Shown piece after piece: positions 1-64,000 of a stretch of 64,000 bases of DNA. The notes under the pieces were generated by a model. The model searched no databases and was not told the origin of the DNA. It was given only the letters and a program-made list of their open reading frames with translations. The translations under genes were made by a program, and so were the position numbers. The first letter of the stretch is position 1. Each line of letters begins with the position of its first letter. Origin of the DNA: Comamonas kerstersii (GTDB lineage: Bacteria > Pseudomonadota > Gammaproteobacteria > Burkholderiales > Burkholderiaceae_C); the NCBI RefSeq assembly GCF_008801935.1, contig NZ_VZOT01000014.1:1-64000 (forward strand), read 5' to 3'.

Positions 1-1
1 G

Positions 2-127
2 CGCATCGATCACTTCGTTACGGCGCACAACGTCAACTGCCAGCCCTTCAAATGGACTGCCACCGCAGATTCGATCCTCGAAAAGCTCCATCGACTTTGC
101 TCACGTATTAGCGGGACAGGACACTAG
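2..127 (+). mobile_element. IS630-family transposase, C-terminal tail (cut by window edge)
   Basis: The first 41 codons in the window, open from the left edge, translate to a peptide containing FKWTATADSILEKLHRLC and ending SGTGH before TAG. This resembles the extreme C-terminus of IS630-type DDE transposases, which mobilise the element by cut-and-paste into TA targets. The catalytic part lies outside the window. The stop codon falls inside CTAG (124-127), a known preferred IS630 target, so the element may end right here with TA as the target duplication. The family is recognised from memory of its conserved tail; the boundary is inference. Confidence 0.72.
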
Positions 128-145
128 CACTTCCCTGCAGCGCCA

Positions 146-1066
146 CTACATGGCCTTGGCCATCCACTCCGCAAAAGCCTGGCATTCCCAGCGGTCCATG
201 GTGCCGGTGCGCCAGCACAGATAGTGGGCGTGGGGACTGGGGGCATCCAGATCAAACAGGCGTACCAGCGCGCCGTTGTCCAGCCATGGCGCGCCCAGCT
301 TCAGCCGCACCGGGGCCACGCCCAGACCGGCGGCAGCGGCGTCACACAGCAGGCCAATGTCGTTGAACTGCGAGCCTTCCGAGGGCTCTGCCCAGTCCAG
401 CCCTGCAGCCTGGAACCATGGCCGCCAGGACTCCAGCGGGCTGCGCAGCAGCGGCAGATCGCGCAGGTCTTCAGGGTGCTGGATCGGGCCATGGCGGCGC
501 AGAAAGCCGGGGGAAGCCAGCGGGGTGTAGACATCGCGCGCGATTTCCATGTGCTCTACATCGGCGTAGTGGCCCATGCCATAGCGCACCATGAGGTCGG
601 CATCTTCGGCCACCACATCCAGCAGCGGTATGGCCACCTGCAGAGCAATGTCGATTTCGGGATAAGCCTCGGTGAACTGCGCCAGCCGCGGAATCAGCAT
701 GCAGCGCGCAAACGTGGGCGTGACGGCAATCTTCAGCCGCGCACGGCCCGGCGCCACCGGGTGGTTAGGGAAGCACTGCAGCGCACTCAGCCCTTCACGC
801 ACCTGCTGCAGATAGGCCTGGCCTTCGGTGGTGAGGGAAAAATCCGCCCGCCCGAACAGCTGGGTGCCCAGCGTCTGCTCCAGCTGGCGCACGCGGTGGC
901 TGACCGCGCTGGGGGTGACGCTGAGCTCTTCCGCTGTGAGCGTGACGCTGCGCAGGCGCGCCAGTGCCTCAAAGGTCAGCAGACACTGGATGGGCGGAAT
1001 GCGCCGCGCCAGACGGCTGTCAAAAAAGCGCGAGGGTCGCTGACCGCTGTGACGTGATGTGGACAT
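146..1066 (-). CDS. LysR-family transcriptional regulator (GcvA-like)
   Basis: A 306-residue protein of normal LysR length. An N-terminal winged helix-turn-helix lies at about residues 28-90 (LTAEELSVTPSAVSHRVRQL is the recognition region), followed by a LysR substrate-binding domain. The tail resembles GcvA and AmpR-like regulators, which control metabolic or beta-lactamase genes, but no divergent target gene is adjacent, so ligand and regulon are unknown. Its stop codon lies only 18 bases from the stop codon of the IS630 transposase tail, so an insertion sequence sits directly behind an apparently intact regulator. Confidence 0.88.
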   Translation of the reverse strand: MSTSRHSGQRPSRFFDSRLARRIPPIQCLLTFEALARLRSVTLTAEELSVTPSAVSHRVRQLEQTLGTQLFGRADFSLTTEGQAYLQQVREGLSALQCFPNHPVAPGRARLKIAVTPTFARCMLIPRLAQFTEAYPEIDIALQVAIPLLDVVAEDADLMVRYGMGHYADVEHMEIARDVYTPLASPGFLRRHGPIQHPEDLRDLPLLRSPLESWRPWFQAAGLDWAEPSEGSQFNDIGLLCDAAAAGLGVAPVRLKLGAPWLDNGALVRLFDLDAPSPHAHYLCWRTGTMDRWECQAFAEWMAKAM

Positions 1067-1125
1067 GAAGGCACACGCTGTGTCTGAGTGAAGATCTGCG
1101 CCATCTCTATGCTTTTAAAAGCACG

Positions 1126-1189
1126 TAGCGCTTGTGTCATCTGGTTTTGCAAATGTAATCATTCACAAAGCCAGAGACAACAAGCGCTA
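1126..1189. repeat. Intergenic palindromic repeat copy (between LysR gene and purU)
   Basis: Two imperfect inverted arms of about 24 bases (1126-1149 and 1166-1189) begin and end with TAGCGCTTGT and ACAAGCGCTA. AT-rich flanks carry GCTTTTAAAAGC and its relatives. It lies between the 3' end of purU and the start of the LysR gene, both on the minus strand. It is a member of the dispersed repeat family found at ten or more other intergenic sites here. Confidence 0.75.
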
Positions 1190-1217
1190 GACGCTTTTAA
1201 TAAAAGAGCAGCCGTGC

Positions 1218-2066
1218 TTAGCGGAAGACGACGGTCTTGTGGCCGTTCAGAATCACGCGACGCTCGCTGTGCCACTTCACGGCACGGGCCAGCACCTGGC
1301 TTTCAGTATCCTGACCGCGTGTGGTCAGGTCTTCCACAGTGTCGGTGTGGTCGGCACGGGCCACGTCCTGCTCGATGATGGGGCCTTCGTCCAGATCGGC
1401 GGTCACGTAGTGGGCGGTCGCACCAATGAGCTTCACGCCGCGTTCGTGGGCCTGGTAGTAAGGCTTGGCGCCCTTGAAGCTGGGCAGAAAGCTGTGGTGG
1501 ATGTTGATGGCCTTGCCCGCCAGCTTTTGACACAGGTCATTTGAAAGCACCTGCATATAACGCGCCAGAACGACCAGCTCGGCGCCTTCCGCCTCGATAA
1601 TCTCGTACTGCTTGGCCTCGGCCTGTGCCTTGGTGGCAGCCGTCACGGGGATGTGGTGGAAGGGGATGTTGTAGCTGGCTGCGAGCTGATAGAAGTCGCG
1701 GTGGTTGCTGATGATGGCGCGAATGTCGATCGGCAGCTGACCCGAACTCCAGCGGAACAGCAGGTCGTTAAGGCAGTGGCCTTGGCGACTGACCATGAGG
1801 ACGGTCTTCATGCGCTCTTCCTGGGAGTGCAGGCTCCACTTCATCTCATAGGTCTGAGCCAGCTGTGCTGTGGCCTCTTTCAATGCGGCGATGTCTGTGT
1901 TCTCACAGGCAAACTGCACACGCATGAAGAAAAGGCCGGTCGCATTGTCGTTGTACTGGGAGGCTTCTTCGATATTGGCGCCCTGCTCCAGCAAGAAGCC
2001 GGAGACGGCGTGCACCAGACCGCGTCGGTCTGGGCAGGAAAGAGTAAGAATATAGGCTTGGGTCAT
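1218..2066 (-). CDS. purU: Formyltetrahydrofolate deformylase
   Basis: A 282-residue protein that hydrolyses 10-formyl-THF to THF and formate, balancing the one-carbon pool and feeding formate to purine synthesis. An N-terminal ACT domain (starts MTQAYILTLSCPDRRGLV, about residues 1-85) precedes a formyltransferase-fold domain. The hydrolase signature NIHHSFLPSFKGAKPY and the GATAHYVTADLDEGPIIEQ block are intact. The ATG at 2066 is chosen because family members begin at MTQAYI; the 31 residues in frame upstream are not conserved in type. Divergent from the c-di-GMP gene 53 bases away. Confidence 0.96.
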   Translation of the reverse strand: MTQAYILTLSCPDRRGLVHAVSGFLLEQGANIEEASQYNDNATGLFFMRVQFACENTDIAALKEATAQLAQTYEMKWSLHSQEERMKTVLMVSRQGHCLNDLLFRWSSGQLPIDIRAIISNHRDFYQLAASYNIPFHHIPVTAATKAQAEAKQYEIIEAEGAELVVLARYMQVLSNDLCQKLAGKAINIHHSFLPSFKGAKPYYQAHERGVKLIGATAHYVTADLDEGPIIEQDVARADHTDTVEDLTTRGQDTESQVLARAVKWHSERRVILNGHKTVVFR

Positions 2067-2119
2067 AGCCCTGCAATTGTCGCAGCATGGCTGCAGCCAA
2101 TAATGAATTGAGGAAATAC

Positions 2120-4465
2120 ATGCAACAAGAGGGCGTTGACACCGTTGCACACATGGCACCGGGGCGTGCTTTTACGCTCTATCTGGTCGCCGGGCTGGTG
2201 TGGTTCGGCGCTGGTGACATCGGCCTGCCATGGCTCGTGCAAGACCGTGAAATGTATGTCCTGCTGCAGCGCTCACAGGACTACATCTTTGTGTTGCTGT
2301 CTGGCTGCTACGCGGCCTGGCTGATGTGGCGCATTCACCGCGGCGAAAAGCACCGCGCCAGCGTGGGTGAAGCGCTGGCCAAGAGTGAAGAGCGCCTGCG
2401 CCTGGCCCTGGAAGGCAGTGGCAGCGGCATGTGGGACTGGGATCTGGTGCAGGGCCGCCACACCTTCTCACCCAATGTGCCGGCCATGCTGCGCTACCAG
2501 GGCAGCGACTTTGACAAGGACTTTCAGCTGCTGCTGCGCCTGCACCCCAAGGATGCCAATCTGGTGCGGCAGCAGGCCTTTGATGCTTTGCACAAGGGCC
2601 TGCCCTTTGTCATGACCGTGCGTGTGCTGTGCTTTGACGGGCAGTACCGCTGGTTCGAAGCACGTGGCAACCGCTATCTGAATGAACAGGGCAAACCCAT
2701 TCGCCTGTGCGGCATCGTGGCCGACAAGACGCAGCAGCGCGAGGAAGAAGATCGCCTGCGCCTGGCTGCGACTGTGGTGGACAACACCTCCGAAGGCATT
2801 GTGGTCACGGATGCGAACAGCCAGATTCTGTCCACCAACCCAGCTTTTTCCCGTCTGATGGGCTATGAAGCCAACGAGCTGATTGGCAAACGCCCTTCTG
2901 TGTTCAAGTCCGGCCGTCACGGCAAGGACTTTTACGACGCACTGTGGGACACGCTCAACCGCACCGGCCACTGGAGCGGAGAAATCTGGAACAAGCGCAA
3001 GAACGGTGAAATCTTTCCAGAGCGCATGTCGCTCAACGCCGTCAAGGATGCCAGCGGCAAGACCACGCACTATGTGTGCATGTTCACAGACATTTCCGAG
3101 GAAAAGCGGCGCGAGAAGCAGCTGGAGTTTCTGGCGCACCGCGATGCATTGACCGGGCTGCCCAACCGCGCCTGGTTCATGCAGGAACTCACGTGCATCA
3201 CGGACACTGCGGCCCCACACACCCAGCAGCCCATGGCAGCCATCTTGCTCAATCTGGATCGCTTCAAGGATGTGAACGACAGCTATGGCCATGCCGTGGG
3301 CGACGAAGTGCTGCGCCACATCGCACGCCAGGTGCAGTCTGCGCTGCGCCCCGGTGATCTGATTGCCCGCATGGCGGGCGATGAAATCGTGGTGCTGGCC
3401 CGTGCGCTTAGCAGCCTTGAGGAGGCTTCGGACATGGCCGAGCAGCTCATTCAGGCCGCCGCCCAACCCTGGAAGTCTCCCGACGGGTTTGAAGTGGTTG
3501 TCAGCGTGCGTGCAGGCATCTGCTGCTACCCCCAGCACGCACAGACGGCTGCCAGCCTGGTGCAGGGCGCCCACGCCGCCGTCTATGGTGCCAAGCAGGG
3601 CAAGGGCGGCAGCAAATACTGGTGCTTTTTCGATGACGCCATGCCCCAGGCCGCGCACGAGCGCATTGCGCTGGAAGCACGCCTGCGCAATGCGCTGGTA
3701 CAGGGGCACCTGCAGCTGTACTACCAGCCACAGGTGGACATTGCCAGCAACCGCATCGTGGGCTGCGAGGCGCTGATCCGCTGGTTTGACCCCGTGGAGG
3801 GCATGATTTCCCCCGCGCGCTTTATCCCGGTGGCAGAGACGTCTGGCCTCATCGGCCCGCTCGGTACCTGGGTGCTGGAAGCCGCCTGCAACCAGGCACA
3901 GGCCTGGACACGCCAGGGGCTGCCTGCCATCTCGATGGCCGTGAACATCTCCATGCACCAGTTTCTGCTGACTGACATCGTGGGCGGTGTGCGTGATGCG
4001 CTAGGCAGCTCCCAGTGGCCTGCCTCGCAGCTGGAGCTGGAAATTACCGAAAGCGCACTGGCCGAGCGCCCCGAAGAAGCCCTGCAGGTGCTGCGCAAGC
4101 TCAAGGCCCTGGGCGTGCGCCTGGCCATTGATGACTTTGGCACAGGCTACTCGTCACTGGCCCACCTCAAGCGCTTTCCGATTGACCTGCTCAAGATCGA
4201 CCGCAGCTTTGTGCAGGATATTCCCCACAGCAAGGAAGACATGGCCATCAGCCATGCCGTCATCGCCATGGGCCAGAGCATGGACATGCAGGTGCTGGCC
4301 GAAGGCGTGGAAACGGCCGCACAGCTGGAGTTTCTGCGCCAGCATGGCTGCCAGCTCTACCAGGGCTATTACTGCAGCAAGCCCCTGCCTGCAGCAGAGT
4401 TTGCCGCCCTGCTGCGCGAAGACATGCAGCGGCCCAACGAAAGCAACCACTCCTTCGATATCTGA
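2120..4465 (+). CDS. Membrane-anchored PAS-PAS-GGDEF-EAL c-di-GMP signalling protein
   Basis: A 781-residue protein. Two membrane-spanning segments lie near the N-terminus (about residues 15-35 and 50-70), then two PAS domains with PAC-like ends (about 85-215 and 220-345), a diguanylate cyclase domain (about 355-500) and an EAL phosphodiesterase domain (about 525-775). The cyclase active site reads AGDEI (419-423) instead of GGDEF. The EAL site looks complete (EAL 550-552, EITES, DDFGTGYSSL from 671, LKIDRSF), so net c-di-GMP hydrolysis is the likelier activity. The start at ATG 2120 follows a GAGGA ribosome-binding site. The PAS ligand is unknown. Confidence 0.93.
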   Translation: MQQEGVDTVAHMAPGRAFTLYLVAGLVWFGAGDIGLPWLVQDREMYVLLQRSQDYIFVLLSGCYAAWLMWRIHRGEKHRASVGEALAKSEERLRLALEGSGSGMWDWDLVQGRHTFSPNVPAMLRYQGSDFDKDFQLLLRLHPKDANLVRQQAFDALHKGLPFVMTVRVLCFDGQYRWFEARGNRYLNEQGKPIRLCGIVADKTQQREEEDRLRLAATVVDNTSEGIVVTDANSQILSTNPAFSRLMGYEANELIGKRPSVFKSGRHGKDFYDALWDTLNRTGHWSGEIWNKRKNGEIFPERMSLNAVKDASGKTTHYVCMFTDISEEKRREKQLEFLAHRDALTGLPNRAWFMQELTCITDTAAPHTQQPMAAILLNLDRFKDVNDSYGHAVGDEVLRHIARQVQSALRPGDLIARMAGDEIVVLARALSSLEEASDMAEQLIQAAAQPWKSPDGFEVVVSVRAGICCYPQHAQTAASLVQGAHAAVYGAKQGKGGSKYWCFFDDAMPQAAHERIALEARLRNALVQGHLQLYYQPQVDIASNRIVGCEALIRWFDPVEGMISPARFIPVAETSGLIGPLGTWVLEAACNQAQAWTRQGLPAISMAVNISMHQFLLTDIVGGVRDALGSSQWPASQLELEITESALAERPEEALQVLRKLKALGVRLAIDDFGTGYSSLAHLKRFPIDLLKIDRSFVQDIPHSKEDMAISHAVIAMGQSMDMQVLAEGVETAAQLEFLRQHGCQLYQGYYCSKPLPAAEFAALLREDMQRPNESNHSFDI

Positions 4466-4486
4466 GCTTCCGCCAGATACCCGAAA

Positions 4487-4526
4487 AAAAAGAGGCGCTG
4501 TGCATCAGCGCCTCTTTGCTTTTTAT
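4487..4526. terminator. Bidirectional rho-independent terminator
   Basis: A perfect stem (AAAGAGGCGCTG, 4489-4500, paired with CAGCGCCTCTTT, 4506-4517) has a T-rich tail on the plus side and an A-run on the other side. It sits between the convergent c-di-GMP gene and the DUF3567 gene and can serve both. Confidence 0.85.
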
Positions 4527-4537
4527 AGGGGGAAATC

Positions 4538-4834
4538 TCAATGGATAAGCACCGGGTTCTGCGCCAGCTGTGCATAGCGCTCCAGCGTGGCTTCGACCTC
4601 GTCTTCGTCCGGTGCTTCACGCTGCCAGTCCTGTATGACCTGCTGGAACAGCTCAGCCCAGGAGCCATCGAGATACACCTCTTTGCCAGAGCGCTTGTCC
4701 ACGATTTCAAAACCATGGCGGGGCAGCGCAGGCACCGAACCCATGCCATCAGCGCGGGGGACTTCCGTGGGCATGCCCAGATCAGGCCTCAGATGGAGCA
4801 CCACAAAAGAATCCGAGTCATACAGCATTTTCAT
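4538..4834 (-). CDS. DUF3567 family small protein
   Basis: A 98-residue acidic protein matching the betaproteobacterial DUF3567 family, known only as a conserved hypothetical. No signal peptide or membrane segment is visible; it begins MKMLYDSDSFVVLHL and contains GFEIVDKRSGKEVYLDGSWA, so it is probably cytoplasmic. The start at 4834 is supported by AGGAGG at 5-10 bases upstream; an in-frame extension to 4960 is not needed. It is a single-gene unit with its own terminator. Function unknown. Confidence 0.85.
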   Translation of the reverse strand: MKMLYDSDSFVVLHLRPDLGMPTEVPRADGMGSVPALPRHGFEIVDKRSGKEVYLDGSWAELFQQVIQDWQREAPDEDEVEATLERYAQLAQNPVLIH

Positions 4835-4979
4835 GGCGCCCTCCTTTCTTGTCTGCGTGTCCATATGTGAATACCGAGAGCCAAATAAGGACGTCGTATA
4901 CAGTTTCAAGAGGCCTGCCCGGCAGACCGGTACACACAGTATTTCATGAAGCTGCGGCACCTGCGTTCACGCACGGAAT

Positions 4980-5798
4980 TTAGGGCTTTGCGTGCGACTG
5001 CAGCTTCAGATCCAGCTCGTCACGGCCACCGTCTTCCAGCATGCGGATGCGCACCGGCAGATACTGCATGCCAGGTGCCAGCCACAGGGTAGATTGCAGA
5101 TCGTTATCACCACCGTCAGAGGCATGTTCGAGCTTGAGCGCCGTCATGCTGCCTGCAGGCAGCTTCAGCGTTTCGCTGCCGCGCACGGTAAATGTCCATA
5201 CCGCAACACGGCTGCTGCTGGCAGCCTGCACGGTAATGCTGCTGCCTGCGGGATATTTTTGGGGTGCGGCAGCAATCATGCCCGCCACCTGAAAGAACAC
5301 ACTCAGGCGGTCCTGTGTGCCAGCCACCAGCGGAGCGGCGGCTGAGCCACGGCTGAACACAATCTGCCCGGTCTGCGCATCAAAGGTGGTGCTGTATTCC
5401 TTGCGGCCACGGTCGATAAAGATTTCCGGCTGCAGGCCCTGGGGCACTATGCTGCCCACACTGGCCTGGCGGCGAATGCCTACCAGCGGCACCTGCACCT
5501 GCTGCGAGGCTTCGTAGCGCTGGCCTTGCGGCAACCAGTCCATCTGCGCCTTGGTCTGGTAAGGCAGGTTCTTGTACTTGCCCTGCACAGCAAACTGCAT
5601 GCGCGCTGCGGCGGGCGCTTTCCAGGCCCACTGGCCCTGTACCAGCAGCCCCTGAGGGTTGCGCACTTCAATCGGCGATCCAGATGCAGCAGGCTGGGCA
5701 CTGGCCGTGAACGCGCAGATGGTGAGCAGGCCTGCAGCAGCCAGCGTGCGGGTGTGCTTGGCAGTGCATACGGCAGGCACCAGAGAACGTAATGGCAT
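4980..5798 (-). CDS. Exported DUF3108 domain protein (first copy)
   Basis: A 272-residue protein with an N-terminal signal peptide (hydrophobic stretch about residues 14-34, ending near SAQA). The mature part is a DUF3108-type beta-rich domain with the family blocks LPYQTKAQMDWLPQG, EIFIDRGRKEYSTTFD and GTQDRLSVFFQ. The family is periplasmic or outer-envelope associated and without assigned function. It is a paralogue of the gene at 7021-8034: both end with a segment of the form LPVRI..LEDGGRDELDL. It lies divergent from the FAH-like gene. Confidence 0.87.
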   Translation of the reverse strand: MPLRSLVPAVCTAKHTRTLAAAGLLTICAFTASAQPAASGSPIEVRNPQGLLVQGQWAWKAPAAARMQFAVQGKYKNLPYQTKAQMDWLPQGQRYEASQQVQVPLVGIRRQASVGSIVPQGLQPEIFIDRGRKEYSTTFDAQTGQIVFSRGSAAAPLVAGTQDRLSVFFQVAGMIAAAPQKYPAGSSITVQAASSSRVAVWTFTVRGSETLKLPAGSMTALKLEHASDGGDNDLQSTLWLAPGMQYLPVRIRMLEDGGRDELDLKLQSHAKP

Positions 5799-5925
5799 GG
5801 GTGAACCTTAGAATTTGTGGGATACACCGCGGGGGCCGCTTGTTGTGCCAACCCTCGCATTCCAGTCTTTCCATTGTGGCAGCAGCGCCGGGCAGCTGCT
5901 GCACATGCCTTTCTATTCACCTTCC

Positions 5926-6951
5926 ATGAAACTTGCTACTTACAGAGACGGTTCCCGCGACGGACAGCTGGTTGTGGTCTCACGCGACCTGCGGTTTGCG
6001 CACTATGCCACGGGCATCGCATCACGCCTGCAGCAGGTGCTGGATGACTGGAGCTTCATGGCCCCGCAGCTGCAGGACCTGTACCAGCAGCTCAACAGCG
6101 GCCGTGCACCCCATGCCTTTGCCTTTGACCCCATGCAATGCCTAGCCCCGCTGCCCCGGGCCATGCAATGGGTAGAAGCGGCCGCCTACCCCTCGCATCT
6201 GGCGCTGACGCAGCCTGACTGGACACTGAGCACCACCGAGCCCCTGCTGCGCCAGGGCAGCAGCGACCTTTTCTTTGGCGCCTGTGACGAAATCGTGATT
6301 CCCAGCGCCGCCATGGGCATTGACTTTGGCGCTGGGCTGGCAGCCATCACCGGCGACCTGCCCATGGGCTGCACCGCAGAGCAGGCGCTGTATGGCGTAC
6401 GCCTGCTGATGCTGAGCAACACCCTGTGCCTGCGCCAGCTGATGCCTGAAGCACAGGGCATGGCGCTGAGCCACCTGCCCTGCTGGCCCGGCACAGGCAT
6501 GAGCCCCGTGGCAGTGACCGTGGATGAGCTGGGTGATGCCTGGCGCGGTGGCCGCGTGCAGCTGCCCCTGCACAGCAGCTGCAATGGCCGCAAGCTGGGC
6601 ATGTGCGATGCCGGACAGGACATGGCCTTTCACTTTGGACAGCTGATTGCCCATGTGGCCAGAACCCGCTCCATCCACGCAGGCAGCGTGATTGGCACGG
6701 GCGTAGTCAGCAATGCAGGCGAGACCACAGGCCGTGGCAAGGACAAGCATCTGGAGTGGCCCAAAGGGGCACACAGCATTGCTGAAAAGCGTGCCATGGA
6801 GCAGCAGCTGCATGGCAGCGCCAGCACCGGCTACCTGCAGTTTGGGGACAACGTACGCATCGAGATGAAGGGCAAAGACGGTGCCAGCATTTTTGGTGCG
6901 ATCGACCACACCATCGTGTCACCGCAGGGGGATGGCAGCAGCGATGCATAA
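5926..6951 (+). CDS. Fumarylacetoacetate hydrolase family protein
   Basis: A 341-residue protein of the FAH superfamily, metal-dependent hydrolases or isomerases acting on beta-diketo acids. The sequence shows an FAH N-terminal-like region (MKLATYRDGSRDGQLVVVSRD), the segment EIVIPSAAMGIDFGAGLAAI and the C-terminal region GDNVRIEMKGKDGASIFGAI typical of the metal-binding barrel. The ATG at 5926 is chosen because homologues begin MKLATY; 37 further residues could be read upstream. No other aromatic catabolism gene is near, so the substrate is open. It sits between two DUF3108 paralogues. Confidence 0.9.
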   Translation: MKLATYRDGSRDGQLVVVSRDLRFAHYATGIASRLQQVLDDWSFMAPQLQDLYQQLNSGRAPHAFAFDPMQCLAPLPRAMQWVEAAAYPSHLALTQPDWTLSTTEPLLRQGSSDLFFGACDEIVIPSAAMGIDFGAGLAAITGDLPMGCTAEQALYGVRLLMLSNTLCLRQLMPEAQGMALSHLPCWPGTGMSPVAVTVDELGDAWRGGRVQLPLHSSCNGRKLGMCDAGQDMAFHFGQLIAHVARTRSIHAGSVIGTGVVSNAGETTGRGKDKHLEWPKGAHSIAEKRAMEQQLHGSASTGYLQFGDNVRIEMKGKDGASIFGAIDHTIVSPQGDGSSDA

Positions 6952-6962
6952 AGAAATTGGCC

Positions 6963-6996
6963 TCTAGCGCTTATTCCATAAGCGATAGCAGCTATC
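6963..6996. repeat. Short palindromic repeat copy
   Basis: CTAGCGCTTAT and ATAAGCGATAG flank a three-base loop, followed by CAGCTAT. This is a compact version of the AGCGCT-type repeat, placed between the convergent ends of the FAH-like and DUF3108 genes. It lacks a T-run, so it is a weak candidate terminator. Confidence 0.6.
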
Positions 6997-7020
6997 AATT
7001 CTCAAGCAGCCATTCACCCA

Positions 7021-8034
7021 TCAGCGCTTGAGCGACAGGTCCATCTCATCTCCATTGACCTCCTGCATGTGAATGCGCACCGGCACAAAGCCCCGAGCAG
7101 GGTCCACCCAGAGCTGTGCGGTTTCTGCCTCATCCGCCTTGGGCTGACGGTGCAGGCGCAGCGTCTGCACCGCCCCTGCGGGCAATTCCAGCAGCTCATC
7201 CCCTTCCACCACAAAAGTCCACATCTGCAGGCTGCGTGAACCCAGTACAGGAGTTTCAATGCGCACCCCGGGCTGGCGCAGCTGGGGCATGGCCTGCAGC
7301 ATGGCGGCCAGCTGCATGAACACACTCAATCGGTCCTGCGCACCCGTGCCAATGCGTGCAGCTGGGCGCTCTGGGGTAAACAGTGCCTGGCCAGCAGCCC
7401 AGTCAAAGTGCACGAATCGGGTTTTGAAAAACCGGCGGTCGCTGAAGTCCAGAGGCTGCAGGCCTTGCTCAGACATCAGCCCGGTGCTGTGCTGCTCCAT
7501 GGACCCCAGCAAGAAGGCGCTGATGGACTGGCGCGCCTGATACTGCCCCCCGCCGACCTGCCACTCCAGCTCCGCATGCGCGTGGTATTCCTGCTGCTTC
7601 ACAAAGCCATGCACTTTGTAGCGCAGCAGCATGTGCTGCTGCAGGGCAGAACCATCATCGGGCAGTGCCAGCGTCACCGCAGCGCCTTGGGCATCACGCA
7701 CCTGCAGCGTGGGCCCTGCGGGGTGCTGTGGCGCGACAGGGGTTGCAGTCAAATGTTCTAGCTCCTGCGGCTGCACAGCCTCTGCAGCGTCCACCACCTC
7801 CCCCTCCTGCACGGTGGCTGCATCAGCAGCAGGCACTGTGATGGAAGGCAAGGGTTCCGGTGCAGGTGGTGCAACAGGCGCAATCCGCCTGCGCGATGGT
7901 GGCCGTGGTGAGGCAGGCTCTGCCGCGGGCTTAACCTCCTGCGGGATGGAAGGCTCAGGCTCAGGTGAAGGCATGGCCACCCACACAGCCTGCATAGGTG
8001 CTGGCTGCGCTGGAGCCAACACCAGCGCTGGCAC
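7021..8034 (-). CDS. DUF3108 domain protein (second copy), apparent 5' frameshift
   Basis: A 337-residue reading frame from a GTG at 8034. A proline-rich stretch (about residues 22-80) leads into a DUF3108 domain with the blocks GLQPLDFSDRRFFKTRF, GTGAQDRLSVFMQLAAML and PVRIHMQEVNGDEMDLSL. An in-frame stop lies just upstream (8059-8061). A second frame, starting at ATG 8119 and displaced by one base, encodes a typical signal anchor (MRVRTVVGIAAAVAVV) that would join this frame seamlessly if one T at about 8035 were absent. The protein may therefore be an N-terminally broken or misread gene. Its function, like that of its paralogue at 4980-5798, is unknown. Confidence 0.8.
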   Translation of the reverse strand: MPALVLAPAQPAPMQAVWVAMPSPEPEPSIPQEVKPAAEPASPRPPSRRRIAPVAPPAPEPLPSITVPAADAATVQEGEVVDAAEAVQPQELEHLTATPVAPQHPAGPTLQVRDAQGAAVTLALPDDGSALQQHMLLRYKVHGFVKQQEYHAHAELEWQVGGGQYQARQSISAFLLGSMEQHSTGLMSEQGLQPLDFSDRRFFKTRFVHFDWAAGQALFTPERPAARIGTGAQDRLSVFMQLAAMLQAMPQLRQPGVRIETPVLGSRSLQMWTFVVEGDELLELPAGAVQTLRLHRQPKADEAETAQLWVDPARGFVPVRIHMQEVNGDEMDLSLKR

Positions 8035-8119
8035 ACCCCAGGAGACCTGGCCCCCAGATCATGCACCAGTGCACCACAGCCACTGCTGCCGCAATGCCCA
8101 CCACCGTACGCACGCGCAT
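8035..8119 (-). pseudogene. Out-of-frame signal-anchor segment of the second DUF3108 gene
   Basis: Reading from ATG 8119 gives MRVRTVVGIAAAVAVVHWCM and then IWGPGLLG, a short positive N-terminus followed by a hydrophobic helix. Skipping one base at about 8035 continues as VPALVLAPAQ, the start of the downstream frame. GGGAG lies about 12 bases upstream of the ATG. This is the expected 5' part of the DUF3108 gene, separated by a single-base insertion or a sequencing error. Confidence 0.6.
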
Positions 8120-8187
8120 GCAGCTCACATGCTCCCGTGCCAGTGATCAGATGACCCGATGGTGCTCATGGTGCAAGACATGCGGCC

Positions 8188-9195
8188 TCAGTACTCGACC
8201 ACAATCTTGCCGAAGTGCTGGCCGCTTTGCTGGTGGACAAAGGCCTCAGCCAGCTGCTCCAGCGCATAGCTGCGGTCAATCACGGGCTTGCACGGCATCA
8301 GATCCAGCGCGCGCACCATGTCCTGCTGCTGCTCGCGGCAGCCCACAATCAGTCCCTTGATGCTGGCCTGCTTGCTCATCAGCTCGGCCGTGGGCACCGC
8401 ACCTGCAAAACCAGTCAGCACGCCAATCAGTGCAATATGGCCGCCAGCGGCACAGGCACGGATCGACTGCGGCAAGGAGCCAGGGCCGCCGACCTCCACC
8501 ACGATGTCTGCCCCCTGACCTTGCGTGGCAGCCAGCACGGCATCGCCCCAATCCGGGGTCTCCCGGTAATTGATCACCACGTCTGCACCCAGCGCGCGCA
8601 GACGCTCTGCCTTGTCAGCACTGCTGGTCGTCGCAATGACGCGTGCGCCCATGCTTTTGGCCATTTGCAGCGCAAAAATGGAAACACCGCCCGTGCCCAG
8701 CACCAGCACCGTGTCACCAGCCTGGATCTGCCCATCCACCACCAGCGCACGCCATGCGGTCAGGCCTGCAGTCGTCAGTGTGGCGGCCTGCGCATGCGTC
8801 CATCCCTTCGGCGCGCGGGTAAAGGCCGTGGCAGGCAAGGTAATGGCCTCGCGCGCAAAGCCGTCCACGCCATCGCCAGGCACGGTACGGAAATGCGTGG
8901 GCACCTGTCGGCCAGACAGCCACTGCGGAAAAAAGGTGGAGACCACGGCATCCCCCACGGCGAATTCCGTGACGCCTTCGCCCACGGCTGTCACCACGCC
9001 CGCGCCATCAGCCATGGGAATGCGCTTGTCTGCCGCAGCACCGGGGCGTGAGCAAACCAGCAGATCGTGGTAGTTCAAAGAGGTGGCATGGATGCGCACC
9101 TGAATTTCCCCGGCTTGCGGTGCGGCGGCCTCTGGCAGCTCGACCAGTTGCAGGTGCTGCAGCCCACCGGGGGCGTTGAGTTGCATGGCTTTCAT
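8188..9195 (-). CDS. Zinc-type MDR alcohol dehydrogenase / quinone reductase-like protein
   Basis: A 335-residue medium-chain dehydrogenase/reductase. A GroES-like N-terminal domain (residues about 1-130) precedes a Rossmann domain with the NAD(P)-binding motif VLGTGGVSIFALQ. There is no cluster of four structural zinc cysteines, and the length fits NAD(P)-dependent reductases of the quinone oxidoreductase side of the family. Substrate unknown. It lies immediately downstream of the molybdopterin oxidoreductase gene with 38 bases between them, so the two may be co-transcribed. Confidence 0.88.
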   Translation of the reverse strand: MKAMQLNAPGGLQHLQLVELPEAAAPQAGEIQVRIHATSLNYHDLLVCSRPGAAADKRIPMADGAGVVTAVGEGVTEFAVGDAVVSTFFPQWLSGRQVPTHFRTVPGDGVDGFAREAITLPATAFTRAPKGWTHAQAATLTTAGLTAWRALVVDGQIQAGDTVLVLGTGGVSIFALQMAKSMGARVIATTSSADKAERLRALGADVVINYRETPDWGDAVLAATQGQGADIVVEVGGPGSLPQSIRACAAGGHIALIGVLTGFAGAVPTAELMSKQASIKGLIVGCREQQQDMVRALDLMPCKPVIDRSYALEQLAEAFVHQQSGQHFGKIVVEY

Positions 9196-9233
9196 CGTCT
9201 ATCTCCAAAAATCAGGCAAGGCGCAGGCTGCAC

Positions 9234-11267
9234 TCAGCCGTGGCGCGCCACTTGCACGGCACAGTCATAAAAGGCGGGCGCACGGCCCATGTCCGTCAGC
9301 TGCTGGTGCGTGAGTTCATTCACATTCGTACCGTTCATGCCATCCTTGCGCCACCAGATACCCAGGCCCACAACCACGCCTGCACGGGCGCGGCCATTGA
9401 TGCTGGCGTGGCACAGATATTCCCCACGGGCATTAAAGACGCGCACCGCATCACCATCGGCAATGCCACGTGCGGCAGCATCCTGCGGGTGCATTTCCAG
9501 CACCGGTCGCCCTTCGATATGGCGCAGCGTTTTCACGTTCACAAAGGTGGAATTGAGGAAGTTACGCGCTGGCGGCGAAATCATGGCCAGCGGGTAGTCC
9601 GCACTGGGCTGCTCGTAGTTGGGCAGGTAGTCCGGCACGGCGCTGATACCCATTTGCTCCAGCGCGCTGCTCACAAACTCGCACTTCCCTGATGGCGTAG
9701 GAAAGCCACCTTCGGCAAACGGTGCATCCGGCAAATCCTGCTGCGCAAAGCCTTGCATGCGCAAATCTGCAAAGTGGATGCGGCTGCCCTCCAATGCCTG
9801 GTGGCACAGGGCTTCATCACTGTCCTGAAAATGTGGGGCTGCAAAGGCCGGATCCCAAGCCGCCATGTGTGCCGCCAGTTCCCGGAAGATCTGTGCATTG
9901 CTCTTGGCCTGGCCCAGTGGCGCAATCGCTGCCTGGTTGAGCAACACATCGGTGTGGCCGTAGCTGCTGTGAATGTCCCAGTGCTCCAGCTGCGTGGTCG
10001 CGGGCAGCACATAGTCAGCGTAATCCGCCGTGTCGGTCATGAAGTGCTCCAGCACCACGGTAAACAGGTCTTCGCGCGCAAAGCCCTTCGCCACCTTGAC
10101 CGAATCTGGCGCCACCGCCACCGGGTTGCTGTTATAGACCACCAAAGCCTCAATGGCAGGCTGCGCCTGCAGCAGGGCATCGCCCATCGTGCTCATATTA
10201 ATGATGCGCGGGCGACGCTCTCCCAGCAGCTGCGGCATGTGCAGGCGTGCGGCGTTCAGCGGCGCATGCGATGAAGATGACAGCAGCAATCCCCCAGCGC
10301 GGTGTCGCCACGCACCTACCAACGCAGGCAGGCAGGCGATGGCACGCACGGCATTGCCACCACCGCGCGTGCGCTGCACGCCGTAGTTCAGGCGAATGGC
10401 GGCTGGCTTTGTCGTCCCATAGTCACGTGCCAGTTGCACAATCTGCTCCACCGGCAAGCCACAGACTTGGGCGGCGCGCTCAGGCGGCCACTCCAGCGCC
10501 TTGGCCTTGAGTTGCTCCCAGCCCAGGGTGTGCTCGGCGATGTAGTCATGGTCGAGCCAGTCGTTGCGAATCAGCTCATGCATCAGCGCCAGCGCCAGTG
10601 CTGCGTCCGTGCCCGGCAGCAGCTGCAGGTGCGCATGGCACTTGTCCGCCGTCTCGCTTTTACGGGGGTCAATGCAGATGAGCTTGGCGCCGTTGCGCTT
10701 GGCCTCCTGCGCAATGCGCCAGAAATGCAGATTGCTGCCAATGCTGTTGCTGCCCCAGATCAGAATGAGCTTGCTTTCCGCAAAGAACTCCACACGCATG
10801 CCCAGCTTGCCGCCATAGGTGTGCTGCAGCGCCGTGCTGCCCGCGCTGGCGCAGATGGTACGGTCCAGCAGGCTGGCACCAAGCTGGTGGAAAAAGCGCC
10901 GGTCCATGCTTTCCCCCTGAACGCGCCCCATGGTGCCTGCATAGCTATAAGGCAGGATGGCTTCTGGGTTGCGCTGGGCAATGTGGTGCAGGCGCTGGGC
11001 AATGTCTGCCAGTGCTTCATCCCAGCTCACAGGCTCAAACTGGCCGCTGCCTTTGGGGCCGCTGCGGCGCAAAGGCGTCAGCACACGCTCGGGGTGGTAG
11101 GTGCGCTCGGTGTATTTGCTGACTTTGGCGCACAGCACACCGCCGGTCATAGGGTGCTGTGCATTGCCTTGCACCCTGGTCGCTACACCATTCACCACCG
11201 TGGTGACCAGGGAGCAGGTATCTGGACAATCATGCGGGCAAGCGCCCAGAACAGTCTTTTCGTGCAT
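9234..11267 (-). CDS. Single-subunit molybdopterin oxidoreductase (DMSO reductase superfamily)
   Basis: A 677-residue protein. The N-terminal [4Fe-4S] binding motif is C10-x3-C14-x3-C18-x27-C46, followed by molybdopterin-binding domains (GTMGRVQGES, WGSNSIGSNLHFWR, LNYGVQRTRGGG) and a C-terminal molydopterin dinucleotide-binding domain (from about residue 565). There is no twin-arginine signal, so it is probably cytoplasmic. No electron-transfer or chaperone partner gene is next to it, and the substrate cannot be read from sequence. The ATG at 11267 is preferred because the family begins close to the first Cys; residues further upstream are not family-like. Confidence 0.9.
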   Translation of the reverse strand: MHEKTVLGACPHDCPDTCSLVTTVVNGVATRVQGNAQHPMTGGVLCAKVSKYTERTYHPERVLTPLRRSGPKGSGQFEPVSWDEALADIAQRLHHIAQRNPEAILPYSYAGTMGRVQGESMDRRFFHQLGASLLDRTICASAGSTALQHTYGGKLGMRVEFFAESKLILIWGSNSIGSNLHFWRIAQEAKRNGAKLICIDPRKSETADKCHAHLQLLPGTDAALALALMHELIRNDWLDHDYIAEHTLGWEQLKAKALEWPPERAAQVCGLPVEQIVQLARDYGTTKPAAIRLNYGVQRTRGGGNAVRAIACLPALVGAWRHRAGGLLLSSSSHAPLNAARLHMPQLLGERRPRIINMSTMGDALLQAQPAIEALVVYNSNPVAVAPDSVKVAKGFAREDLFTVVLEHFMTDTADYADYVLPATTQLEHWDIHSSYGHTDVLLNQAAIAPLGQAKSNAQIFRELAAHMAAWDPAFAAPHFQDSDEALCHQALEGSRIHFADLRMQGFAQQDLPDAPFAEGGFPTPSGKCEFVSSALEQMGISAVPDYLPNYEQPSADYPLAMISPPARNFLNSTFVNVKTLRHIEGRPVLEMHPQDAAARGIADGDAVRVFNARGEYLCHASINGRARAGVVVGLGIWWRKDGMNGTNVNELTHQQLTDMGRAPAFYDCAVQVARHG

Positions 11268-11463
11268 TGCAAACCGTCTCATCGCAGGCATTGGAGGCTT
11301 GCATTTAAACATGTACGAAATGGGCCTGGTGCGTTCAGCTTGCTCACTCAAGGGCTGTACACCATCGCAACCCGTACACAGGCCGCCGCGTTAGAACGCT
11401 CGTGCTTTTCTGGACTTTTTTGGCTACACTGCCAGCGCACTTAACTATAAGGAGACTTGGTCT

Positions 11464-11718
11464 ATGTCCGACCTGAATGCAACGTTCGAAGAAGCCGTCA
11501 AGAATTCCACTACGCTGAGCGAGCGCCCCGACAACGCCACACTGCTGAAAATCTACGCCCTGTACAAGCAGGCCACAGAAGGTGACAACGAAGCCAAGAA
11601 ACCCAGCTTTACCGACATGGTTGGCCGCGCCAAGTGGGATGCCTGGGAAAAGCTCAAGGGCCAGTCGCAGGATGAAGCCAAGCAGCAGTACATCGACCTG
11701 ATCAATTCCCTGCGCTGA
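11464..11718 (+). CDS. Acyl-CoA-binding protein
   Basis: An 84-residue protein with the four-helix ACBP fold. The conserved core (NATLLKIYALYKQATEGDNE, then KWDAWEKLKGQSQDEAKQQYI) carries the Tyr, Lys and Trp residues that bind the CoA moiety. It buffers and transports medium- and long-chain acyl-CoA in the cytoplasm. AAGGAG precedes the start by about 9 bases. It is a single-gene unit ending in a strong terminator. Bacterial ACBPs are uncommon outside a few proteobacterial lineages. Confidence 0.95.
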   Translation: MSDLNATFEEAVKNSTTLSERPDNATLLKIYALYKQATEGDNEAKKPSFTDMVGRAKWDAWEKLKGQSQDEAKQQYIDLINSLR

Positions 11719-11758
11719 AACCCTGCATCTTTTGCCGCGTGAGACGGGCGGCAAAAAC

Positions 11759-11798
11759 AAAAAACCCTGCTGAATTTGCATTCAGCAGGGTTTTTAAT
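11759..11798. terminator. Bidirectional terminator between the ACBP gene and tRNA-fMet
   Basis: The stem AAACCCTGCTGAA (11762-11774) pairs with TTCAGCAGGGTTT, with an A-run on the left and a T-run on the right. It ends transcription of the acyl-CoA-binding gene on the plus strand and of the ribosomal/tRNA unit on the minus strand. Confidence 0.9.
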
Positions 11799-11799
11799 T

Positions 11800-11876
<77 letters not shown>

Positions 11877-11898
11877 GTATTCCAAAATTATAGCAGAC

Positions 11899-12288
11899 TT
11901 ATTCTGCAGCAGGAGCTTCAGCAGCAACTTCTGTGCGCTCAACCAGCTCAACGTAAGCCATAGGAGCGTTGTCACCCACGCGGAAACCCATCTTCAGGAT
12001 ACGTGTGTAACCACCGGGGCGCTTTGCAAAGCGGGGGCCCAGCACGTTGAACAGCTTGGTCACGCTGTCGCGGTCACGCAGACGGTCGAATGCCAGGCGG
12101 CGGTTAGCCACGGTGTCCACCTTGGCCAGAGTGATCATGGGCTCGACCACGCGGCGCAGTTCCTTCGCCTTGGGCAGAGTGGTCTTGATGGCTTCGTGCT
12201 CGATCAGAGCGTTCATCAGGTTCTGCAGCAGAGCCTTGCGGTGTGCAGAAGTACGGTTCAGTTTACGCAGGCCATTTCCGTGACGCAT
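11899..12288 (-). CDS. rplQ: 50S ribosomal protein L17
   Basis: A 129-residue protein. It starts [20 protein letters not shown], the standard L17 N-terminus, and ends in an alanine/glutamate-rich tail. L17 sits near the peptide exit tunnel of the large subunit. It is the last protein gene of the alpha-operon segment. The 128 bases separating it from rpoA hold a strong terminator-like hairpin. Confidence 0.98.
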
Positions 12289-12362
12289 GGTGCTTTCCTT
12301 TTCAAATAGTTTGGTCGGGTGGCCGTATCAGGTACCGCCCGGTGCACTGGTGTAAAAACCAA

Positions 12363-12393
12363 CTGGCTCTTTGCCCGTTGTGCAAAGAGCCAG
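12363..12393 (-). terminator. Intercistronic terminator-like hairpin between rpoA and rplQ
   Basis: A perfect 12-base stem (CTGGCTCTTTGC with GCAAAGAGCCAG, 7-base loop). Read on the minus strand it is followed by TTGGTTTTTA. It could partially stop transcription after rpoA or act as an RNA processing or stability element. Confidence 0.65.
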
Positions 12394-12416
12394 AGATTAT
12401 AGTCTGAAAGTGCGAA

Positions 12417-13415
12417 TTAACGCTTTTCCAGACCTGCTGGTGGCCAGTTCTCGAGCTTCATGCCCAGAGTCAGACCGCGGGAAGCCAGCACTTCCTTGAT
12501 TTCGTTGAGCGACTTGCGACCCAGGTTAGGTGTCTTGAGCAGCTCGTTCTCGGTGCGCTGAATCAGATCACCGATGTAGTAGATGTTTTCTGCCTTCAGG
12601 CAGTTTGCAGAACGGACGGTCAGTTCCAGCTCGTCCACAGGACGCAGCAGGATAGGATCGAAGGTCTGGGCGCTCGAACGGCTGCCGCCAGCCTGCAGGA
12701 TGCCACCTTCGGCGAATTCGCCATCCAGTTGTGCGAATACAGCCAGTTGTTCCACCAAGATCTTGGCAGATGCGCGCACTGCATCTTCTGCACCGATAGC
12801 ACCGTTGGTTTCGATTTCGACAACCAGCTTGTCCAGGTCGGTACGCTGCTCCACACGAGCAGATTCGACGGTATAGCTCACGCGACGAACGGGCGAGAAC
12901 GATGCGTCCAGAACGATGCGGCCAATCGACTTGGTCGACTCATCGCTGTAGCGACGCAGGTTACCGGGCACATAGCCACGGCCCTTTTCCACCTTGATCT
13001 GCATATCCAGCTTGCCGCCTTGCGACAGGTTGGCGATCACGTGGTCAGGATTGATGATCTCAACGTCATGGGGAGTCTGGATGTCACGCGCAGTCACTAC
13101 ACCTTCGCCATCCTTGCGCAGGCTCAGTGTTACTTCGTCACGGTTGTGCAGCTTGAACACCACGCCCTTCAGGTTCAGGAGGATGTTCACCACATCTTCT
13201 TGCACGCCATCAATGGACGAGTACTCATGCAGAACGCCAGCAATCGTGACTTCCGTCGCTGCGTAACCCACCATGGACGACAGCAGTACGCGGCGCAATG
13301 CATTGCCCAGCGTATGACCATAGCCACGCTCAAAAGGCTCCAGCGTCACCTTGGCACGATTGTGACCAAGCTGCTCGACATTAATCGTCTTGGGTTTCAG
13401 CAGATTTGTTTGCAT
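12417..13415 (-). CDS. rpoA: DNA-directed RNA polymerase alpha subunit
   Basis: A 332-residue protein with the N-terminal dimerisation domain ([20 protein letters not shown] near residues 27-46), a linker at about 235-255 and the C-terminal domain ([20 protein letters not shown] onward) that contacts UP elements and activators. It assembles the core polymerase. Length and motifs are normal for betaproteobacteria. It is flanked on both sides by unusual intercistronic hairpins. Confidence 0.99.
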
Positions 13416-13469
13416 GCAGACTTCCTCTCAATACCCCCGGCTCGTTACACCGGTAAGGCTGGTGAAGCA

Positions 13470-13497
13470 CCTAAACCGCGATGCCTCGCGGTTTAGG
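13470..13497. other. Hairpin between rpsD and rpoA
   Basis: A perfect 11-base stem (CCTAAACCGCG with CGCGGTTTAGG, 6-base loop) in the 116-base gap upstream of rpoA. There is no T-run on the minus strand, so it is more likely a processing or translational-control element than a terminator. Confidence 0.6.
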
Positions 13498-13531
13498 AAC
13501 GAGATGGTTGATTGCTCAACCTTTACTACGA

Positions 13532-14155
13532 TTAACGCGAGTACAACTCAACGATCAGAGATTCGTTGATGTCGGCGCCGAATTGATCGCGGTCAGGCAC
13601 TTGCTTGAAGGTACCTTCTACCTTGTCGATGCTCACTTCCACCCAAGCAGGGAAGCCAACTTGTTGAGCCAGTTGCAGGGCTTCAACGATACGGGCTTGC
13701 TTCTTGGACTTTTCGCGAACAGCGATCACGTCGCCTACCTTCACCATGTAGGAAGGAATGTTCACGCTCTGACCATTCACAGTGATGGCCTTGTGGGACA
13801 CCAGCTGACGAGCTTCCGCACGTGTAGAGCCGAAGCCCATGCGGTACACCACGTTGTCCAGACGGCTTTCCAGCAGACCCAGCAGGTTCGCACCAGTGTT
13901 GCCACGGCGACGGTATGCTTCTTCGAAGTAACGGCGGAATTGCTTTTCCAGCACGCCGTACATGCGCTTGACCTTCTGCTTTTCACGCAGTTGCAGACCG
14001 TAGTCAGAAGTGCGCTGACCGGAAGTGCGGCCGTGCTGACCGGGCTTGGTGTCGAATTTGGCCTTGTCAGCGATCGAGCGACGAGCAGACTTCAGGAACA
14101 GGTCGGTGCCTTCACGGCGGGAGAGTTTGGCCTTGGGGCCGATATAACGTGCCAC
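13532..14155 (-). CDS. rpsD: 30S ribosomal protein S4
   Basis: A 207-residue primary 16S rRNA-binding protein beginning [20 protein letters not shown]. The S4 RNA-binding domain is at about residues 97-160 ([20 protein letters not shown]). The N-terminal zinc-binding cysteines seen in some bacteria are absent. In E. coli S4 represses the alpha operon; whether that holds here is not shown by the sequence. A strong hairpin pair lies in the 90 bases ahead of it. Confidence 0.98.
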
Positions 14156-14177
14156 TTGAGTTTCCTTTATTCATCTA

Positions 14178-14229
14178 CCGTGTTGAAACACGGGAGCCAC
14201 CTGCGGTGTCAATGACACCACAGGTGGCG
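14178..14229. other. Two hairpins between rpsK and rpsD
   Basis: A small stem (CCGTGTT with AACACGG, 14178-14193) and a longer one (CCACCTG and GGTGTC pairing with ACACC and CAGGTGG, about 14196-14229) fill the 90-base gap upstream of rpsD. Neither has a T-run. They may set mRNA processing or rpsD translation. Confidence 0.55.
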
Positions 14230-14245
14230 GTGGGCTTATAACAGA

Positions 14246-14647
14246 TTAGATACGACGACGCTTTTGAGGGCGGCAACCGTTGTGGGGAACCGGAGTCACG
14301 TCCGAGATGGAAGTGATACGGATACCCAGGGCGCCCAGAGCGCGAACCGAAGATTCACGGCCGGGACCGGGACCCTTGATTTCCACGTCCAGGTTCTTGA
14401 TGCCCTGTTCGATAGCAGCACGACCGGCCACTTCCGAAGCAACCTGAGCTGCAAAAGGAGTCGACTTACGCGAACCCTTGAAGCCCTGGCCACCCGACGA
14501 AGCCCAAGACAGAGCATTGCCTTGACGGTCGGTGATGGTGATGATCGTGTTGTTGAACGAAGCGTGCACGTGTGCAATACCGTCAGAAATGTTCTTGCGA
14601 ACCTTCTTACGTACACGTGCTGCAGCGTTGTTTTGTGCCTTAGCCAT
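14246..14647 (-). CDS. rpsK: 30S ribosomal protein S11
   Basis: A 133-residue protein of the 30S platform that contacts 16S rRNA near the E site. It shows the family blocks [20 protein letters not shown] and the basic C-terminus [15 protein letters not shown]. It is 17 bases downstream of rpsM on the minus strand, within the alpha-operon segment. Confidence 0.98.
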
Positions 14648-14664
14648 AGTGATCTCTCAATCCC

Positions 14665-15030
14665 TTATTTCTTCAGTGCAGCTGCACCTTTACGGGGACC
14701 CTTACGGGTACGCGCATTGGTACGTGTACGTTGACCGCGCATGGGCAGACCACGACGGTGACGGAAACCGCGGTAGCAACCGATGTCCATCAAACGCTTG
14801 ATGTTCATGGTTGTTTCACGACGCAGATCGCCTTCCAGAGTCATAGGATTCAGGAAGTCACGGATCTTATCCAGATCAGCGTCCGTCAGATCCTTGATCT
14901 TCTTGGAGTACTCGATGCCGCAAGCTTCGCAAATCTTGCGAGCAGTCGAACGACCAATGCCATAAATGGCGGTCAGGCCGATTTCAGCATGCTTGTGGGG
15001 CGGGATGTTAATACCAGCAATACGTGCCAT
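14665..15030 (-). CDS. rpsM: 30S ribosomal protein S13
   Basis: A 121-residue 30S head protein that forms inter-subunit bridges and contacts the P-site tRNA through its basic tail. It begins [19 protein letters not shown] and carries the helix-two-turn-helix segment and the [17 protein letters not shown] tail of S13. It is the second gene after the secY-distal hairpin, 22 bases after rpmJ. Confidence 0.98.
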
Positions 15031-15052
15031 ATTAGTCCTCTAATACTTTCAA

Positions 15053-15166
15053 TCAGCCCTGGCGCTGCTTATGGCGCTGGTCTGTGCAGATCACGCGCAC
15101 CACACCCTTGCGGCGGATGATCTTGCAGTTGCGGCAGATTTTCTTGACCGAAGCCGAAACTCTCAT
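15053..15166 (-). CDS. rpmJ: 50S ribosomal protein L36 (zinc-binding form)
   Basis: A 37-residue protein, [20 protein letters not shown] followed by [17 protein letters not shown]. Cys11, Cys14, Cys27 and His32 form the zinc ribbon of the zinc-dependent L36 type. GGAGAAT precedes the ATG at 15166. It stands between secY and rpsM, the usual position, but is set 140 bases apart from secY. Confidence 0.96.
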
Positions 15167-15265
15167 TTCATTCTCCTAAAACTTGCATCCGTAACACTTC
15201 TTCGACCTGGGCACTGCCTGTGACCGCGAAAAAGCGTAGAGCACTCATTCTTGCCTGTTGTTAAA

Positions 15266-15291
15266 TTCCTCCTGGGACACCCCAGGAGGAA
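15266..15291. other. Hairpin between secY and rpmJ
   Basis: A perfect 11-base stem (TTCCTCCTGGG with CCCAGGAGGAA, loop ACAC) in the 140-base gap after secY. The minus-strand tail is only ATTT, so any termination would be partial. It marks the junction of the spc and alpha segments and could be a processing site or attenuator. Confidence 0.6.
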
Positions 15292-15306
15292 TCCGGTTCA
15301 TATATC

Positions 15307-16620
15307 TCAGCGAGCTGATGCCTTGAAGTTGGCCTTCTTCAGCAGAGACTCATACTGCTGCGACATCATGTAGTTCTGTACCTGCGCCATGAAGTCCATG
15401 GTCACCACCACAATAATCAGCAGTGATGTACCGCCGAAATAGAACGGAACGTTGTATTTCAGGATCAGGAACTCGGGCAACAGACAGACAAACGTGATGT
15501 AGATCGCACCAGCCAGTGTCAAGCGCACCAAAATCTTGTCAATGTAGCGTGCTGTCTGGTCTCCAGGACGAATGCCGGGAATGAAAGCACCGCTCTTCTT
15601 CAGATTATCAGCGGTCTCGCGGCTGTTGAACACGAGGGCTGTATAGAAGAAACAGAAGAAAATGATGGCGGCTGCGTAGAGCATTACATAAATCGGCTGA
15701 CCGGGAGTCAGTGTCGATGCAATGTCCTTCAGCCAGCGCATGGATTCCCCTGCACTGAACCAATTCACCACGGTTGCTGGCAGCAAGATGATCGAGGAAG
15801 CAAAGATGGGAGGAATCACACCCGCCATGTTGAGCTTCAGTGGCAAGTGCGAAGACTGACCACCATACACCTTGTTGCCGACTTGGCGGCGTGCGTAATT
15901 GACAAGGATCTTTCGCTGGCCTCGTTCAACAAACACGACGAAGTACGTCACGGCTGCCACAACGAGAACGATAAAGATCGCGACCAGAATGCTCATGGCG
16001 CCAGTGCGAACCAGCTCCAGCAGTCCACCGATCGAGCTGGGCAAGCCTGCGGCAATACCAGCAAAAATCAGAATGGAAATACCGTTACCCAGACCACGTT
16101 CAGTGATCTGTTCGCCCAGCCACATCAGGAACATAGTGCCAGCGGTCAGGCTCACCACCGCAGTCATGCGGAAGCCGAAACCTGGGTCCAGCACCAGACC
16201 TGGAGAGCTTTCCAGAGCCACGGCAATACCCAACGACTGGAAGATTGCCAGGCCCAATGTGCCATAGCGGGTGAACTGGGTAATCTTGCGACGACCCGCT
16301 TCACCTTCCTTCTTCAGTTGCTCAAATGTTGGGACAACATACGTCATCAGTTGCATGATGATCGATGCCGAGATGTACGGCATGATCCCCAGTGCAAACA
16401 CCGTGAAGCGCTCCAGCGCTCCACCCGAGAACATGTTGAACAGGTTGAGAATGCCCTGCTGGCCATTGAACAGCTGCTGCAGCTGCGCTGGGTCGATGCC
16501 CGGCACCGGGATATGAGCCCCGATGCGGTATACGACCAGCGCAAGCAACAGAAAAACCAGTCGGTGACGCAAGTCACCAAACTTGCCGGTTTTTGCAATT
16601 TGAGCTGCGCTAGTAGCCAC
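15307..16620 (-). CDS. secY: Protein translocase subunit SecY
   Basis: A 437-residue inner-membrane channel protein with ten predicted transmembrane segments. It forms the SecYEG pore for protein export and membrane insertion. Family signatures include [20 protein letters not shown] and the cytosolic loops with [20 protein letters not shown]. The start codon is GTG at 16620. It is the last gene of the spc segment, 20 bases after rplO. Confidence 0.98.
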
Positions 16621-16640
16621 GGATGTCTTCTTTCAGTTAA

Positions 16641-17072
16641 TCAGGCGATGCTGCCACCAGCGGCTTCGATAGCTGCCTTAGCACCGGCAGTAGCACCGAT
16701 ACCGTTCAGCTTCACAGCCTTGGTGATTTCACCATTCTTGATGACCTTCACCACTTGAGCGTTGGCGGGCACCAGGCCAGCCTGCTTCAGAGCGGCAACA
16801 TCGACTTCGGCCAGACCCAGCTGTTCCAGAGCCTTCAGAGTCACTTCAGCGTTGAACTTCAGCGACGCAGACTTGAAACCACGCTTGGGCAGACGGCGCT
16901 GCAGAGGCATCTGACCGCCTTCGAAGCCTACCTTGTGGTAGCCACCCGAACGCGACTTCTGACCCTTGTGACCACGACCGGCGGTCTTACCCAGACCGGA
17001 ACCGATACCGCGACCAACGCGACGCTTGGCGTGCTTGGCGCCTTCTGCGGGCTTGATGCTATTGAGTTCCAT
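16641..17072 (-). CDS. rplO: 50S ribosomal protein L15
   Basis: A 143-residue protein starting [20 protein letters not shown] with the glycine-rich N-terminus ([13 protein letters not shown]) that threads into 23S rRNA. Two ATG codons are adjacent (17075 and 17072). 17072 is preferred because AGAGG lies about 7 bases upstream of it and homologues begin MELN. Late-assembly protein of the large subunit. Confidence 0.97.
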
Positions 17073-17083
17073 CATCAATCCTC

Positions 17084-17266
17084 TCAGAGTACCTTCACCA
17101 GGTAGGCGATCTTGTTAATCATGCCGCGCACTGCAGGAGTGTCCTGCAGTTCGCTGACGCTGTTCAGCTTACGCAGACCCAGGCCTCGCACAGTCGCGCG
17201 GTGCGACTCTTTGGTGCCGATGGGGCTACGAACCAGCTGAACCTTGATGGTTTGTTGTGTAGACAT
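17084..17266 (-). CDS. rpmD: 50S ribosomal protein L30
   Basis: A 60-residue protein with the L30 core [20 protein letters not shown] and [20 protein letters not shown]. It binds 23S rRNA at the base of the large subunit. Small, complete and tightly packed between rpsE and rplO (14 and 11 base gaps). Confidence 0.97.
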
Positions 17267-17280
17267 GTGCTGGACTCCGA

Positions 17281-17799
17281 TCAGGCGAACAGGTCTTCAA
17301 CCGACTTGCCGCGCTTAGCAGCCACTTCTGCAGGAGTAGTGACGTTCTTCAGCGCGTCGAAAGTGGCGCGAACCATGTTGTAGGGATTCGAAGAGCCATG
17401 GCTCTTGGCCACGATGTCGGTAATACCAACCACTTCGAACACAGCGCGCATTGGGCCGCCGGCGATGATACCGGTACCCTTGGGGGCGGGGTGCAGTTCC
17501 ACGCGCGAAGCGCCATGGTGACCCACCACAGAGTGGTGGATGGTGCCGCTCTTGAGCGAAACCTTCATCATGTTGCGGCGAGACTCTTCCATGCCCTTTT
17601 GCACAGCTGCAGGCACTTCCTTGGACTTGCCCTTACCCATGCCAACGCGGCCGTCACCGTCGCCAACCACGGTCAGTGCAGCGAAGCCGAGGATACGGCC
17701 ACCCTTCACAACCTTGGTGACGCGGTTGACCGCGATCATTTTTTCGCGCAGACCGTCGTCACGACCTTCGTCTTGCACCTTGGGGGATACTTTTGCCAT
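17281..17799 (-). CDS. rpsE: 30S ribosomal protein S5
   Basis: A 172-residue protein with the double-stranded-RNA-binding-like S5 domain ([20 protein letters not shown], about residues 22-41) and the C-terminal domain ([20 protein letters not shown]). It helps shape the decoding centre and mRNA entry helicase with S3 and S4. No odd features. Confidence 0.98.
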
Positions 17800-17813
17800 T
17801 TTGTCCGCTCCGC

Positions 17814-18179
17814 TTAGAACTGCAGGCCCGCTTCACGAGCGGCTTCTGCCAAAGCCTTCACACGGCCATGGTATGCAAAACCGGCGCGGTCGAAAGCCAC
17901 TTTCTCAACGCCAGCTGCCTTAGCCTTTTCAGCAATACGCTTGCCGATCAGTGCGGCTGCAGCCACGTTGCCACCCTTGCCAGCGGCGCCCAGTTGTGCG
18001 CGCACTTCGGCTTCTGCAGTAGAAGCAGTAGCCAGCACCTTGGTGCCGTCTTCGGAGAAAACGCTGGCGTAGATGTGGAGGTTCGTACGGTTCACGCTCA
18101 GACGTGCCACGCCTTGCTGTGCAATGCGGATACGTGTTTGGCGTGCACGACGCAGACGCTGCTCTTTCTTGGTCAACAT
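17814..18179 (-). CDS. rplR: 50S ribosomal protein L18
   Basis: A 121-residue 5S rRNA-binding protein. It begins [20 protein letters not shown] and has the conserved C-terminal ending [20 protein letters not shown] then [11 protein letters not shown]. With L5 it anchors 5S rRNA in the central protuberance. It is 11 bases downstream of rplF. Confidence 0.98.
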
Positions 18180-18190
18180 ATTGCAGCTCC

Positions 18191-18724
18191 TTACTTCTTC
18201 TTGGTCTCTTTGATCACGACCTTCTCATCCGAGTAACGGATGCCCTTACCCTTGTAGGGCTCTGGGGGACGAACGGCACGGATCTCAGCGGCCAGCTGAC
18301 CCACCACTTGGCGGTCAGCACCCTTGATCACGACTTCAGTAGGCGTGGGGGTAGTGATGGTGATGCCCTGAGGAGCTTCAAAGTGCACGGGGTGCGAGAA
18401 GCCCACATTCAGGTTCAGCTTGCTGCCCTGCACAGCGGCCTTGTAACCAACGCCGATCAGGCTCAGCTTCTTTTCGAAGCCTTCGGTCACGCCCTTCACC
18501 ATGTTGTTGACCAGCTGGCGGAAAGTACCGGCCAGAGCGTCAGCTTCACGGGAATCGTTAGCGGGGGCAAACGACAGCTTGCCTTCGTTGTTGCTGATGG
18601 TCACCAGGGCGTTCAGAGCTTGGGACAGTTCGCCGCCCTTGCCCTTGACCTTGATGGAGTCAGCAGTGATAGACACATCCACGCCAGCGGGGATGGTCAC
18701 ATTTGCTTTAGCTACGCGAGACAT
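18191..18724 (-). CDS. rplF: 50S ribosomal protein L6
   Basis: A 177-residue protein made of two alike L6 domains. It starts [19 protein letters not shown] and has the C-terminal signature [17 protein letters not shown]. It lies near the sarcin-ricin loop and the factor-binding centre. It ends in a lysine-rich tail (KETKKK). Confidence 0.98.
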
Positions 18725-18749
18725 TTCAGTATTTCTCCTTCAATGTCCG

Positions 18750-19145
18750 TTAGGCCACATAGCACAGCACTTCGCCACCAACACCGGTAGCACGCGCCTT
18801 GCGATCGGTCATCACACCCTTAGGTGTAGTAACAATGGCCACACCCAAGCCGTTTTGGACTTGAGGAATTGCGTTACAGCCCTTGTACACGCGCAGGCCA
18901 GGACGGCTTACACGCTCGATGCGCTCGATCACGCCACGACCGGCGTAGTACTTCAGGGTAATAACGAGTTCAGATTTGCCGCCTTCAGTTTTGACTTCAA
19001 AACCGTCGATATAGCCCTCGTCCTTCAGCACTTGTGCGATGGCAACCTTCACCTTAGAGGAAGGAGCCGACACGGTGGCCTTAGACACCAGTTGGGCGTT
19101 GCGAATACGGGTCAGCAAGTCGGCGATAGGATCACTCATGCTCAT
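18750..19145 (-). CDS. rpsH: 30S ribosomal protein S8
   Basis: A 131-residue primary rRNA-binding protein ([20 protein letters not shown] and the C-terminal [20 protein letters not shown]). In E. coli S8 also represses spc translation at rplE; no matching target was established here. ATG 19145 is used; a second in-frame ATG lies two codons on. Confidence 0.98.
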
Positions 19146-19165
19146 CTTGTATCTCTCCTGCTTGC

Positions 19166-19471
19166 TTACCAGCTAGCCTTGGTCACACCGGGGATGTCAC
19201 CAGCAAAGGCCAGTTCACGGATCTTGGCGCGGCCCAGACCGAATTGACGGAATGTGCCACGTGGACGACCAGTGATTTCGCAACGGTTACGTTGGCGAGT
19301 AGGGTTGGCGTTGCGAGGCAACTTCTGCAGACCCAGACGGGCTGCATCACGTTCTTCGTCGGTGCGCTTTGCGTCGCCGGCGATTGCCTTCAGTTCTGCG
19401 TACTTGGCAGCGTACTTAGCTGCCAGCTTTTCGCGCTTCAGTTCGCGCTCGATCAAAGCTTTCTTAGCCAT
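19166..19471 (-). CDS. rpsN: 30S ribosomal protein S14 (zinc-independent form)
   Basis: A 101-residue protein, [20 protein letters not shown] to the C-terminal [10 protein letters not shown]. It is the long, cysteine-poor form without the zinc ribbon, in contrast to the zinc-type L36 in the same block. It binds 16S rRNA in the 30S head late in assembly. ATG 19471 is the family start; 18 upstream in-frame codons are ignored. Confidence 0.97.
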
Positions 19472-19479
19472 GCGCCACC

Positions 19480-20019
19480 TCAGTTCTTGAAGGGGAATTT
19501 GAACGCTGCGAGCAGTGCCTTGCACTCGTCGTCAGTCTTGGCGGTCGTTGTGATGCTGATATTCAGACCACGCAGAGCATCCACCTTGTCGTATTCGATT
19601 TCGGGGAAAATGATCTGTTCTTTTACGCCAACGTTGTAGTTGCCGCGACCGTCGAACGAACGACCAGAGATACCACGGAAGTCACGCACGCGAGGCAGAG
19701 CGATCGTCACGAAGCGGTCCAGGAATTCGTACATGCGAACACCGCGCAGGGTCACCATGCAACCGATAGCCTGGCCTTCGCGGATCTTGAAACCAGCGAT
19801 AGCCTTCTTGGCCTTGGTCACCACGGGCTTTTGACCAGCAATCTTGGTCAGGTCAGCCACAGCGTTGTCCAACACCTTCTTGTCGGCCACTGCCTCACCC
19901 ACACCCATGTTCAGGGTGATCTTGGTCAGACGGGGCACTTCCATGACGGATTGGTAGCCGAACTTTTCTTTCAGTTCAGCCGCGATCTTTTCGCGATAGA
20001 GTTTTTGCAGTCGTGCCAT
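19480..20019 (-). CDS. rplE: 50S ribosomal protein L5
   Basis: A 179-residue 5S rRNA-binding protein. Family blocks seen are [40 protein letters not shown] and the closing [16 protein letters not shown]. It contacts the P-site tRNA through its loop. It lies 10 bases after rplX and 8 bases before rpsN. Confidence 0.98.
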
Positions 20020-20029
20020 GTGTTACTCC

Positions 20030-20350
20030 TTAGGCGGCCTTGATTTCAGCGCCATTGGACTTGAACACGCGAACACGTGTGCCGTCGGCGTTCACCTTGA
20101 TGCCCACGCGATCGGCCTTGCCTGTCGCTGCGTTGAAGATAGCCACGTTGGATTGGTGGATAGGCATAGCCTTTTCCACGATGCCGCCAGTGGTGCCCTT
20201 CATGGGGTTTGGCTTCACGTGCTTCTTCACCAGGTTGATACCTTCGATCACCAGGTGAGAGTCATCCTTACGCGCAGTAACGATGCCACGCTTACCCTTG
20301 TCACGGCCAGTCAGCACGATGACTTCGTCGCCCTTGCGAATCTTGTTCAT
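20030..20350 (-). CDS. rplX: 50S ribosomal protein L24
   Basis: A 106-residue assembly-initiator protein with an N-terminal KOW motif ([20 protein letters not shown], residues 3-22) and the [20 protein letters not shown] block. It binds the 5' end of 23S rRNA. It is second in the spc unit, 10 bases after rplN. Confidence 0.98.
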
Positions 20351-20360
20351 TGCGCTTCCT

Positions 20361-20729
20361 TTAGATAACTTCAGGTGCCAGGGACACGATCTTCATGAAC
20401 TTTTCAGTACGCAGTTCACGTGTCACAGGGCCAAAAATACGTGTGCCGATAGGCTCGAGCTTGGCGTTGAGCAGCACAGCGGCGTTGGTGTCGAACTTTA
20501 CCAGGGAGCCGTCTGCACGACGGATACCCTTGGCAGTGCGAACCACCACAGCACTGTAAACATCGCCCTTCTTGACGCGACCACGGGGGGCCGCCTCTTT
20601 GATGCTCACTTTGATGATGTCACCAACGCTCGCGTAGCGACGATGAGAACCGCCCAGTACCTTAATGCACTGAACAGACTTCGCGCCCGTGTTGTCGGCA
20701 ACCTCTAAACGAGATTCTGTTTGGATCAT
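20361..20729 (-). CDS. rplN: 50S ribosomal protein L14
   Basis: A 122-residue protein starting [20 protein letters not shown], with the L14 signature block near residues 60-85. It binds 23S rRNA and forms bridges with 16S rRNA. It is the first gene of the ribosomal unit in this window. No rpsQ or S10-operon gene lies upstream, and a sigma70-like promoter sits 168-196 bases ahead of it. Confidence 0.98.
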
Positions 20730-20896
20730 TTCAATATTCCCAACTTGCTCCAGCAGACCCGGACAGCCCCAGAGAACTTCTCAAGGGCTGACTTAAGACA
20801 GCCGGTCAGTCTTGGGCCCGTCGTCCACCTCCCGGACCATTCCGAAAGGCTTCCCGCTGGGCAGAAACTTTCACGCTTTAATACGTGAAGCAGGCA

Positions 20897-20925
20897 ATTG
20901 TCGCAAGAAATTCCTTGCATGTCAA
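20897..20925 (-). promoter_or_regulatory. Sigma70-type promoter for the spc ribosomal unit
   Basis: On the minus strand TTGACA (20925-20920), a 17-base spacer and GACAAT (20902-20897) form a strong promoter facing rplN. Transcription should begin near 20890, leaving a leader of about 160 bases with a TTCACG/CGTGAA stem near its start. No other promoter of comparable quality was noticed in the ribosomal block. Confidence 0.7.
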
Positions 20926-20990
20926 CCGCTTAGACCATGAAAACCGCAGCATCCACAGGGAATGCCATTCCGTCTTAAGTGCTTACAAAA

Positions 20991-21097
20991 AGGATAGCTA
21001 ATAGCGCTTGCTAGATATTGATTTCAAATAAGTTTTTATCTGAAATCCACAAAAATAAAGCGCTGGCAGCTTCTTTTTCAGGAGCTATCCAGCGCTT
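20991..21097. repeat. Palindromic repeat copy, large form (between spc unit and glpD)
   Basis: GGATAGCTAATAGCGCTTG at the left is matched by AAGCGCTGGCAGCTTC and again by GAGCTATCCAGCGCTT at the right. The centre holds an inner stem GATTTCA with TGAAATC (21020-21047) around TTTTTATC. It fills most of the space between the glpD stop codon and the ribosomal promoter. Confidence 0.75.
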
Positions 21098-21121
21098 CAT
21101 CATGCAACTTCCGTGCCCAAA

Positions 21122-22723
21122 TTACTTCTTGGGCGACAGGGTGTATTGTTGTGCCAGGGCCAAAAAGTCCGCCAGCTTGACATCAGCACCGGGCAGCTCC
21201 TGAGCCAGAATGTCGGCCACGCGCGGCGCTACGGCAGCGGCCTGGCGCGCATCCAGGAACAGCAGGCGGCAGCGGCGGGCCAGCACGTCTTCCACGGTGC
21301 GGGCGTATTCGTAGCGCGCCGCAAAGCGGACCATGGCCTCTGACAGACCATCGACCAGCCACTGGTCTGCACCCTTGAGTACGCGCACGGCTTCGGCCTC
21401 TGTGCCGTAGATGTGCTCACCCTGGGCCGCATTCATGCGGTGCTTGACCTGCGCTGGTTGGGGTGCACCCACCAGCGGCATCTTGACGGTAACGCCACCG
21501 GCACGTGCGGGCAGGAGCTTTTGCTCAAAGCATTCCTTGAGCACGTCTTCGGCCATGGCGCGGTAGGTGGTCCACTTGCCGCCGGTCACGGTGACGAGGC
21601 CGGACTTGCTGGTCATCACCGTGTGCTCGCGGCTGATCTTCTTGGTGTTCTCGCCATCATCGTCCTGTGGCTTGACCAGCGGACGCATACCCACCCAGAT
21701 GCTGCGCACATCGGCGCGGGTCGGACGGCGGCACAGGTAGTTACCTGCTTCCTTGAGGATGAATTCGATTTCCTGCTCGAAGGCTTCGGGCTCACGCGCC
21801 AGGTCGTGGCGGGGGGTGTCGGTCGTGCCCAGAATGACCTTGCCCAGCCATGGCACGGCAAACAGCACGCGGCCATCGGCGGTCTTGGGCACCAGCAGGG
21901 CGTGGTCGGTCGGCAGGAATTCGCGGTCCACCACCACGTGCACGCCCTGGCTGGGCGCGACCATGGGCTTGACGGGCTTGCCCAGCATTTCGGCGTCCTG
22001 CTGACGGAACAGGTCCACCCAGGGGCCTGTTGCGTTGACCACACACTTGGCATGCACTTCGTAGCGAGTGCCGGTTTCTGCGTCTTCACAGACCACGCCC
22101 GACACCTTGCCATCCGTGTGCAGCAACTCCTTGGCGGGGCAGTAGTTCACCAGCAGAGCGCCCTTGGCGGCGGCCGTACGGGCCAGCGCCAGCGCCAGGC
22201 GTGCATCGTCGAACTGACCGTCCCAGTACTTCACGCCACCCTTGAGGTGGTCGGTACGCACGGTGGGCAGCAGGCGCAGGGTCTTGTCCTTGCTCAGAAA
22301 TTCGGTGCGTCCCAACCCATCCTTGCCTGCCAGCGCGTCATACATCTTCAGACCGGCGCCGTAGAAGGGCGTGTCCAGCAGCCTGTACGAGGGCATAACG
22401 AATGGCAGAGGTTGCGCCAGGTGGGGCGCATTGTTCAGCAGCGTGGTGCGCTCGTGCAGCGCTTCGCGCACCAGCGAGATATTGCCCTGTGCCAGATAGC
22501 GCACGCCGCCATGCACCAGTTTGGTGGCACGCGAGGATGTACCCTTGGCAAAGTCGTGCGACTCCAGCAGACAGACCTTGAAGCCTCGCGCCACGGCATC
22601 TACTGCAGTACCCAGACCGGTGGCACCGCCGCCAATAATCAGCAAATCGTAGGTTTCTGGCTGAGCCAAGCGTGCCAGCAGCTCGGCACGGTCAGTGGTC
22701 AGGGGCGTAGAAGCAATCGTCAT
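21122..22723 (-). CDS. glpD: Aerobic glycerol-3-phosphate dehydrogenase
   Basis: A 533-residue FAD enzyme that oxidises glycerol-3-phosphate to dihydroxyacetone phosphate and passes electrons to quinone at the inner membrane. The FAD-binding motif is YDLLIIGGGATGLGTAVDA near the N-terminus, and the family blocks HGGVRYLAQGNISLVREAL and TVTGGKWTTYRAMAEDVL are present. It is divergent from glpR with a 199-base control region between. It supplies the second step after GlpK. Confidence 0.97.
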   Translation of the reverse strand: MTIASTPLTTDRAELLARLAQPETYDLLIIGGGATGLGTAVDAVARGFKVCLLESHDFAKGTSSRATKLVHGGVRYLAQGNISLVREALHERTTLLNNAPHLAQPLPFVMPSYRLLDTPFYGAGLKMYDALAGKDGLGRTEFLSKDKTLRLLPTVRTDHLKGGVKYWDGQFDDARLALALARTAAAKGALLVNYCPAKELLHTDGKVSGVVCEDAETGTRYEVHAKCVVNATGPWVDLFRQQDAEMLGKPVKPMVAPSQGVHVVVDREFLPTDHALLVPKTADGRVLFAVPWLGKVILGTTDTPRHDLAREPEAFEQEIEFILKEAGNYLCRRPTRADVRSIWVGMRPLVKPQDDDGENTKKISREHTVMTSKSGLVTVTGGKWTTYRAMAEDVLKECFEQKLLPARAGGVTVKMPLVGAPQPAQVKHRMNAAQGEHIYGTEAEAVRVLKGADQWLVDGLSEAMVRFAARYEYARTVEDVLARRCRLLFLDARQAAAVAPRVADILAQELPGADVKLADFLALAQQYTLSPKK

Positions 22724-22830
22724 GGCGCTACAAAACTGGGCAAAGGGGCTGAAGGGTAATCAAAAAAACGGCCGTACCAGCGTCAGCCACACACCGATAC
22801 TGTGCATTCATGCCATATTGTCATGCTTTC

Positions 22831-22915
22831 TGTTCGTTTGTGATTGGTTTTTTTCGATTTCCGGCGTTTCATGTTCGGTTTTACGATCGCAACGTCGCTT
22901 TTTCGTTCATCTTTG
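22831..22915. promoter_or_regulatory. Candidate GlpR operator region between glpD and glpR
   Basis: The divergent intergenic region carries repeated TGTTCG or TTTCGTT elements (TGTTCGTTT at 22831, TTTTCGATTT near 22851, ATGTTCGG at 22871, TTTCGTTCAT near 22901). TGTTCG is the half-site of the E. coli GlpR operator. An AT-rich tract lies at 22846-22860. Direct sequence observation; the assignment is by analogy. Confidence 0.45.
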
Positions 22916-22922
22916 TTCTACC

Positions 22923-23693
22923 GTGATCAGCAATAACAATCCCCGCCAGCTGCGGCTGCTGGAAGAAGTCCGTAACCAACAATCTGCCACGGTGGAACAA
23001 CTGGCGGAAACGCTGGGCGTGACGCTGCAGACCGTGCGCCGTGACGTGCAAAAGCTCGCGGCCTCGGGCCTGCTGGTGCGCTTTCACGGTGGTGTGCGCG
23101 TGCCCAGTGCCACGGTAGAAAATCTCGCGCACACGCGCCGTGAAACGCTCAATGCCGAAGGCAAGGCACGCATTGCCAAGGCCGTGGCTCAGGCGGTACC
23201 CAATGGCTGTTCACTGATTCTGAACATCGGCACCACCACCGAAGCCATTGCCAAAGCCCTGCTGCACCACCGCGGCCTGCGCGTGATTACCAACAACCTG
23301 AACGTGGCAGCCATTCTGAGCAGCAATGCCGAGTGTGAAGTCATCGTCGCTGGCGGTGTGGTGCGCACACGTGACCGCGGCATCATCGGCGAGACGGCCG
23401 TGGACTTCATGCGCCAGTTCAAGGTGGACATTGCCCTGATTGGCATTTCTGCCATTGAAGCCGACGGCACGCTGCGCGACTACGACCTGCGCGAGGTGAA
23501 AGTGGCCCAGACCATCATCGAGCAGTCGCGCGAAGTGTGGCTGGCTGCCGACCACAGCAAATTCCACCGCCAGGCCATGGTGGAACTCGCCAGCCTGAGC
23601 CAGATTGACCGGTTGTTTACCGATACCCCGCCGCCCAAGCCTTTTGACCGGCTGCTGGAAGATGCCGAAGTGCAGTGCGTGGTGGCGCAATGA
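22923..23693 (+). CDS. glpR: DeoR-family repressor of glycerol-3-phosphate metabolism
   Basis: A 256-residue DeoR protein. The N-terminal helix-turn-helix (RQLRLLEEVRNQQSATVEQL and AETLGVTLQTVRRDVQKLAA) precedes a sugar-phosphate-binding DeoRC domain (NIGTTTEAIAKALL, VDIALIGISAIEADGTLRDY). GTG 22923 is chosen because family members begin just before NNNPRQ; an ATG far upstream would add a non-conserved hydrophobic stretch. The flanking glpD and glpK genes identify it as GlpR, which is released by glycerol-3-phosphate. Confidence 0.93.
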   Translation: MISNNNPRQLRLLEEVRNQQSATVEQLAETLGVTLQTVRRDVQKLAASGLLVRFHGGVRVPSATVENLAHTRRETLNAEGKARIAKAVAQAVPNGCSLILNIGTTTEAIAKALLHHRGLRVITNNLNVAAILSSNAECEVIVAGGVVRTRDRGIIGETAVDFMRQFKVDIALIGISAIEADGTLRDYDLREVKVAQTIIEQSREVWLAADHSKFHRQAMVELASLSQIDRLFTDTPPPKPFDRLLEDAEVQCVVAQ

Positions 23694-24151
23694 GCAGCTT
23701 TACCATCCGCACAGCCCAGCCTGAGGATGCACCCGCCCTGGCCCGGCTGCTGCAAAGCATTGGCTGGTTTGCCAGTTTTGAGACTGGCTGCCCCGAAGAC
23801 CATGCCGCAGCCATCGCCCCGCTGCTGAAGCCTTGTGAGCGCCAGCTGCAGCTGCTGGCTGTGGACGCACAAGGCCAGGTGCTCGGCTACTGCGCCACCC
23901 ACTGGCTGCCTACGGCCATCCTGCAGCGCATGGACGCCTATGTGAGCGAGCTGTTTGTGCATGCATCGGCACGCGGCATGGGGGTGGGCGCCAAACTGCT
24001 GGATCAGGCCGTGGCTGCTGCACGCGAGAAGGGCTGCAGCCGCATCTGGCTGGTGAACAATCGAGACCGAGATTCCTACCTCCGGGGTTTTTATGCCCGG
24101 CAGGGCTGGCAGGAGCAGCCGCAAGCGGCGCGCTTTGTGCTGCCCCTGTGA
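23690..24151 (+). CDS. GNAT-family N-acetyltransferase
   Basis: A 153-residue GNAT protein ([20 protein letters not shown]; acetyl-CoA-binding region [20 protein letters not shown], then [20 protein letters not shown]). Its ATG overlaps the glpR stop codon as ATGA, and glpK follows 16 bases on, so it is translationally coupled inside the glycerol operon. Acceptor substrate unknown; the position suggests control of, or response to, glycerol metabolism. Confidence 0.9.
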
Positions 24152-24167
24152 CTTGCACCTACTGCTT

Positions 24168-25664
24168 ATGACCACCTATTTGCTCGCCTTGGACCAAGGC
24201 ACTTCCAGCTCCCGCTCCATTGTGTTTGACGCACAGGGCCGCATCGTGGCCTCGGCACAGCAGGAACTCCCGCAGATCTACCCCCGCCCCGGCTGGGTGG
24301 AGCATGATCCGCGCGAGATCTGGCGCACACAGCTGAGCACCGCCCGTGAAGCGCTGACCAAGGCTGGCCTGAAGGCCAGCGATATCCGCTCCGTAGGCAT
24401 TACCAACCAGCGTGAAACCACCATCGTCTGGAACCGCGCCACCGGCACGCCGATTCACCACGGCATCGTCTGGCAGGACCGCCGCGCCGAGCCCACCTGC
24501 CAGCAGCTGCGCGAAGCCGGACACAGCGACGCCATCCTGCAAAAGACCGGCCTGCGCATTGATGCCTACTTCTCCGGCACCAAGCTCAAGTGGCTGCTGG
24601 ACCACAGCCCCGGCGCCCGCGCTGCGGCCGAGCGCGGCGAGCTGGCCTTTGGCACGGTGGACAGCTGGCTGATCTGGCAGCTCACCGGCGGCAAGCGCCA
24701 TGTGACCGATGTGTCCAACGCCAGCCGCACCATGCTGTTTAACGTGCACACCAACCAGTGGGATGCCGACCTGCTGGCCCTGCTGGACATTCCCGCCAGC
24801 CTGATGCCTGAAGTGCTGCCCTCCGCTGCCGACTACGGCCACACGGCAGAAGACGTGCTGGGCGGCGCCATCCACATTGGCGGTGTGGCGGGCGACCAGC
24901 AAAGTGCGCTGTTCGGTCAGGCCTGCTTCAGCGCCGGCATGGCCAAGAACACCTACGGCACGGGCTGCTTCATGCTGATGCACACGGGCCAGCAGTTCCA
25001 GCCCTCAGCCAACGGCCTGCTGACCACCAGTGCCGCCCAGCCCAGCGGCACGCCCCAGTTTGCGCTGGAAGGCAGCGTGTTTGTGGGCGGTGCCGTCGTG
25101 CAGTGGCTGCGCGACGGGCTGCGCGCCATTGAGCACAGCGGCCAGGTGCAGCAGCTGGCGGAAAGCGTGCCCGACTCCGGCGGCGTCATGCTGGTGCCCG
25201 CCTTTACCGGCCTGGGCGCGCCCTACTGGGATGCCGATGCACGCGGCTCCATCACGGGCCTGACACGCGGCACCACGCTGGCCCACATTGCCCGCGCTGC
25301 GCTGGAATCTATTGCCTACCAGAGCGCTGCCCTGCTGCTGGCCATGAGCCGCGATGCCGTGGCCAACGGCGGCGCAGCCGTGAGTGAGCTGCGTGTGGAC
25401 GGCGGGGCCTGTGTGAACAACTTGCTGATGCAGTTCCAGGCCGATCTGCTGGGCATTCCCGTGGTGCGCCCCGCCTGCGTGGAAACCACGGCCCTGGGCG
25501 CGGCCTATCTGGCGGGTTTATCGTCGAATGTGTACCAGAGCACGGAAGAACTCTCGCAGCTGTGGAAGGCCGAGCGCCGCTTTGTACCCACCATGGACAA
25601 GGCCCGCGCCGATGAGCTGATGGCACGCTGGGAGCGCGCCGTGCGCCAGACCACTGCCCAGTAA
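24168..25664 (+). CDS. glpK: Glycerol kinase
   Basis: A 498-residue FGGY-family kinase making glycerol-3-phosphate from glycerol and ATP. Blocks seen include [52 protein letters not shown] and the ATP-binding region [11 protein letters not shown]. The start at ATG 24168 matches the family ([11 protein letters not shown]). No glycerol facilitator gene lies in this cluster. A palindromic repeat follows it. Confidence 0.97.
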
Positions 25665-25687
25665 GCCCTGTAACCACTACACAAAAA

Positions 25688-25767
25688 AGAGCTGCTAGCG
25701 CTGACGCAATGGACTTTTCAAAGCAAAAAGTATTTGAAAACCAAGCAATACAGGCACTGGCAGCTCT
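25688..25767. repeat. Palindromic repeat copy (between glpK and proC)
   Basis: AGAGCTGCTAGCGCT at the left faces CACTGGCAGCTCT at the right, 80 bases overall. The element ends 21 bases before the proC start codon. Confidence 0.7.
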
Positions 25768-25788
25768 TGTTTTTTAGAAAGCACTGAT

Positions 25789-26613
25789 ATGAGCCAGACA
25801 TCTTCTACACGGATTGCCTTTATCGGCGGCGGCAATATGGCCAGCGCCATCATCGGCGGGCTGATTGCACGCGGCCTGCCTGCGGCGCAGATCACCGTGG
25901 TCGAACCTTTTGAAGCCGCGCGCACTGCGCTGAAGGCCAAGTTCGGCATTGATGCCCTGCCCGCTGCCAGCGATGCGCTGGCTGGCGTGGATCTGGTGGT
26001 CTGGGCCGTCAAGCCCCAGACCTTCAAGGACGCGGCAGCGCCCGTAGCGGCCTACACCACCAATGCCCTGCACCTGAGCGTGGCCGCTGGCATTACCACC
26101 GACAGCATTGCCCTGTGGCTGGGCTCGGGCCGCATCGTGCGCGCCATGCCCAACACCCCTGCCCTGGTGGGCAAGGGCATGACGGGCCTGTTTGCACGCG
26201 CAGAAGTGAACGCCGAAGGCAAGGCGCTGATCGAGCGCGTCATCGGCACCACCGGTCAGTTTGTGTGGGTGGATGCGGAAGACAAGCTGGATGCCGTCAC
26301 AGCCCTGTCTGGCTCCGGCCCCGCCTATGTCTTTCTGTTCCTGGAAGCCATGACCCAGGCGGGTGTGGACATGGGCCTGAGCGCCGAGCAGGCCTACCAG
26401 CTGGCGGTAGCGACCTTTCAGGGCGCATCGGAACTGGCTGCACGTTCGGAGGAGCCCGCCTCCGTGCTGCGCGAGCGCGTCACCAGCAAAGGCGGCACCA
26501 CCTATGCAGCCCTCACCCACATGCAGGCGAATCAGGTTCCCGAGCACTTTATCGCTGCCATGCGCAAGGCCGAGACCCGAGCCAAGGAGCTGGCCGCAGA
26601 ATTTGGCAAATAA
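25789..26613 (+). CDS. proC: Pyrroline-5-carboxylate reductase
   Basis: A 274-residue NAD(P)H enzyme, the last step of proline synthesis. The Rossmann motif IAFIGGGNMASAIIGG is at the N-terminus, and the C-terminal signature covers SGSGPAYVFLFLEAM and VTSKGGTTYAALTHM. Complete and single-copy here; it is separated from glpK by a palindromic repeat and ends in a hairpin terminator. Confidence 0.97.
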   Translation: MSQTSSTRIAFIGGGNMASAIIGGLIARGLPAAQITVVEPFEAARTALKAKFGIDALPAASDALAGVDLVVWAVKPQTFKDAAAPVAAYTTNALHLSVAAGITTDSIALWLGSGRIVRAMPNTPALVGKGMTGLFARAEVNAEGKALIERVIGTTGQFVWVDAEDKLDAVTALSGSGPAYVFLFLEAMTQAGVDMGLSAEQAYQLAVATFQGASELAARSEEPASVLRERVTSKGGTTYAALTHMQANQVPEHFIAAMRKAETRAKELAAEFGK

Positions 26614-26631
26614 GCCGCACTGCACCACCAA

Positions 26632-26660
26632 AACCAAGGGGCCACGAGGGCCCCTTGTTG
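26632..26660. terminator. Hairpin terminator between proC and the DUF1269 gene
   Basis: CAAGGGGCC pairs with GGCCCCTTG around a 5-base loop. On the minus strand it is followed by GTTTTGG and on the plus strand by TTGC, so it can serve both convergent genes, better on the minus side. Confidence 0.7.
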
Positions 26661-26679
26661 CATGCATGGCAGCGGCGTT

Positions 26680-27306
26680 TTACGACTTGCTGCTGATGCG
26701 CGCTTTCAGGTGTGCGGCAGAGGCCTTGACCTCGTTTTTCCAGTCCTCCACCTTGTGCTCCCACTTGTCCAGATGCTGCAGTCGCAGCGCACGCACGGCG
26801 GCCTGGGCCGCAACGTCATGGGCTTCTTTTTGTGCACGCACTTCCGCCTGCACAGCCTCCAGCGGACGGCGCAGCAAAGTGGCTTCCAGCTGTTTGGCAA
26901 TGGCATCCACCGCTGCCACATCGGCTTCATCCACCTGGGCAATCAGGGCGGTGCTGCCCTGAGGAATCACGGTGCCAATCTGATCCACCACGCTGGCGCG
27001 GTCTTCCGCACGGTCCAGCGCCACGGCGTCACCAAACACCGCGCCATACACGCCGCCCAGCAAAATACCCAGCGGGCCTGCCAGCATGCCCACCAGGGCA
27101 CCAATCAGCGTGCCGTTCAGGGCCACACGGGCTACGGCACCATCCGAGGCCTGGTCCTGAATGTTCAGCATGCCCTGCGCATCGCGCTGCACCACCACAG
27201 CGTTGTGCAGCTTCAGCTGCGGGCCCACGGCATTCTTCAGGAGTGACAGCGCCTCAAAGGCGCGGCTTTCTTCGGCAAAGCTCAGTACGACAACGTTTTG
27301 GTCCAT
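26680..27306 (-). CDS. DUF1269 family membrane protein
   Basis: A 208-residue protein. The middle carries a glycine-rich hydrophobic segment (GTLIGALVGMLAGPLGILLG, about residues 66-90) characteristic of DUF1269, flanked by soluble domains, and the C-terminus is helical and charged (RLQHLDKWEHKVEDWKNEVK). Family function is unknown. A partial FNR/ANR-like site lies about 125 bases upstream, so oxygen-dependent control is possible. Confidence 0.82.
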   Translation of the reverse strand: MDQNVVVLSFAEESRAFEALSLLKNAVGPQLKLHNAVVVQRDAQGMLNIQDQASDGAVARVALNGTLIGALVGMLAGPLGILLGGVYGAVFGDAVALDRAEDRASVVDQIGTVIPQGSTALIAQVDEADVAAVDAIAKQLEATLLRRPLEAVQAEVRAQKEAHDVAAQAAVRALRLQHLDKWEHKVEDWKNEVKASAAHLKARISSKS

Positions 27307-27427
27307 GGCAAGTTCCTTGATTGCAATCCGGCGAAAGGGCTAGCAGCCCCACAACTTGAACAGTGTGCATACAGCATGCCTGCACAACTGCCAGAAAATG
27401 CCGCATTCGTGACAAAAAGCGACACGC

Positions 27428-27445
27428 TTCTGGATCTAAGTCAAG
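27428..27445 (-). promoter_or_regulatory. Weak FNR/ANR-like box upstream of the DUF1269 gene
   Basis: On the minus strand the sequence reads TTGACTTAGATCCA. The consensus is TTGAT-N4-ATCAA; two positions differ. It is 122-139 bases from the start codon. Low-confidence match by eye only. Confidence 0.3.
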
Positions 27446-27496
27446 CCGCGCGCAGATGACATGCCCTCCGCACGGCCTCACAAGGTCTGACGAGGC

Positions 27497-28381
27497 TTAA
27501 CGCAGCGCAAAACCCAGCGCCACGCCCGCAAAAATGGCCATGCCAATGTAGTGGCTCTTGCTGAACGCCACAAAGCAGCCTTCGCGTGAACGGTTTCGGA
27601 TCAACGTGAAATGCCAGATCACCTGCGCCGCGGCCACAGCCATGCCCAGCCAGAACGGCCAGCCCAGACCATAGGGCAGCACCGCCCAGATGGTCAGCCC
27701 CAGGCACAGCACAAAAAAGCCCATGACCCCCAACACATCAAAGCGCCCCAGCGTAATGGCCGAGGTCTTGATGCCGATTTTCAGGTCGTCATCGCGGTCC
27801 ACCATGGCGTATTCGGTGTCATAGGCCAGCACCAGGCACATATTGGCCAACCACAGCACCCAGGCCGTAGTGCCCACCGTACCCACCACCGCCGCAAAGG
27901 CAATCAGTATGCCGAAGTTGAACGCAATGCCTAAAAAGGCCTGCGGCATGGCAAAAAAACGCTTGGTAAACGGGTAAAGCATCGTGAACAGCACCGCTGG
28001 CACAGACCAGGCCACAGCCTCCCAGCGCGTGGAAAGCACCAGAAAGAAAGACACCAGCGTGAGCACCAGGCCCACCATGGCCGCTTCCTTGACGCTGACC
28101 TGCCCGCTGGTAATGGGGCGCTGCGTGGTGCGCTTGACGTGCTTGTCAAAGTCGCGGTCGGCAATGTCATTGATGGTGCAGCCTGCACTGCGCATCAGCA
28201 CCGTGCCCAGCGCAAACACCAGCAGCAGGTGCCAGCCCGGAAAGCCATCGGCCGCAATCCATAGGGCCGCCAAGGTAGGCCATATCAGCACCAGCCAGCC
28301 AGCCGGGCGGTTGAAGCGAATCAAATCCAGATACAGCGACAGCTTGCTGCGCTGCACCTCAGGAGAGCTTGGAGAAGTCAT
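27497..28381 (-). CDS. ubiA: 4-hydroxybenzoate octaprenyltransferase
   Basis: A 294-residue polytopic membrane enzyme that prenylates 4-hydroxybenzoate in ubiquinone synthesis. The two aspartate-rich motifs are visible: [19 protein letters not shown] and [19 protein letters not shown]. About eight transmembrane segments. The ATG at 28381 gives [20 protein letters not shown], a normal N-terminus, and GGTGTATG precedes it. It is separated from a minus-strand PAP2 gene by 35 bases and may be co-transcribed with it. Confidence 0.95.
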
Positions 28382-28416
28382 ACACCTCGGTTCACAAATT
28401 GGGGAGTCGCCATACT

Positions 28417-29232
28417 CTAACCAGCCTGGCGGCGATGCGCAGCCACATGGCGCGCCATGTCTGCGGCGGCAATCACCAGCGACAGCCATGCCAGCCCCAG
28501 CAGCCAGCCTGCCAGCACATCACTCACATAGTGGGCACCCAGCACCACGCGGCTCATGCCGACCGATAGCACCACGGCCACGGTCAGTGGCACCACGCCC
28601 CGGGGCGGTGCATGGCGGGACATGCTCAGCCACAGCCAGGCCAGCAGGCCATAGCACACCAGCGTACCGGCACTGTGCCCGCTGGGGAAACTGTAGCCCT
28701 GCTCCAGCACCCAGCGCACTTCGGGGCGCTCGCGGCCCACGCTGTGCTTGATCAGACGCACGCACAGACCCACACCGGCCACACCAACCACCCATGCCCC
28801 CAGTTGCAGCCATGCCCTGCGCCACAACAGCCAGAAGCTGGCCATGGCGCCCAGTGCGGCCATCCAGACGATGTGGCCAAGCTGTGTCAGCAGCTTGACG
28901 ACACCCAGCCAGGGTGCACCTTCCTGCGCCTGCACCCAGGCGGCCACGCGACCATCGATGGACAGCCAGTCCACACAGCCCGCACAGGAGGCCGTGCCAC
29001 CGCCCTGCGCCATATTCCAGACCATCCATGCCAGCGGCAGTGCCGCCAGCAGGCCCAGCGCGCACCAGCCATACGCCGCACGCAGCGTGCGCTGTGCGTG
29101 CATGTCCCGCACTGGCAGGCGCCAGCGTTCATGCAAAAAAAAGCCGCCAGCGGCGGCTATCAGCAGCAGCGCCAGTAACGGTGCTGCTGCCTGGTCAATC
29201 CACTGCATCATGCGTGGCAGTGTGTCGACCAC
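28417..29232 (-). CDS. PAP2-family membrane phosphatase
   Basis: A 271-residue integral membrane protein with the acid phosphatase motifs [13 protein letters not shown] and [12 protein letters not shown] in order near the C-terminus, after four or five hydrophobic segments. Members dephosphorylate lipid phosphates such as undecaprenyl diphosphate or phosphatidic acid. The start is GTG at 29232, 4 bases after the dps stop codon; an ATG pair seven codons on is an alternative. It is probably co-transcribed with dps. Confidence 0.88.
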
Positions 29233-29236
29233 ATGC

Positions 29237-29779
29237 TTACTCTTCCAGCAGCGAGCGCAGCATCCATGCGTTTTGCTCGTGCACGGTCAGGCGCTGTGTC
29301 AGCAGGTCAGCCGTAGGCTCATCATTGGCCTTGTCTGCCAGCGGGAACAGTTCGCGTGCCGTGCGGGCTACAGCTTCGTTGCCTTCGACCAGGGTGCGAA
29401 TCATCTCGCTGGCCTTGGGTGGTGTGACAGGCACATCCGGCAGGCTGGTCAGCTTGCCAAACTGTGCGTAGGAGCCTGGTGCATAGTGGCCCAGCGAGCG
29501 GATGCGCTCGGCGATGGGGTCCACAGCGTTCCACAGCTCGGTGTACTGCTGCATGAACATCGTGTGCAGCGTGTTGAACATGGGCCCCGTCACATTCCAG
29601 TGGAAGTTGTGCGTGGTCAGGTACAGGGTGTAGGTATCAGCCAGCAGGCGCGACAGGCCGCCGGCGATTTCTTCACGGTCCTTGGTGCTGATGCCAATCT
29701 TGATGGGCATGCCCTTGGTGGCCTTGGCCTCAGGGGCTGCAACAGCCTTGGTGGTTTGCTTCTTGGTTTCTTTTGCCAT
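29237..29779 (-). CDS. dps: DNA-binding ferritin-like protein Dps
   Basis: A 180-residue Dps-type miniferritin. The lysine-rich N-terminal extension ([20 protein letters not shown]) can bind DNA. The ferroxidase site residues lie in [40 protein letters not shown]. It sequesters iron and protects DNA from peroxide. ATG 29779 follows GAGGAG. It is next to oxyR, whose E. coli counterpart activates dps. Confidence 0.94.
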
Positions 29780-29907
29780 GATGTACTCCTCAATCATGTA
29801 GCCCGGCGCAGCAGCATGCCACTGCGTCAGATGGAAGATGTTTTCTACTGTAGCTCAACCCTGTACATGGGGTGGCATTCACAGTTTGCAATGAGCCGAG
29901 CCCTGGC

Positions 29908-30870
29908 TCAGGTCAGCAGCTTGGCGCCTGACAGTTCGCAGGCATAGACCGCATTGCGCAGCGCTGCAATCGCCTCGTAGCGCGTAAAGCTGCGTCGCCA
30001 CACCAGCACCACACGGCGCGATGGAGGTTCGTGCCCGTCTTCGTTATGAATGGGCAGATAGCGGATGTGTGGAGCATCGGTGGCACGGCGGCGTGGTGAC
30101 TCCAGCGCTTCCTTGGGCACGGACAGGCGGGGCACCAGCGTCACGCCCATGCCGGCGGCCACCATGTGCTTGATGGTCTCCAGCGAAGAGCCTTCAAAGG
30201 TGCGGCGAATGCCTTCGGCATTGCTGGCGTAGCGTGCGAACTCAGGGCAGACTTCCAGCACATGGTCGCGAAAGCAGTGGCCCGAGCCCAGCAGCAGCAT
30301 GGTCTCGTTCTTCAGATCGGTGGTGGTGACGGCATCCTGCTGCGCCAGCGGGTGGTTGCTGGGCACGGCAGCCATGAAAGGCTCGTCATACAGCGGCGCC
30401 ATGGCCAGACCGGTTTCAGGAAAAGGCTCAGCCACGATGGCGCAGTCAATTTCACCGGTGCGCAGCATCTCCAGCAGCTTGACGGTGAAGTTCTCCTGCA
30501 GCATCAGCGGCATCTGCGGCGTCATCTTGATGGAGTTGCGCACCAGCTCAGGCAGCAGATAGGGGCCGATGGTGTAGATCACGCCCAGCGTCAGCGCGCC
30601 AGACAGCGGGTCTTTGCCACGCTTGGCAATTTCCTTGATCTCTGCCGCCTGCTCCAGCACGCTCTGTGCCTGACGCACGATGGCTTCACCCAGCGGGGTC
30701 ACCGAAACTTCACCGGCGCTGCGCTCAAAAATCTTGACGTCCAGCTCCTCTTCCAGCTTCTTGATCGCCACCGACAGCGTAGGCTGTGACACGTAGCACG
30801 CGTCTGCGGCGCGTCCAAAGTGCTTTTCGCGCGCAACGGCCACGATGTATTTGAGTTCTGTAAGCGTCAT
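29908..30870 (-). CDS. oxyR: Hydrogen peroxide-sensing LysR regulator OxyR
   Basis: A 320-residue LysR regulator (MTLTELKYIVAVAREKHFGR; helix-turn-helix residues 1-60). The redox cysteines are at 199 and 208 in GSGHCFRDHVLEVCPEF, the same numbering as E. coli OxyR, so peroxide sensing by disulfide formation is expected. It is downstream of recG on the same strand, with 109 bases between, and upstream of dps. Confidence 0.96.
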   Translation of the reverse strand: MTLTELKYIVAVAREKHFGRAADACYVSQPTLSVAIKKLEEELDVKIFERSAGEVSVTPLGEAIVRQAQSVLEQAAEIKEIAKRGKDPLSGALTLGVIYTIGPYLLPELVRNSIKMTPQMPLMLQENFTVKLLEMLRTGEIDCAIVAEPFPETGLAMAPLYDEPFMAAVPSNHPLAQQDAVTTTDLKNETMLLLGSGHCFRDHVLEVCPEFARYASNAEGIRRTFEGSSLETIKHMVAAGMGVTLVPRLSVPKEALESPRRRATDAPHIRYLPIHNEDGHEPPSRRVVLVWRRSFTRYEAIAALRNAVYACELSGAKLLT

Positions 30871-30979
30871 AAGCTTTTGAGATTGCCTATCGAGGTGAAG
30901 AATCAATCACCTATTGTGCATTCATGTCAGCGCATGCATGCGCTTTGTAACCAATATCCAGACGCATTTTGGTCTTGTC

Positions 30980-33103
30980 CTACGCCTTCAGGAACTCAGA
31001 TTTGGCGCCCAACCAACGCTGGATATGCGCCTGCGCCAGATGCGGGTACTGACTGAGCATGCGCGGTGCCAGCTCACGCGCCCATTCCAGCAGCGCCACG
31101 TCCTTGTCCAGGTCGGCAAAACGCAGCAGCGCATCGCCCGACTGGCGTGCCCCCAGAAATTCACCGGGGCCACGGATTTCCAGGTCGCGCCGCGCAATCT
31201 CAAAGCCATCATTGGTCTCGGCCATGGCACGCAGGCGTTCCTTGCCCGTTTCAGACAGCTTGCCGTTGTCCCCCACGGAGTACAGCAGCACGCAGGCCGA
31301 CGCTGCCGCGCCACGCCCCACACGGCCGCGCAGCTGGTGCAGCTGGGACAGGCCAAAGCGCTCGGCATGCTCAATCACCATCAGCGAGGCATTGGGCACA
31401 TCCACCCCCACCTCAATCACCGTGGTGGACACCAGCACGCCCATCTTTCCGGACGTGAACAGCTCCATCACCGCTTTCTTCTCAGCCTGCGGCATGCGTG
31501 AGTGCAGCAGTCCCACCATGACGCCAGGCAGTGCCTCGCTCAGCTCCACGTGTGTGGCCGTGGCATTGGACAGGTCCAGCGCCTCGCTCTCTTCAATCAA
31601 GGGGCAGACCCAGTAGACCTGCCGCCCCTGTGCAATCTGCGCGCCAATGCGGGCGATGACTTCGTCCTTGCGGCTGTCGGAAATCACCTTGGTCACGATG
31701 GGCGTGCGCCCCGGTGGCAGCTCGTCGATCACGGAGACGTCCAGGTCCGCGTAATAGCTCATGGCCAGTGTGCGTGGAATGGGCGTGGCACTCATCATCA
31801 GCATGTGCGGCTCCAGCCCCTGGTGGGCGAGCTTCTGGCGCAAGGCCAGGCGCTGCGCCACGCCAAAGCGGTGCTGCTCGTCAATCACCGCCAAGGCCAG
31901 GTTGTGGAACTGCACCTGCTCCTGAATCACGGCATGCGTGCCGACCACCAGCGCAGCCTCGCCACTGGCCACCAGCTCCAGCATGGCCGTGCGTTCTTTT
32001 TTCTTCTGCGCACCCGACAGCCAGGCGACCTTTTTGCCAATCGGCGCCAGCAGTGGCTCCAGCCAGCCCACGAGCTTGGCAAAGTGCTGCTCCGCCAGAA
32101 TTTCCGTGGGAGCCATCAGCGCGCACTGCCAGCCGGCCGCAATACACACCATGGCCGACATGGCCGCCACCACGGTCTTGCCCGAGCCCACATCACCCTG
32201 CAGCAGGCGGTGCATGGGAATAGGCCGTGCCAGGTCCTGTGCAATCTCCCGGCACACACGCTGCTGCGCACCCGTCAGGCCAAACGGCAGCTGCTGCAGA
32301 AACTGCTCCACCAGTGTCAGCGTGCCCGCTGCGGGCTGGGGCACCTGCAGCACGGGGGCCTTGAGCGCGGCACGCTCCTGCCGTGCCTGGTATTGCGACA
32401 GCTGCTGGGCCAGCAGCTCTTCCGCCTTCAGGCGCTGCCACGCGGGGTGGGTGTGATCTTCCAGCGTAGCCAGTGCCACATCGGGCGTGGGGTGGTGCAG
32501 AAATTGAAGCGCCTCGCGCAGCCCCATCAAGGGCTGGAGGCCATTTTCACCCCAATAGTTTTCAATCGGCGGCTGTGCATCGGGCGGCAGGGTCTCCGGC
32601 AGCTGCACGCGCTGCATGGCGCTGGCAATGGCGCGCCGCAGATAGGCCTGCGGCAAGCCTGCCGTAGCGGGGTAGACGGGCGTGAGTGCCTGGGGCAGAT
32701 CGCCTCCTGCGGTCTTGACCACGGGGTGCATCATCTGTCTGCCCCAGAAGCCCCCTTTGACCTCGCCACGAATGCGCAGCGTCGTACCCACGGCCATGCT
32801 TTTTTGCTGCGAGGGGTAGAAGCTGAAAAAGGTCAGCACGCAAGTGCCTGTGCCGTCATCCACCGTGACTTTGAGCATGCGGCGCGGGCGCAGCTGCACT
32901 TCGCAGTGGGTGACCGTGGCTTCAATCTGCACCGTGTCGCCATCGCGTGCATTGCGCAGCAGGGTGATCCGGGTTTCATCTTCGTAACGCAGGGGCAGGT
33001 GCAGCACGAGGTCGATATCGCGCACCAGCCCCAGTTTTTGCATGGCCTGCTGCGCCGGGCTGGGTGCCGTTTTCTTGGCAGGCGTAGAAGAAGAGGAAGG
33101 CAT
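30980..33103 (-). CDS. recG: ATP-dependent DNA helicase RecG
   Basis: A 707-residue branch-migrating helicase that reverses stalled forks and resolves R-loops. The N-terminal wedge domain (RYEDETRITLLRNARDGDTV) precedes helicase motifs: Walker A GDVGSGKTVVAA, DEQHRFG, MSATPIPRTLAM and QLRGRVGRG. ATG 33103 is chosen as the family-like start. Divergent from queA, a usual betaproteobacterial arrangement (queA/recG-oxyR). Confidence 0.97.
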   Translation of the reverse strand: MPSSSSTPAKKTAPSPAQQAMQKLGLVRDIDLVLHLPLRYEDETRITLLRNARDGDTVQIEATVTHCEVQLRPRRMLKVTVDDGTGTCVLTFFSFYPSQQKSMAVGTTLRIRGEVKGGFWGRQMMHPVVKTAGGDLPQALTPVYPATAGLPQAYLRRAIASAMQRVQLPETLPPDAQPPIENYWGENGLQPLMGLREALQFLHHPTPDVALATLEDHTHPAWQRLKAEELLAQQLSQYQARQERAALKAPVLQVPQPAAGTLTLVEQFLQQLPFGLTGAQQRVCREIAQDLARPIPMHRLLQGDVGSGKTVVAAMSAMVCIAAGWQCALMAPTEILAEQHFAKLVGWLEPLLAPIGKKVAWLSGAQKKKERTAMLELVASGEAALVVGTHAVIQEQVQFHNLALAVIDEQHRFGVAQRLALRQKLAHQGLEPHMLMMSATPIPRTLAMSYYADLDVSVIDELPPGRTPIVTKVISDSRKDEVIARIGAQIAQGRQVYWVCPLIEESEALDLSNATATHVELSEALPGVMVGLLHSRMPQAEKKAVMELFTSGKMGVLVSTTVIEVGVDVPNASLMVIEHAERFGLSQLHQLRGRVGRGAAASACVLLYSVGDNGKLSETGKERLRAMAETNDGFEIARRDLEIRGPGEFLGARQSGDALLRFADLDKDVALLEWARELAPRMLSQYPHLAQAHIQRWLGAKSEFLKA

Positions 33104-33322
33104 GAATCTGAAAGCGTAGGCAAAGCACAGAAGTAAGCACCAAAGGCTAACACGCCCCATCGTGCTTCCATAGGCCATATGCACAGAACATGGGCCCTGC
33201 GTGCAGGCATTGGCTGCGCATGGATATTGCAGACCATGACGCCATCACCACGGCGCAGATTTGCGAGAATGCGCGCTTTGATTTTTCCTTGGGACGGGCT
33301 TGTCAGGCCCTCAAGAACTCTC

Positions 33323-34414
33323 ATGTCTTCTAGCCACCGCGCTCCTCATACCCTCAGCGATTTTGACTTTGTGCTCCCCGAGCACCTGATTGCCCAACAC
33401 CCTGCTGCTGAACGCAGTGCCTCGCGTCTGCTCGACGCGCGCGCCCCGGAACTGGTGGACCGCGTCTTCAAGGATCTGCCCGATCTGCTGCATGAAGGCG
33501 ACCTGCTCATCTTCAACGACACCAAGGTGGTCAAGGCCCGTATCTTTGGCGAGAAAGCCAGCGGCGGCAAGCTGGAACTGCTGATCGAGCGCGTGCTGCA
33601 GGGCAATGAAGTCGTGGCCCACATGAAGGTCAGCAAAAAGCCTTTGCCCGGTGCACGCATTCATCTGTGCGGCGGCGTGAAAAACGGCGGCTTTGACGCT
33701 GTACTGCTGGGCCGCTGGCCCGATGAAAGCGGTCCGCTGTTCCGCTTTGCGCTGCAGGGCGCCAACAACGAGTCGCCCTGGGAGCTGATGGACCAGTTTG
33801 GCCACCTGCCCCTGCCACCCTATATCGAGCGCAACCAGAACGCCGAAGAAGACCCGGACGAGGAAGAAGATTCCGAGCGCTACCAGACCGTGTTCGCCAG
33901 CCACCCAGGCGCCGTGGCCGCGCCTACGGCTGCGCTGCACTTTGACGAACAGGTGCTGGCCGCCCTCAAGGAAAAAGGCGTGGAAACTGCAGCCGTGACC
34001 CTGCACGTGGGCGCAGGCACTTTCCAGCCTGTGAAGGTGGAAAACATTGCCGAGCACCAGATGCACAGCGAGTGGTACAACATTCCGCTGGAAACGCTGG
34101 CAGCCTTGGAGCGCTGCCGCCAGCGCCGTGGCCGCATCATTGCCGTGGGTACGACCAGCGTGCGCACACTGGAATCCTGGGCACGCACAGGGCAGATTTC
34201 GGGCGACACCAACATCTTCATCACCCCTGGTTTTGAGTTCCGCGTGGTGGACTGCCTGATCACCAACTTCCACCTGCCCAAGAGCACGCTGATGATGCTG
34301 GTGAGCGCCTTTGCGGGCTACAAGCACATCATGGACACCTACCAGCACGCCATCCAGAATGAGTACCGCTTCTTCAGCTATGGCGACTCGATGATCCTGG
34401 AGCGCCGCCGCTAA
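33323..34414 (+). CDS. queA: tRNA preQ1(34) S-adenosylmethionine ribosyltransferase-isomerase
   Basis: A 363-residue enzyme of queuosine synthesis that transfers ribose from SAM to preQ1 in tRNA. It begins with [20 protein letters not shown] and contains [20 protein letters not shown] and the C-terminal [20 protein letters not shown]. An acidic insert ([16 protein letters not shown]) lies mid-protein, a common variable region. It is followed by a strong terminator. Confidence 0.97.
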
Positions 34415-34438
34415 GCGCTGGGCTGCATGGCACACACA

Positions 34439-34466
34439 GGGAGCACTTGCGTGCTCCCTTTTTTGG
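34439..34466 (+). terminator. Rho-independent terminator after queA
   Basis: GGGAGCAC (34439-34446) pairs with GTGCTCCC around TTGC and is followed by six T residues. Confidence 0.9.
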
Positions 34467-34504
34467 TGATTGCGCAAGTGCTCCTGCATTGATCACAATG
34501 CGCC

Positions 34505-36286
34505 ATGCTTTCCTCTTCGCTCTCTGTGGCACGCACCAGCCTGTGCGTAATCTCTGCATGGTTGCTGGCCAGTTGCGGCGGTGGTCACCATCACGCGCCA
34601 GACGCTTCCAATGCACAGCTCATCGACATCCACTTGCTGGCATTCAATGACTTGCATGGCCACTTGGATGCGCCCGGCGTACAAGCGGATGTGCCTACGC
34701 ACGCAGGCAGCACGCAAAAGATCGCGCTGGGTGGCATGCCATGGCTGGCAGGCACGGTGCAGCAGTTGCGCCAGCGCTACCCGCATCATGCCGTGGTAAG
34801 CGCGGGGGATATGGTGGGTTCTTCGCCGCTGCTGTCGTCCTTCTTTCTGGACGAACCCACGATTGAAGCTGCCAATGCCATGCAAGTGGACTTTGCAGCC
34901 GTTGGCAACCATGAGTTTGACCGCGGTTGGCAAGAGCTGCTGCGCCTGGCACAAGGCGGCTGCGAGACCTATACCCAGCGCACACCTTGCCAAGTCAACC
35001 CCAGCTTTGCGGGTGCGCAGTTCCCCATGCTGGCCGCCAATGTGTTCAGCCAGGATGGCCGCAACCTGCTGCCAGCTACCGGCCTGAAAACCTTTGAGCA
35101 CAACGGCCAGCAAGTGACGGTGGGCTTTATTGGCATGACGCTCAAAGACACGCCCAAGCTGGTGATGGCGACCGCCATCCAGGGTCTGCGTTTTGACGAT
35201 GAAGTGCAGACCGCCAATGCTTTGGTGCCCCAGCTGCTGGCGCAGGGTGCTGACATCATCACCGTGCTGCTGCACGAAGGTGGCCAAACCGATGTCTCAC
35301 CATTTGAGCAAGGCTGCGAGGGCCTGAGTGGCTCCATCGTGCCGATTCTGGAAAAACTGGACCCTCGCATCAGCGTGGTGGTGTCCGGCCACACGCACCA
35401 GACCTATGTGTGCGACTACGCCACGGTCAATCCACAGCACCCATTTCTGCTCACCAGTGCAGGCCTGCATGGCACGCAGCTGACGGACATTCAACTGCGC
35501 TGGGACCCGCAGCTGCGCCAGCTGCACAGCCGCAGTGCTCGCACCCTGGCCATACCTGCCAACGCACAAGCAGCGACAACACCTTCGCCCTTCGTGGTTG
35601 AGCACACCCATGCGCATCCTGAGGTGCAACGCATTGTGGAGCGCTACCGCAGCGTGATTGCGCACGAAGCGCAAAAAGTGGTGGGCCGCATCATCTCGCC
35701 GGGCAATATGCCGCTGTCCAATCTGCCCGTCGCGTCCGGCGAAATTGCCTTGGGCAACCTGATATCGGACGCACAGGTCTGGGCCATGCAAGACCCTAAG
35801 CTGGGCGGCGCGGATATTTCATTCATGCACAGCGGCGGCATTCGCGCAGCGCTGCAGCCTGATGCCGATGGCCATGTGCGCTTTGACCAGCTCTACGCCA
35901 TCCAACCCTTTGGCAATGCCTTGATTGGCATGACGCTGACCGGCGCACAGATCAAGGAACTGCTGGAAGACACCTACGCCGTGCCGCTGTCCAGTTCTGG
36001 CCGCCGCCGTGTGCTCTCACCCAATGCAGACTTGCGCTGGCGCCATGACGCCCATGCCCCCGTGAACGAGCAAGTCAAAGACCTCACGCTGCGCGGCCAG
36101 CCGCTGGATATGCAGGCCAACTACCGCGTGGTGGTCAGCAGCTTTTTGGCCGACAATGGTGATCGCTACAGCGTCTTCAGCCAAGGCACTGATCGCACGC
36201 AAGGCCCGCTCGATATCGACGCGCTGGAAGCCTATGTGCGCGCACACAGCCCGCTACCAGCGCCTGCCACCGATCGCATTCAATAA
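34505..36286 (+). CDS. Lipoprotein 5'-nucleotidase / metallophosphoesterase (UshA-like)
   Basis: A 593-residue exported hydrolase. The signal sequence ends with the lipobox LLASC (Cys about residue 23), so it is likely membrane-anchored in the periplasm. The metallophosphatase motifs are HLLAFNDLHGHL, VGNHEFDRG and SGHTHQTY, and the C-terminal nucleotidase domain shows FMHSGGIRAAL. It probably dephosphorylates nucleotides or similar esters in the periplasm. It is followed directly by a palindromic repeat. Confidence 0.9.
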   Translation: MLSSSLSVARTSLCVISAWLLASCGGGHHHAPDASNAQLIDIHLLAFNDLHGHLDAPGVQADVPTHAGSTQKIALGGMPWLAGTVQQLRQRYPHHAVVSAGDMVGSSPLLSSFFLDEPTIEAANAMQVDFAAVGNHEFDRGWQELLRLAQGGCETYTQRTPCQVNPSFAGAQFPMLAANVFSQDGRNLLPATGLKTFEHNGQQVTVGFIGMTLKDTPKLVMATAIQGLRFDDEVQTANALVPQLLAQGADIITVLLHEGGQTDVSPFEQGCEGLSGSIVPILEKLDPRISVVVSGHTHQTYVCDYATVNPQHPFLLTSAGLHGTQLTDIQLRWDPQLRQLHSRSARTLAIPANAQAATTPSPFVVEHTHAHPEVQRIVERYRSVIAHEAQKVVGRIISPGNMPLSNLPVASGEIALGNLISDAQVWAMQDPKLGGADISFMHSGGIRAALQPDADGHVRFDQLYAIQPFGNALIGMTLTGAQIKELLEDTYAVPLSSSGRRRVLSPNADLRWRHDAHAPVNEQVKDLTLRGQPLDMQANYRVVVSSFLADNGDRYSVFSQGTDRTQGPLDIDALEAYVRAHSPLPAPATDRIQ

Positions 36287-36287
36287 A

Positions 36288-36367
36288 AGTAGCTGCCTAC
36301 GCTGTATTAAAAAGGATTTCAGATACTTTTTTATCTGAAATCTTTTATCTGTCAGCGCAACAAGCTC
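36288..36367. repeat. Palindromic repeat copy with strong inner hairpin
   Basis: The outer arms are AGTAGCTGCCTACGCTGT and CTGTCAGCGCAACAAGCTCTT. The inner stem is perfect over 11 bases (GATTTCAGATA at 36315-36325 with TATCTGAAATC at 36332-36342), loop CTTTTT. It shares its inner hairpin with the copy near 21020. It separates the convergent nucleotidase and esterase genes. Confidence 0.8.
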
Positions 36368-38014
36368 TTATTTCTGAACCCCATTGCAGACTTGCATGCG
36401 TGCATCGGCCATCTTCTGCGGAGCCAATAACGCCACCAATCCACAGCCCAGCGATGCCTGCCACTGCACATAGTCGTGGCCTGAAATCCACTCGCGCTGC
36501 GTCACAGACAAGCCGTGCGCGCGCAACACGTCGCCCAATTCGCGTGAAGTTTCCAAAATGCCATTGCGCCCGCCGCGGCCAGTTTCAAACCGGCCGGCGT
36601 CGATGTAAAAACGCACATGGGGCATGGGCGACGGCAAGTTCTGCCACGCGCGTTGCATCCATCCCGCTGGCTCGCCTTGCGGTGCCCACCAGTACGAGCC
36701 CGACATGCTCAGCACATTGCCAAATAGCTCTGGGTGCATCAGGCCCAGATAGCTCGAAACCAAGCCGCCATAGCTACTGCCTGCCACCACCGTGTGGCGC
36801 GCCATTTGCGCCAAGCCCTGCTCGCGCACCCAAGGCATGAGCTCCTCAGCCATGAACTGCGCAAACTTGGGATTGGGCGGCAACTCTTGCCCACGCGCTT
36901 CGGGGCTGGCATTGCCCACGATGACCGCTGCCGTGTTTGGCAATAAACCATCGGCCATCAAGTTGTCCAAAATGCGCGGCGTGGGCACATCGTGCACAAA
37001 GGCATGCGCGTCAAACAGCACCAGCAGATTCTGTGGCTCGGCGCCTGCAGGCACATAGGTCCAGACATCGCGGTCATTACCCAAAATCTGGCTGTGCACC
37101 ACATGGCGCGTGAGCGTGCCCTGCGGCACATCGCTGCGCGCTTGGACCCACGGCTGCTTGGGCGCTTGCGGCAATTGCAACACCGAGCGGCCTTGGAACC
37201 TATCGACCGCTTGCGTGGCCAATTGCGCTGGGAAGGTATGCGGATTGAGTGGATCACGCTGCAGCGTGGCCAAAATCATGCGGCGCTGCTGGGCGGCATT
37301 CGCCACCTTGGGCACATCGGGCGCCAAGGCATAGCTCAACCGCGCGCGTGGGTCCATGACCACGCTGGTCCACCACACATCACTGCCACCCAGCTTGCGC
37401 AGCGGGTTGTGGTCACCGCTGGGGCTGCCAAACAGCCGCACATTGTGGTTGCCTTGGTCGCGCCACAAGAAGGTAACGAGCAGCTGGCCGCCCTCCCAAG
37501 GCTCCACCAGCGGCGTGCCTTGCTGCTGCACCTGCTGCCAGAACGCATCGGTGCTATGGCCTTGGGCCAGCGCCTGTTGCAATTTTTTCAGCCGTGGCCC
37601 CATGGGCGTGTCTTCAGGCTTTGGCTGCTCTTCGCCCTGTACCTGCCAAGTGTTCAGCACCTGCAATGAGAACGGCGCGGCTGCAAGATTCTTTTCAGCG
37701 GGCACCACCCACAGCTGTTCTTGCTGCGCGCCCAGCGAACGCCACATGGCCGTTTGCACGCCACGCCCGTCTTCGGCCAAGCGGCGAATGTGCTGGCCTT
37801 GCGCATCGCGCAAATCCAGATGCAGGCCCGCGCCCGCAAAGCGCAGCTGCACGACAGCGCCTGCAGGCACCTGCAACTGCACTTGCTGCGCCATGCCTTG
37901 CAGCTGTGACTGCACCACTTGCTGATCGCTCACCACCAGGGGCTCAGCCTGCGCTGCGCAACTACCCACCATCCAAGCCGCTATGGCGGCACTTAATTTT
38001 TTCTTCAAAAACAT
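36368..38014 (-). CDS. Exported enterochelin-esterase-like siderophore esterase
   Basis: A 548-residue protein. A signal peptide (MFLKKKLSAAIAAWMVGSC, cleavage near AQA) precedes an enterochelin-esterase N-terminal domain (about residues 30-310) and an alpha/beta hydrolase domain with the nucleophile elbow GSSYGG and a late SGHDYVQW histidine. It is predicted to cleave catecholate siderophores such as enterobactin in the periplasm, unlike cytoplasmic Fes. It is downstream of a siderophore ABC importer. Its start codon falls inside a palindromic repeat arm. Confidence 0.88.
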   Translation of the reverse strand: MFLKKKLSAAIAAWMVGSCAAQAEPLVVSDQQVVQSQLQGMAQQVQLQVPAGAVVQLRFAGAGLHLDLRDAQGQHIRRLAEDGRGVQTAMWRSLGAQQEQLWVVPAEKNLAAAPFSLQVLNTWQVQGEEQPKPEDTPMGPRLKKLQQALAQGHSTDAFWQQVQQQGTPLVEPWEGGQLLVTFLWRDQGNHNVRLFGSPSGDHNPLRKLGGSDVWWTSVVMDPRARLSYALAPDVPKVANAAQQRRMILATLQRDPLNPHTFPAQLATQAVDRFQGRSVLQLPQAPKQPWVQARSDVPQGTLTRHVVHSQILGNDRDVWTYVPAGAEPQNLLVLFDAHAFVHDVPTPRILDNLMADGLLPNTAAVIVGNASPEARGQELPPNPKFAQFMAEELMPWVREQGLAQMARHTVVAGSSYGGLVSSYLGLMHPELFGNVLSMSGSYWWAPQGEPAGWMQRAWQNLPSPMPHVRFYIDAGRFETGRGGRNGILETSRELGDVLRAHGLSVTQREWISGHDYVQWQASLGCGLVALLAPQKMADARMQVCNGVQK

Positions 38015-38099
38015 AGCTACTTACGCTGTTAAGACCAAGGATTCGCGGGGAAAGTTGCTTGAAGTCGAGGTTCTACCAACGCTACAAGCTATGTTTTTA
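38006..38099. repeat. Palindromic repeat copy overlapping the esterase start
   Basis: AAAAACATAGCT at the left is matched by AGCTATGTTTTT at the right, with ACGCTGTT and AACGCTAC further in. The left arm contains the reverse complement of the ATG and first codons of the esterase gene. Confidence 0.7.
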
Positions 38100-38122
38100 T
38101 CGATCTTGGTGCGCGCTAAACG

Positions 38123-38881
38123 CTACGCAAAGTAGTGGCACAGGCGCTGGCCTTTGATCTCATGCACGCTGACGGGAATCTCATACAGCGCGCTCAAGAC
38201 CTCATCCGTCACCACCTGCAACGGTGCGCCTTCGTGCGCCACATGGCCGTTTTTCATGGCGATGATGTGGTCGGCATAGCAGCTGGCAAAGTTGATGTCG
38301 TGCAGCACCACCACCACGGTTTTCCGGCGCTCATTCACGAGGCGGCGCAGCAGCTTCATCATGCTCACGGCATGGGCCATGTCGAGGTTGTTCAGCGGCT
38401 CGTCCAGCAGGATGTAGGGCGTGTCCTGGCACAGCACCATGGCGATGTAGGCACGCTGGCGCTGACCGCCTGAGAGTTCATCCAGATAGCGATCCGCCAG
38501 CGGCGTGAGCTGCAGGAACTCCAGCGCCTGATTCACGTGCTGAACGTCCTCAGCCGTCATGCGGCCCTTGCTGTGTGGAAAGCGGCCAAAGCCCACCAGA
38601 TCGCGCACCGTCAGGCGCAGGGTGGACTGGTTGTCCTGCCGCAAAATGGCCATCACCTTGGCCAGCGCATCGCTGGCGGTTTTGGCCACATCCAGCCCCG
38701 CCACATGGGCCGAGCCAGACGTGATGGCATCCAGGCGGCTGACCATGGACAGCAGCGTGCTCTTGCCCGCTCCGTTGGGGCCGATGATGGCCGTGAACTG
38801 CCCCACCGGAATCTGCACACTCACCCCATGCAGTACCGTGGTGCTGCCGTGGGTCTTCGCGACCTTATGTGTCTCAATCAT
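38123..38881 (-). CDS. Siderophore ABC transporter, ATP-binding protein (CeuD/FatE-like)
   Basis: A 252-residue ABC ATPase that powers the importer. Walker A is GPNGAGKSTL, the signature is LSGGQRQRAYIAMV, and Walker B is YILLDEPLNNLD. Its ATG overlaps the stop of the upstream permease by 4 bases, so translation is coupled. It resembles the catecholate-siderophore branch (CeuD, FatE, YclP) rather than vitamin B12 transporters. It is the last gene of the importer, before the esterase. Confidence 0.93.
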   Translation of the reverse strand: MIETHKVAKTHGSTTVLHGVSVQIPVGQFTAIIGPNGAGKSTLLSMVSRLDAITSGSAHVAGLDVAKTASDALAKVMAILRQDNQSTLRLTVRDLVGFGRFPHSKGRMTAEDVQHVNQALEFLQLTPLADRYLDELSGGQRQRAYIAMVLCQDTPYILLDEPLNNLDMAHAVSMMKLLRRLVNERRKTVVVVLHDINFASCYADHIIAMKNGHVAHEGAPLQVVTDEVLSALYEIPVSVHEIKGQRLCHYFA

Positions 38882-39870
38882 TGTTTGCCCTTGCGCAGCA
38901 GCAGCCCGATAAACACCAGACCGCCCACAAATTCCACCACCACCGACAGCGCGGAGTTAAAGCCCAGCACGCGTTCCAGAATCACCTGGCCGCCCAGCAG
39001 CAAGATGCAGCCCCAGAGCACCGCCGCTGGCAGCACCCACTGGTGGCGGCGCGTGCCCATCCACTGGTAGGCCATGTTGGCGACCAGCAGGCCAAAGAAA
39101 GTCACAGGGCCGACCAGCGCGGTGGAAATCGCCACCATGGCACACATCACCACCAACAGGCGCAAGACCTGCGGCTGGTAGTCCACGCCCAGATTCACCG
39201 CCGCGTCACGCCCCAGCGCCAGCACGTCCAGCACATGGCGCTTGTGCCAAAAATACGCCACGCCGAAGGCCAGCAGCACCAGCGAAGGCCACAGCAGCTG
39301 CGTGTGGATGGTGTTGAAGTTCGCAAACATACGGTCTTGCAGCGTGGCGAACTCATTGGGGTCGATCATGCGCATGGCAAAGCTGGTCATGCTGCGAAAC
39401 AGAATGCCCATGACCATGCCCACCAGCAGCATCAGGTGCAGGCTGGACGCATGGCCCGTGAACAGCCAGCGCATCAGCGCCACGCTGAGCACAACCATCA
39501 GCACAATCTCCAGCCCAAACTTCGGGATCACGCCCAGACCGACCACGCCGACCGATCCCAGCACCAGTACCAGCACGGCCTGCAGGAACAGATACAGGGC
39601 ATCGAGCCCCATCACCGCAGGCGTCAGAATGGTGTTGTGCGTCACCGTCTGGAACACCACCGTAGACATGCCCAAAGCGCAGGCCACCACCATCATGGTG
39701 ATGACCTTGGTGCCACGGTGCTCCAGCACAAAGGCCCAGTCGGCATCCACACCCAGCGTCATAAAGGCAGCGATGGCCACCACGGCCATCAACACCAGCG
39801 TCCACAGGCGGTTGCGGGACTGCGACCACCATGCGGGCCTGGTCGCCGGTTCGTACAAATCTTGCGCCAT
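38878..39870 (-). CDS. Siderophore ABC transporter permease (CeuC/FatC-like)
   Basis: A 330-residue permease of the FecCD type with about nine hydrophobic segments. The permease block VGPVTFFGLLVANMAYQWMG is the family region that contacts the ATPase. It forms the membrane channel with the permease encoded at 39874. It lies 3 bases after that gene and overlaps the ATPase gene by 4 bases. Confidence 0.92.
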   Translation of the reverse strand: MAQDLYEPATRPAWWSQSRNRLWTLVLMAVVAIAAFMTLGVDADWAFVLEHRGTKVITMMVVACALGMSTVVFQTVTHNTILTPAVMGLDALYLFLQAVLVLVLGSVGVVGLGVIPKFGLEIVLMVVLSVALMRWLFTGHASSLHLMLLVGMVMGILFRSMTSFAMRMIDPNEFATLQDRMFANFNTIHTQLLWPSLVLLAFGVAYFWHKRHVLDVLALGRDAAVNLGVDYQPQVLRLLVVMCAMVAISTALVGPVTFFGLLVANMAYQWMGTRRHQWVLPAAVLWGCILLLGGQVILERVLGFNSALSVVVEFVGGLVFIGLLLRKGKQ

Positions 39871-39873
39871 GAC

Positions 39874-40872
39874 TTATCCCTTGATACGACGGCGCAACAA
39901 AATCGCCAAGAACAGACCACTGCCCACGACACCCATCACAGTGCCGACAGGAATCTCATAGGGCGCAATGATCAGGCGCCCAAACAGGTCGCAGAGCATG
40001 GTCAGCGCTGCACCGGCAATCGCCACCCACCAGACGCTGCGGCGCACGTTGTCACCCAGCATCAGACGCACGAGGTTGGGCACGATCAAGCCCACAAACG
40101 GGATGGAGCCCACGGTCACCACCACGCAGGCCGTGACCACTGAGACCACGATCAGCCCCTGCAGCACCAGCGCCTTGTAGTTCAACCCCAGATTGGTGGC
40201 AAAGGATTCGCCAAGCCCTGCCACGGTAAAGCGGTCGGCCGCCAGCACTGCCAGGCCGGTCACGCCCAGCGACAGCCACAGCATCTCGTAGCGGCCTTCA
40301 ATCACCACGGAAAAATCGCCGTTAGAGAAGGCGCGCAGCGACTGGATCATGTCGTACTGGTAAGCCCAGAACGTGGTCGCCGCCTCAATCACCCCCGCCA
40401 AAATCAAGCCCACCAGCGGCACAATCCAGGCCGAACGCAGGCGGATGCGCGAGAGGATGGCCATGAACAAGGCCGTACCCGCCATGGCAGTGAGCGCTGA
40501 GACGCCCATCTTGGCAAACACCGGCAGATCAGGCGCCACCAGCATGCAAAACAGCATGCCCAGCGTGGCGGACTCCACCGTGCCCATGGTCGATGGCTCC
40601 ACAAAATGGTTGCGCGCCAGCATCTGCATCAGCAGACCTGCCACCGCCATGGCGCTGCCCGCCAGCATCAGGGCCAGCGTACGCGGCACGCGCGAATACA
40701 TCAGCACCTGGGCCACCATGTCGTCTTCGTTGTCACTCCACAAGGTGTTCCAGGACACATCGCTCACGCCCACTGACAGGCTCCACAGCGCCAATGCAAA
40801 AAGGGCCACAAGGGCCCCTGTCCACGCCAGGGCTTGTCGCCCCGCGGGTGTGTGTTTATTTGGAGAAAGCAT
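39874..40872 (-). CDS. Siderophore ABC transporter permease (CeuB/FatD-like)
   Basis: A 332-residue FecCD-type permease, the partner of the gene at 38878. Multiple transmembrane segments and the conserved region GSIPFVGLIVPNLVRLMLGD are seen. Its start overlaps the 3' end of the binding-protein gene by 17 bases, a tightly packed transporter operon. Confidence 0.92.
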   Translation of the reverse strand: MLSPNKHTPAGRQALAWTGALVALFALALWSLSVGVSDVSWNTLWSDNEDDMVAQVLMYSRVPRTLALMLAGSAMAVAGLLMQMLARNHFVEPSTMGTVESATLGMLFCMLVAPDLPVFAKMGVSALTAMAGTALFMAILSRIRLRSAWIVPLVGLILAGVIEAATTFWAYQYDMIQSLRAFSNGDFSVVIEGRYEMLWLSLGVTGLAVLAADRFTVAGLGESFATNLGLNYKALVLQGLIVVSVVTACVVVTVGSIPFVGLIVPNLVRLMLGDNVRRSVWWVAIAGAALTMLCDLFGRLIIAPYEIPVGTVMGVVGSGLFLAILLRRRIKG

Positions 40873-41785
40873 CCGACAACTGTTTCAAATTGGCTTTGAG
40901 TGCAGAAGGGCTCGAATTGGACATGGTGTACCAGTCTGCCGCGTTCAGATACACCACACTCCCATTGCGCCAGGCTTTGGTGGCGTACACCAGCTTGTTG
41001 TCCAACAGCTTCCTGGCAGCTGCGCCATCGTTGCCGATGGCGGCGTCGCGGTCCAGCACCAGCAGGTAGTCAGGATTGGTCTTGAGCAGGTACTCAAACG
41101 ACACGGCCTGGCCATGCTTGGACACCTCAATCTTGTCCTTGATGGGCTGCACGCCAAACACCGAATACAGCATGTCAAAGCGCGAACCTGGGCCATAGGC
41201 GCTGAGCTTGCCGCCATTGGTCATCAAAAACAGTGCACCACCTTTATTGACTGCTTTGGCCTTCACATCCGCAATGGCCGCATCAATTTCCTTGATTTCT
41301 TGCTCACCCTTTTCCGGCACGCCGTAGATGGCCGCAATGGAGCGAATATTGCGGTAGACATGCGCCATCTGGTTCTGGTTATCGATGGTCACATCGAGCA
41401 CGGGCGCAAACTTCTTGAGTTCTTCCACCTTGGGCAGAGAACGGTTGCCCGCAATGATCAGATCGGGCTTGAGTGCTTTGACTTTTTCATAGTCAGGCTC
41501 AAACAGCGTGCCGATGTTGGCGTACTTGCTGCTATCTCCATATTCCTTGAGCGAGGGTGGCAGCGCCTGTGTGGGATTGCCCGCCACCTGACCACCAATG
41601 GTCTTGATGATGTCCAGCGCGCCAAAGTCATAGACCAGCACTGTCTTAGGCTTGAGCGGCACAACCACTTCACCCGTGTTGTCCTGCACCTTGATGGTCT
41701 CTGCCGCCTGCGCAGCAGCAAAAGGCAGGGCCACGGCCAACATCAAACCCGCCAGTGTCTGGCGACGATTCCACACAGCTTTCAT
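40856..41785 (-). CDS. Periplasmic siderophore-binding protein (CeuE/FatB-like)
   Basis: A 309-residue substrate-binding protein. The signal peptide ends at AQA-AET (about residue 28) and there is no lipobox, so it is soluble in the periplasm. Family blocks are VVVPLKPKTVLVYDFGALDI and LKPDLIIAGNRSLPKVEELK. It resembles CeuE/YclQ, which bind linear or bis-catecholate ferric siderophores. ATG 41785 is used. It is first in a Fur-boxed operon of four transporter genes and an esterase. Confidence 0.92.
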   Translation of the reverse strand: MKAVWNRRQTLAGLMLAVALPFAAAQAAETIKVQDNTGEVVVPLKPKTVLVYDFGALDIIKTIGGQVAGNPTQALPPSLKEYGDSSKYANIGTLFEPDYEKVKALKPDLIIAGNRSLPKVEELKKFAPVLDVTIDNQNQMAHVYRNIRSIAAIYGVPEKGEQEIKEIDAAIADVKAKAVNKGGALFLMTNGGKLSAYGPGSRFDMLYSVFGVQPIKDKIEVSKHGQAVSFEYLLKTNPDYLLVLDRDAAIGNDGAAARKLLDNKLVYATKAWRNGSVVYLNAADWYTMSNSSPSALKANLKQLSDAFSK

Positions 41786-41837
41786 GTTCAACTTTCTAAA
41801 CCGTCTTGCGCGACGGAGGATCACAACATGAAGCATT

Positions 41838-41858
41838 TTATGAGAATCATTCTCAATA
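41838..41858. promoter_or_regulatory. Fur box upstream of the siderophore importer
   Basis: TGAGAATCATTCTCA (41841-41855) is a near-perfect dyad matching the core of the Fur consensus GATAATGATAATCATTATC. It is about 60 bases from the binding-protein start codon, in a region rich in TTTTTA. Iron-responsive repression of the five-gene unit is predicted. Confidence 0.85.
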
Positions 41859-42007
41859 TTTTTAATGTGGACTTGTTGCCTTCAATGGGCCAACTGAATT
41901 GCAGCGATGCTTTGACGACCTCCACCGCGCGCCTCTGAGCCTCATGCTGTACGTAAAGCCTGTGCTAGATTCGAGGTTTTCAATCTTTCACTTGTGATGT
42001 ATTTGTA

Positions 42008-42871
42008 ATGGAATCCTCAGCTGCACAAACAGACGATGAAATCGATTTGCTCGACTTGCTGGTCGTCATTGCAGAAAACCTGAAACTGCTCATCTTGGGA
42101 CCATTGTTCGTTGGTATTTGCGCTCTGGGCACTGCTTTCACGCTGCCTCAGACCTATGAAAGCCAATTCACTCTCAACCCACAAAAACCTGGTCTGAATG
42201 TTTCGGGCGCAATGCTCGCCAGCTACATCAAATCCTTCGACGTACTCAAAAAAGCAGCGGACGATATCGGATTCGAGCCAGACAGCAGCACACAGCAACG
42301 CATCGAAAAACTGGAAAAACTCCTAGCCGTTTCCGTGGGAAAGCAAGATCAGCTGGTGACGCTCAAAACCCAAGGTGATTCACCTGAGAGTGCGCGTTTA
42401 CTCAATGAGAGTATCTGGAAAAATGTCTTGCCTTTGACCATTCCGCGTGGCAAGGATATGGAGCGTCTGCAAACCCAAATTCAGGCAGAACGTGAGCGCC
42501 TGCAGGCAGGTCAGAAACTGGAGATTGAAACTGCGAAGAAACTGTTGAGCGGTAGCGCCTCTGCCTCAGAGGTAACTTCGCGCCTTTACGGTGAACTGCT
42601 CGCAGCCAATAGCACACGACTCCAAGCAATTGCTGCCTTGGAAGCCCAAGCAGAAGGCTTAACCCTCGAAAACTTGACGGAACAGCCCACTGTGCCAGAG
42701 CGCGCCATCAAACCCAAGAAAGCTCTGATCGCCATTGCCGCCACCTTAGGGGCTGGCATGCTGCTGCTGTTCTTTGTGTTTGTTCGCCATGCGCTGCGCA
42801 GCTCCAGCAAAGATCCTGAGCAAGCAGCCAAGCTGCAGCAGATACGACGCGCTCTGGGCTTTAAGTCGTAA
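42008..42871 (+). CDS. Wzz-like chain-length determinant family protein
   Basis: A 287-residue inner-membrane protein with a hydrophobic segment near residues 27-50 and another near 238-262, flanking a coiled-coil-rich periplasmic part (EKLEKLLAVSVGKQ, QIQAERERLQAGQKLE). The arrangement matches Wzz/FepE polysaccharide co-polymerases, though the periplasmic part is short. No polysaccharide genes are adjacent, so it is an orphan. The gene looks AT-richer than its neighbours by eye. It has a downstream terminator. Confidence 0.82.
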   Translation: MESSAAQTDDEIDLLDLLVVIAENLKLLILGPLFVGICALGTAFTLPQTYESQFTLNPQKPGLNVSGAMLASYIKSFDVLKKAADDIGFEPDSSTQQRIEKLEKLLAVSVGKQDQLVTLKTQGDSPESARLLNESIWKNVLPLTIPRGKDMERLQTQIQAERERLQAGQKLEIETAKKLLSGSASASEVTSRLYGELLAANSTRLQAIAALEAQAEGLTLENLTEQPTVPERAIKPKKALIAIAATLGAGMLLLFFVFVRHALRSSSKDPEQAAKLQQIRRALGFKS

Positions 42872-42893
42872 TTGCGCTGCAAGCCTCTACACC

Positions 42894-42915
42894 AAGCGCC
42901 TTCGGGCGCTTTTTG
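42894..42915 (+). terminator. Terminator after the Wzz-like gene
   Basis: AAGCGCC-TTCG-GGCGCTT, a UUCG-loop stem followed by TTTGC. It is short but compact and sits between the convergent Wzz-like gene and ung. Confidence 0.8.
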
Positions 42916-42918
42916 CTT

Positions 42919-43638
42919 TCAATACCCGTGCCGCTCCCGAAACGCCTTGGCCTGCCCGAAGTGGCCATTGCCCATAAACGGCACCGGCGGGCGCAGGGCG
43001 GACAGCGGCGAGGGGTGGTTGCTCATCAGCACCAAGTGGCCGCGGTCCTGCGGGATCAGCACACGCTTGGACTGGGCGTGGCTGCCCCAGAGCATGAACA
43101 CCGTGGGTCTGCCCTGCTGCGCCACATACTGAATGATGCTGTCGGTCAGCACTTCCCAGCCTTTTTTGCTGTGGCTGGCGGCCTGGCCTTCTTCCACCGT
43201 GAGGCAGGTGTTGAGCAGCAGCACGCCGTTCTGCGCCCATTTCACCAGTGAGCCGCCGGGGTTGGGAAACGGTGGAAAGGGCACGCCCAGATCGCGCTGC
43301 ATTTCCTTGAAGATGTTCTGCAGCGAAGGCGGCAGGCGCACACCGGGGGCGACAGAAAACGCCAGCCCTTCGGCCTGCCCACGGCCGTGGTACGGGTCTT
43401 GCCCCAGAATCACCACACGCACATCGTCAGGCGCTGTCAGCTCCAGCGCACGCAGGGGCTGAGGCGGGAAGATCACCGCCCCGTCATCGAGCCGCTGCTG
43501 CAAAAAGTCCAGCACCTTCTGCCCCAGGGGCGAGAAAAAGAAACTGTCGACCAGTTCCTGCCAGCCCGGCGCAACAGGCCAGTCGCTGGGGTTGGCGCTC
43601 ATCAATTGCGTAGCTGCTTGCGCTGATGAATCGGTCAT
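42919..43638 (-). CDS. ung: Uracil-DNA glycosylase
   Basis: A 239-residue family 1 glycosylase that removes uracil from DNA. The active-site block is GQDPYHGRGQAEGLAFSV and the HPSPLSA motif is near the C-terminus. A start at ATG 43638 (MTDSSAQAATQL) is likely, but ATG 43602 (MSANPSDWPV) is possible. The stretch coding SAQAATQ lies inside a palindromic repeat arm, so these residues may be repeat-derived. Terminal residues RERHGY are normal. Confidence 0.93.
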   Translation of the reverse strand: MTDSSAQAATQLMSANPSDWPVAPGWQELVDSFFFSPLGQKVLDFLQQRLDDGAVIFPPQPLRALELTAPDDVRVVILGQDPYHGRGQAEGLAFSVAPGVRLPPSLQNIFKEMQRDLGVPFPPFPNPGGSLVKWAQNGVLLLNTCLTVEEGQAASHSKKGWEVLTDSIIQYVAQQGRPTVFMLWGSHAQSKRVLIPQDRGHLVLMSNHPSPLSALRPPVPFMGNGHFGQAKAFRERHGY

Positions 43639-43688
43639 TTCAGGCCACTTTCTCTCTGAAAACAAATAAAGGCAAGCGCGAGATGCTT
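43609..43688. repeat. Palindromic repeat copy overlapping the ung N-terminus
   Basis: TAGCTGCTTGCGCTGATGA (43611-43629) is matched by GGCAAGCGCGAGATGCTT at 43671-43688. The left arm falls within codons for SAQAAT of ung, if the longer start is used. Confidence 0.6.
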
Positions 43689-43767
43689 CTTTTATGAAAG
43701 CATTCCACACTTGCCTTGATCGTAACGCGCTGGCTCATGGCCTACCTTAAGAGCCGCTCACGCTACC

Positions 43768-43862
43768 CAGTCAACCGCAGGTTGACGTTGGAGACGAGGC
43801 GTGCAGCCGCAGGCAGTACAAGTCGTACGACAAGGCTGCGCAACGACGTATCCAGGGTTGCA
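43768..43862. repeat. Nested inverted repeats between ung and trpC
   Basis: GTCAACC-GCA-GGTTGAC forms a perfect stem near 43770. Close by, GCAGCC and GGCTGC enclose GTCGTACGAC, a perfect 10-base palindrome. No T-run follows, and no reading frame accounts for the sequence. It differs from the AGCGCT repeat and looks like a second intergenic repeat type. Confidence 0.6.
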
Positions 43863-43880
43863 TGAGGGGTCTCCAGGCGT

Positions 43881-44681
43881 TTAGCCAAACAGCTTGGCCA
43901 GTGCCTCGCCAGGATCTTTGGCGCGCATGAATGTCTCGCCCACCAGGAAAGCATCAATGCCTGCATCGCGCATGGCCTTCACATCGTCCTTCGTGGCAAT
44001 GCCTGATTCAGTGACCAGCAGGCGATCGGCTGGCACGTCTTTTTTCAGCGCAATCGACGTCTGGATATCGACCTCAAACGTGCGCAGATTGCGGTTGTTG
44101 ATGCCCACCAGCGGGGTCTTCAATTTCAGCGCACGCTGCAGCTCTTCGCCGTCGTGCACCTCGACCAGCACGGCCATGTCCAGGCTGTGGGCAATCTGCT
44201 CCATCTCGGCCATCTGCGCATCGTCCAGACAGGCGGCAATCAGGAGCACGCAGTCCGCGCCCATCACGCGCGATTCGTAGATCTGGTAGGGGTCGACCAT
44301 GAAGTCCTTGCGCAGCACCGGCAGCAGCGTGCTGGCGCGGGCCTGCTTCAGAAAATCTGGCTCGCCCTGAAAGAACTGGCGGTCCGTGAGCACCGACAGG
44401 CAGGCTGCGCTGATCTTGCCGTTGCCCACCATGTAGCTCTGGGCGATGTCCACGGGGTCAAAGTCTGGGCGGATCACGCCCTTGCTGGGGCTGGCTTTTT
44501 TCACTTCGGCAATCACGCCGGCCTGGCCCTGGGCGATTTTGGCGCGGATGGCGCCCACAAAGTCACGCGTAGAGACGCGGCTTTCGGCATCGCGGCGCAT
44601 TTCCTCGAACGCAATGGCGCGCTTGGCAGCGGCGACTTCCTGGACTTTGACGTCGCAGATTTTTTTCAGGATATCGGACAT
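43881..44681 (-). CDS. trpC: Indole-3-glycerol phosphate synthase
   Basis: A 266-residue TIM-barrel enzyme that converts CdRP to indole-3-glycerol phosphate. Blocks seen are [25 protein letters not shown] and the [15 protein letters not shown] region. It is the last trp gene here, 69 bases after trpD. The trpF, trpB and trpA genes are not in the window. Confidence 0.96.
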
Positions 44682-44750
44682 GGTGTGCTTTCTGTTCTGG
44701 GGCCGCGCCCGGGGGCATGGCGATGCGGGCTATTGTCTGCGCTCTGGCGT

Positions 44751-45785
44751 TCAGGCGGACAGCTGGCTGCTGTAAGTCACCAACGCGTGCAGCTTCTTCA
44801 GCGCTGCGCCACTGTCAATCGCAGCCTGCGCACGCTGCAGGCCCTCTTCAATGCTGGACGCCACATTGGCCGCATACAGGGCCGCACCAGCGTTCAGGCA
44901 GACGATGTCACGCGCGGGGCCTTGCTCACCCTGCAGCACGCCCATGAGCATGGCTTTGGAGTCTTCCGGCGTTTCCACCTTGAGCGCGCGCGTGCCTGCC
45001 ATGCGCAGGCCAAAGTCTTCGGGGTGAATTTCGTATTCACGCACCACGCCGTTCTTGAGTTCACCCACCAGCGTGCCTGCGCCCAGGCTGATTTCGTCCA
45101 GCCCATCGCGGCCATAGACCACCAGTGCATGCTCGGCGCCCAAGCGCTGCAGGGCTCGCACCTGGATGCCGACCAGATCTTCGTGGAACACCCCCATGAG
45201 GATGTTGGGGGCGCCCGCCGGATTGGTCAGGGGGCCGAGGATGTTGAAGATGGTGCGCACACCCAGCTCCTTGCGCACGGGGGCCACGTTCTTCATGGCA
45301 GGGTGGTGGTTGGGCGCGAACATAAAACCGATGCCCACATCACGGATGCAATCCGCTATTCGTGAAGGGCTGAGGTTGATGTTCACACCCAGCGCTTCCA
45401 TAGCATCCGCGCTGCCGGATTTGCTGCTGACGCTGCGCCCGCCATGCTTGCTCACTTTGCCGCCTGCGGCCGCAATCACAAAGGTGGCGCACGTCGAGAT
45501 GTTGAAGGTGTTGGCACCATCACCGCCGGTGCCGACGATGTCCACCAGATGCGTCTTGTCGTGCACCTGCACCTTGTTGGAAAACTCGCGCATCACCTCT
45601 GCTGCTGCGGTGATTTCGCCAATGGTTTCCTTCTTCACGCGCAGGCCGGTGATGATGGAAGCCGTCATCAAGGGCGACAGCTCACCGCGCATGATCATGC
45701 GCATCAGCTCCAGCATTTCGTCGTGGAAGATTTCACGGTGTTCAATCGTGCGTTGCAGCGCTTCCTGGGGGGTGATCTTGGTCAT
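44751..45785 (-). CDS. trpD: Anthranilate phosphoribosyltransferase
   Basis: A 344-residue transferase joining anthranilate to PRPP. The PRPP-binding motif [14 protein letters not shown] is present, with [20 protein letters not shown] downstream. It begins [21 protein letters not shown] palindromic repeat and a terminator separate it from trpG, so it may be transcribed from its own promoter. Confidence 0.96.
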
Positions 45786-45808
45786 GGCACATCCTTTGCT
45801 ATTTCTTT

Positions 45809-45890
45809 AGAAGCTGCTTGCGCTTGCAATACCTGGCTTTTAGATATTTATTGCTTTCAAATCCAATAAAAACCAGCGCTGGCAGCTATC
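45809..45890. repeat. Palindromic repeat copy (between trpG and trpD)
   Basis: AGAAGCTGCTTGCGCTTG at the left is matched by CCAGCGCTGGCAGCTATC at the right, with an AT-rich centre. It lies between the trpG terminator and the trpD start codon. Confidence 0.75.
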
Positions 45891-45928
45891 AAAAACAAAG
45901 GCCGCCTGCATGCAGCAGTGCGGCCTTG
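45891..45928 (-). terminator. Terminator after trpG
   Basis: On the minus strand AAGGCCGC pairs with GCGGCCTT, followed by TGTTTTTG. It ends the trpE-CM-trpG unit and splits it from trpD-trpC. Confidence 0.75.
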
Positions 45929-45932
45929 GGGC

Positions 45933-46514
45933 TTACTTCTGGTCGAGAAAGTTTTTGAGCATGGCGTGGCCGTGCTCGGTCAAGATGCTTTCGGGGTGGA
46001 ACTGCACGCCCTCCACGGCCAGCGTCTTGTGGCGCACGCCCTGGATTTCGCCGTCCTCGCTGGTCGCGGTAATTTCCAGGCAATCCGGCAGCGTGTTTTT
46101 ATCAATCACCAGCGAGTGGTAGCGGTTCACCGTGAACTGCTTGGGCAAGCCCGCAAACACGCCTTGCTGGTCAGTGGTGATGACACTGGTCTTTCCGTGC
46201 ATTTGCTGGCCCGCGCGGATGATGTCGCCCCCAAAGGCCGCACCAATGCTCTGGTGGCCCAGGCACACGCCCAGCACGGGCAGCTTGCCCGCAAAGTGCT
46301 GGATGGCAGCCACTGAAATCCCGGCCTCTTTGGGAGAGCTGGGGCCGGGCGAGATCACCACGCGCTCCATGCCTTGTTCAGCCACCAGCGCAATCACTTC
46401 TTCGAGCGTGATTTCGTCATTGCGCACCACGGTCACGTCAGCCCCCAGCTCACCAAAGTACTGGACGATGTTGTAGGTAAAGCTGTCGTAGTTGTCGATC
46501 ATCAGGAGCTTCAT
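45933..46514 (-). CDS. trpG: Anthranilate synthase component II (glutamine amidotransferase)
   Basis: A 193-residue class I amidotransferase that feeds ammonia to TrpE. It begins [20 protein letters not shown]; the nucleophile lies in [20 protein letters not shown], and the His-Glu pair is in [15 protein letters not shown]. Its ATG overlaps the stop codon of the chorismate mutase as ATGA, so translation is coupled. Confidence 0.96.
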
Positions 46515-46861
46515 GCCTGTGCTCCTTCGCTCTTCTTGGGCTGCAGACCTGCAGCACGCAAGCGTGCCAGTTCCTGGCGTTCGTAATCGATATAGCACTC
46601 CATCATCGCGCGATAGATGCGCTCAATCAGCTCTGGGTTGCCGCCCTGTGCCTCCGCCATGGGGCGTACGCGATCGATGATGGCCTGAATGCGTGCCTCA
46701 TCACGCACCAGGTTTTCGTCGTTTTTGACCTTGGCGGCCTGTGTCATGTAGCCGCTGCGCTCCACCAGCAGAGGCACCAGAATGTCATCCAGCGCATTCA
46801 CACCGGCACGCACCTCTTGCATGCTCTGGCAGTCTTTGACTTTGTCGATAGCTCGCATCAT
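46511..46861 (-). CDS. Stand-alone AroQ-type chorismate mutase
   Basis: A 116-residue all-helical mutase ([20 protein letters not shown], then [20 protein letters not shown]) that converts chorismate to prephenate, the phenylalanine/tyrosine branch. It overlaps trpE (ATGA) and trpG (ATGA) on both sides, so it is locked into the tryptophan operon. No prephenate dehydratase domain is attached. Placement implies joint control of both chorismate fates. Confidence 0.93.
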
Positions 46862-48357
46862 TCCAGGCCCTCCTCTACCAGTTCTGCCGCACGCAGCAAG
46901 GCACGCGCCTTGTGCTCGGTTTCGCGCCATTCCATTTCAGGCACGGAATCAGCCACCACACCGGCAGCCGCCTGTACGTACAAATGGCCGGCCTTGATCA
47001 CGCCGGTGCGAATGGCAATCGCCATGTCCATGTGACCGGCAAAGCTCAGGTAGCCCACCGCACCGCCGTAGATACCGCGCTTGGTGGGTTCGAGCTGGTC
47101 AATGATTTCCATGGCATGCACTTTGGGCGCACCCGAGAGCGTGCCTGCGGGAAAGGTGGCCTTGAGCACATCCATGCTGCTCATGCCGTCCTGCAAAATG
47201 CCTTCGACGTTGCTCACGATGTGCATCACGTGGCTGTAGCGCTCCACCACAAAGGCTTCGGTCACCTTCACGCTGCCAGTCTTGGCGATGCGGCCAATGT
47301 CGTTGCGCGCCAGGTCAATCAGCATCACGTGCTCGGCGCGCTCCTTGGGGTCGGCAATCAGCTCGGCCTCCGTCGCCTTGTCTTTCTCGGGCGTAGAGCC
47401 ACGTGGGCGTGTACCTGCCAGCGGGCGGATGGTGATCTTCTGCCCTTCTTCCACCTGCTCCTGACGCACCAGAATCTCGGGGCTGGAGCCCACGACCTGG
47501 AAGTCACCAAAGTTGTAGAAGTACATATAGGGCGAGGGGTTGAGTGAGCGCAGCGCACGGTACAGGCTCAGCGGCGACTCGGTGTAGCGCTTGTGGATGC
47601 GCTGGCCGACTTGCACCTGCATGAATTCGCCGGCAGCAATCAGCTCCTTGGCGTGCTCGACGGCCTTGAGGTAATCCTGCTTGGCAAAGCTGCGCTCGGC
47701 GGGGTGGCTGTCACCGCCCTTGATCTGCGGCACGCTGACCGAATAGCGCAGCTGCTCCTTGAGCTGGCGCATGCGCTTTTTGCCCTTGCTGTAGGCCTCG
47801 GGCTCAGCCGGGTTCACATAGACGATGAAGTACAGCTTGCCCGAGAGGTTGTCGATGACAGCCAGCTCTTCGCACAGCAGCAGCAGGATGTCGGGCGTAC
47901 CCAGCGTGTCGGGCGGGCATGTGGCTTCGAGCTTTTTCTCGACATAGCGCACCGCGTCATAGCCAAAGTAACCGGCCAGACCACCACAAAAACGCGGCAG
48001 ACCCGGCACCAGCGCCACTTTGAAGCGCTTCTGGTAGTCCGCAATAAAGTCCAGCGGATTGCCGGCGTGGGTTTCCACTACGGTGCCGTCGGTCACGACT
48101 TCCGTCTTGGCCGCAGCCCCAAAGCCGCTGGCACGCAAGAAGCTGCGCGCGGGCAGACCGATAAAGCTGTAGCGGCCAAAGCGCTCGCCACCCACGACGG
48201 ATTCCAGCAAAAAGCTGTATTTGCCATCGCCCTGGGCGTGCGCCAGCTTCAGGTACAGCGAGAGCGGGGTTTCCAGATCGGCAAAAGCCTCTGTCACCAG
48301 AGGAATGCGGTTGTAGCCTTGGCTGGCCAGGCTTTTGAATTCAAGTTCTGTAATCAC
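46858..48357 (-). CDS. trpE: Anthranilate synthase component I
   Basis: A 499-residue enzyme making anthranilate from chorismate. It begins at GTG 48357 (VITELEFKSLASQGYNRIPL), and the family tail is intact: LDLARNDIGRIAK-like block LIDLARNDIGRIAKTGSVKV, FPAGTLSGAPKVHAMEIIDQ, and RTGVIKAGHLYVQAAAGVVA. The LLES element near residue 50 is the tryptophan feedback site. No Trp-rich leader peptide was found upstream by eye. Confidence 0.96.
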   Translation of the reverse strand: MITELEFKSLASQGYNRIPLVTEAFADLETPLSLYLKLAHAQGDGKYSFLLESVVGGERFGRYSFIGLPARSFLRASGFGAAAKTEVVTDGTVVETHAGNPLDFIADYQKRFKVALVPGLPRFCGGLAGYFGYDAVRYVEKKLEATCPPDTLGTPDILLLLCEELAVIDNLSGKLYFIVYVNPAEPEAYSKGKKRMRQLKEQLRYSVSVPQIKGGDSHPAERSFAKQDYLKAVEHAKELIAAGEFMQVQVGQRIHKRYTESPLSLYRALRSLNPSPYMYFYNFGDFQVVGSSPEILVRQEQVEEGQKITIRPLAGTRPRGSTPEKDKATEAELIADPKERAEHVMLIDLARNDIGRIAKTGSVKVTEAFVVERYSHVMHIVSNVEGILQDGMSSMDVLKATFPAGTLSGAPKVHAMEIIDQLEPTKRGIYGGAVGYLSFAGHMDMAIAIRTGVIKAGHLYVQAAAGVVADSVPEMEWRETEHKARALLRAAELVEEGLE

Positions 48358-48773
48358 AGAGCAGGGTTCCCGGTGGGGCAACGCACTGCGCAGGTTGTCT
48401 TTGGTAAGGCAGGCGCTGCGATTCATTCAAACCATCCGCGGCGGTGGCGGACATGGGCGCGCCCTATGCTTTGCGGGCGCAATCAGACGGTCATAGCTGC
48501 AGGCTTACGCCAGGGCCAGGCTCCCCGGTCCGCGCAACCTGTGATGAACGTGTAGTGAATGAACATAGCGAACGAGTGTAGCGCATGCAGGAGCGAATGC
48601 CCATATGTCGGCACCTGCACGTGGATGATGCCGCTCGTCGCCAATTCAGTGTTAGCCCTAAAGTGGTTTTCCCGTGGAATCCATGCTTTGCCGTTGTGCG
48701 CATCAGGCCTGCACATCACAATGAGATACACAAAAAGCACGATCGTGCGTTTTCTCATTACATGGAGGACACC
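48358..48773. promoter_or_regulatory. Divergent intergenic region: trpE and chalcone-isomerase-like gene
   Basis: 416 bases without a convincing gene. The side facing trpE holds several GC-rich dyads but no clear Trp leader. The side facing the plus-strand gene ends in a nested inverted repeat, AATGAGA (48720-48726) and TCTCATT (48753-48759) around GCACGATCGTGC (48737-48748), just before GGAGG at 48763. This could be an operator or a leader hairpin controlling the exported protein. Confidence 0.5.
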
Positions 48774-49388
48774 ATGCGCACTGCCTGGGACTTGCTTCGC
48801 TGGAGTTTTGTGAGCGTGTTTGCAGCCCTGTCATGCTGGGTACTGCCCAGCTGGGCGCAGACGGATGATTCGCCTGCCCTGGCCACCCACCCCAAGACCG
48901 TAGAAGTGGCAGGCCAGAGCCTGCAGCGCAACGGTGCGGGCATTCGTACCAAGGCCATCTTCAAGGTCTACTCTGCCGCGCTGTATCTGGAGCAGCCTGT
49001 CACTTCACTGGACGAAATTGCCCCGCTGCAAGGCCCCAAGCGCATGGCCGTGCGCATGCTGCGCACCATCAATGCCTCGGAGCTGGGCAAGCTGTTTGCC
49101 CACGGCATGCAGGACAACATGGACAAGCAGCAGTTCTCCAAGCTGGTGCCCGGTGTGCTGCGCATGAGCGAGGTCTTCAGCCGCCACAAGGAGCTCAAGC
49201 CCGGCGACCAGTTCACCCTGGACTGGATACCCGGCAAAGGCATGGTGCTCAGCGTCAACGGCCAGCCCGAGCCTGCGGAATTCCCCGAGCCTGAGTTCTA
49301 CCAGGCCATGCTCGGCATCTGGCTGGGCCCCAAGCCTGCTGACGCCCGCCTGAAACGGGCTTTGCTGGGCGAGCAGCGCATCGAATAA
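48774..49388 (+). CDS. Exported chalcone isomerase-like protein
   Basis: A 204-residue protein with a signal peptide (hydrophobic about residues 8-26, cleavage near SWA) followed by a chalcone_isomerase-type fold: KAIFKVYSAALYLEQPVTSL, MRTINASELGKLFAHGM and LSVNGQPEPAEFPEPEFYQA. Bacterial members are periplasmic and of unknown role; plant-type catalysis is unlikely. GGAGGAC precedes the ATG. It is transcribed alone against its neighbours and has its own terminator. Confidence 0.88.
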   Translation: MRTAWDLLRWSFVSVFAALSCWVLPSWAQTDDSPALATHPKTVEVAGQSLQRNGAGIRTKAIFKVYSAALYLEQPVTSLDEIAPLQGPKRMAVRMLRTINASELGKLFAHGMQDNMDKQQFSKLVPGVLRMSEVFSRHKELKPGDQFTLDWIPGKGMVLSVNGQPEPAEFPEPEFYQAMLGIWLGPKPADARLKRALLGEQRIE

Positions 49389-49417
49389 GCCCCGCGTTGT
49401 CACACGCTTCCATGCAA

Positions 49418-49445
49418 ACAGCCCCGCCATGCGGGGCTGTTTTTT
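49418..49445. terminator. Terminator between the chalcone-isomerase-like gene and speD-speE fusion
   Basis: AACAGCCCCGC pairs with GCGGGGCTGTT around CAT, followed by TTTTG on the plus strand. A bidirectional stem for two convergent genes. Confidence 0.85.
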
Positions 49446-49465
49446 GCGCTGTGCATGTCCTGTGC

Positions 49466-50701
49466 TCAGGCCACCAGATCGCGGTAGTAGTTGGGCAGCG
49501 CAAACAGGGCGCCGTGCACTTCAGGGTTGTAGTACTGCAGCTCCTTCACACCACGTGCCTGCAGGCGCTGTTGCACGGTGGCGGCATCGAGCGCCTTTAC
49601 ATCCAGCGCATTCGAGCACACGGCCATGCCCCAGTACGCACCGTACAGCGGCACGTACACGCCATAGCAGCACACATGCTTGAACAGGCCGCGCAGCGTC
49701 TGGCTGAGCTGGCGTACCTGCTCGGGGTGGAAGATGGGGCTGCCCAGGTGCAGCACCAGGGCACCATCGGGCGTCAGCACGCGTTGCATGCGCTGCAGCG
49801 CTGGCGTCTGATAGAGCGGGCTGGCAGGCGTGTCGGGGTCGGTCAGGTCCATGACCAGCAGGTCAAAGCGCTCCTCGGTCTGGTCGATCAAGGCCATGCC
49901 ATCGCCAATGCGGATCTGCAGGCGCGGATCGTTCCAGACATTGCGGTGCACTTTTTCCAGCTCCGCCTTGCTGGCTGCAATCACCGCCTCATCCAGCTCG
50001 GCCAGCACCACGCGCTGCATGGTGCTGTGCTTGAGCAGCTCTTCAGCCATGCCACCATCACCGCCGCCAATGATCAGTGCCTGCTTCGGCGCTGGATGGG
50101 CAATGGCTGCGGGGTGCGCCATGCACTCGTGGTAGAAAAATTCATCGCGCTCACTGGTCATGAAGTGGCCATCCAGGCGCATGACACGGCCAAAGCAGGC
50201 GGTTTCCATCATCTCCAGCGTCTGGAAGGCGGTCTGGCGGCGCTGCACATGGCTGGCTCGAAAGCCAAAGGCTGCGTCAGGCGTGAGCTGCTCCATCACC
50301 CAGGGGTACTGACCCACGCCATCGGTGGCGATATGACCGCGCCACAGCTGCTGACGCACGGCATGCTTGGGCTGCAAGGCTTGCACTACGCCTTCCATCA
50401 ATGCCTGCGCCTTGGGAGAGTTGTCTGCCGAGAAGTTGCAGACATAGACATCAATCGTCACATTGCCAGTTTCTGGCCAGGTGTGAATGGCCAGGTGAGA
50501 CTCTGCCAGCAAGATGGTGCCTGTCACGCCGCCTGGCTGCCCCTGCCAGTCCGGAAACTTCACCCAGCGTTCATCGACCAGGGTCAGGCCCGAAAGCTCC
50601 GTCTGATTGCGGCACAGTGCGGCTATCGCATCTGCATCCAGCATCAACTGTGAATCACAAGCGCATTGGTACAAATCTGCCGTCAGATGCAAACCTTGCA
50701 T
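49466..50701 (-). CDS. Fused S-adenosylmethionine decarboxylase and aminopropyltransferase
   Basis: A 411-residue two-domain polyamine enzyme. Residues about 1-115 match pyruvoyl-type AdoMet decarboxylase: ESHLAIHTWPE gives Ser68 (expected pyruvoyl and self-cleavage site), His73 and Cys88, the same spacing as Ser63/His68/Cys83 of T. maritima SpeD. Residues about 175-400 match spermidine synthase (IIGGGDGGMAEELLKH, LAELDEAVI), but the catalytic region reads MDLTDPDTPASPLYQ. One protein could both make and use decarboxylated AdoMet. Confidence 0.9.
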   Translation of the reverse strand: MQGLHLTADLYQCACDSQLMLDADAIAALCRNQTELSGLTLVDERWVKFPDWQGQPGGVTGTILLAESHLAIHTWPETGNVTIDVYVCNFSADNSPKAQALMEGVVQALQPKHAVRQQLWRGHIATDGVGQYPWVMEQLTPDAAFGFRASHVQRRQTAFQTLEMMETACFGRVMRLDGHFMTSERDEFFYHECMAHPAAIAHPAPKQALIIGGGDGGMAEELLKHSTMQRVVLAELDEAVIAASKAELEKVHRNVWNDPRLQIRIGDGMALIDQTEERFDLLVMDLTDPDTPASPLYQTPALQRMQRVLTPDGALVLHLGSPIFHPEQVRQLSQTLRGLFKHVCCYGVYVPLYGAYWGMAVCSNALDVKALDAATVQQRLQARGVKELQYYNPEVHGALFALPNYYRDLVA

Positions 50702-50797
50702 GGCGTCTAATCCTCCCAGTGACTGTGCCGCGGGTGAAGAGCTTCTCCCCCGGACATTTAGACAAATTTTGAATAAGCAAAAGCCTGCAATGGTAAT

Positions 50798-50834
50798 AAA
50801 AAAACGCGCCTTCTACAGAAGGACGCGTTTTCAG
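50798..50834 (-). terminator. Terminator after gph
   Basis: On the minus strand AAAACGCG pairs with CGCGTTTT and CTTCT with AGAAG, followed by a run of T. It closes the rpe-gph unit. Confidence 0.85.
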
Positions 50835-50858
50835 AGTTTTTGCACCAATTTGGCACCA

Positions 50859-51581
50859 TCACTGCGCAAGAAGCTGCGTGATGCTGGAAATATGCCCATC
50901 TGCAGCGACCTGCTCCACAGGCTGACCATGGTTGTAGCCATAGGTCACCAGCACCACGGGACACCCCGCAGCGCGGGCTGCCTGCGCATCATTGCTGGAA
51001 TCTCCAATCATCAGCGTGCGCGCAGGTGCTGTGCCCAGCGCTTCACAGGTTTTGAGCAGCGGCAGCGGGTCTGGTTTTTTCCTGGCAAACGAATCACCAC
51101 CAAACACCTGCTCAAACAGGCCATCCAGCCCCTTGGCCGCCAGCAGCGGGCGCGTGAAAGACAGGGGCTTGTTGGTCACACAGGCCAGACGCAGCCCAGC
51201 GCGTTTCAGCCCCTGCAGTCCTTCCAGCACCCCGGGATAGACGCGGGAATACTGCCCGTTGATCGACAGGTAATGGAACTCATAGCGCTGCAGCGCCTGC
51301 GCAAAACGCTGCTGCACGGCTTCGGCCAGTGCTTCCTGCGACTGCCCGGCCTGCTGCAGCACATGGGCCAGCACGCTGCGCAGCAAGTGCTCCGTGCCCT
51401 TGCCCACCATATGCTCAATGGCCTGTGCAGGCAGTGACGGCAAACCCAGGTCAGCCAGCATGCGCGAGATAGCCTCGGCAAAGTCGCCAATGGTGTCCAC
51501 CATGGTGCCATCCAGGTCCACGATCGCCGCATCCAGTTCCACCGCTTGCGTCGCAGCGCCAATTTTCAGCAACACCGACAT
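50859..51581 (-). CDS. gph: Phosphoglycolate phosphatase
   Basis: A 240-residue HAD phosphatase. The nucleophile motif is DAAIVDLDGTMVDT, motif II region is LACVTNKPLSFTRPLL, and motif IV is MIGDSSNDAQAARAAGCPVV. It removes phosphoglycolate formed by DNA repair of oxidised ends or by Rubisco-like activity. ATG 51581 follows GAGGG by about 7 bases. It is 126 bases downstream of rpe. Confidence 0.93.
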   Translation of the reverse strand: MSVLLKIGAATQAVELDAAIVDLDGTMVDTIGDFAEAISRMLADLGLPSLPAQAIEHMVGKGTEHLLRSVLAHVLQQAGQSQEALAEAVQQRFAQALQRYEFHYLSINGQYSRVYPGVLEGLQGLKRAGLRLACVTNKPLSFTRPLLAAKGLDGLFEQVFGGDSFARKKPDPLPLLKTCEALGTAPARTLMIGDSSNDAQAARAAGCPVVLVTYGYNHGQPVEQVAADGHISSITQLLAQ

Positions 51582-51596
51582 ATATTCCCTCAAAAA

Positions 51597-51632
51597 CTAT
51601 AGCATCCAGCGCTTATCTGACGGGCGCTAGAT
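51597..51632. repeat. Short palindromic repeat copy between rpe and gph
   Basis: ATAGCATCCAGCGCTTAT is followed by GGGCGCTAGAT, a compact form of the family. It overlaps the presumptive leader of gph and abuts the terminator of rpe. Confidence 0.55.
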
Positions 51633-51642
51633 CCAAAAAAAC

Positions 51643-51673
51643 ACTATAAAAAAGGCCTGCAGATGCAGGCCTT
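51643..51673 (-). terminator. Terminator after rpe
   Basis: On the minus strand AAGGCCTGC pairs with GCAGGCCTT around a short loop, followed by TTTTTATAG. It separates rpe from gph. Confidence 0.85.
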
Positions 51674-51707
51674 GGAGAGCAAAACAGCGATCACCGCGCC
51701 GCGGCAA

Positions 51708-52391
51708 TCAGGCTGCCAGATTGGCACGCATCTGGTCAATCACGGCCTTGTAGTCTGGCTTGCCAAAGATGGCACTGCCCGCCACAAAGGTGTCCGCACC
51801 GGCATTGGCCACAGCGCGGATGTTGCCTTCCTTGATGCCGCCGTCCACTTCCAGTCGAATGTCCTTGCCGCAGGCATCGATGCGCTTGCGCACGGCTTCG
51901 ATCTTGCGCAGGGTGCTGTCGATGAAGCTCTGGCCGCCAAAGCCGGGGTTCACGCTCATGAGCAGAATCAGGTCCAGATCTTCAATCACCCAGTCCAGCA
52001 CATCCAGTGGCATGGCGGGGTTGAACACCAGACCGGCCTTGACGCCGTGCGACTTGATGTTCTGGATGCTGCGGTGCACGTGGGGCGATGCATCAGGGTG
52101 GAAGCTGATGTAGTCTGCGCCTGCCTTGGCAAAGGCGGTCGCCAGCTCGTCCACGGGCTGGATCATCAGGTGCACATCGATGGGCACAGGCTGGCCTTCA
52201 GGCGTGACGGCATGAGGCTTGAGCGCCTGGCAGACCATGGGGCCAAAGGTGAGATTGGGAACATAATGGTTGTCCATCACGTCAAAGTGAATCCAGTCAG
52301 CGCCAGCTGCGACAACAGTGCGTACTTCCTCACCCAGACGGGCGAAGTCGGCGGACAGGATGGAAGGAGCGATACGGTACGTGGGGTTCAT
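51708..52391 (-). CDS. rpe: Ribulose-phosphate 3-epimerase
   Basis: A 227-residue TIM-barrel epimerase of the pentose phosphate pathway. Blocks seen are [50 protein letters not shown] and [11 protein letters not shown], which carry the metal-binding and acid-base residues. Start at ATG 52391. Divergent from apaG with 30 bases between the start codons. Confidence 0.96.
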
Positions 52392-52421
52392 GCCGTCAAT
52401 TGTCGCAGTTACCATAGCCAC

Positions 52422-52838
52422 ATGCCCAAATACGAGTTTCAGGTAGAAGCACAGGCCCAATACGAGGCCGAACAGTCCGCGCCTCAGCAAGGCCTGTTTC
52501 GCTTTTCGTACACCATCACCGTGACCAATACGGGAGATGCTGCCGCCCAGCTGATTGCACGCCACTGGTACATCACCGATGCCAGCGAGACACAGCAGGA
52601 AGTCCATGGACTGGGTGTTGTGGGCCGCCAGCCCTTGCTGCAGCCCGGAGAAAGCTTTACCTACAGCAGTGGCTGTGAGCTGCGCACCAGCTCCGGCAGC
52701 ATCCATGGGCACTACCTGTGCGTGAGCGAAACCGGCGAAACTTTTGAAGCGCCCATCGCTCCTTTTGTGCTGGATGCCTCGCTGACCGAGATGCACCTGC
52801 ACCGCATGACTTCCCCCTCTTCCCGCACCCTGCATTAA
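52422..52838 (+). CDS. apaG: Co2+/Mg2+ efflux-related protein ApaG
   Basis: A 138-residue single-domain beta-sandwich protein ([60 protein letters not shown]). Members bind divalent metals or nucleotides; mutants in Salmonella show cobalt resistance and magnesium efflux changes. Its stop codon is immediately followed by the ATG of the next gene. Confidence 0.93.
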
Positions 52839-54803
52839 ATGCCGCGTAAAACCCATGATCTCCCCCGCCTGCTGGCGGAACTTGACCCCAACGCAGAACT
52901 GGCACAGCGCCACCTGTGGCTTATTCATGTGCTGCAGTGGATTCGCGCAGCCCAGCCATCGGTGGAAGTGGCCGTAGGGCGTGTCGAGCAGCTGGTCAAT
53001 GCCTTTGAAAACGATGCCGAGGCACACCAGCGACTGATGGCCTGGTGGCTGACCTTTATCGACCACGTAGACATCACCACGCTGCTGGCCGACTTTGGTT
53101 TTGCGCCACGCACCGCCATGATCACCGAGCTGGCAGAGCGCCTGCGCAGCAAGATCATGCCGGGCACACCAGAGACCATTGACGCCTCCGAGCTGTTTTC
53201 GATTGCCCTGCCTGATGAGTTTGATGCCCGCTGGCTCAACGCGCTGCCCGAGCCGCTGCTGCAGCGCATGGCACAGCTGCTGGCCCCGGCAGACAGCCAG
53301 GGTGCCAGCCACTGGCAGCACGCCCTGCTCAACGCCATCACCTACTGTGCAGGCCAGATGCTGGCCACCGGCTTTGCGCCCGAGCTGCGCCTGCGCATGA
53401 GCGAAGAAGCACGTGAAGCGCGGCCTTTCCATGACCTGATTCGTGACGTAGAAAGCCTGCGTGTGGAAGTGCTGCACGGCCTGCGCACCACCGACCGTCT
53501 GGAAGCTGCCGAGCGCCGCCTGCGTGAGCGGCTGGATGCCTGCCGCGCCGCCATTGGCACGGTCTACAACCACTTCGGTGATGAAGGCATCTCCGTGGGG
53601 CTGGTGTTCCGCCTGCGCCAGCTGCGCACCCGCATTGTGCGCATTCGCCAGCTGCTCGACTGCCTGACCAGCGAGCGCCCGGAGTACGAAGCCGTGCACC
53701 TGCTGGCAGGCTTTGTCAGCGTGGGGCGTGACCGGCGCAGTATCCGTTCGCTGATTTCCAGCAACACTTCTTTGCTGGCCGCCAAGGTCACAGAGCGCAG
53801 CGCGGAAACGGGGGAACACTACATCACCCGCAACAGCGCGGAATACCTGCAGATGGTGCGCCGCGCAGCAGGTGGCGGCATGGTCATGTCGGTCACCACC
53901 ATGCTCAAGTTCGGCATTACGGCGCTGGCGTTTTCAGCCTTCTGGGGCGGTTTCTGGGCAGGCATCAACTACGCGGCCAGCTTTGTGCTGATTCAGTTGC
54001 TGCACTACACGGTGGCTACCAAGCAGCCTGCCATGACGGCCCCTGCCATGGCTTCCAAACTCAAGAACATCAACGAGCCCGGTGCCGTTGACAGTTTTGT
54101 GGATGAGGTGGCCAACCTCACCCGCACCCAGATGGCAGCCATTCTGGGGAATGTGCTCATCGTCTTTCCTGCCGCACTGGTGCTGGCCTTGGTGTACCAG
54201 TGGATCTTCCAGCACCCGCCACTGGACACCGAACACGCTACCTATGTCATTGAGTCGCTGGACCTGCTGGGCCCCTCTCTGCTGTTTGCCGCCTTCACGG
54301 GCGTGCTGCTGTTTGTCAGCAGCCTGATTGCCGGCTGGGTGGAAAACTGGTTTGTGCTCAACCGCCTGGACTCGGCCATGCGCTACAACCCGGCCATCAC
54401 CCGCATGCTGGGCCAGGAGCGTGCACGGCGCTGGAGCCTGTTCTGGCGCAACAATATTTCCGGCTTTGCCGCGAATATCTCGCTGGGCCTGATGCTGGGG
54501 CTTGCGCCCTCGATTGCAGGGTTTTTCGGCTTGGGGCTGGAAGTGCGACATGTCACACTGTCTTCAGGACAGCTCGGGGTAGCCAGTGCTACCTTCGGTC
54601 TGGAAATCCTGCACGATGACGCATTCTGGTGGGCAGTTGCCATGCTGCCATTCAATGGTGCCATCAACGTTCTGGTGAGCTTCTGGCTGGCCTACAACAT
54701 GGCGCTGCGCTCCCAGAACATCACCGGCGTGGAACGGTCGCGGCTGTATGCCGCCATTTTCCAGCGCCTGCGCAAGCGCCCGCTGAGTTTCCTCGCTCCC
54801 TGA
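52839..54803 (+). CDS. gcr: Gcr-type membrane protein annotated as site-specific recombinase
   Basis: A 654-residue protein. A soluble, helical N-terminal half is followed by a C-terminal half with at least five hydrophobic spans (about residues 355-395, 425-455, 475-505, 540-560, 590-615). No tyrosine or serine recombinase active-site motif was seen. It matches the family named Gcr in Neisseria, whose recombinase label is doubtful. It starts directly at the apaG stop codon, so the two are co-translated. Confidence 0.83.
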
Positions 54804-54820
54804 GGAGCGGCTCACACCCT

Positions 54821-54837
54821 GCAAATCACTGATTTGC
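54821..54837. repeat. 17-base perfect palindrome downstream of gcr
   Basis: GCAAATCACTGATTTGC, an odd-centred perfect dyad, is followed by a GCACG/CGTGC stem. No T-run follows. It could be an operator for the antiporter gene or part of a weak terminator. Confidence 0.4.
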
Positions 54838-54981
54838 CAGCACGTTGCCGTGCGAAGCCACAGGGCCATGCCCCAGGCTTCGCCAGTGCGTGTCGGGTCT
54901 GGGTGAACGGTTTTTGATTCAGGCGCTCAGTGTGCTTCTCCTTGCTTGCGCATCATGAGGAGATACAACGAGGATGAAGGC

Positions 54982-56235
54982 ATGAACCAAGATCCCAACT
55001 TCTGGACACAGTGGCTCCCCGCTTCGCTGGAGCTGCATACCCTGCAATGGGCCACCTTGCTGGCTGCCGCCGCACTGCTGGGCTATGTGCTGCAGCGCCA
55101 CTGGCACATTCCCAAAGTGGTGGGCTATGCCCTCGTAGGTTCTGGCGCAGGGCTGCTGGGGCTGGGCCACACCCTGTGGCCCGTGCAGGGCGGCATTCTG
55201 CTGCTGTTGCAGCTGACCATGTCTGTGGTGCTGTTTGAGTGCGGCGGCCGCATCACGCTGCGCTGGTTCCGCCACAACCCCATGGTGCTGGTGCAAAGCC
55301 TGCTGGAAGCGGGGCTGACCTACGGCGCCGTGTTCTGGTCGCTGCGTGCCCTGGGCCTGGAATCCACGACCGCCTGCGCGCTGGGCCTGATTGCCATGGC
55401 GGCCTCCCCCGTCGTGCTGGCCCGCGTGGTGCAGGACATGCGCGCCAGCGGCCACGTGACGGACCGCGCACTGGTGCTGGCGACGCTGTCCACCCTCTAC
55501 GCCCTGATGCTTGGCTGTGTACAGATGCAGTGGCTGGCACAGGATGCTGCAGCCCCCTGGTGGCAGGGTATCTGGCCCGCTGCACAGGTGCTGCTCAGTT
55601 CTGCTGCCGTCGCGCTGGTGCTGTGTGCCGTCATGCGGCTGGCCCTGAGCTGGATGAGCCCGCTGAGCGAAAGCACATCGCTGCTGCTGCTGTGCCTGAT
55701 TGCGGCAGGAACAGCCATTGCCGAGCTGATCGGTGGCTGGGCACCGCTGACAGCCCTGCTGGCCGGCATGCTGCTCAAGCAGTGGCAGCTGCGCCCCTGG
55801 ACCTGGCCACGCCAGCTGGGCACGGCCTCATCGCTGCTGTCCCTGCTGATGTTTGTGCTGGTTTCGGCCATTGCCGCGCAGGTGGCGTGGACAGCCTCCG
55901 TGGCCGCGGCTGTGGTGGTGCTCATCGTAGTGCGCCTGCTGGCCAAGGCAGTGGGCGTGGGGCTGGGCAATATGGGCAGCGGTGCCAGCTGGCGTCAGGC
56001 CGTGTGGGTGGCAGGGGCCATGATGCCCATGTCGGCCGTCGCCCTGCTGCTGACCCTCAAATTCATCGCCGCTGCGCCAGATGCGGCGCAGGCACTGATC
56101 GCAACGGCCATGCCCGCCATCTGGGTGCTGGAACTGGCCGGAGCCATCGCCGTAGCCCTGTCGCTGCGCCGTGCAGGGGAAACCGAGGCCCCGGCGCGCG
56201 TGCCAGTGGCCCAATCACCTCGCAGCGGAGACTGA
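54982..56235 (+). CDS. Kef-like sodium/proton antiporter core protein
   Basis: A 417-residue protein of about 11-12 hydrophobic segments ([47 protein letters not shown]-like region [14 protein letters not shown]). It belongs to the CPA2/Kef antiporter family but ends after the membrane domain with no cytosolic RCK/TrkA domain. The preceding intergenic region has a 17-base palindrome (54821-54837). Start ATG 54982 follows GAAGG. The YbdK-type gene begins 5 bases after its stop. Confidence 0.85.
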
Positions 56236-56239
56236 CAAC

Positions 56240-57364
56240 ATGCCACTGGAACACTTCTCCCCTTCCTTGCCCCTGACTCTGGGGGTAGAACTGGAACTGC
56301 AGCTGGTCAACACCCACGACTACAACCTGGCGCCCTACGCCATGGACATGCTGCGCCTGATGGAAAAACAGCAGCTGCCGGGCAGCGTCGTGCCCGAGAT
56401 GACGCGCAGCATGATTGAGGTCTCCACCGGCATCTGCCACAGCGCGTCCGAAGTGCTGAGCCAGCTCACCCCCATTCGCAATGCGCTGGTGCAGTGCGCG
56501 GACAAGCTCAACATCGCTGTTGTCGGTGGTGGCACCCACCCGTTTCAGGAATGGCACCAGCAGCGCATCTACGACAAGCCACGCTTTCATGAGCTGTCGG
56601 CGCTGTATGGCTATCTGACCAAGCAGTTCACCATCTTCGGCCAGCACATCCACATTGGCTGCCCCGATGCAGACGCCGCCCTGCTCATGCTGCACCGCAT
56701 GAGCCGCTACATCCCGCACTTTATTGCGCTGTCAGCCTCCAGTCCCTTTGTACAGGGGCATGACACAGCGTTTGACTCAGCGCGGCTGAATTCGGTGTTT
56801 GCCTTTCCGCTGTCAGGCCGTGCGCCCTGCGTGCTGACGTGGCAGGCCTTCGAAGCCTATTTCGACAAGATGACGGCCACCGGCGTGGTCAAGAGCATGA
56901 AGGACTTTTACTGGGACATCCGGCCCAAGCCAGAGTTCGGCACCATCGAGATCCGTGTGTTCGACACCCCGCTGACCATTGAGCGCGCCGCAGCACTGGC
57001 GGGCTATGTGCAGTCGCTGGCGGCGTGGATGCTCGATACCCAGCCCTTTGTGCCCACGGAAGATGACTATCTGGTCTACACCTACAACCGCTTTCAGGCC
57101 TGCCGCTTCGGGCTGGAAGCCGTGTATGTGGAGCCCGGCAGCGGCCAGCACATTCCGCTGGCCGAGCACATCCGCCAGACCATGGAACGCATTGCGCCCT
57201 ACGCTGTGCAATATGGCGCAACGCCTGCGCTGCAGATGCTGCACAACGACGTGTCAACCAGTCACAATGACGCACGTTGGTTGCGGGAACGCCAGGCCCG
57301 GGAGCAGTTGCTGGGCGAAGTCACGCGTCAGGCCTCCCGGCGTTTTCGCGGCGAAGCCCTTTGA
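56240..57364 (+). CDS. YbdK-type carboxylate-amine ligase (glutamate-cysteine ligase-like)
   Basis: A 374-residue GCS2-family protein ([55 protein letters not shown]). E. coli YbdK makes gamma-glutamyl-cysteine slowly; the natural substrate is unknown. GGAG at 56227 is about 10 bases from the ATG. It follows the antiporter by 4 bases, so the two are one operon. Confidence 0.9.
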
Positions 57365-57375
57365 AAAGCAAAAAC

Positions 57376-57460
57376 AGTAGCTGCTACGGCTTGAAAAACA
57401 ACCACTTCAGCATACTTTCATGCTGAAAGCATTTAAAAATCAGCGCTAGGCGCTCCTATT
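57376..57460. repeat. Palindromic repeat copy upstream of thiL
   Basis: AGTAGCTGCTACGGCTTG and ATCAGCGCTAGGCGCTCCT form the outer arms, with an inner stem TTCAGCAT/ATGCTGAA. It ends 6 bases before the thiL start codon. Confidence 0.7.
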
Positions 57461-57466
57461 TTCATC

Positions 57467-58435
57467 ATGGGTGAATTTGAACTGATCCGCAGCTTTTTCC
57501 AGCGCCCGGTGCGCCGCTCCCCACTCGGCGTGGGTGACGATTGCGCGCTGCTGGCCCCTGCACCAGGCATGCAGCTGGCGGTCTCTACCGACATGCTGGT
57601 GGAGGGTCGCCACTTTCTGGCGGATGTGAACCCCCAGCTGCTCGGCCACAAGGCGCTGGCCGTCAACCTCAGCGATCTGGCTGCCAGCGGCGCCAAGCCA
57701 CTGGCCTTCACGCTGGCGCTGTCCATGCCGCGTGCCGATGCCAACTGGTGCCAGGCCTTTGCCGAAGGCCTGTTTGCCCTGGCCGATCAACACGAGTGCG
57801 AACTCATAGGCGGCGACACCACACAGGGGCCGCTGAACATCTGCATCACCGTGTTTGGTGAAGTGCCTGCGGGCCAAGCCCTGCTGCGCCGGGGCGCACA
57901 GCCCGGAGATGACATCTGGGTCAGTGGCTCGCTGGGCGATGCGCGTCTGGCACTGGACGCCCTGCTGCGCCAGCATGCCCTGCCCCCCGCTGTGCTGAGC
58001 CAGGCTCGCCAGCGGCTGGAGCAACCCACGCCGCGCGTGGCACTGGGCATGGCCCTGCGCGGTATTGCCAACAGCTGCCTGGACATCAGCGATGGTCTGC
58101 TGGGCGATCTGGGCCACATTCTGGAAGCCAGCGGCGTAGGCGCACGCATTGATGCCAACATCACCCGCAACCTGCTGCAGGCCCGCCGCCACCCCATGAT
58201 GGCGGCGCTGGCCATCAGCCGCATTGATGCCTGTACCCTAGCCGGTGGCGATGACTATGAGCTGTGCTTTACCGCACCCTCCAGCGCACAGGCTGCCGTG
58301 CGGGATGCCGCCGCACAGGCTGGTGTGCCCGTGACCTGCATTGGCCGCATCGAGGCCGAGCGCGGCGTTCGCGTCATGGCACCCGGTGGCCAGCAGCTGC
58401 CACTGCGCTTTTCCAGCTTTGACCACTTCGCCTGA
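57467..58435 (+). CDS. thiL: Thiamine-monophosphate kinase
   Basis: A 322-residue kinase making thiamine diphosphate from the monophosphate. The ATP/Mg2+ binding blocks are LGVGDDCALLAP, VSTDMLVEGRHF and LDISDGLLGDLGHIL. It lies ahead of pgpA and pncC in the usual betaproteobacterial order. No clear ribosome-binding site is visible in the repeat that abuts its start. Confidence 0.95.
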   Translation: MGEFELIRSFFQRPVRRSPLGVGDDCALLAPAPGMQLAVSTDMLVEGRHFLADVNPQLLGHKALAVNLSDLAASGAKPLAFTLALSMPRADANWCQAFAEGLFALADQHECELIGGDTTQGPLNICITVFGEVPAGQALLRRGAQPGDDIWVSGSLGDARLALDALLRQHALPPAVLSQARQRLEQPTPRVALGMALRGIANSCLDISDGLLGDLGHILEASGVGARIDANITRNLLQARRHPMMAALAISRIDACTLAGGDDYELCFTAPSSAQAAVRDAAAQAGVPVTCIGRIEAERGVRVMAPGGQQLPLRFSSFDHFA

Positions 58436-58467
58436 AGCACCGCAGGCGCGACTTCTACAATCCGCCC

Positions 58468-59022
58468 ATGGAACCTATTACCGATGTGGAGCCCAAGCAC
58501 TCCACCGCAGCTGAAGGCGCGCCCATTCGCCCCACGGTGCGTTTTTTGCTGCAGCACCCTGCCCACCTGATCGCCATCGGCTTTGGCTCAGGCCTGAGCC
58601 GTGTCGCACCCGGCACCGTAGGCACGATGTGGGCATGGCTGGCCTATCTGGTGCTGCAGCAATGGCTGAGCACGGCACAGCTGGGCTGGCTGATCGCCAT
58701 CAGCATTCCCGTGGGCTGGTGGGCCTGCACCGTCACCGCACGCCATATGCGCGTGCCAGACCCCGGCTCCATCGTCTGGGATGAAGTCGTCGCCATGTGG
58801 ATCGTGCTGTGGCTGACCATGCCCATGGGCTTCTGGGGACAGCTGACCGCTTTTGCGCTGTTTCGCTTTTTTGATGCCGTCAAACCGCAGCCCGTCAAAT
58901 GGGCAGATCGCCTGTTCAAGGGTTTGGGCCCCAAGGGCGGCTGGGGCATCATGTTCGACGATCTGGTCGCCGCGTTCTGCACCTTGCTGGTCATGGCGCT
59001 GTGGCGACACTTTGTGGGATAA
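58468..59022 (+). CDS. pgpA: Phosphatidylglycerophosphatase A
   Basis: A 184-residue membrane phosphatase. It converts phosphatidylglycerophosphate to phosphatidylglycerol. The block FGSGLSRVAPGTVGTMWAWL and the later VWDEVVAMWIVLWLTMP carry the conserved acidic residues, and four hydrophobic segments are seen. It is 32 bases after thiL and 3 bases before pncC. Confidence 0.94.
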   Translation: MEPITDVEPKHSTAAEGAPIRPTVRFLLQHPAHLIAIGFGSGLSRVAPGTVGTMWAWLAYLVLQQWLSTAQLGWLIAISIPVGWWACTVTARHMRVPDPGSIVWDEVVAMWIVLWLTMPMGFWGQLTAFALFRFFDAVKPQPVKWADRLFKGLGPKGGWGIMFDDLVAAFCTLLVMALWRHFVG

Positions 59023-59025
59023 GCC

Positions 59026-59523
59026 ATGTCTTGCGACCCCAACCTGCTCCCCATCCTGCAGCAACTGGCCGATGCCCTCCAGCAGCGCGGCTGGATGCTG
59101 GCCACGGCAGAAAGCTGCACTGGCGGCATGATTGCCGCAGCCTGCACGGATTTACCAGGCTCCAGCAACTGGTTTGATCGCGGCTTTGTCACCTACTCCA
59201 ACGACGCCAAAACCGAGATGCTGAGCGTGCCTGCTGCCTTGATTGCAGAACACGGAGCGGTGAGCGAAGCCGTGGTGCGAGCCATGGCAAAAGGAGCCAT
59301 TACACATTCCAAGGCACAAGTGAGTGTGGCCGTCAGTGGTGTGGCTGGGCCTGGTGGTGGAACGCCGGAGAAACCTGTGGGGACGGTGTGGGTGGCGTGG
59401 CAAATAGCCGATCAGACTTATAGCCAATGCGTGCAGTGGGAGGGTGATCGATTGGCAGTACGCCAACAAACTACACACCATGCACTTCAGCAACTGCTGC
59501 TGTACTTGCTGCAGGCTCAATAA
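59026..59523 (+). CDS. pncC: Nicotinamide-nucleotide amidase (CinA C-terminal domain)
   Basis: A 165-residue stand-alone CinA-C domain protein (TAESCTGGMIAAACTDLPG, VTYSNDAKTEMLSV, VAVSGVAGPGGGTPEKPVGT). It deamidates nicotinamide mononucleotide to recycle NAD. It lacks the N-terminal CinA domain. It is third in the thiL-pgpA-pncC unit. Confidence 0.93.
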   Translation: MSCDPNLLPILQQLADALQQRGWMLATAESCTGGMIAAACTDLPGSSNWFDRGFVTYSNDAKTEMLSVPAALIAEHGAVSEAVVRAMAKGAITHSKAQVSVAVSGVAGPGGGTPEKPVGTVWVAWQIADQTYSQCVQWEGDRLAVRQQTTHHALQQLLLYLLQAQ

Positions 59524-59733
59524 ACCAGCTCTGCAGCACCGCCACAATTGAGCTGTGCACCATATTCAGCCCCCGCCAGCACTTGGGTCTTGAATCCGCC
59601 CAATCTTAAAAGTGCTCGGCACATTTCTGCACTGGTGGCTCAGCCAGCATCCTGGCAGCATCGCTGCCTAGTGCCCCATCTCACAGCCGCGACGCCATGG
59701 AGCCGTGTCAGCAATTACTCATAAAATCCGCGT

Positions 59734-59758
59734 CTTTGTAAGCATCTGTCTTACAAGA
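59734..59758. promoter_or_regulatory. Small inverted repeat upstream of the TPR protein gene
   Basis: TTGTAAG and CTTACAA are separated by about 8 bases, following an AT-rich stretch with CATAAAAT that could be a -10 region. In the 280-base gap between pncC and the TPR gene. Possible operator. Confidence 0.35.
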
Positions 59759-59803
59759 GACAATGCCAACCTTCTATCCACACCGTCCTTCGAAAGTGCA
59801 TCC

Positions 59804-60985
59804 ATGTTCCTAGCCTTTGTGCGTCCCTTGCTTGGCAAGCCTCTCGTGCGCTGCGCATGGCTACGCCCAATGTCCGTGGCAGCGGTCATGTGTGCTTCGC
59901 TACTCAGCCATGGGGGGGCACATGCAAGCCCTGCTGCCGTTGATGAAGTGCAGCAATTGATGGAAAAAGGGCAGCTCAGCGCTGCCGCCCAGCGTGTACA
60001 AGCCCAGCTCAAAAAAGACAGCAGTGATGTGCAGTTGCGGTTTCTGCAGGCAGTGATTGCGGCTGAGCAAAAAAAATACGATCAGGCCATCCGGCTGTTT
60101 ACCGCGCTGACCCAGGACCATCCCACGCTGCCCGAGCCCTATAACAATCTGGCGGTCATTTATGCCTTCCGGGGAGAGGACCGCAAGGCAGCCCAGGTGC
60201 TGGAGCAGGCCATCCGCACCAACCCCAGCTACGCCACCGCGCACCAGAATCTCGGGGATGTCTATGCACGCATTGCCAATGAAGCCTATGCCAAGGCCTT
60301 GCAGCTGGACAATGCACAGAAAGCGGAAAAGCCCAAGCTGACGCTGATCTCCCGCATCGCCACACCTGCTGCCACGGCCAGCGCCCTGCCTGCCCCCACA
60401 GCAGCGGCTGTCACCATCGCTGCAGCCACAGCACCAGTGCCTGCTCCGGCACCTGAACCCGCACCGACTCCTGCACCGGCTGCTCCTATCACGACCACGC
60501 CAGCACCTGCAGAACCAGCAGCAACGGCTGCCCCCCCTGCAGCGCCTGCTCCTGAACCCAAGCCTGCTGCAACACCTGCCAAGGCTGCTGCAGACAGCGC
60601 CGCTGAGCACAATGCCCGCAAGGCACAGGCTGCCGAGCAGGAGCGCCAGGCCATGAAAGCGGTGGAAAAAGCTGTGGCTGCCTGGGCTTCGGCCTGGGAA
60701 AAACAGAACATGAATGCCTATTACGCGGCCTACAGCAACCGCTTTGACCCGCAAGGCATGAGCCTGTCTGCATGGAAAGCAGAGCGCAAAAACCGTATCG
60801 TTGGCAAGCCCGCCATCTCTGTGAAAATCAGCGACCTCAAGATCACTGTCAACGGAGACCGCGCCTCCGCCAGCTTTCGGCAGCAATATTCTTCTGGCGG
60901 CTACAGAGCCTCCACCAACAAGACACTGCGTATGCAAAACGAAGGAGGCAAGTGGCGCATTACTCGAGAAGAAACTGGCCGTTAA
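59804..60985 (+). CDS. Exported TPR protein with Pro/Ala linker and NTF2-like C-terminus
   Basis: A 393-residue protein. A signal sequence (cleavage near AHA, about residue 42) leads to three tetratricopeptide repeats (about 44-170; EQKKYDQAIRLFTALTQDHP, EPYNNLAVIYAFRGEDRKAA), then a Pro/Ala-rich stretch (about 185-290) and an NTF2-like domain (about 295-393; WASAWEKQNMNAYYAAYSNR). A secreted or periplasmic binding role is likely. ATG 59804 is the simplest start; an upstream ATG at 59705 lacks a signal context. Its stop overlaps the ATG of the L,D-transpeptidase. Confidence 0.82.
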   Translation: MFLAFVRPLLGKPLVRCAWLRPMSVAAVMCASLLSHGGAHASPAAVDEVQQLMEKGQLSAAAQRVQAQLKKDSSDVQLRFLQAVIAAEQKKYDQAIRLFTALTQDHPTLPEPYNNLAVIYAFRGEDRKAAQVLEQAIRTNPSYATAHQNLGDVYARIANEAYAKALQLDNAQKAEKPKLTLISRIATPAATASALPAPTAAAVTIAAATAPVPAPAPEPAPTPAPAAPITTTPAPAEPAATAAPPAAPAPEPKPAATPAKAAADSAAEHNARKAQAAEQERQAMKAVEKAVAAWASAWEKQNMNAYYAAYSNRFDPQGMSLSAWKAERKNRIVGKPAISVKISDLKITVNGDRASASFRQQYSSGGYRASTNKTLRMQNEGGKWRITREETGR

Positions 60986-62238
60986 TGTTGCGTAATTTGA
61001 ATCTTTCACGCCTGCAGCGCAGCTTGCGCATGCTCTTCTCGGCACTGGTGATTGCTGGTACATGCACCGGGCTTCAGGCCGCGGACGACAGCAGCACATC
61101 GCCCGAACAACGCGTACAGGCTGAAAAGCGCCTGGTGGAAATCCTGGCGAAGATCGAGCGCCACGAAATCAATGAAGCCTTCCGCGCCGTCAAGGCATTG
61201 ACGGAGGAAGTCCCGAACTTCCGCGCTGCACAGCTGCTGTATGCCGACATGCTGCGCCTGCGCACGGGCAGTGCCCCGATCGGCGAGCAGCTCGCACGCT
61301 CGCAGGCCACGCCCAGCAAACAGAACATTGGCGTTGCCGACAAGAACATTGCACCTGCCGAGTTCTACCAGGGCCTGCAAAGCGAGCTGCAGCGCAGACG
61401 CCAGGCCCTGCTGGATGCACCTCCGGTAGGCAAGATCCCCAGCAGCTTCATGCGCCTGAGCCCCAGCGTACGCCATGCAATTGCGGTGGATGCCAGCAAG
61501 TCACGCCTGTACGTGTTTGCCAATCGCCCAGAAGGCGTGCAGCTCATCAGCGACTTCTACGTCACCATTGGCCGCAACGGCGTGCACAAGCGTGTCGAGG
61601 GCGATCAGCGCACGCCGCTGGGCGTCTACTTTGTGGGCCGCCAGATCCCCGGCGAGAAGCTGCCTGACCTGTACGGCAAGGGCGCGCTGACCGTGAACTA
61701 CCCCAATGACTGGGACCGCATGCTGGGCCGCACCGGCAGCGGCATCTGGCTGCATGGCGTGCCCTCGGACCAGTTTGCACGCATGCCCCAGGCCAGCGAT
61801 GGTTGCGTGGTGCTCTCCAACCCTGACATCGCCTTTCTGATGGCGTCCATCGACCGGCGCACGCCCGTGCTCATCACGGAGAAGCTGGACTGGGTCGCGC
61901 CCTCATGGACGGAACACCCTGACAGCTTCACGCAGGAGCTGGAGCGCTGGCAAACCGCCTGGCAGCAGGGCGACACCAGCAGCCTCAAGGCGCTGTACAG
62001 CCCGGAGCTGACGGAAGATGGCGCGGCTTTCAACCAGCGCAAACGCCGTCTGCAGAGCATGGGTGCACTGTCTGACAAGGCCACCAAAGACGCATCGATC
62101 TACCAGTGGCAGGAAGATGCAGGAGAGATTCGCATCGTCAACCTGCATGTAGCCCAGGGCAGCACCGCCACCGTGCGCCAGTACTGGCGCAAGCAGGATG
62201 GCCGCTGGCAGATTTTTTCGGAAGACATGCTCAGCTGA
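60985..62238 (+). CDS. L,D-transpeptidase with C-terminal NTF2-like domain
   Basis: A 417-residue exported enzyme. A signal region spans about residues 1-36, and a YkuD domain (about 150-290) carries His257 and Cys274 of the HG...SDGCV motif. An NTF2-like domain follows (about 310-417; WQTAWQQGDTSSLKALYSPE), alike in type to that of the gene before it. It probably crosslinks peptidoglycan or attaches proteins to it. Its ATG overlaps the TAA of the TPR gene by one base. Confidence 0.88.
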   Translation: MLRNLNLSRLQRSLRMLFSALVIAGTCTGLQAADDSSTSPEQRVQAEKRLVEILAKIERHEINEAFRAVKALTEEVPNFRAAQLLYADMLRLRTGSAPIGEQLARSQATPSKQNIGVADKNIAPAEFYQGLQSELQRRRQALLDAPPVGKIPSSFMRLSPSVRHAIAVDASKSRLYVFANRPEGVQLISDFYVTIGRNGVHKRVEGDQRTPLGVYFVGRQIPGEKLPDLYGKGALTVNYPNDWDRMLGRTGSGIWLHGVPSDQFARMPQASDGCVVLSNPDIAFLMASIDRRTPVLITEKLDWVAPSWTEHPDSFTQELERWQTAWQQGDTSSLKALYSPELTEDGAAFNQRKRRLQSMGALSDKATKDASIYQWQEDAGEIRIVNLHVAQGSTATVRQYWRKQDGRWQIFSEDMLS

Positions 62239-62247
62239 AGCTGCGCC

Positions 62248-62290
62248 CGCTCCATAAACAAAGCCCGCGTCTGCGGGCTTTGTTTATGGG
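62248..62290. terminator. Terminator after the L,D-transpeptidase
   Basis: CATAAACAAAGCCCGC pairs with GCGGGCTTTGTTTATG around GTCT. The stem has a T-rich right arm and lies between convergent genes. It can act for both strands. Confidence 0.8.
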
Positions 62291-62308
62291 CAATCTGCAA
62301 GCCGTGCC

Positions 62309-63787
62309 TCAGGTCTTCATGCGCTGAATCAGGCGCTGGCTGTTGGCATTCATGCCCAGCAGCTCGACCGTGCAGCCATGCTGCTGCAGACGCTCCACCA
62401 CCTTGTCCAGCGCGCCGATGGCGGTGATATCCCAGAAGTGTGCGCCGCTCACATCAATGCGCACAGGGCGCCCCGCCACGGCCAGCACATCAAACTGCTC
62501 GACCAGCGCATCGGCCGATGCAAAAAACACCTGCCCGCTCACATACCAGGTGCGCGTGCCCGTGGCTGCGTCGTCTTCGTGGCGTACCTGCAGCATGCCT
62601 GCGACCTTGAAGGTAAAGAACACACCAGACAGCAGCACCCCGGCGATCACGCCTGCCGCCAGATTGTGGGTAAAGACGGTGATGACCACGGTGGCCAGCA
62701 TCACGGCACTGGACAGGCGTGGATAGCGCACCAGATTGCCGACGGACTTCCAGTCAAAAGTCGAGGCCGACACCATCACCATGATGGCCACCAGCGCCAT
62801 CACTGGCACCTGCGACACCCAGGGCTTGAGCAGCACCATCAGCACCAGCAGAAACACGCCAGCGAACAGCGTAGACAGGCGGCCACGGCCCCCGTATTTC
62901 ACATTGCCCACGGCCTGGCCGATCATGCCGCAGCCCGCAATGCCGCCAAACACGCTGGAGGCCATATTGGCCAGCCCCAGCCCCGTGCACTCGCGGTTCT
63001 TGTTGCTGGGGGTGCCCGTCATTTCATCGACCACGGCCGCCGTCAGCACCGACTCCAGCAGGCCGACCATGGCAATGGCCAGCGCAGGCAGCATGATGAT
63101 GCGCAGCGTATCCAGCGTGGCGGGCACCTCAGGCAGGCCAAACAAGGGCAGCGCATCAGGCAGCTTGCCCAGATCAGCCACGGTGGCTACAGGCAGACCC
63201 AGCATGGAAGCCCCCACGGTGAGCAGCACCACGCAGATCAGCGGCGATGGAATCAGCAGCAGCGCCTTGAGCTGCAGGCGCTGCCCCAGCCATGGCAGAC
63301 CGTAGATGATGAGCAACCCGGCAGCCAGCATGGCCCAGGTGGCCGTATTGGCGCCCTGCAGATGCGGCAGCTGCGCCGCAAAAATCATGATGGCCAGCGC
63401 GTTCACAAAGCCGGTGCGCACCGAGCTGGAGACAAAGCGCATCAGCATGCCCATCCTGCACAGGCCAAAAACGATTTGCATGGCACCGGCCAGCAAACCG
63501 GCCGCAAACAGATACTGAATGCCGTGCGAAGCCACCAGGGGCGCAGCCACCAGCGCCACAGAACCCGCAGCTGCTGACACCATGGCCGGACGCCCGCCAA
63601 ACACGGCAATCACGATGCTGATCACAAACGAGGCAAACAGGCCCACCGATGGGTCCACCCCCGCCACAAACGAGAAGGCGATCACCTCAGGAATCAGCGC
63701 AAACGTTGCCACAGCACCGGCCAGCAATTCACGCGGAATGCTGGGCGCCCACTCCATGCGCAGCCGGTTCAGCAAAGACAAAGACAT
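62309..63787 (-). CDS. SulP-family anion transporter with STAS domain
   Basis: A 492-residue membrane transporter (sulfate permease family). It begins MSLSLLNRLRMEWAPSIPRE and has 10-12 hydrophobic segments (ATFALIPEVIAFSFVAGV, FGGIAGCGMIGQAVGN). A STAS domain is at the C-terminus (about 400-490; RPVRIDVSGAHFWDITAIGA). Bicarbonate or sulfate are the likely substrates for the family. Upstream lies a palindromic repeat. Confidence 0.9.
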   Translation of the reverse strand: MSLSLLNRLRMEWAPSIPRELLAGAVATFALIPEVIAFSFVAGVDPSVGLFASFVISIVIAVFGGRPAMVSAAAGSVALVAAPLVASHGIQYLFAAGLLAGAMQIVFGLCRMGMLMRFVSSSVRTGFVNALAIMIFAAQLPHLQGANTATWAMLAAGLLIIYGLPWLGQRLQLKALLLIPSPLICVVLLTVGASMLGLPVATVADLGKLPDALPLFGLPEVPATLDTLRIIMLPALAIAMVGLLESVLTAAVVDEMTGTPSNKNRECTGLGLANMASSVFGGIAGCGMIGQAVGNVKYGGRGRLSTLFAGVFLLVLMVLLKPWVSQVPVMALVAIMVMVSASTFDWKSVGNLVRYPRLSSAVMLATVVITVFTHNLAAGVIAGVLLSGVFFTFKVAGMLQVRHEDDAATGTRTWYVSGQVFFASADALVEQFDVLAVAGRPVRIDVSGAHFWDITAIGALDKVVERLQQHGCTVELLGMNANSQRLIQRMKT

Positions 63788-63860
63788 ACAGAGAGCCAAT
63801 CAAGCAATGAGGAACGTGATGGTAGAGCTTTGCCGGGCATCACGCCGACTTACAAAAACA

Positions 63861-63940
63861 AGAGCTGCCAGCGCTTGAAACACAAGGGATTCGGATAGAA
63901 AACTATCTCAAACCTTTGCAAATCAAGCGCTGGCAGCTCT
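63861..63940. repeat. Palindromic repeat copy with perfect 18-base arms
   Basis: AGAGCTGCCAGCGCTTGA (63861-63878) is the exact reverse complement of TCAAGCGCTGGCAGCTCT (63923-63940). The centre is AT-rich. The clearest full-length member of the family, 74 bases ahead of the SulP start codon. Confidence 0.9.
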
Positions 63941-63962
63941 ATTTTCTGGAGTGCCAGAGCAC

Positions 63963-64000
63963 TCAGAAGGGCTGACTCAGGCCATCCAGCGTTGCGGAAA
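63963..64000 (-). CDS. Possible 3' end of an unidentified gene (cut by window edge)
   Basis: A minus-strand frame from the right edge reads SATLDGLSQPF and ends with TGA at 63963-63965. Only about 12 codons are inside the window, so identity is unknown. The frame is plausible because a repeat boundary lies just beyond it. Confidence 0.3.
   Translation of the reverse strand, partial: SATLDGLSQPF

What the first reader, a model, noticed from the sequence alone, without database searches (positions are those of the whole stretch)
1126..63940. A dispersed AGCGCT-type palindromic repeat family occupies many intergenic gaps
At least eleven sites (about 1126, 6963, 20991, 25688, 36288, 38006, 43609, 45809, 51597, 57376, 63861) carry outer arms like AGCTGCCAGCGCT facing AGCGCTGGCAGCT, with spacers of up to about 70 bases. 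Two copies (21020 and 36315) share the inner hairpin GATTTCA...TTTTTATCTGAAATC, so they are copies rather than chance dyads. All lie between genes or at gene ends. One copy (63861-63940) has perfect 18-base arms. This looks like a REP, BIME or MITE-like element; no transposase or mobilising enzyme is evident. Whether it is already described in this family is not known to me.
Basis: partly seen in the sequence, partly recalled or inferred. Interest (0 to 1): 0.72.

Follow-up and report, generated by a model that had tools for sequence, protein, structure and literature searches.

The report
Fixed-length palindromic DNA repeats between genes
Hundreds of palindromic DNA elements of exactly 76 (or 35) letters sit behind genes in Comamonas-type bacteria, stay at the same places across species while their inner letters change, and look like DNA-level binding or folding sites whose job is unknown.

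Summary
The repeat family is real. All eleven sites hold a copy: nine of 76 nt, two of 35 nt. The own genome has 263 matches of the 76-nt pattern (backwards control 1) and 56 of the 35-nt pattern (control 0). Length is fixed: a free arm search of 864 kb found 69 spans of 76 and one of 75. Copies lie at gene ends (55/153 convergent, 71/562 tandem, 9/226 divergent gaps). Opposite columns co-vary, yet G.U and A.C mismatches are equal on the transcribed strand (126:118; ordinary terminator hairpins 52:19), so the constraint looks DNA-level. Sites are old: a congener keeps an element in 7 of 8 orthologous gaps (1 of 40 others). Architecture is closest to REPINs, but the RAYT link fails: own RAYT-like protein lacks one HUH histidine, repeat-rich genomes without the gene exist, RAYT loci are not enriched in copies. 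The family is patchy and decayed in one nested lineage. The short class is in print as an unexplained Acidovorax motif; I found no account of the long one. Spacing tends to be even (modest support). Most likely: a vertically kept, fixed-geometry DNA site for an unidentified symmetric DNA-binding factor.

The parts
1120..1195 (.). 76-nt element core
   Evidence: profile score 75; ssDNA fold z -6.6; element also at the orthologous gap of G303
6959..6993 (.). 35-nt class element (outer arms only)
   Evidence: pattern match; fold z -3.1; no 76-nt element scored at the corresponding gap of G303, which is 829 bases there
20996..21071 (.). 76-nt element core
   Evidence: profile score 99; fold z -2.6; also in G303 (score 29) and G302 (50) at the orthologous gap
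25690..25765 (.). 76-nt element core
   Evidence: profile score 89; fold z -2.1; also in G303 and G302
36291..36366 (.). 76-nt element core between convergent genes
   Evidence: profile score 99; fold z -4.7; flanking gene pair not mapped in the relatives' stretches
38015..38090 (.). 76-nt element core; does not fold better than shuffles
   Evidence: profile score 58; fold z -0.5; 76-nt elements beside the same gene in G322 and G302, none scored there in G303, G310, G306, G341, G333, G332, G301
43612..43687 (.). 76-nt element core; does not fold better than shuffles
   Evidence: profile score 75; fold z -0.1; element in G302 and G333, degenerate homologous sequence in G303 and G310
45812..45887 (.). 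76-nt element core
   Evidence: profile score 96; fold z -1.4; also in G303, none scored in G310
51601..51635 (.). 35-nt class element, weak match
   Evidence: pattern match 31 of 33; fold z -0.9
57379..57454 (.). 76-nt element core
   Evidence: profile score 78; fold z -2.6; also in G303, degenerate remnant in G310
63863..63938 (.). 76-nt element core with 18-base perfect arms
   Evidence: profile score 109; fold z -7.8

Best explanation
The elements are old, vertically inherited palindromic DNA sites of fixed geometry. Two conserved end boxes (AGCTGCYAGCGCTT and its mirror) are held at exactly one of two distances (start to start 63 bp in the 76-nt class, 22 bp in the 35-nt class). In the long class an inner stem with nearly invariant TT/AA, a central A4 or T4 tract and flanking A or T tracts complete the site. 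Shown: fixed length, mirror co-variation, gene-end location, positional conservation, no RNA-strand signature. Inferred: a symmetric DNA-binding factor reads both ends and the centre, either as bent duplex or as extruded hairpin, at the ends of transcription units; the factor, or its preference, was lost or changed in repeat-poor lineages, where old sites decay. The 63 and 22 bp distances are about 6.0 and 2.1 helical turns at 10.5 bp per turn, which would put both boxes on one face (arithmetic, not a test). A role in local chromosome or supercoil organisation is the most likely purpose; no test here shows it.
For: Length: 69 spans of 76 nt against one of 75 in G000, 13 against one of 78 in G128, although mean best-orientation identity between copies is 46/76. 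Mirror co-variation in 144 copies: outer stem z 7.9, inner 10.2, centre pairs anti-paired -12.2; mean co-variation is highest on the antidiagonal i+j=77 (0.032), with 76 and 78 at about 0.014 and the other sums from 70 to 84 near zero; G000 alone, 77 copies, pair 30/47 z 6.4. DNA rather than RNA: sense-strand G.U:A.C 126:118 in 71 tandem elements, 52:19 in T-tailed hairpins of the same genomes (Fisher p 0.0016). A/T tracts occur in either polarity: centre AAAA 30 and TTTT 19 of 77; flank TTTT 19 of 154 against 0.5 expected from column frequencies; centre orientation against transcription 13:13. Position: convergent 55/153, tandem 71/562, divergent 9/226 gaps. Orthologous gaps: G303 7/8 against 1/40, G128 3/7 against 1/34. 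Loss: G310 (6 matches) groups with G000 (263) and G322 (50), next to G303 (177), on a one-locus tree, with degenerate remnants at two sites. Spacing: variation below random draws of gaps in all sets.
Against: No binding protein identified. Two of 9 window copies do not fold and one folds weakly. Mirror co-variation could come from quasipalindrome correction during replication without selection (recalled mechanism). A preference for A on the 5' and T on the 3' flank remains (A about 70-75%), as in terminators. Gaps with an element hold fewer ordinary terminators (convergent 13/27 against 51/71; tandem 5/40 against 74/298), as expected if elements replace terminators. Spacing regularity is not significant in the newly fetched C2 part alone (p 0.16) nor, under the stricter null, in C2 (0.10) and G128 (0.19). 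The 144-copy co-variation pools three genomes, which can inflate z. In another genus positions are hardly shared (G190 1/9).
Confidence: 0.45

Rival explanations
1. Aged REPIN population: REP-type doublets once, or still very slowly, copied by a RAYT through an ssDNA hairpin. Fixed length and mirror pairing would be requirements of copying; positional conservation would reflect very low activity.
For: Same architecture as REPINs: conserved inverted ends, diverse spacer, critical length, compensatory changes, ssDNA hairpin, 71 bp between the GI 16-mers (PMC3116915 passages). RAYTs are described as vertically kept single-copy genes active at very low rates (PMC8049555 passages), and Y1-type genes are in 47 of 53 congeners, most of those looked at with an intact HUH motif. 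DNA-level pairing fits ssDNA. In two related genomes of another genus (G213, G283) one 76-nt element lies directly beside the RAYT-like gene.
Against: Own RAYT-like protein reads NQLH where most relatives read NHFH or NHLH; G136, with the most 35-nt matches, reads SQFH; but repeat-poor G289 reads SQFH too. No Y1 match in repeat-rich G302 (146 matches) and G335 (131), both 99% complete drafts, nor in G313 and G325 (85 and 87% complete), nor in G095 and G270 (19 each). 30 Y1-gene loci of repeat-rich genomes (99 kb; at least three of them of IS200 type by score) hold 4 elements, one each in four loci, against about 3.4 or more expected from each genome's own density, and no locus has one on both sides. 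No pair of 102 copies above 65/76. No GT[AG]G head.
Confidence: 0.27
2. Bidirectional intrinsic terminators or mRNA 3'-end stabilisers: the hairpin works in RNA, with A/T tracts as the tails.
For: 3'-end and convergent location; A/T tails; fewer ordinary terminators in gaps with an element.
Against: No G.U excess on the sense strand, while ordinary T-tailed hairpins in the same genomes show it; T tail not significantly stronger than A tail in tandem gaps (6.18 against 5.65 of 12, p 0.11); about a quarter of flank tracts have the other polarity; 18 of 67 convergent or tandem gaps with an element also hold an ordinary terminator; exact length is not needed for termination (inference).
Confidence: 0.15
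3. Strong gyrase or other topoisomerase sites that relieve supercoiling at convergent gene ends, as reported for E. coli BIME-2 (recalled).
For: Location; A/T-rich columns at the centre and about 10, 20 and 44 bp to either side (GC fractions); tendency to even spacing.
Against: No sequence link to a gyrase motif was tested; gyrase is universal (recalled), so wholesale loss in some lineages needs an extra assumption.
Confidence: 0.09
4. DNA uptake signal pairs, as in Neisseria and Pasteurellaceae.
For: Paired uptake signals form terminator-like hairpins there, mainly between convergent genes (PMC1852404 passages). Shorter words are mildly in excess outside elements (AGCGCTT 330 against 219 expected).
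Against: The long arm hardly occurs unpaired: AGCTGCTAGCGCT 0 of 16 and GCTAGCGCTT 0 of 21 outside elements, whereas Neisseria has many more single than paired signals.
Confidence: 0.02

Closest known systems
REPINs / REP doublets of Pseudomonas (PMC3116915, passages read)
   Same: Conserved inverted ends, diverse spacer whose length matters, compensatory changes, intergenic, many copies, predicted ssDNA hairpin.
   Different: No RAYT gene flanked by two copies in the loci examined, no GTAG-type head, positions kept between species at about 83% nucleotide identity, no near-identical copies among 102, A/T tracts at centre and flanks.
Unnamed motif pair GCTTAT(N)5AAGCG of Acidovorax ebreus (PMC5217627, section 13 read)
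   Same: Fits the 35-nt class in letters and spacing; 114 copies, 44 convergent, 4 divergent, 59 co-oriented, a context like the one here.
   Different: Given there as a potential novel motif; no full element, no 76-nt class, no function, no comparison between species in that section.
Correia/NEMIS elements of Neisseria (recalled; not compared by sequence)
   Same: Palindromic intergenic elements with size classes sharing their ends.
   Different: MITE-like with target duplications (recalled); here no evidence of mobility was found and target duplications were not examined.
Beta-proteobacterial repeat element BRE (PMC3110155, passages read)
   Same: Repeat reported mostly from intergenic regions, in Comamonadaceae among others.
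   Different: 75-91 bp, about 69% GC, sometimes in tandem, at most 29 copies; its letters were not in the passages, so no sequence comparison was made.
Paired uptake signals in terminators (PMC1852404, passages read)
   Same: Paired inverted motif with A/T tails, enriched tail to tail.
   Different: Here the long arm is almost never single, and the spacing is exact and long.

Membership tests
REP/REPIN with RAYT | Conserved inverted ends with diverse hairpin-forming spacer of set length | tested here: met
   individual copies fold unevenly
REP/REPIN with RAYT | Gene for a RAYT flanked by two copies of the repeat (PMC2817692 passages) | tested here: not met
   Own RAYT-like locus has none in 3.3 kb; 30 repeat-rich Y1 loci (99 kb) hold 4 copies, one per locus in four loci, about 3.4 or more expected by density
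REP/REPIN with RAYT | GT[AG]G or similar head tetranucleotide (PMC3733652, PMC2817692 passages) | tested here: not met
   Columns before the core: A/G, G/T, then AGC
REP/REPIN with RAYT | RAYT with intact HUH motif in repeat-bearing genomes | tested here: not met
   G000 and G136 have Gln for the first His; no Y1 match in G302, G335, G313, G325, G095, G270, G141; intact in most other repeat-bearing genomes looked at
REP/REPIN with RAYT | Excision or recent gain of copies | tested here: inconclusive
   No read data; no pair of 102 copies above 65/76; 7/8 orthologous gaps keep the element in G303
MITE | Terminal repeats shared with an autonomous transposon, target duplications, empty sites | not tested
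   Target duplications were not counted; gaps without the element exist in relatives, but two of those in G310 hold remnants
Intrinsic terminator | RNA hairpin followed by U tract under selection on the transcribed strand | tested here: not met
   G.U:A.C 126:118 against 52:19 in control hairpins
Intrinsic terminator | RNA 3' ends at the element | not testable with these tools
   needs Term-seq
DNA uptake signal | Many single copies genome-wide | tested here: not met
   long arms found almost only as pairs; shorter words mildly in excess
Known RNA family (Rfam 15) | Match above gathering score | tested here: not met
   Only one tRNA in the window

The most novel reading that the evidence does not exclude
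A chromosome-organising site family: exact-length palindromic DNA 'rulers', roughly one per 11-13 kb in the G000 and G303 stretches (19 kb in G128) and more evenly spaced than chance, read by a trans-acting architectural protein of this bacterial family, with en-bloc loss of sites when that factor goes.
Probability: 0.18. Interest if true: 0.85.

Novelty: new variant of a known kind. Interest (0 to 1): 0.6.

Why it matters
REP-type repeats are usually read either as selfish RAYT passengers or as RNA-level terminators. Here is a dense, patchily distributed family in which length and symmetry are kept at the DNA level at fixed gene-end sites while the letters turn over, and in which the expected transposase is broken in the own genome and missing from some repeat-rich ones. 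The 53 genomes of the genus, with 33 rich (14 or more matches) and 20 poor (7 or fewer), make the search for the reading factor directly testable.

Tried and rejected
RAYT as current mover: not supported. Y1 hit L001: looks like an IS200/IS605 tnpA/tnpB pair (tnpB named from recall), no element in its 3.4 kb. RNA terminator as main constraint: weakened by the G.U/A.C test. Uptake signal: disfavoured. A strict 10-kb period: suggested by C1 (10 of 55 consecutive spacings in 9.8-10.9 kb, 2.3 in random draws), pre-specified in a note and not reproduced in the new C2 data (1 against 1.1); G303 3 against 0.9, p 0.06: rejected. Concerted replacement of copies: orthologues are only slightly more alike than paralogues (inner identity G303 25.7/46, paralogues 21.8, G128 18.7), so it is not excluded. 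A gene-content comparison for a trans factor was not possible, since whole genomes were not available as files. Literature: nine searches in an open-licence library; in what they listed and in the papers opened I found no account of the 76-nt class; subscription papers were not searchable. Opened without use: PMC12306157 (abstract and a term search without hits), PMC6006769, PMC2267715, PMC2755013 (passages). Rows left out: elements called genic or at a stretch end were dropped from the tandem tests (7 genic and 2 end of 144); orthologous gaps were counted only where both flanking genes mapped next to each other (8 for G303, 7 for G128, 9 for G190, 3 for G289); L048 gave no RAYT protein, and five loci showed no readable HUH context. 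The order-level search used the 35-nt pattern only. The patterns derive from G000, so divergent variants elsewhere are undercounted.
Full report
What is there. The window is G000:C14 of a 3.51-Mb genome in 37 contigs. One congener, G310, is very probably Comamonas sp. NoAH 5: its contig C45 has the length (282052) of NZ_JASAUZ010000045.1 and gives the same alignment to the window. The genus is therefore taken to be Comamonas and the family f1 of the held set the Comamonadaceae group (inference). All eleven reported sites are confirmed: nine copies with a 76-nt core and two with a 35-nt core. A 106-column profile found 46 copies in 464 kb; the best score in five Markov random sequences was -18.7, the lowest copy 55. 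Later 144 copies were taken from G000 (102), G303 (23) and G128 (19). Invariant in the first 46 copies are AGC (1-3), G11, TT (28-29) and their mirrors; the centre is mostly A4 or T4; A or T tracts lie at -7 to -4 and the mirror; conservation fades about 13 nt outside the core.

Exact length. When both arms were searched independently with any span up to 200 nt, G000 (864 kb) gave 69 spans of 76, 11 of 35, one of 75 and scattered single values; G128 gave 13 of 76, one of 78 and 4 of 35; G190 gave 4 of 76 and 8 of 35; G289 none of either. Yet G000 copies share on average 46 of 76 positions in best orientation and none of 5151 pairs exceeds 65. Substitutions are plentiful and length changes almost absent among recognisable copies.

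Pairing and level of selection. In 77 G000 copies mirror pair 30/47 co-varies (C-G 45, G-C 11, T-A 3; z 6.4), as do 25/52 and 27/50, while 37/40 and 38/39 avoid pairing. In 144 copies the outer (z 7.9) and inner stem (z 10.2) pair more than column shuffles, and co-variation peaks on the antidiagonal i+j=77, with its two neighbours at half that height; pooling genomes may inflate z. On the transcribed strand of 71 tandem elements G.U and A.C mismatches are equal (126:118), while single mismatches in T-tailed hairpins of gaps without an element in the same genomes are 52:19 (Fisher p 0.0016). That argues for a DNA-level constraint, as duplex or as ssDNA hairpin. Against a pure hairpin reading, two of nine window copies do not fold better than shuffles and one folds only weakly.

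Place. Pooled over three genomes there are 55 copies for 153 convergent gaps of at least 76 nt, 71 for 562 tandem and 9 for 226 divergent (Fisher convergent against divergent p 3e-16); 7 copies were called genic and 2 lay at ends (home-made gene caller). In G000 12 cores begin 7 nt and 5 begin 8 nt after a stop codon, so the stop codon then lies in the A-rich flank. Ordinary T-tailed terminators are fewer in gaps with an element (convergent 13/27 against 51/71; tandem 5/40 against 74/298), which counts for the terminator rival; equally, 18 of 67 such element gaps hold both.

Age. In G303 (83% nucleotide identity over 3.7 kb) 7 of 8 comparable G000 element gaps hold an element, against 1 of 40 other gaps; G128 3/7 against 1/34; G190 (other genus) 1/9 against 0/55; G289 0/3 against 0/24. 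Some orthologous pairs are clearly related (57379: 56/76); others differ as much as paralogues do. Beside the gene at 38123, 76-nt elements sit in G322 and G302, none scored in G303, G310, G306, G341, G333, G332 and G301. G310, with 6 pattern matches, groups with G000 (263) and G322 (50), next to G303 (177), on a 2.7-kb one-locus tree (support 0.92-0.96), and carries degenerate remnants at 43612 and 57379. This reads as loss.

Distribution. 76-nt pattern: 18 of 299 genomes of the family with 10 or more matches; 33 of 53 genomes of the genus with 14 or more and 20 with 7 or fewer. 35-nt pattern: 37 of 299 with 10 or more, up to 354; in 243 genomes of other families of the order at most 2 per genome.

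RAYT test. The own genome has two Y1 matches: an apparent IS200/IS605 pair and a RAYT-like protein with NQLH where most relatives have NHFH. G136 (73 and 354 matches) has SQFH, but so has repeat-poor G289. Y1 matches are found in 47 of 53 congeners; the six without are G300, G302, G313, G325, G329 and G335, of which G302, G313, G325 and G335 are repeat-rich. Thirty Y1-gene loci of repeat-rich genomes, 99 kb in all, hold 4 elements, one each in L031, L039, L041 and L042, against about 3.4 or more expected from each genome's own density; in L041 and L042, two related genomes, the element lies directly beside the gene. No locus has one on both sides, so the arrangement that defines RAYT-borne REPs (PMC2817692, passages) is not met, although the architecture is that of REPINs (PMC3116915, passages).

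Spacing. Coefficient of variation of consecutive distances against draws of gaps weighted by orientation: C1 0.62/0.93 (p 0.0002), C2 0.70/0.92 (0.037), its newly fetched part alone 0.75/0.91 (0.16), G303 0.59/0.89 (0.0096), G128 0.60/0.91 (0.019). With a stricter null of gene-end gaps: p 0.0002, 0.10, 0.022, 0.19, combined 7e-5; without C1, where the pattern was first seen, 0.016. The specific 10-kb period failed its pre-specified test.

Known or new. The 35-nt class fits GCTTAT(N)5AAGCG of Acidovorax ebreus, 114 copies, 44 convergent, 4 divergent, 59 co-oriented, left unexplained (PMC5217627, section 13). The searches listed under Tried and rejected turned up nothing on the 76-nt class. I place the family as a new variant of the REP/REPIN kind: it is built like one, but membership with a RAYT fails.

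Noticed in passing
G000 C1:257804-260891 (in L015/L016): A CRISPR array with 52 exact copies of a 27-base repeat stretch about every 60 bases; it looks like a type I-F repeat (recalled).
   Followed up: no
L001 1486-2991 (G000:C18): Apparent IS200/IS605 tnpA and tnpB genes in divergent orientation (tnpB named from recall).
   Followed up: partly
L002 1120-2001; L046; L047: RAYT-like proteins of two repeat-rich genomes and one repeat-poor one have Gln in place of the first histidine of the HUH motif.
   Followed up: partly
window 45888-45930 and 51636-51690: Ordinary terminator-like hairpins (AAGGCC...GGCCTT) lie directly beside an element and share its A tract (read).
   Followed up: partly
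L023 (NoAH 5), in the stretch printed last: A 76-column sequence with TT28-29/AA48-49 in register but other arms (counted by eye): perhaps a decayed or variant copy.
   Followed up: no
L041 and L042, 1860-1935: In two related genomes (G213, G283) a 76-nt element lies directly beside the RAYT-like gene.
   Followed up: partly
window 11803-11876: tRNA gene on the minus strand, the only Rfam hit in the window.
   Followed up: no
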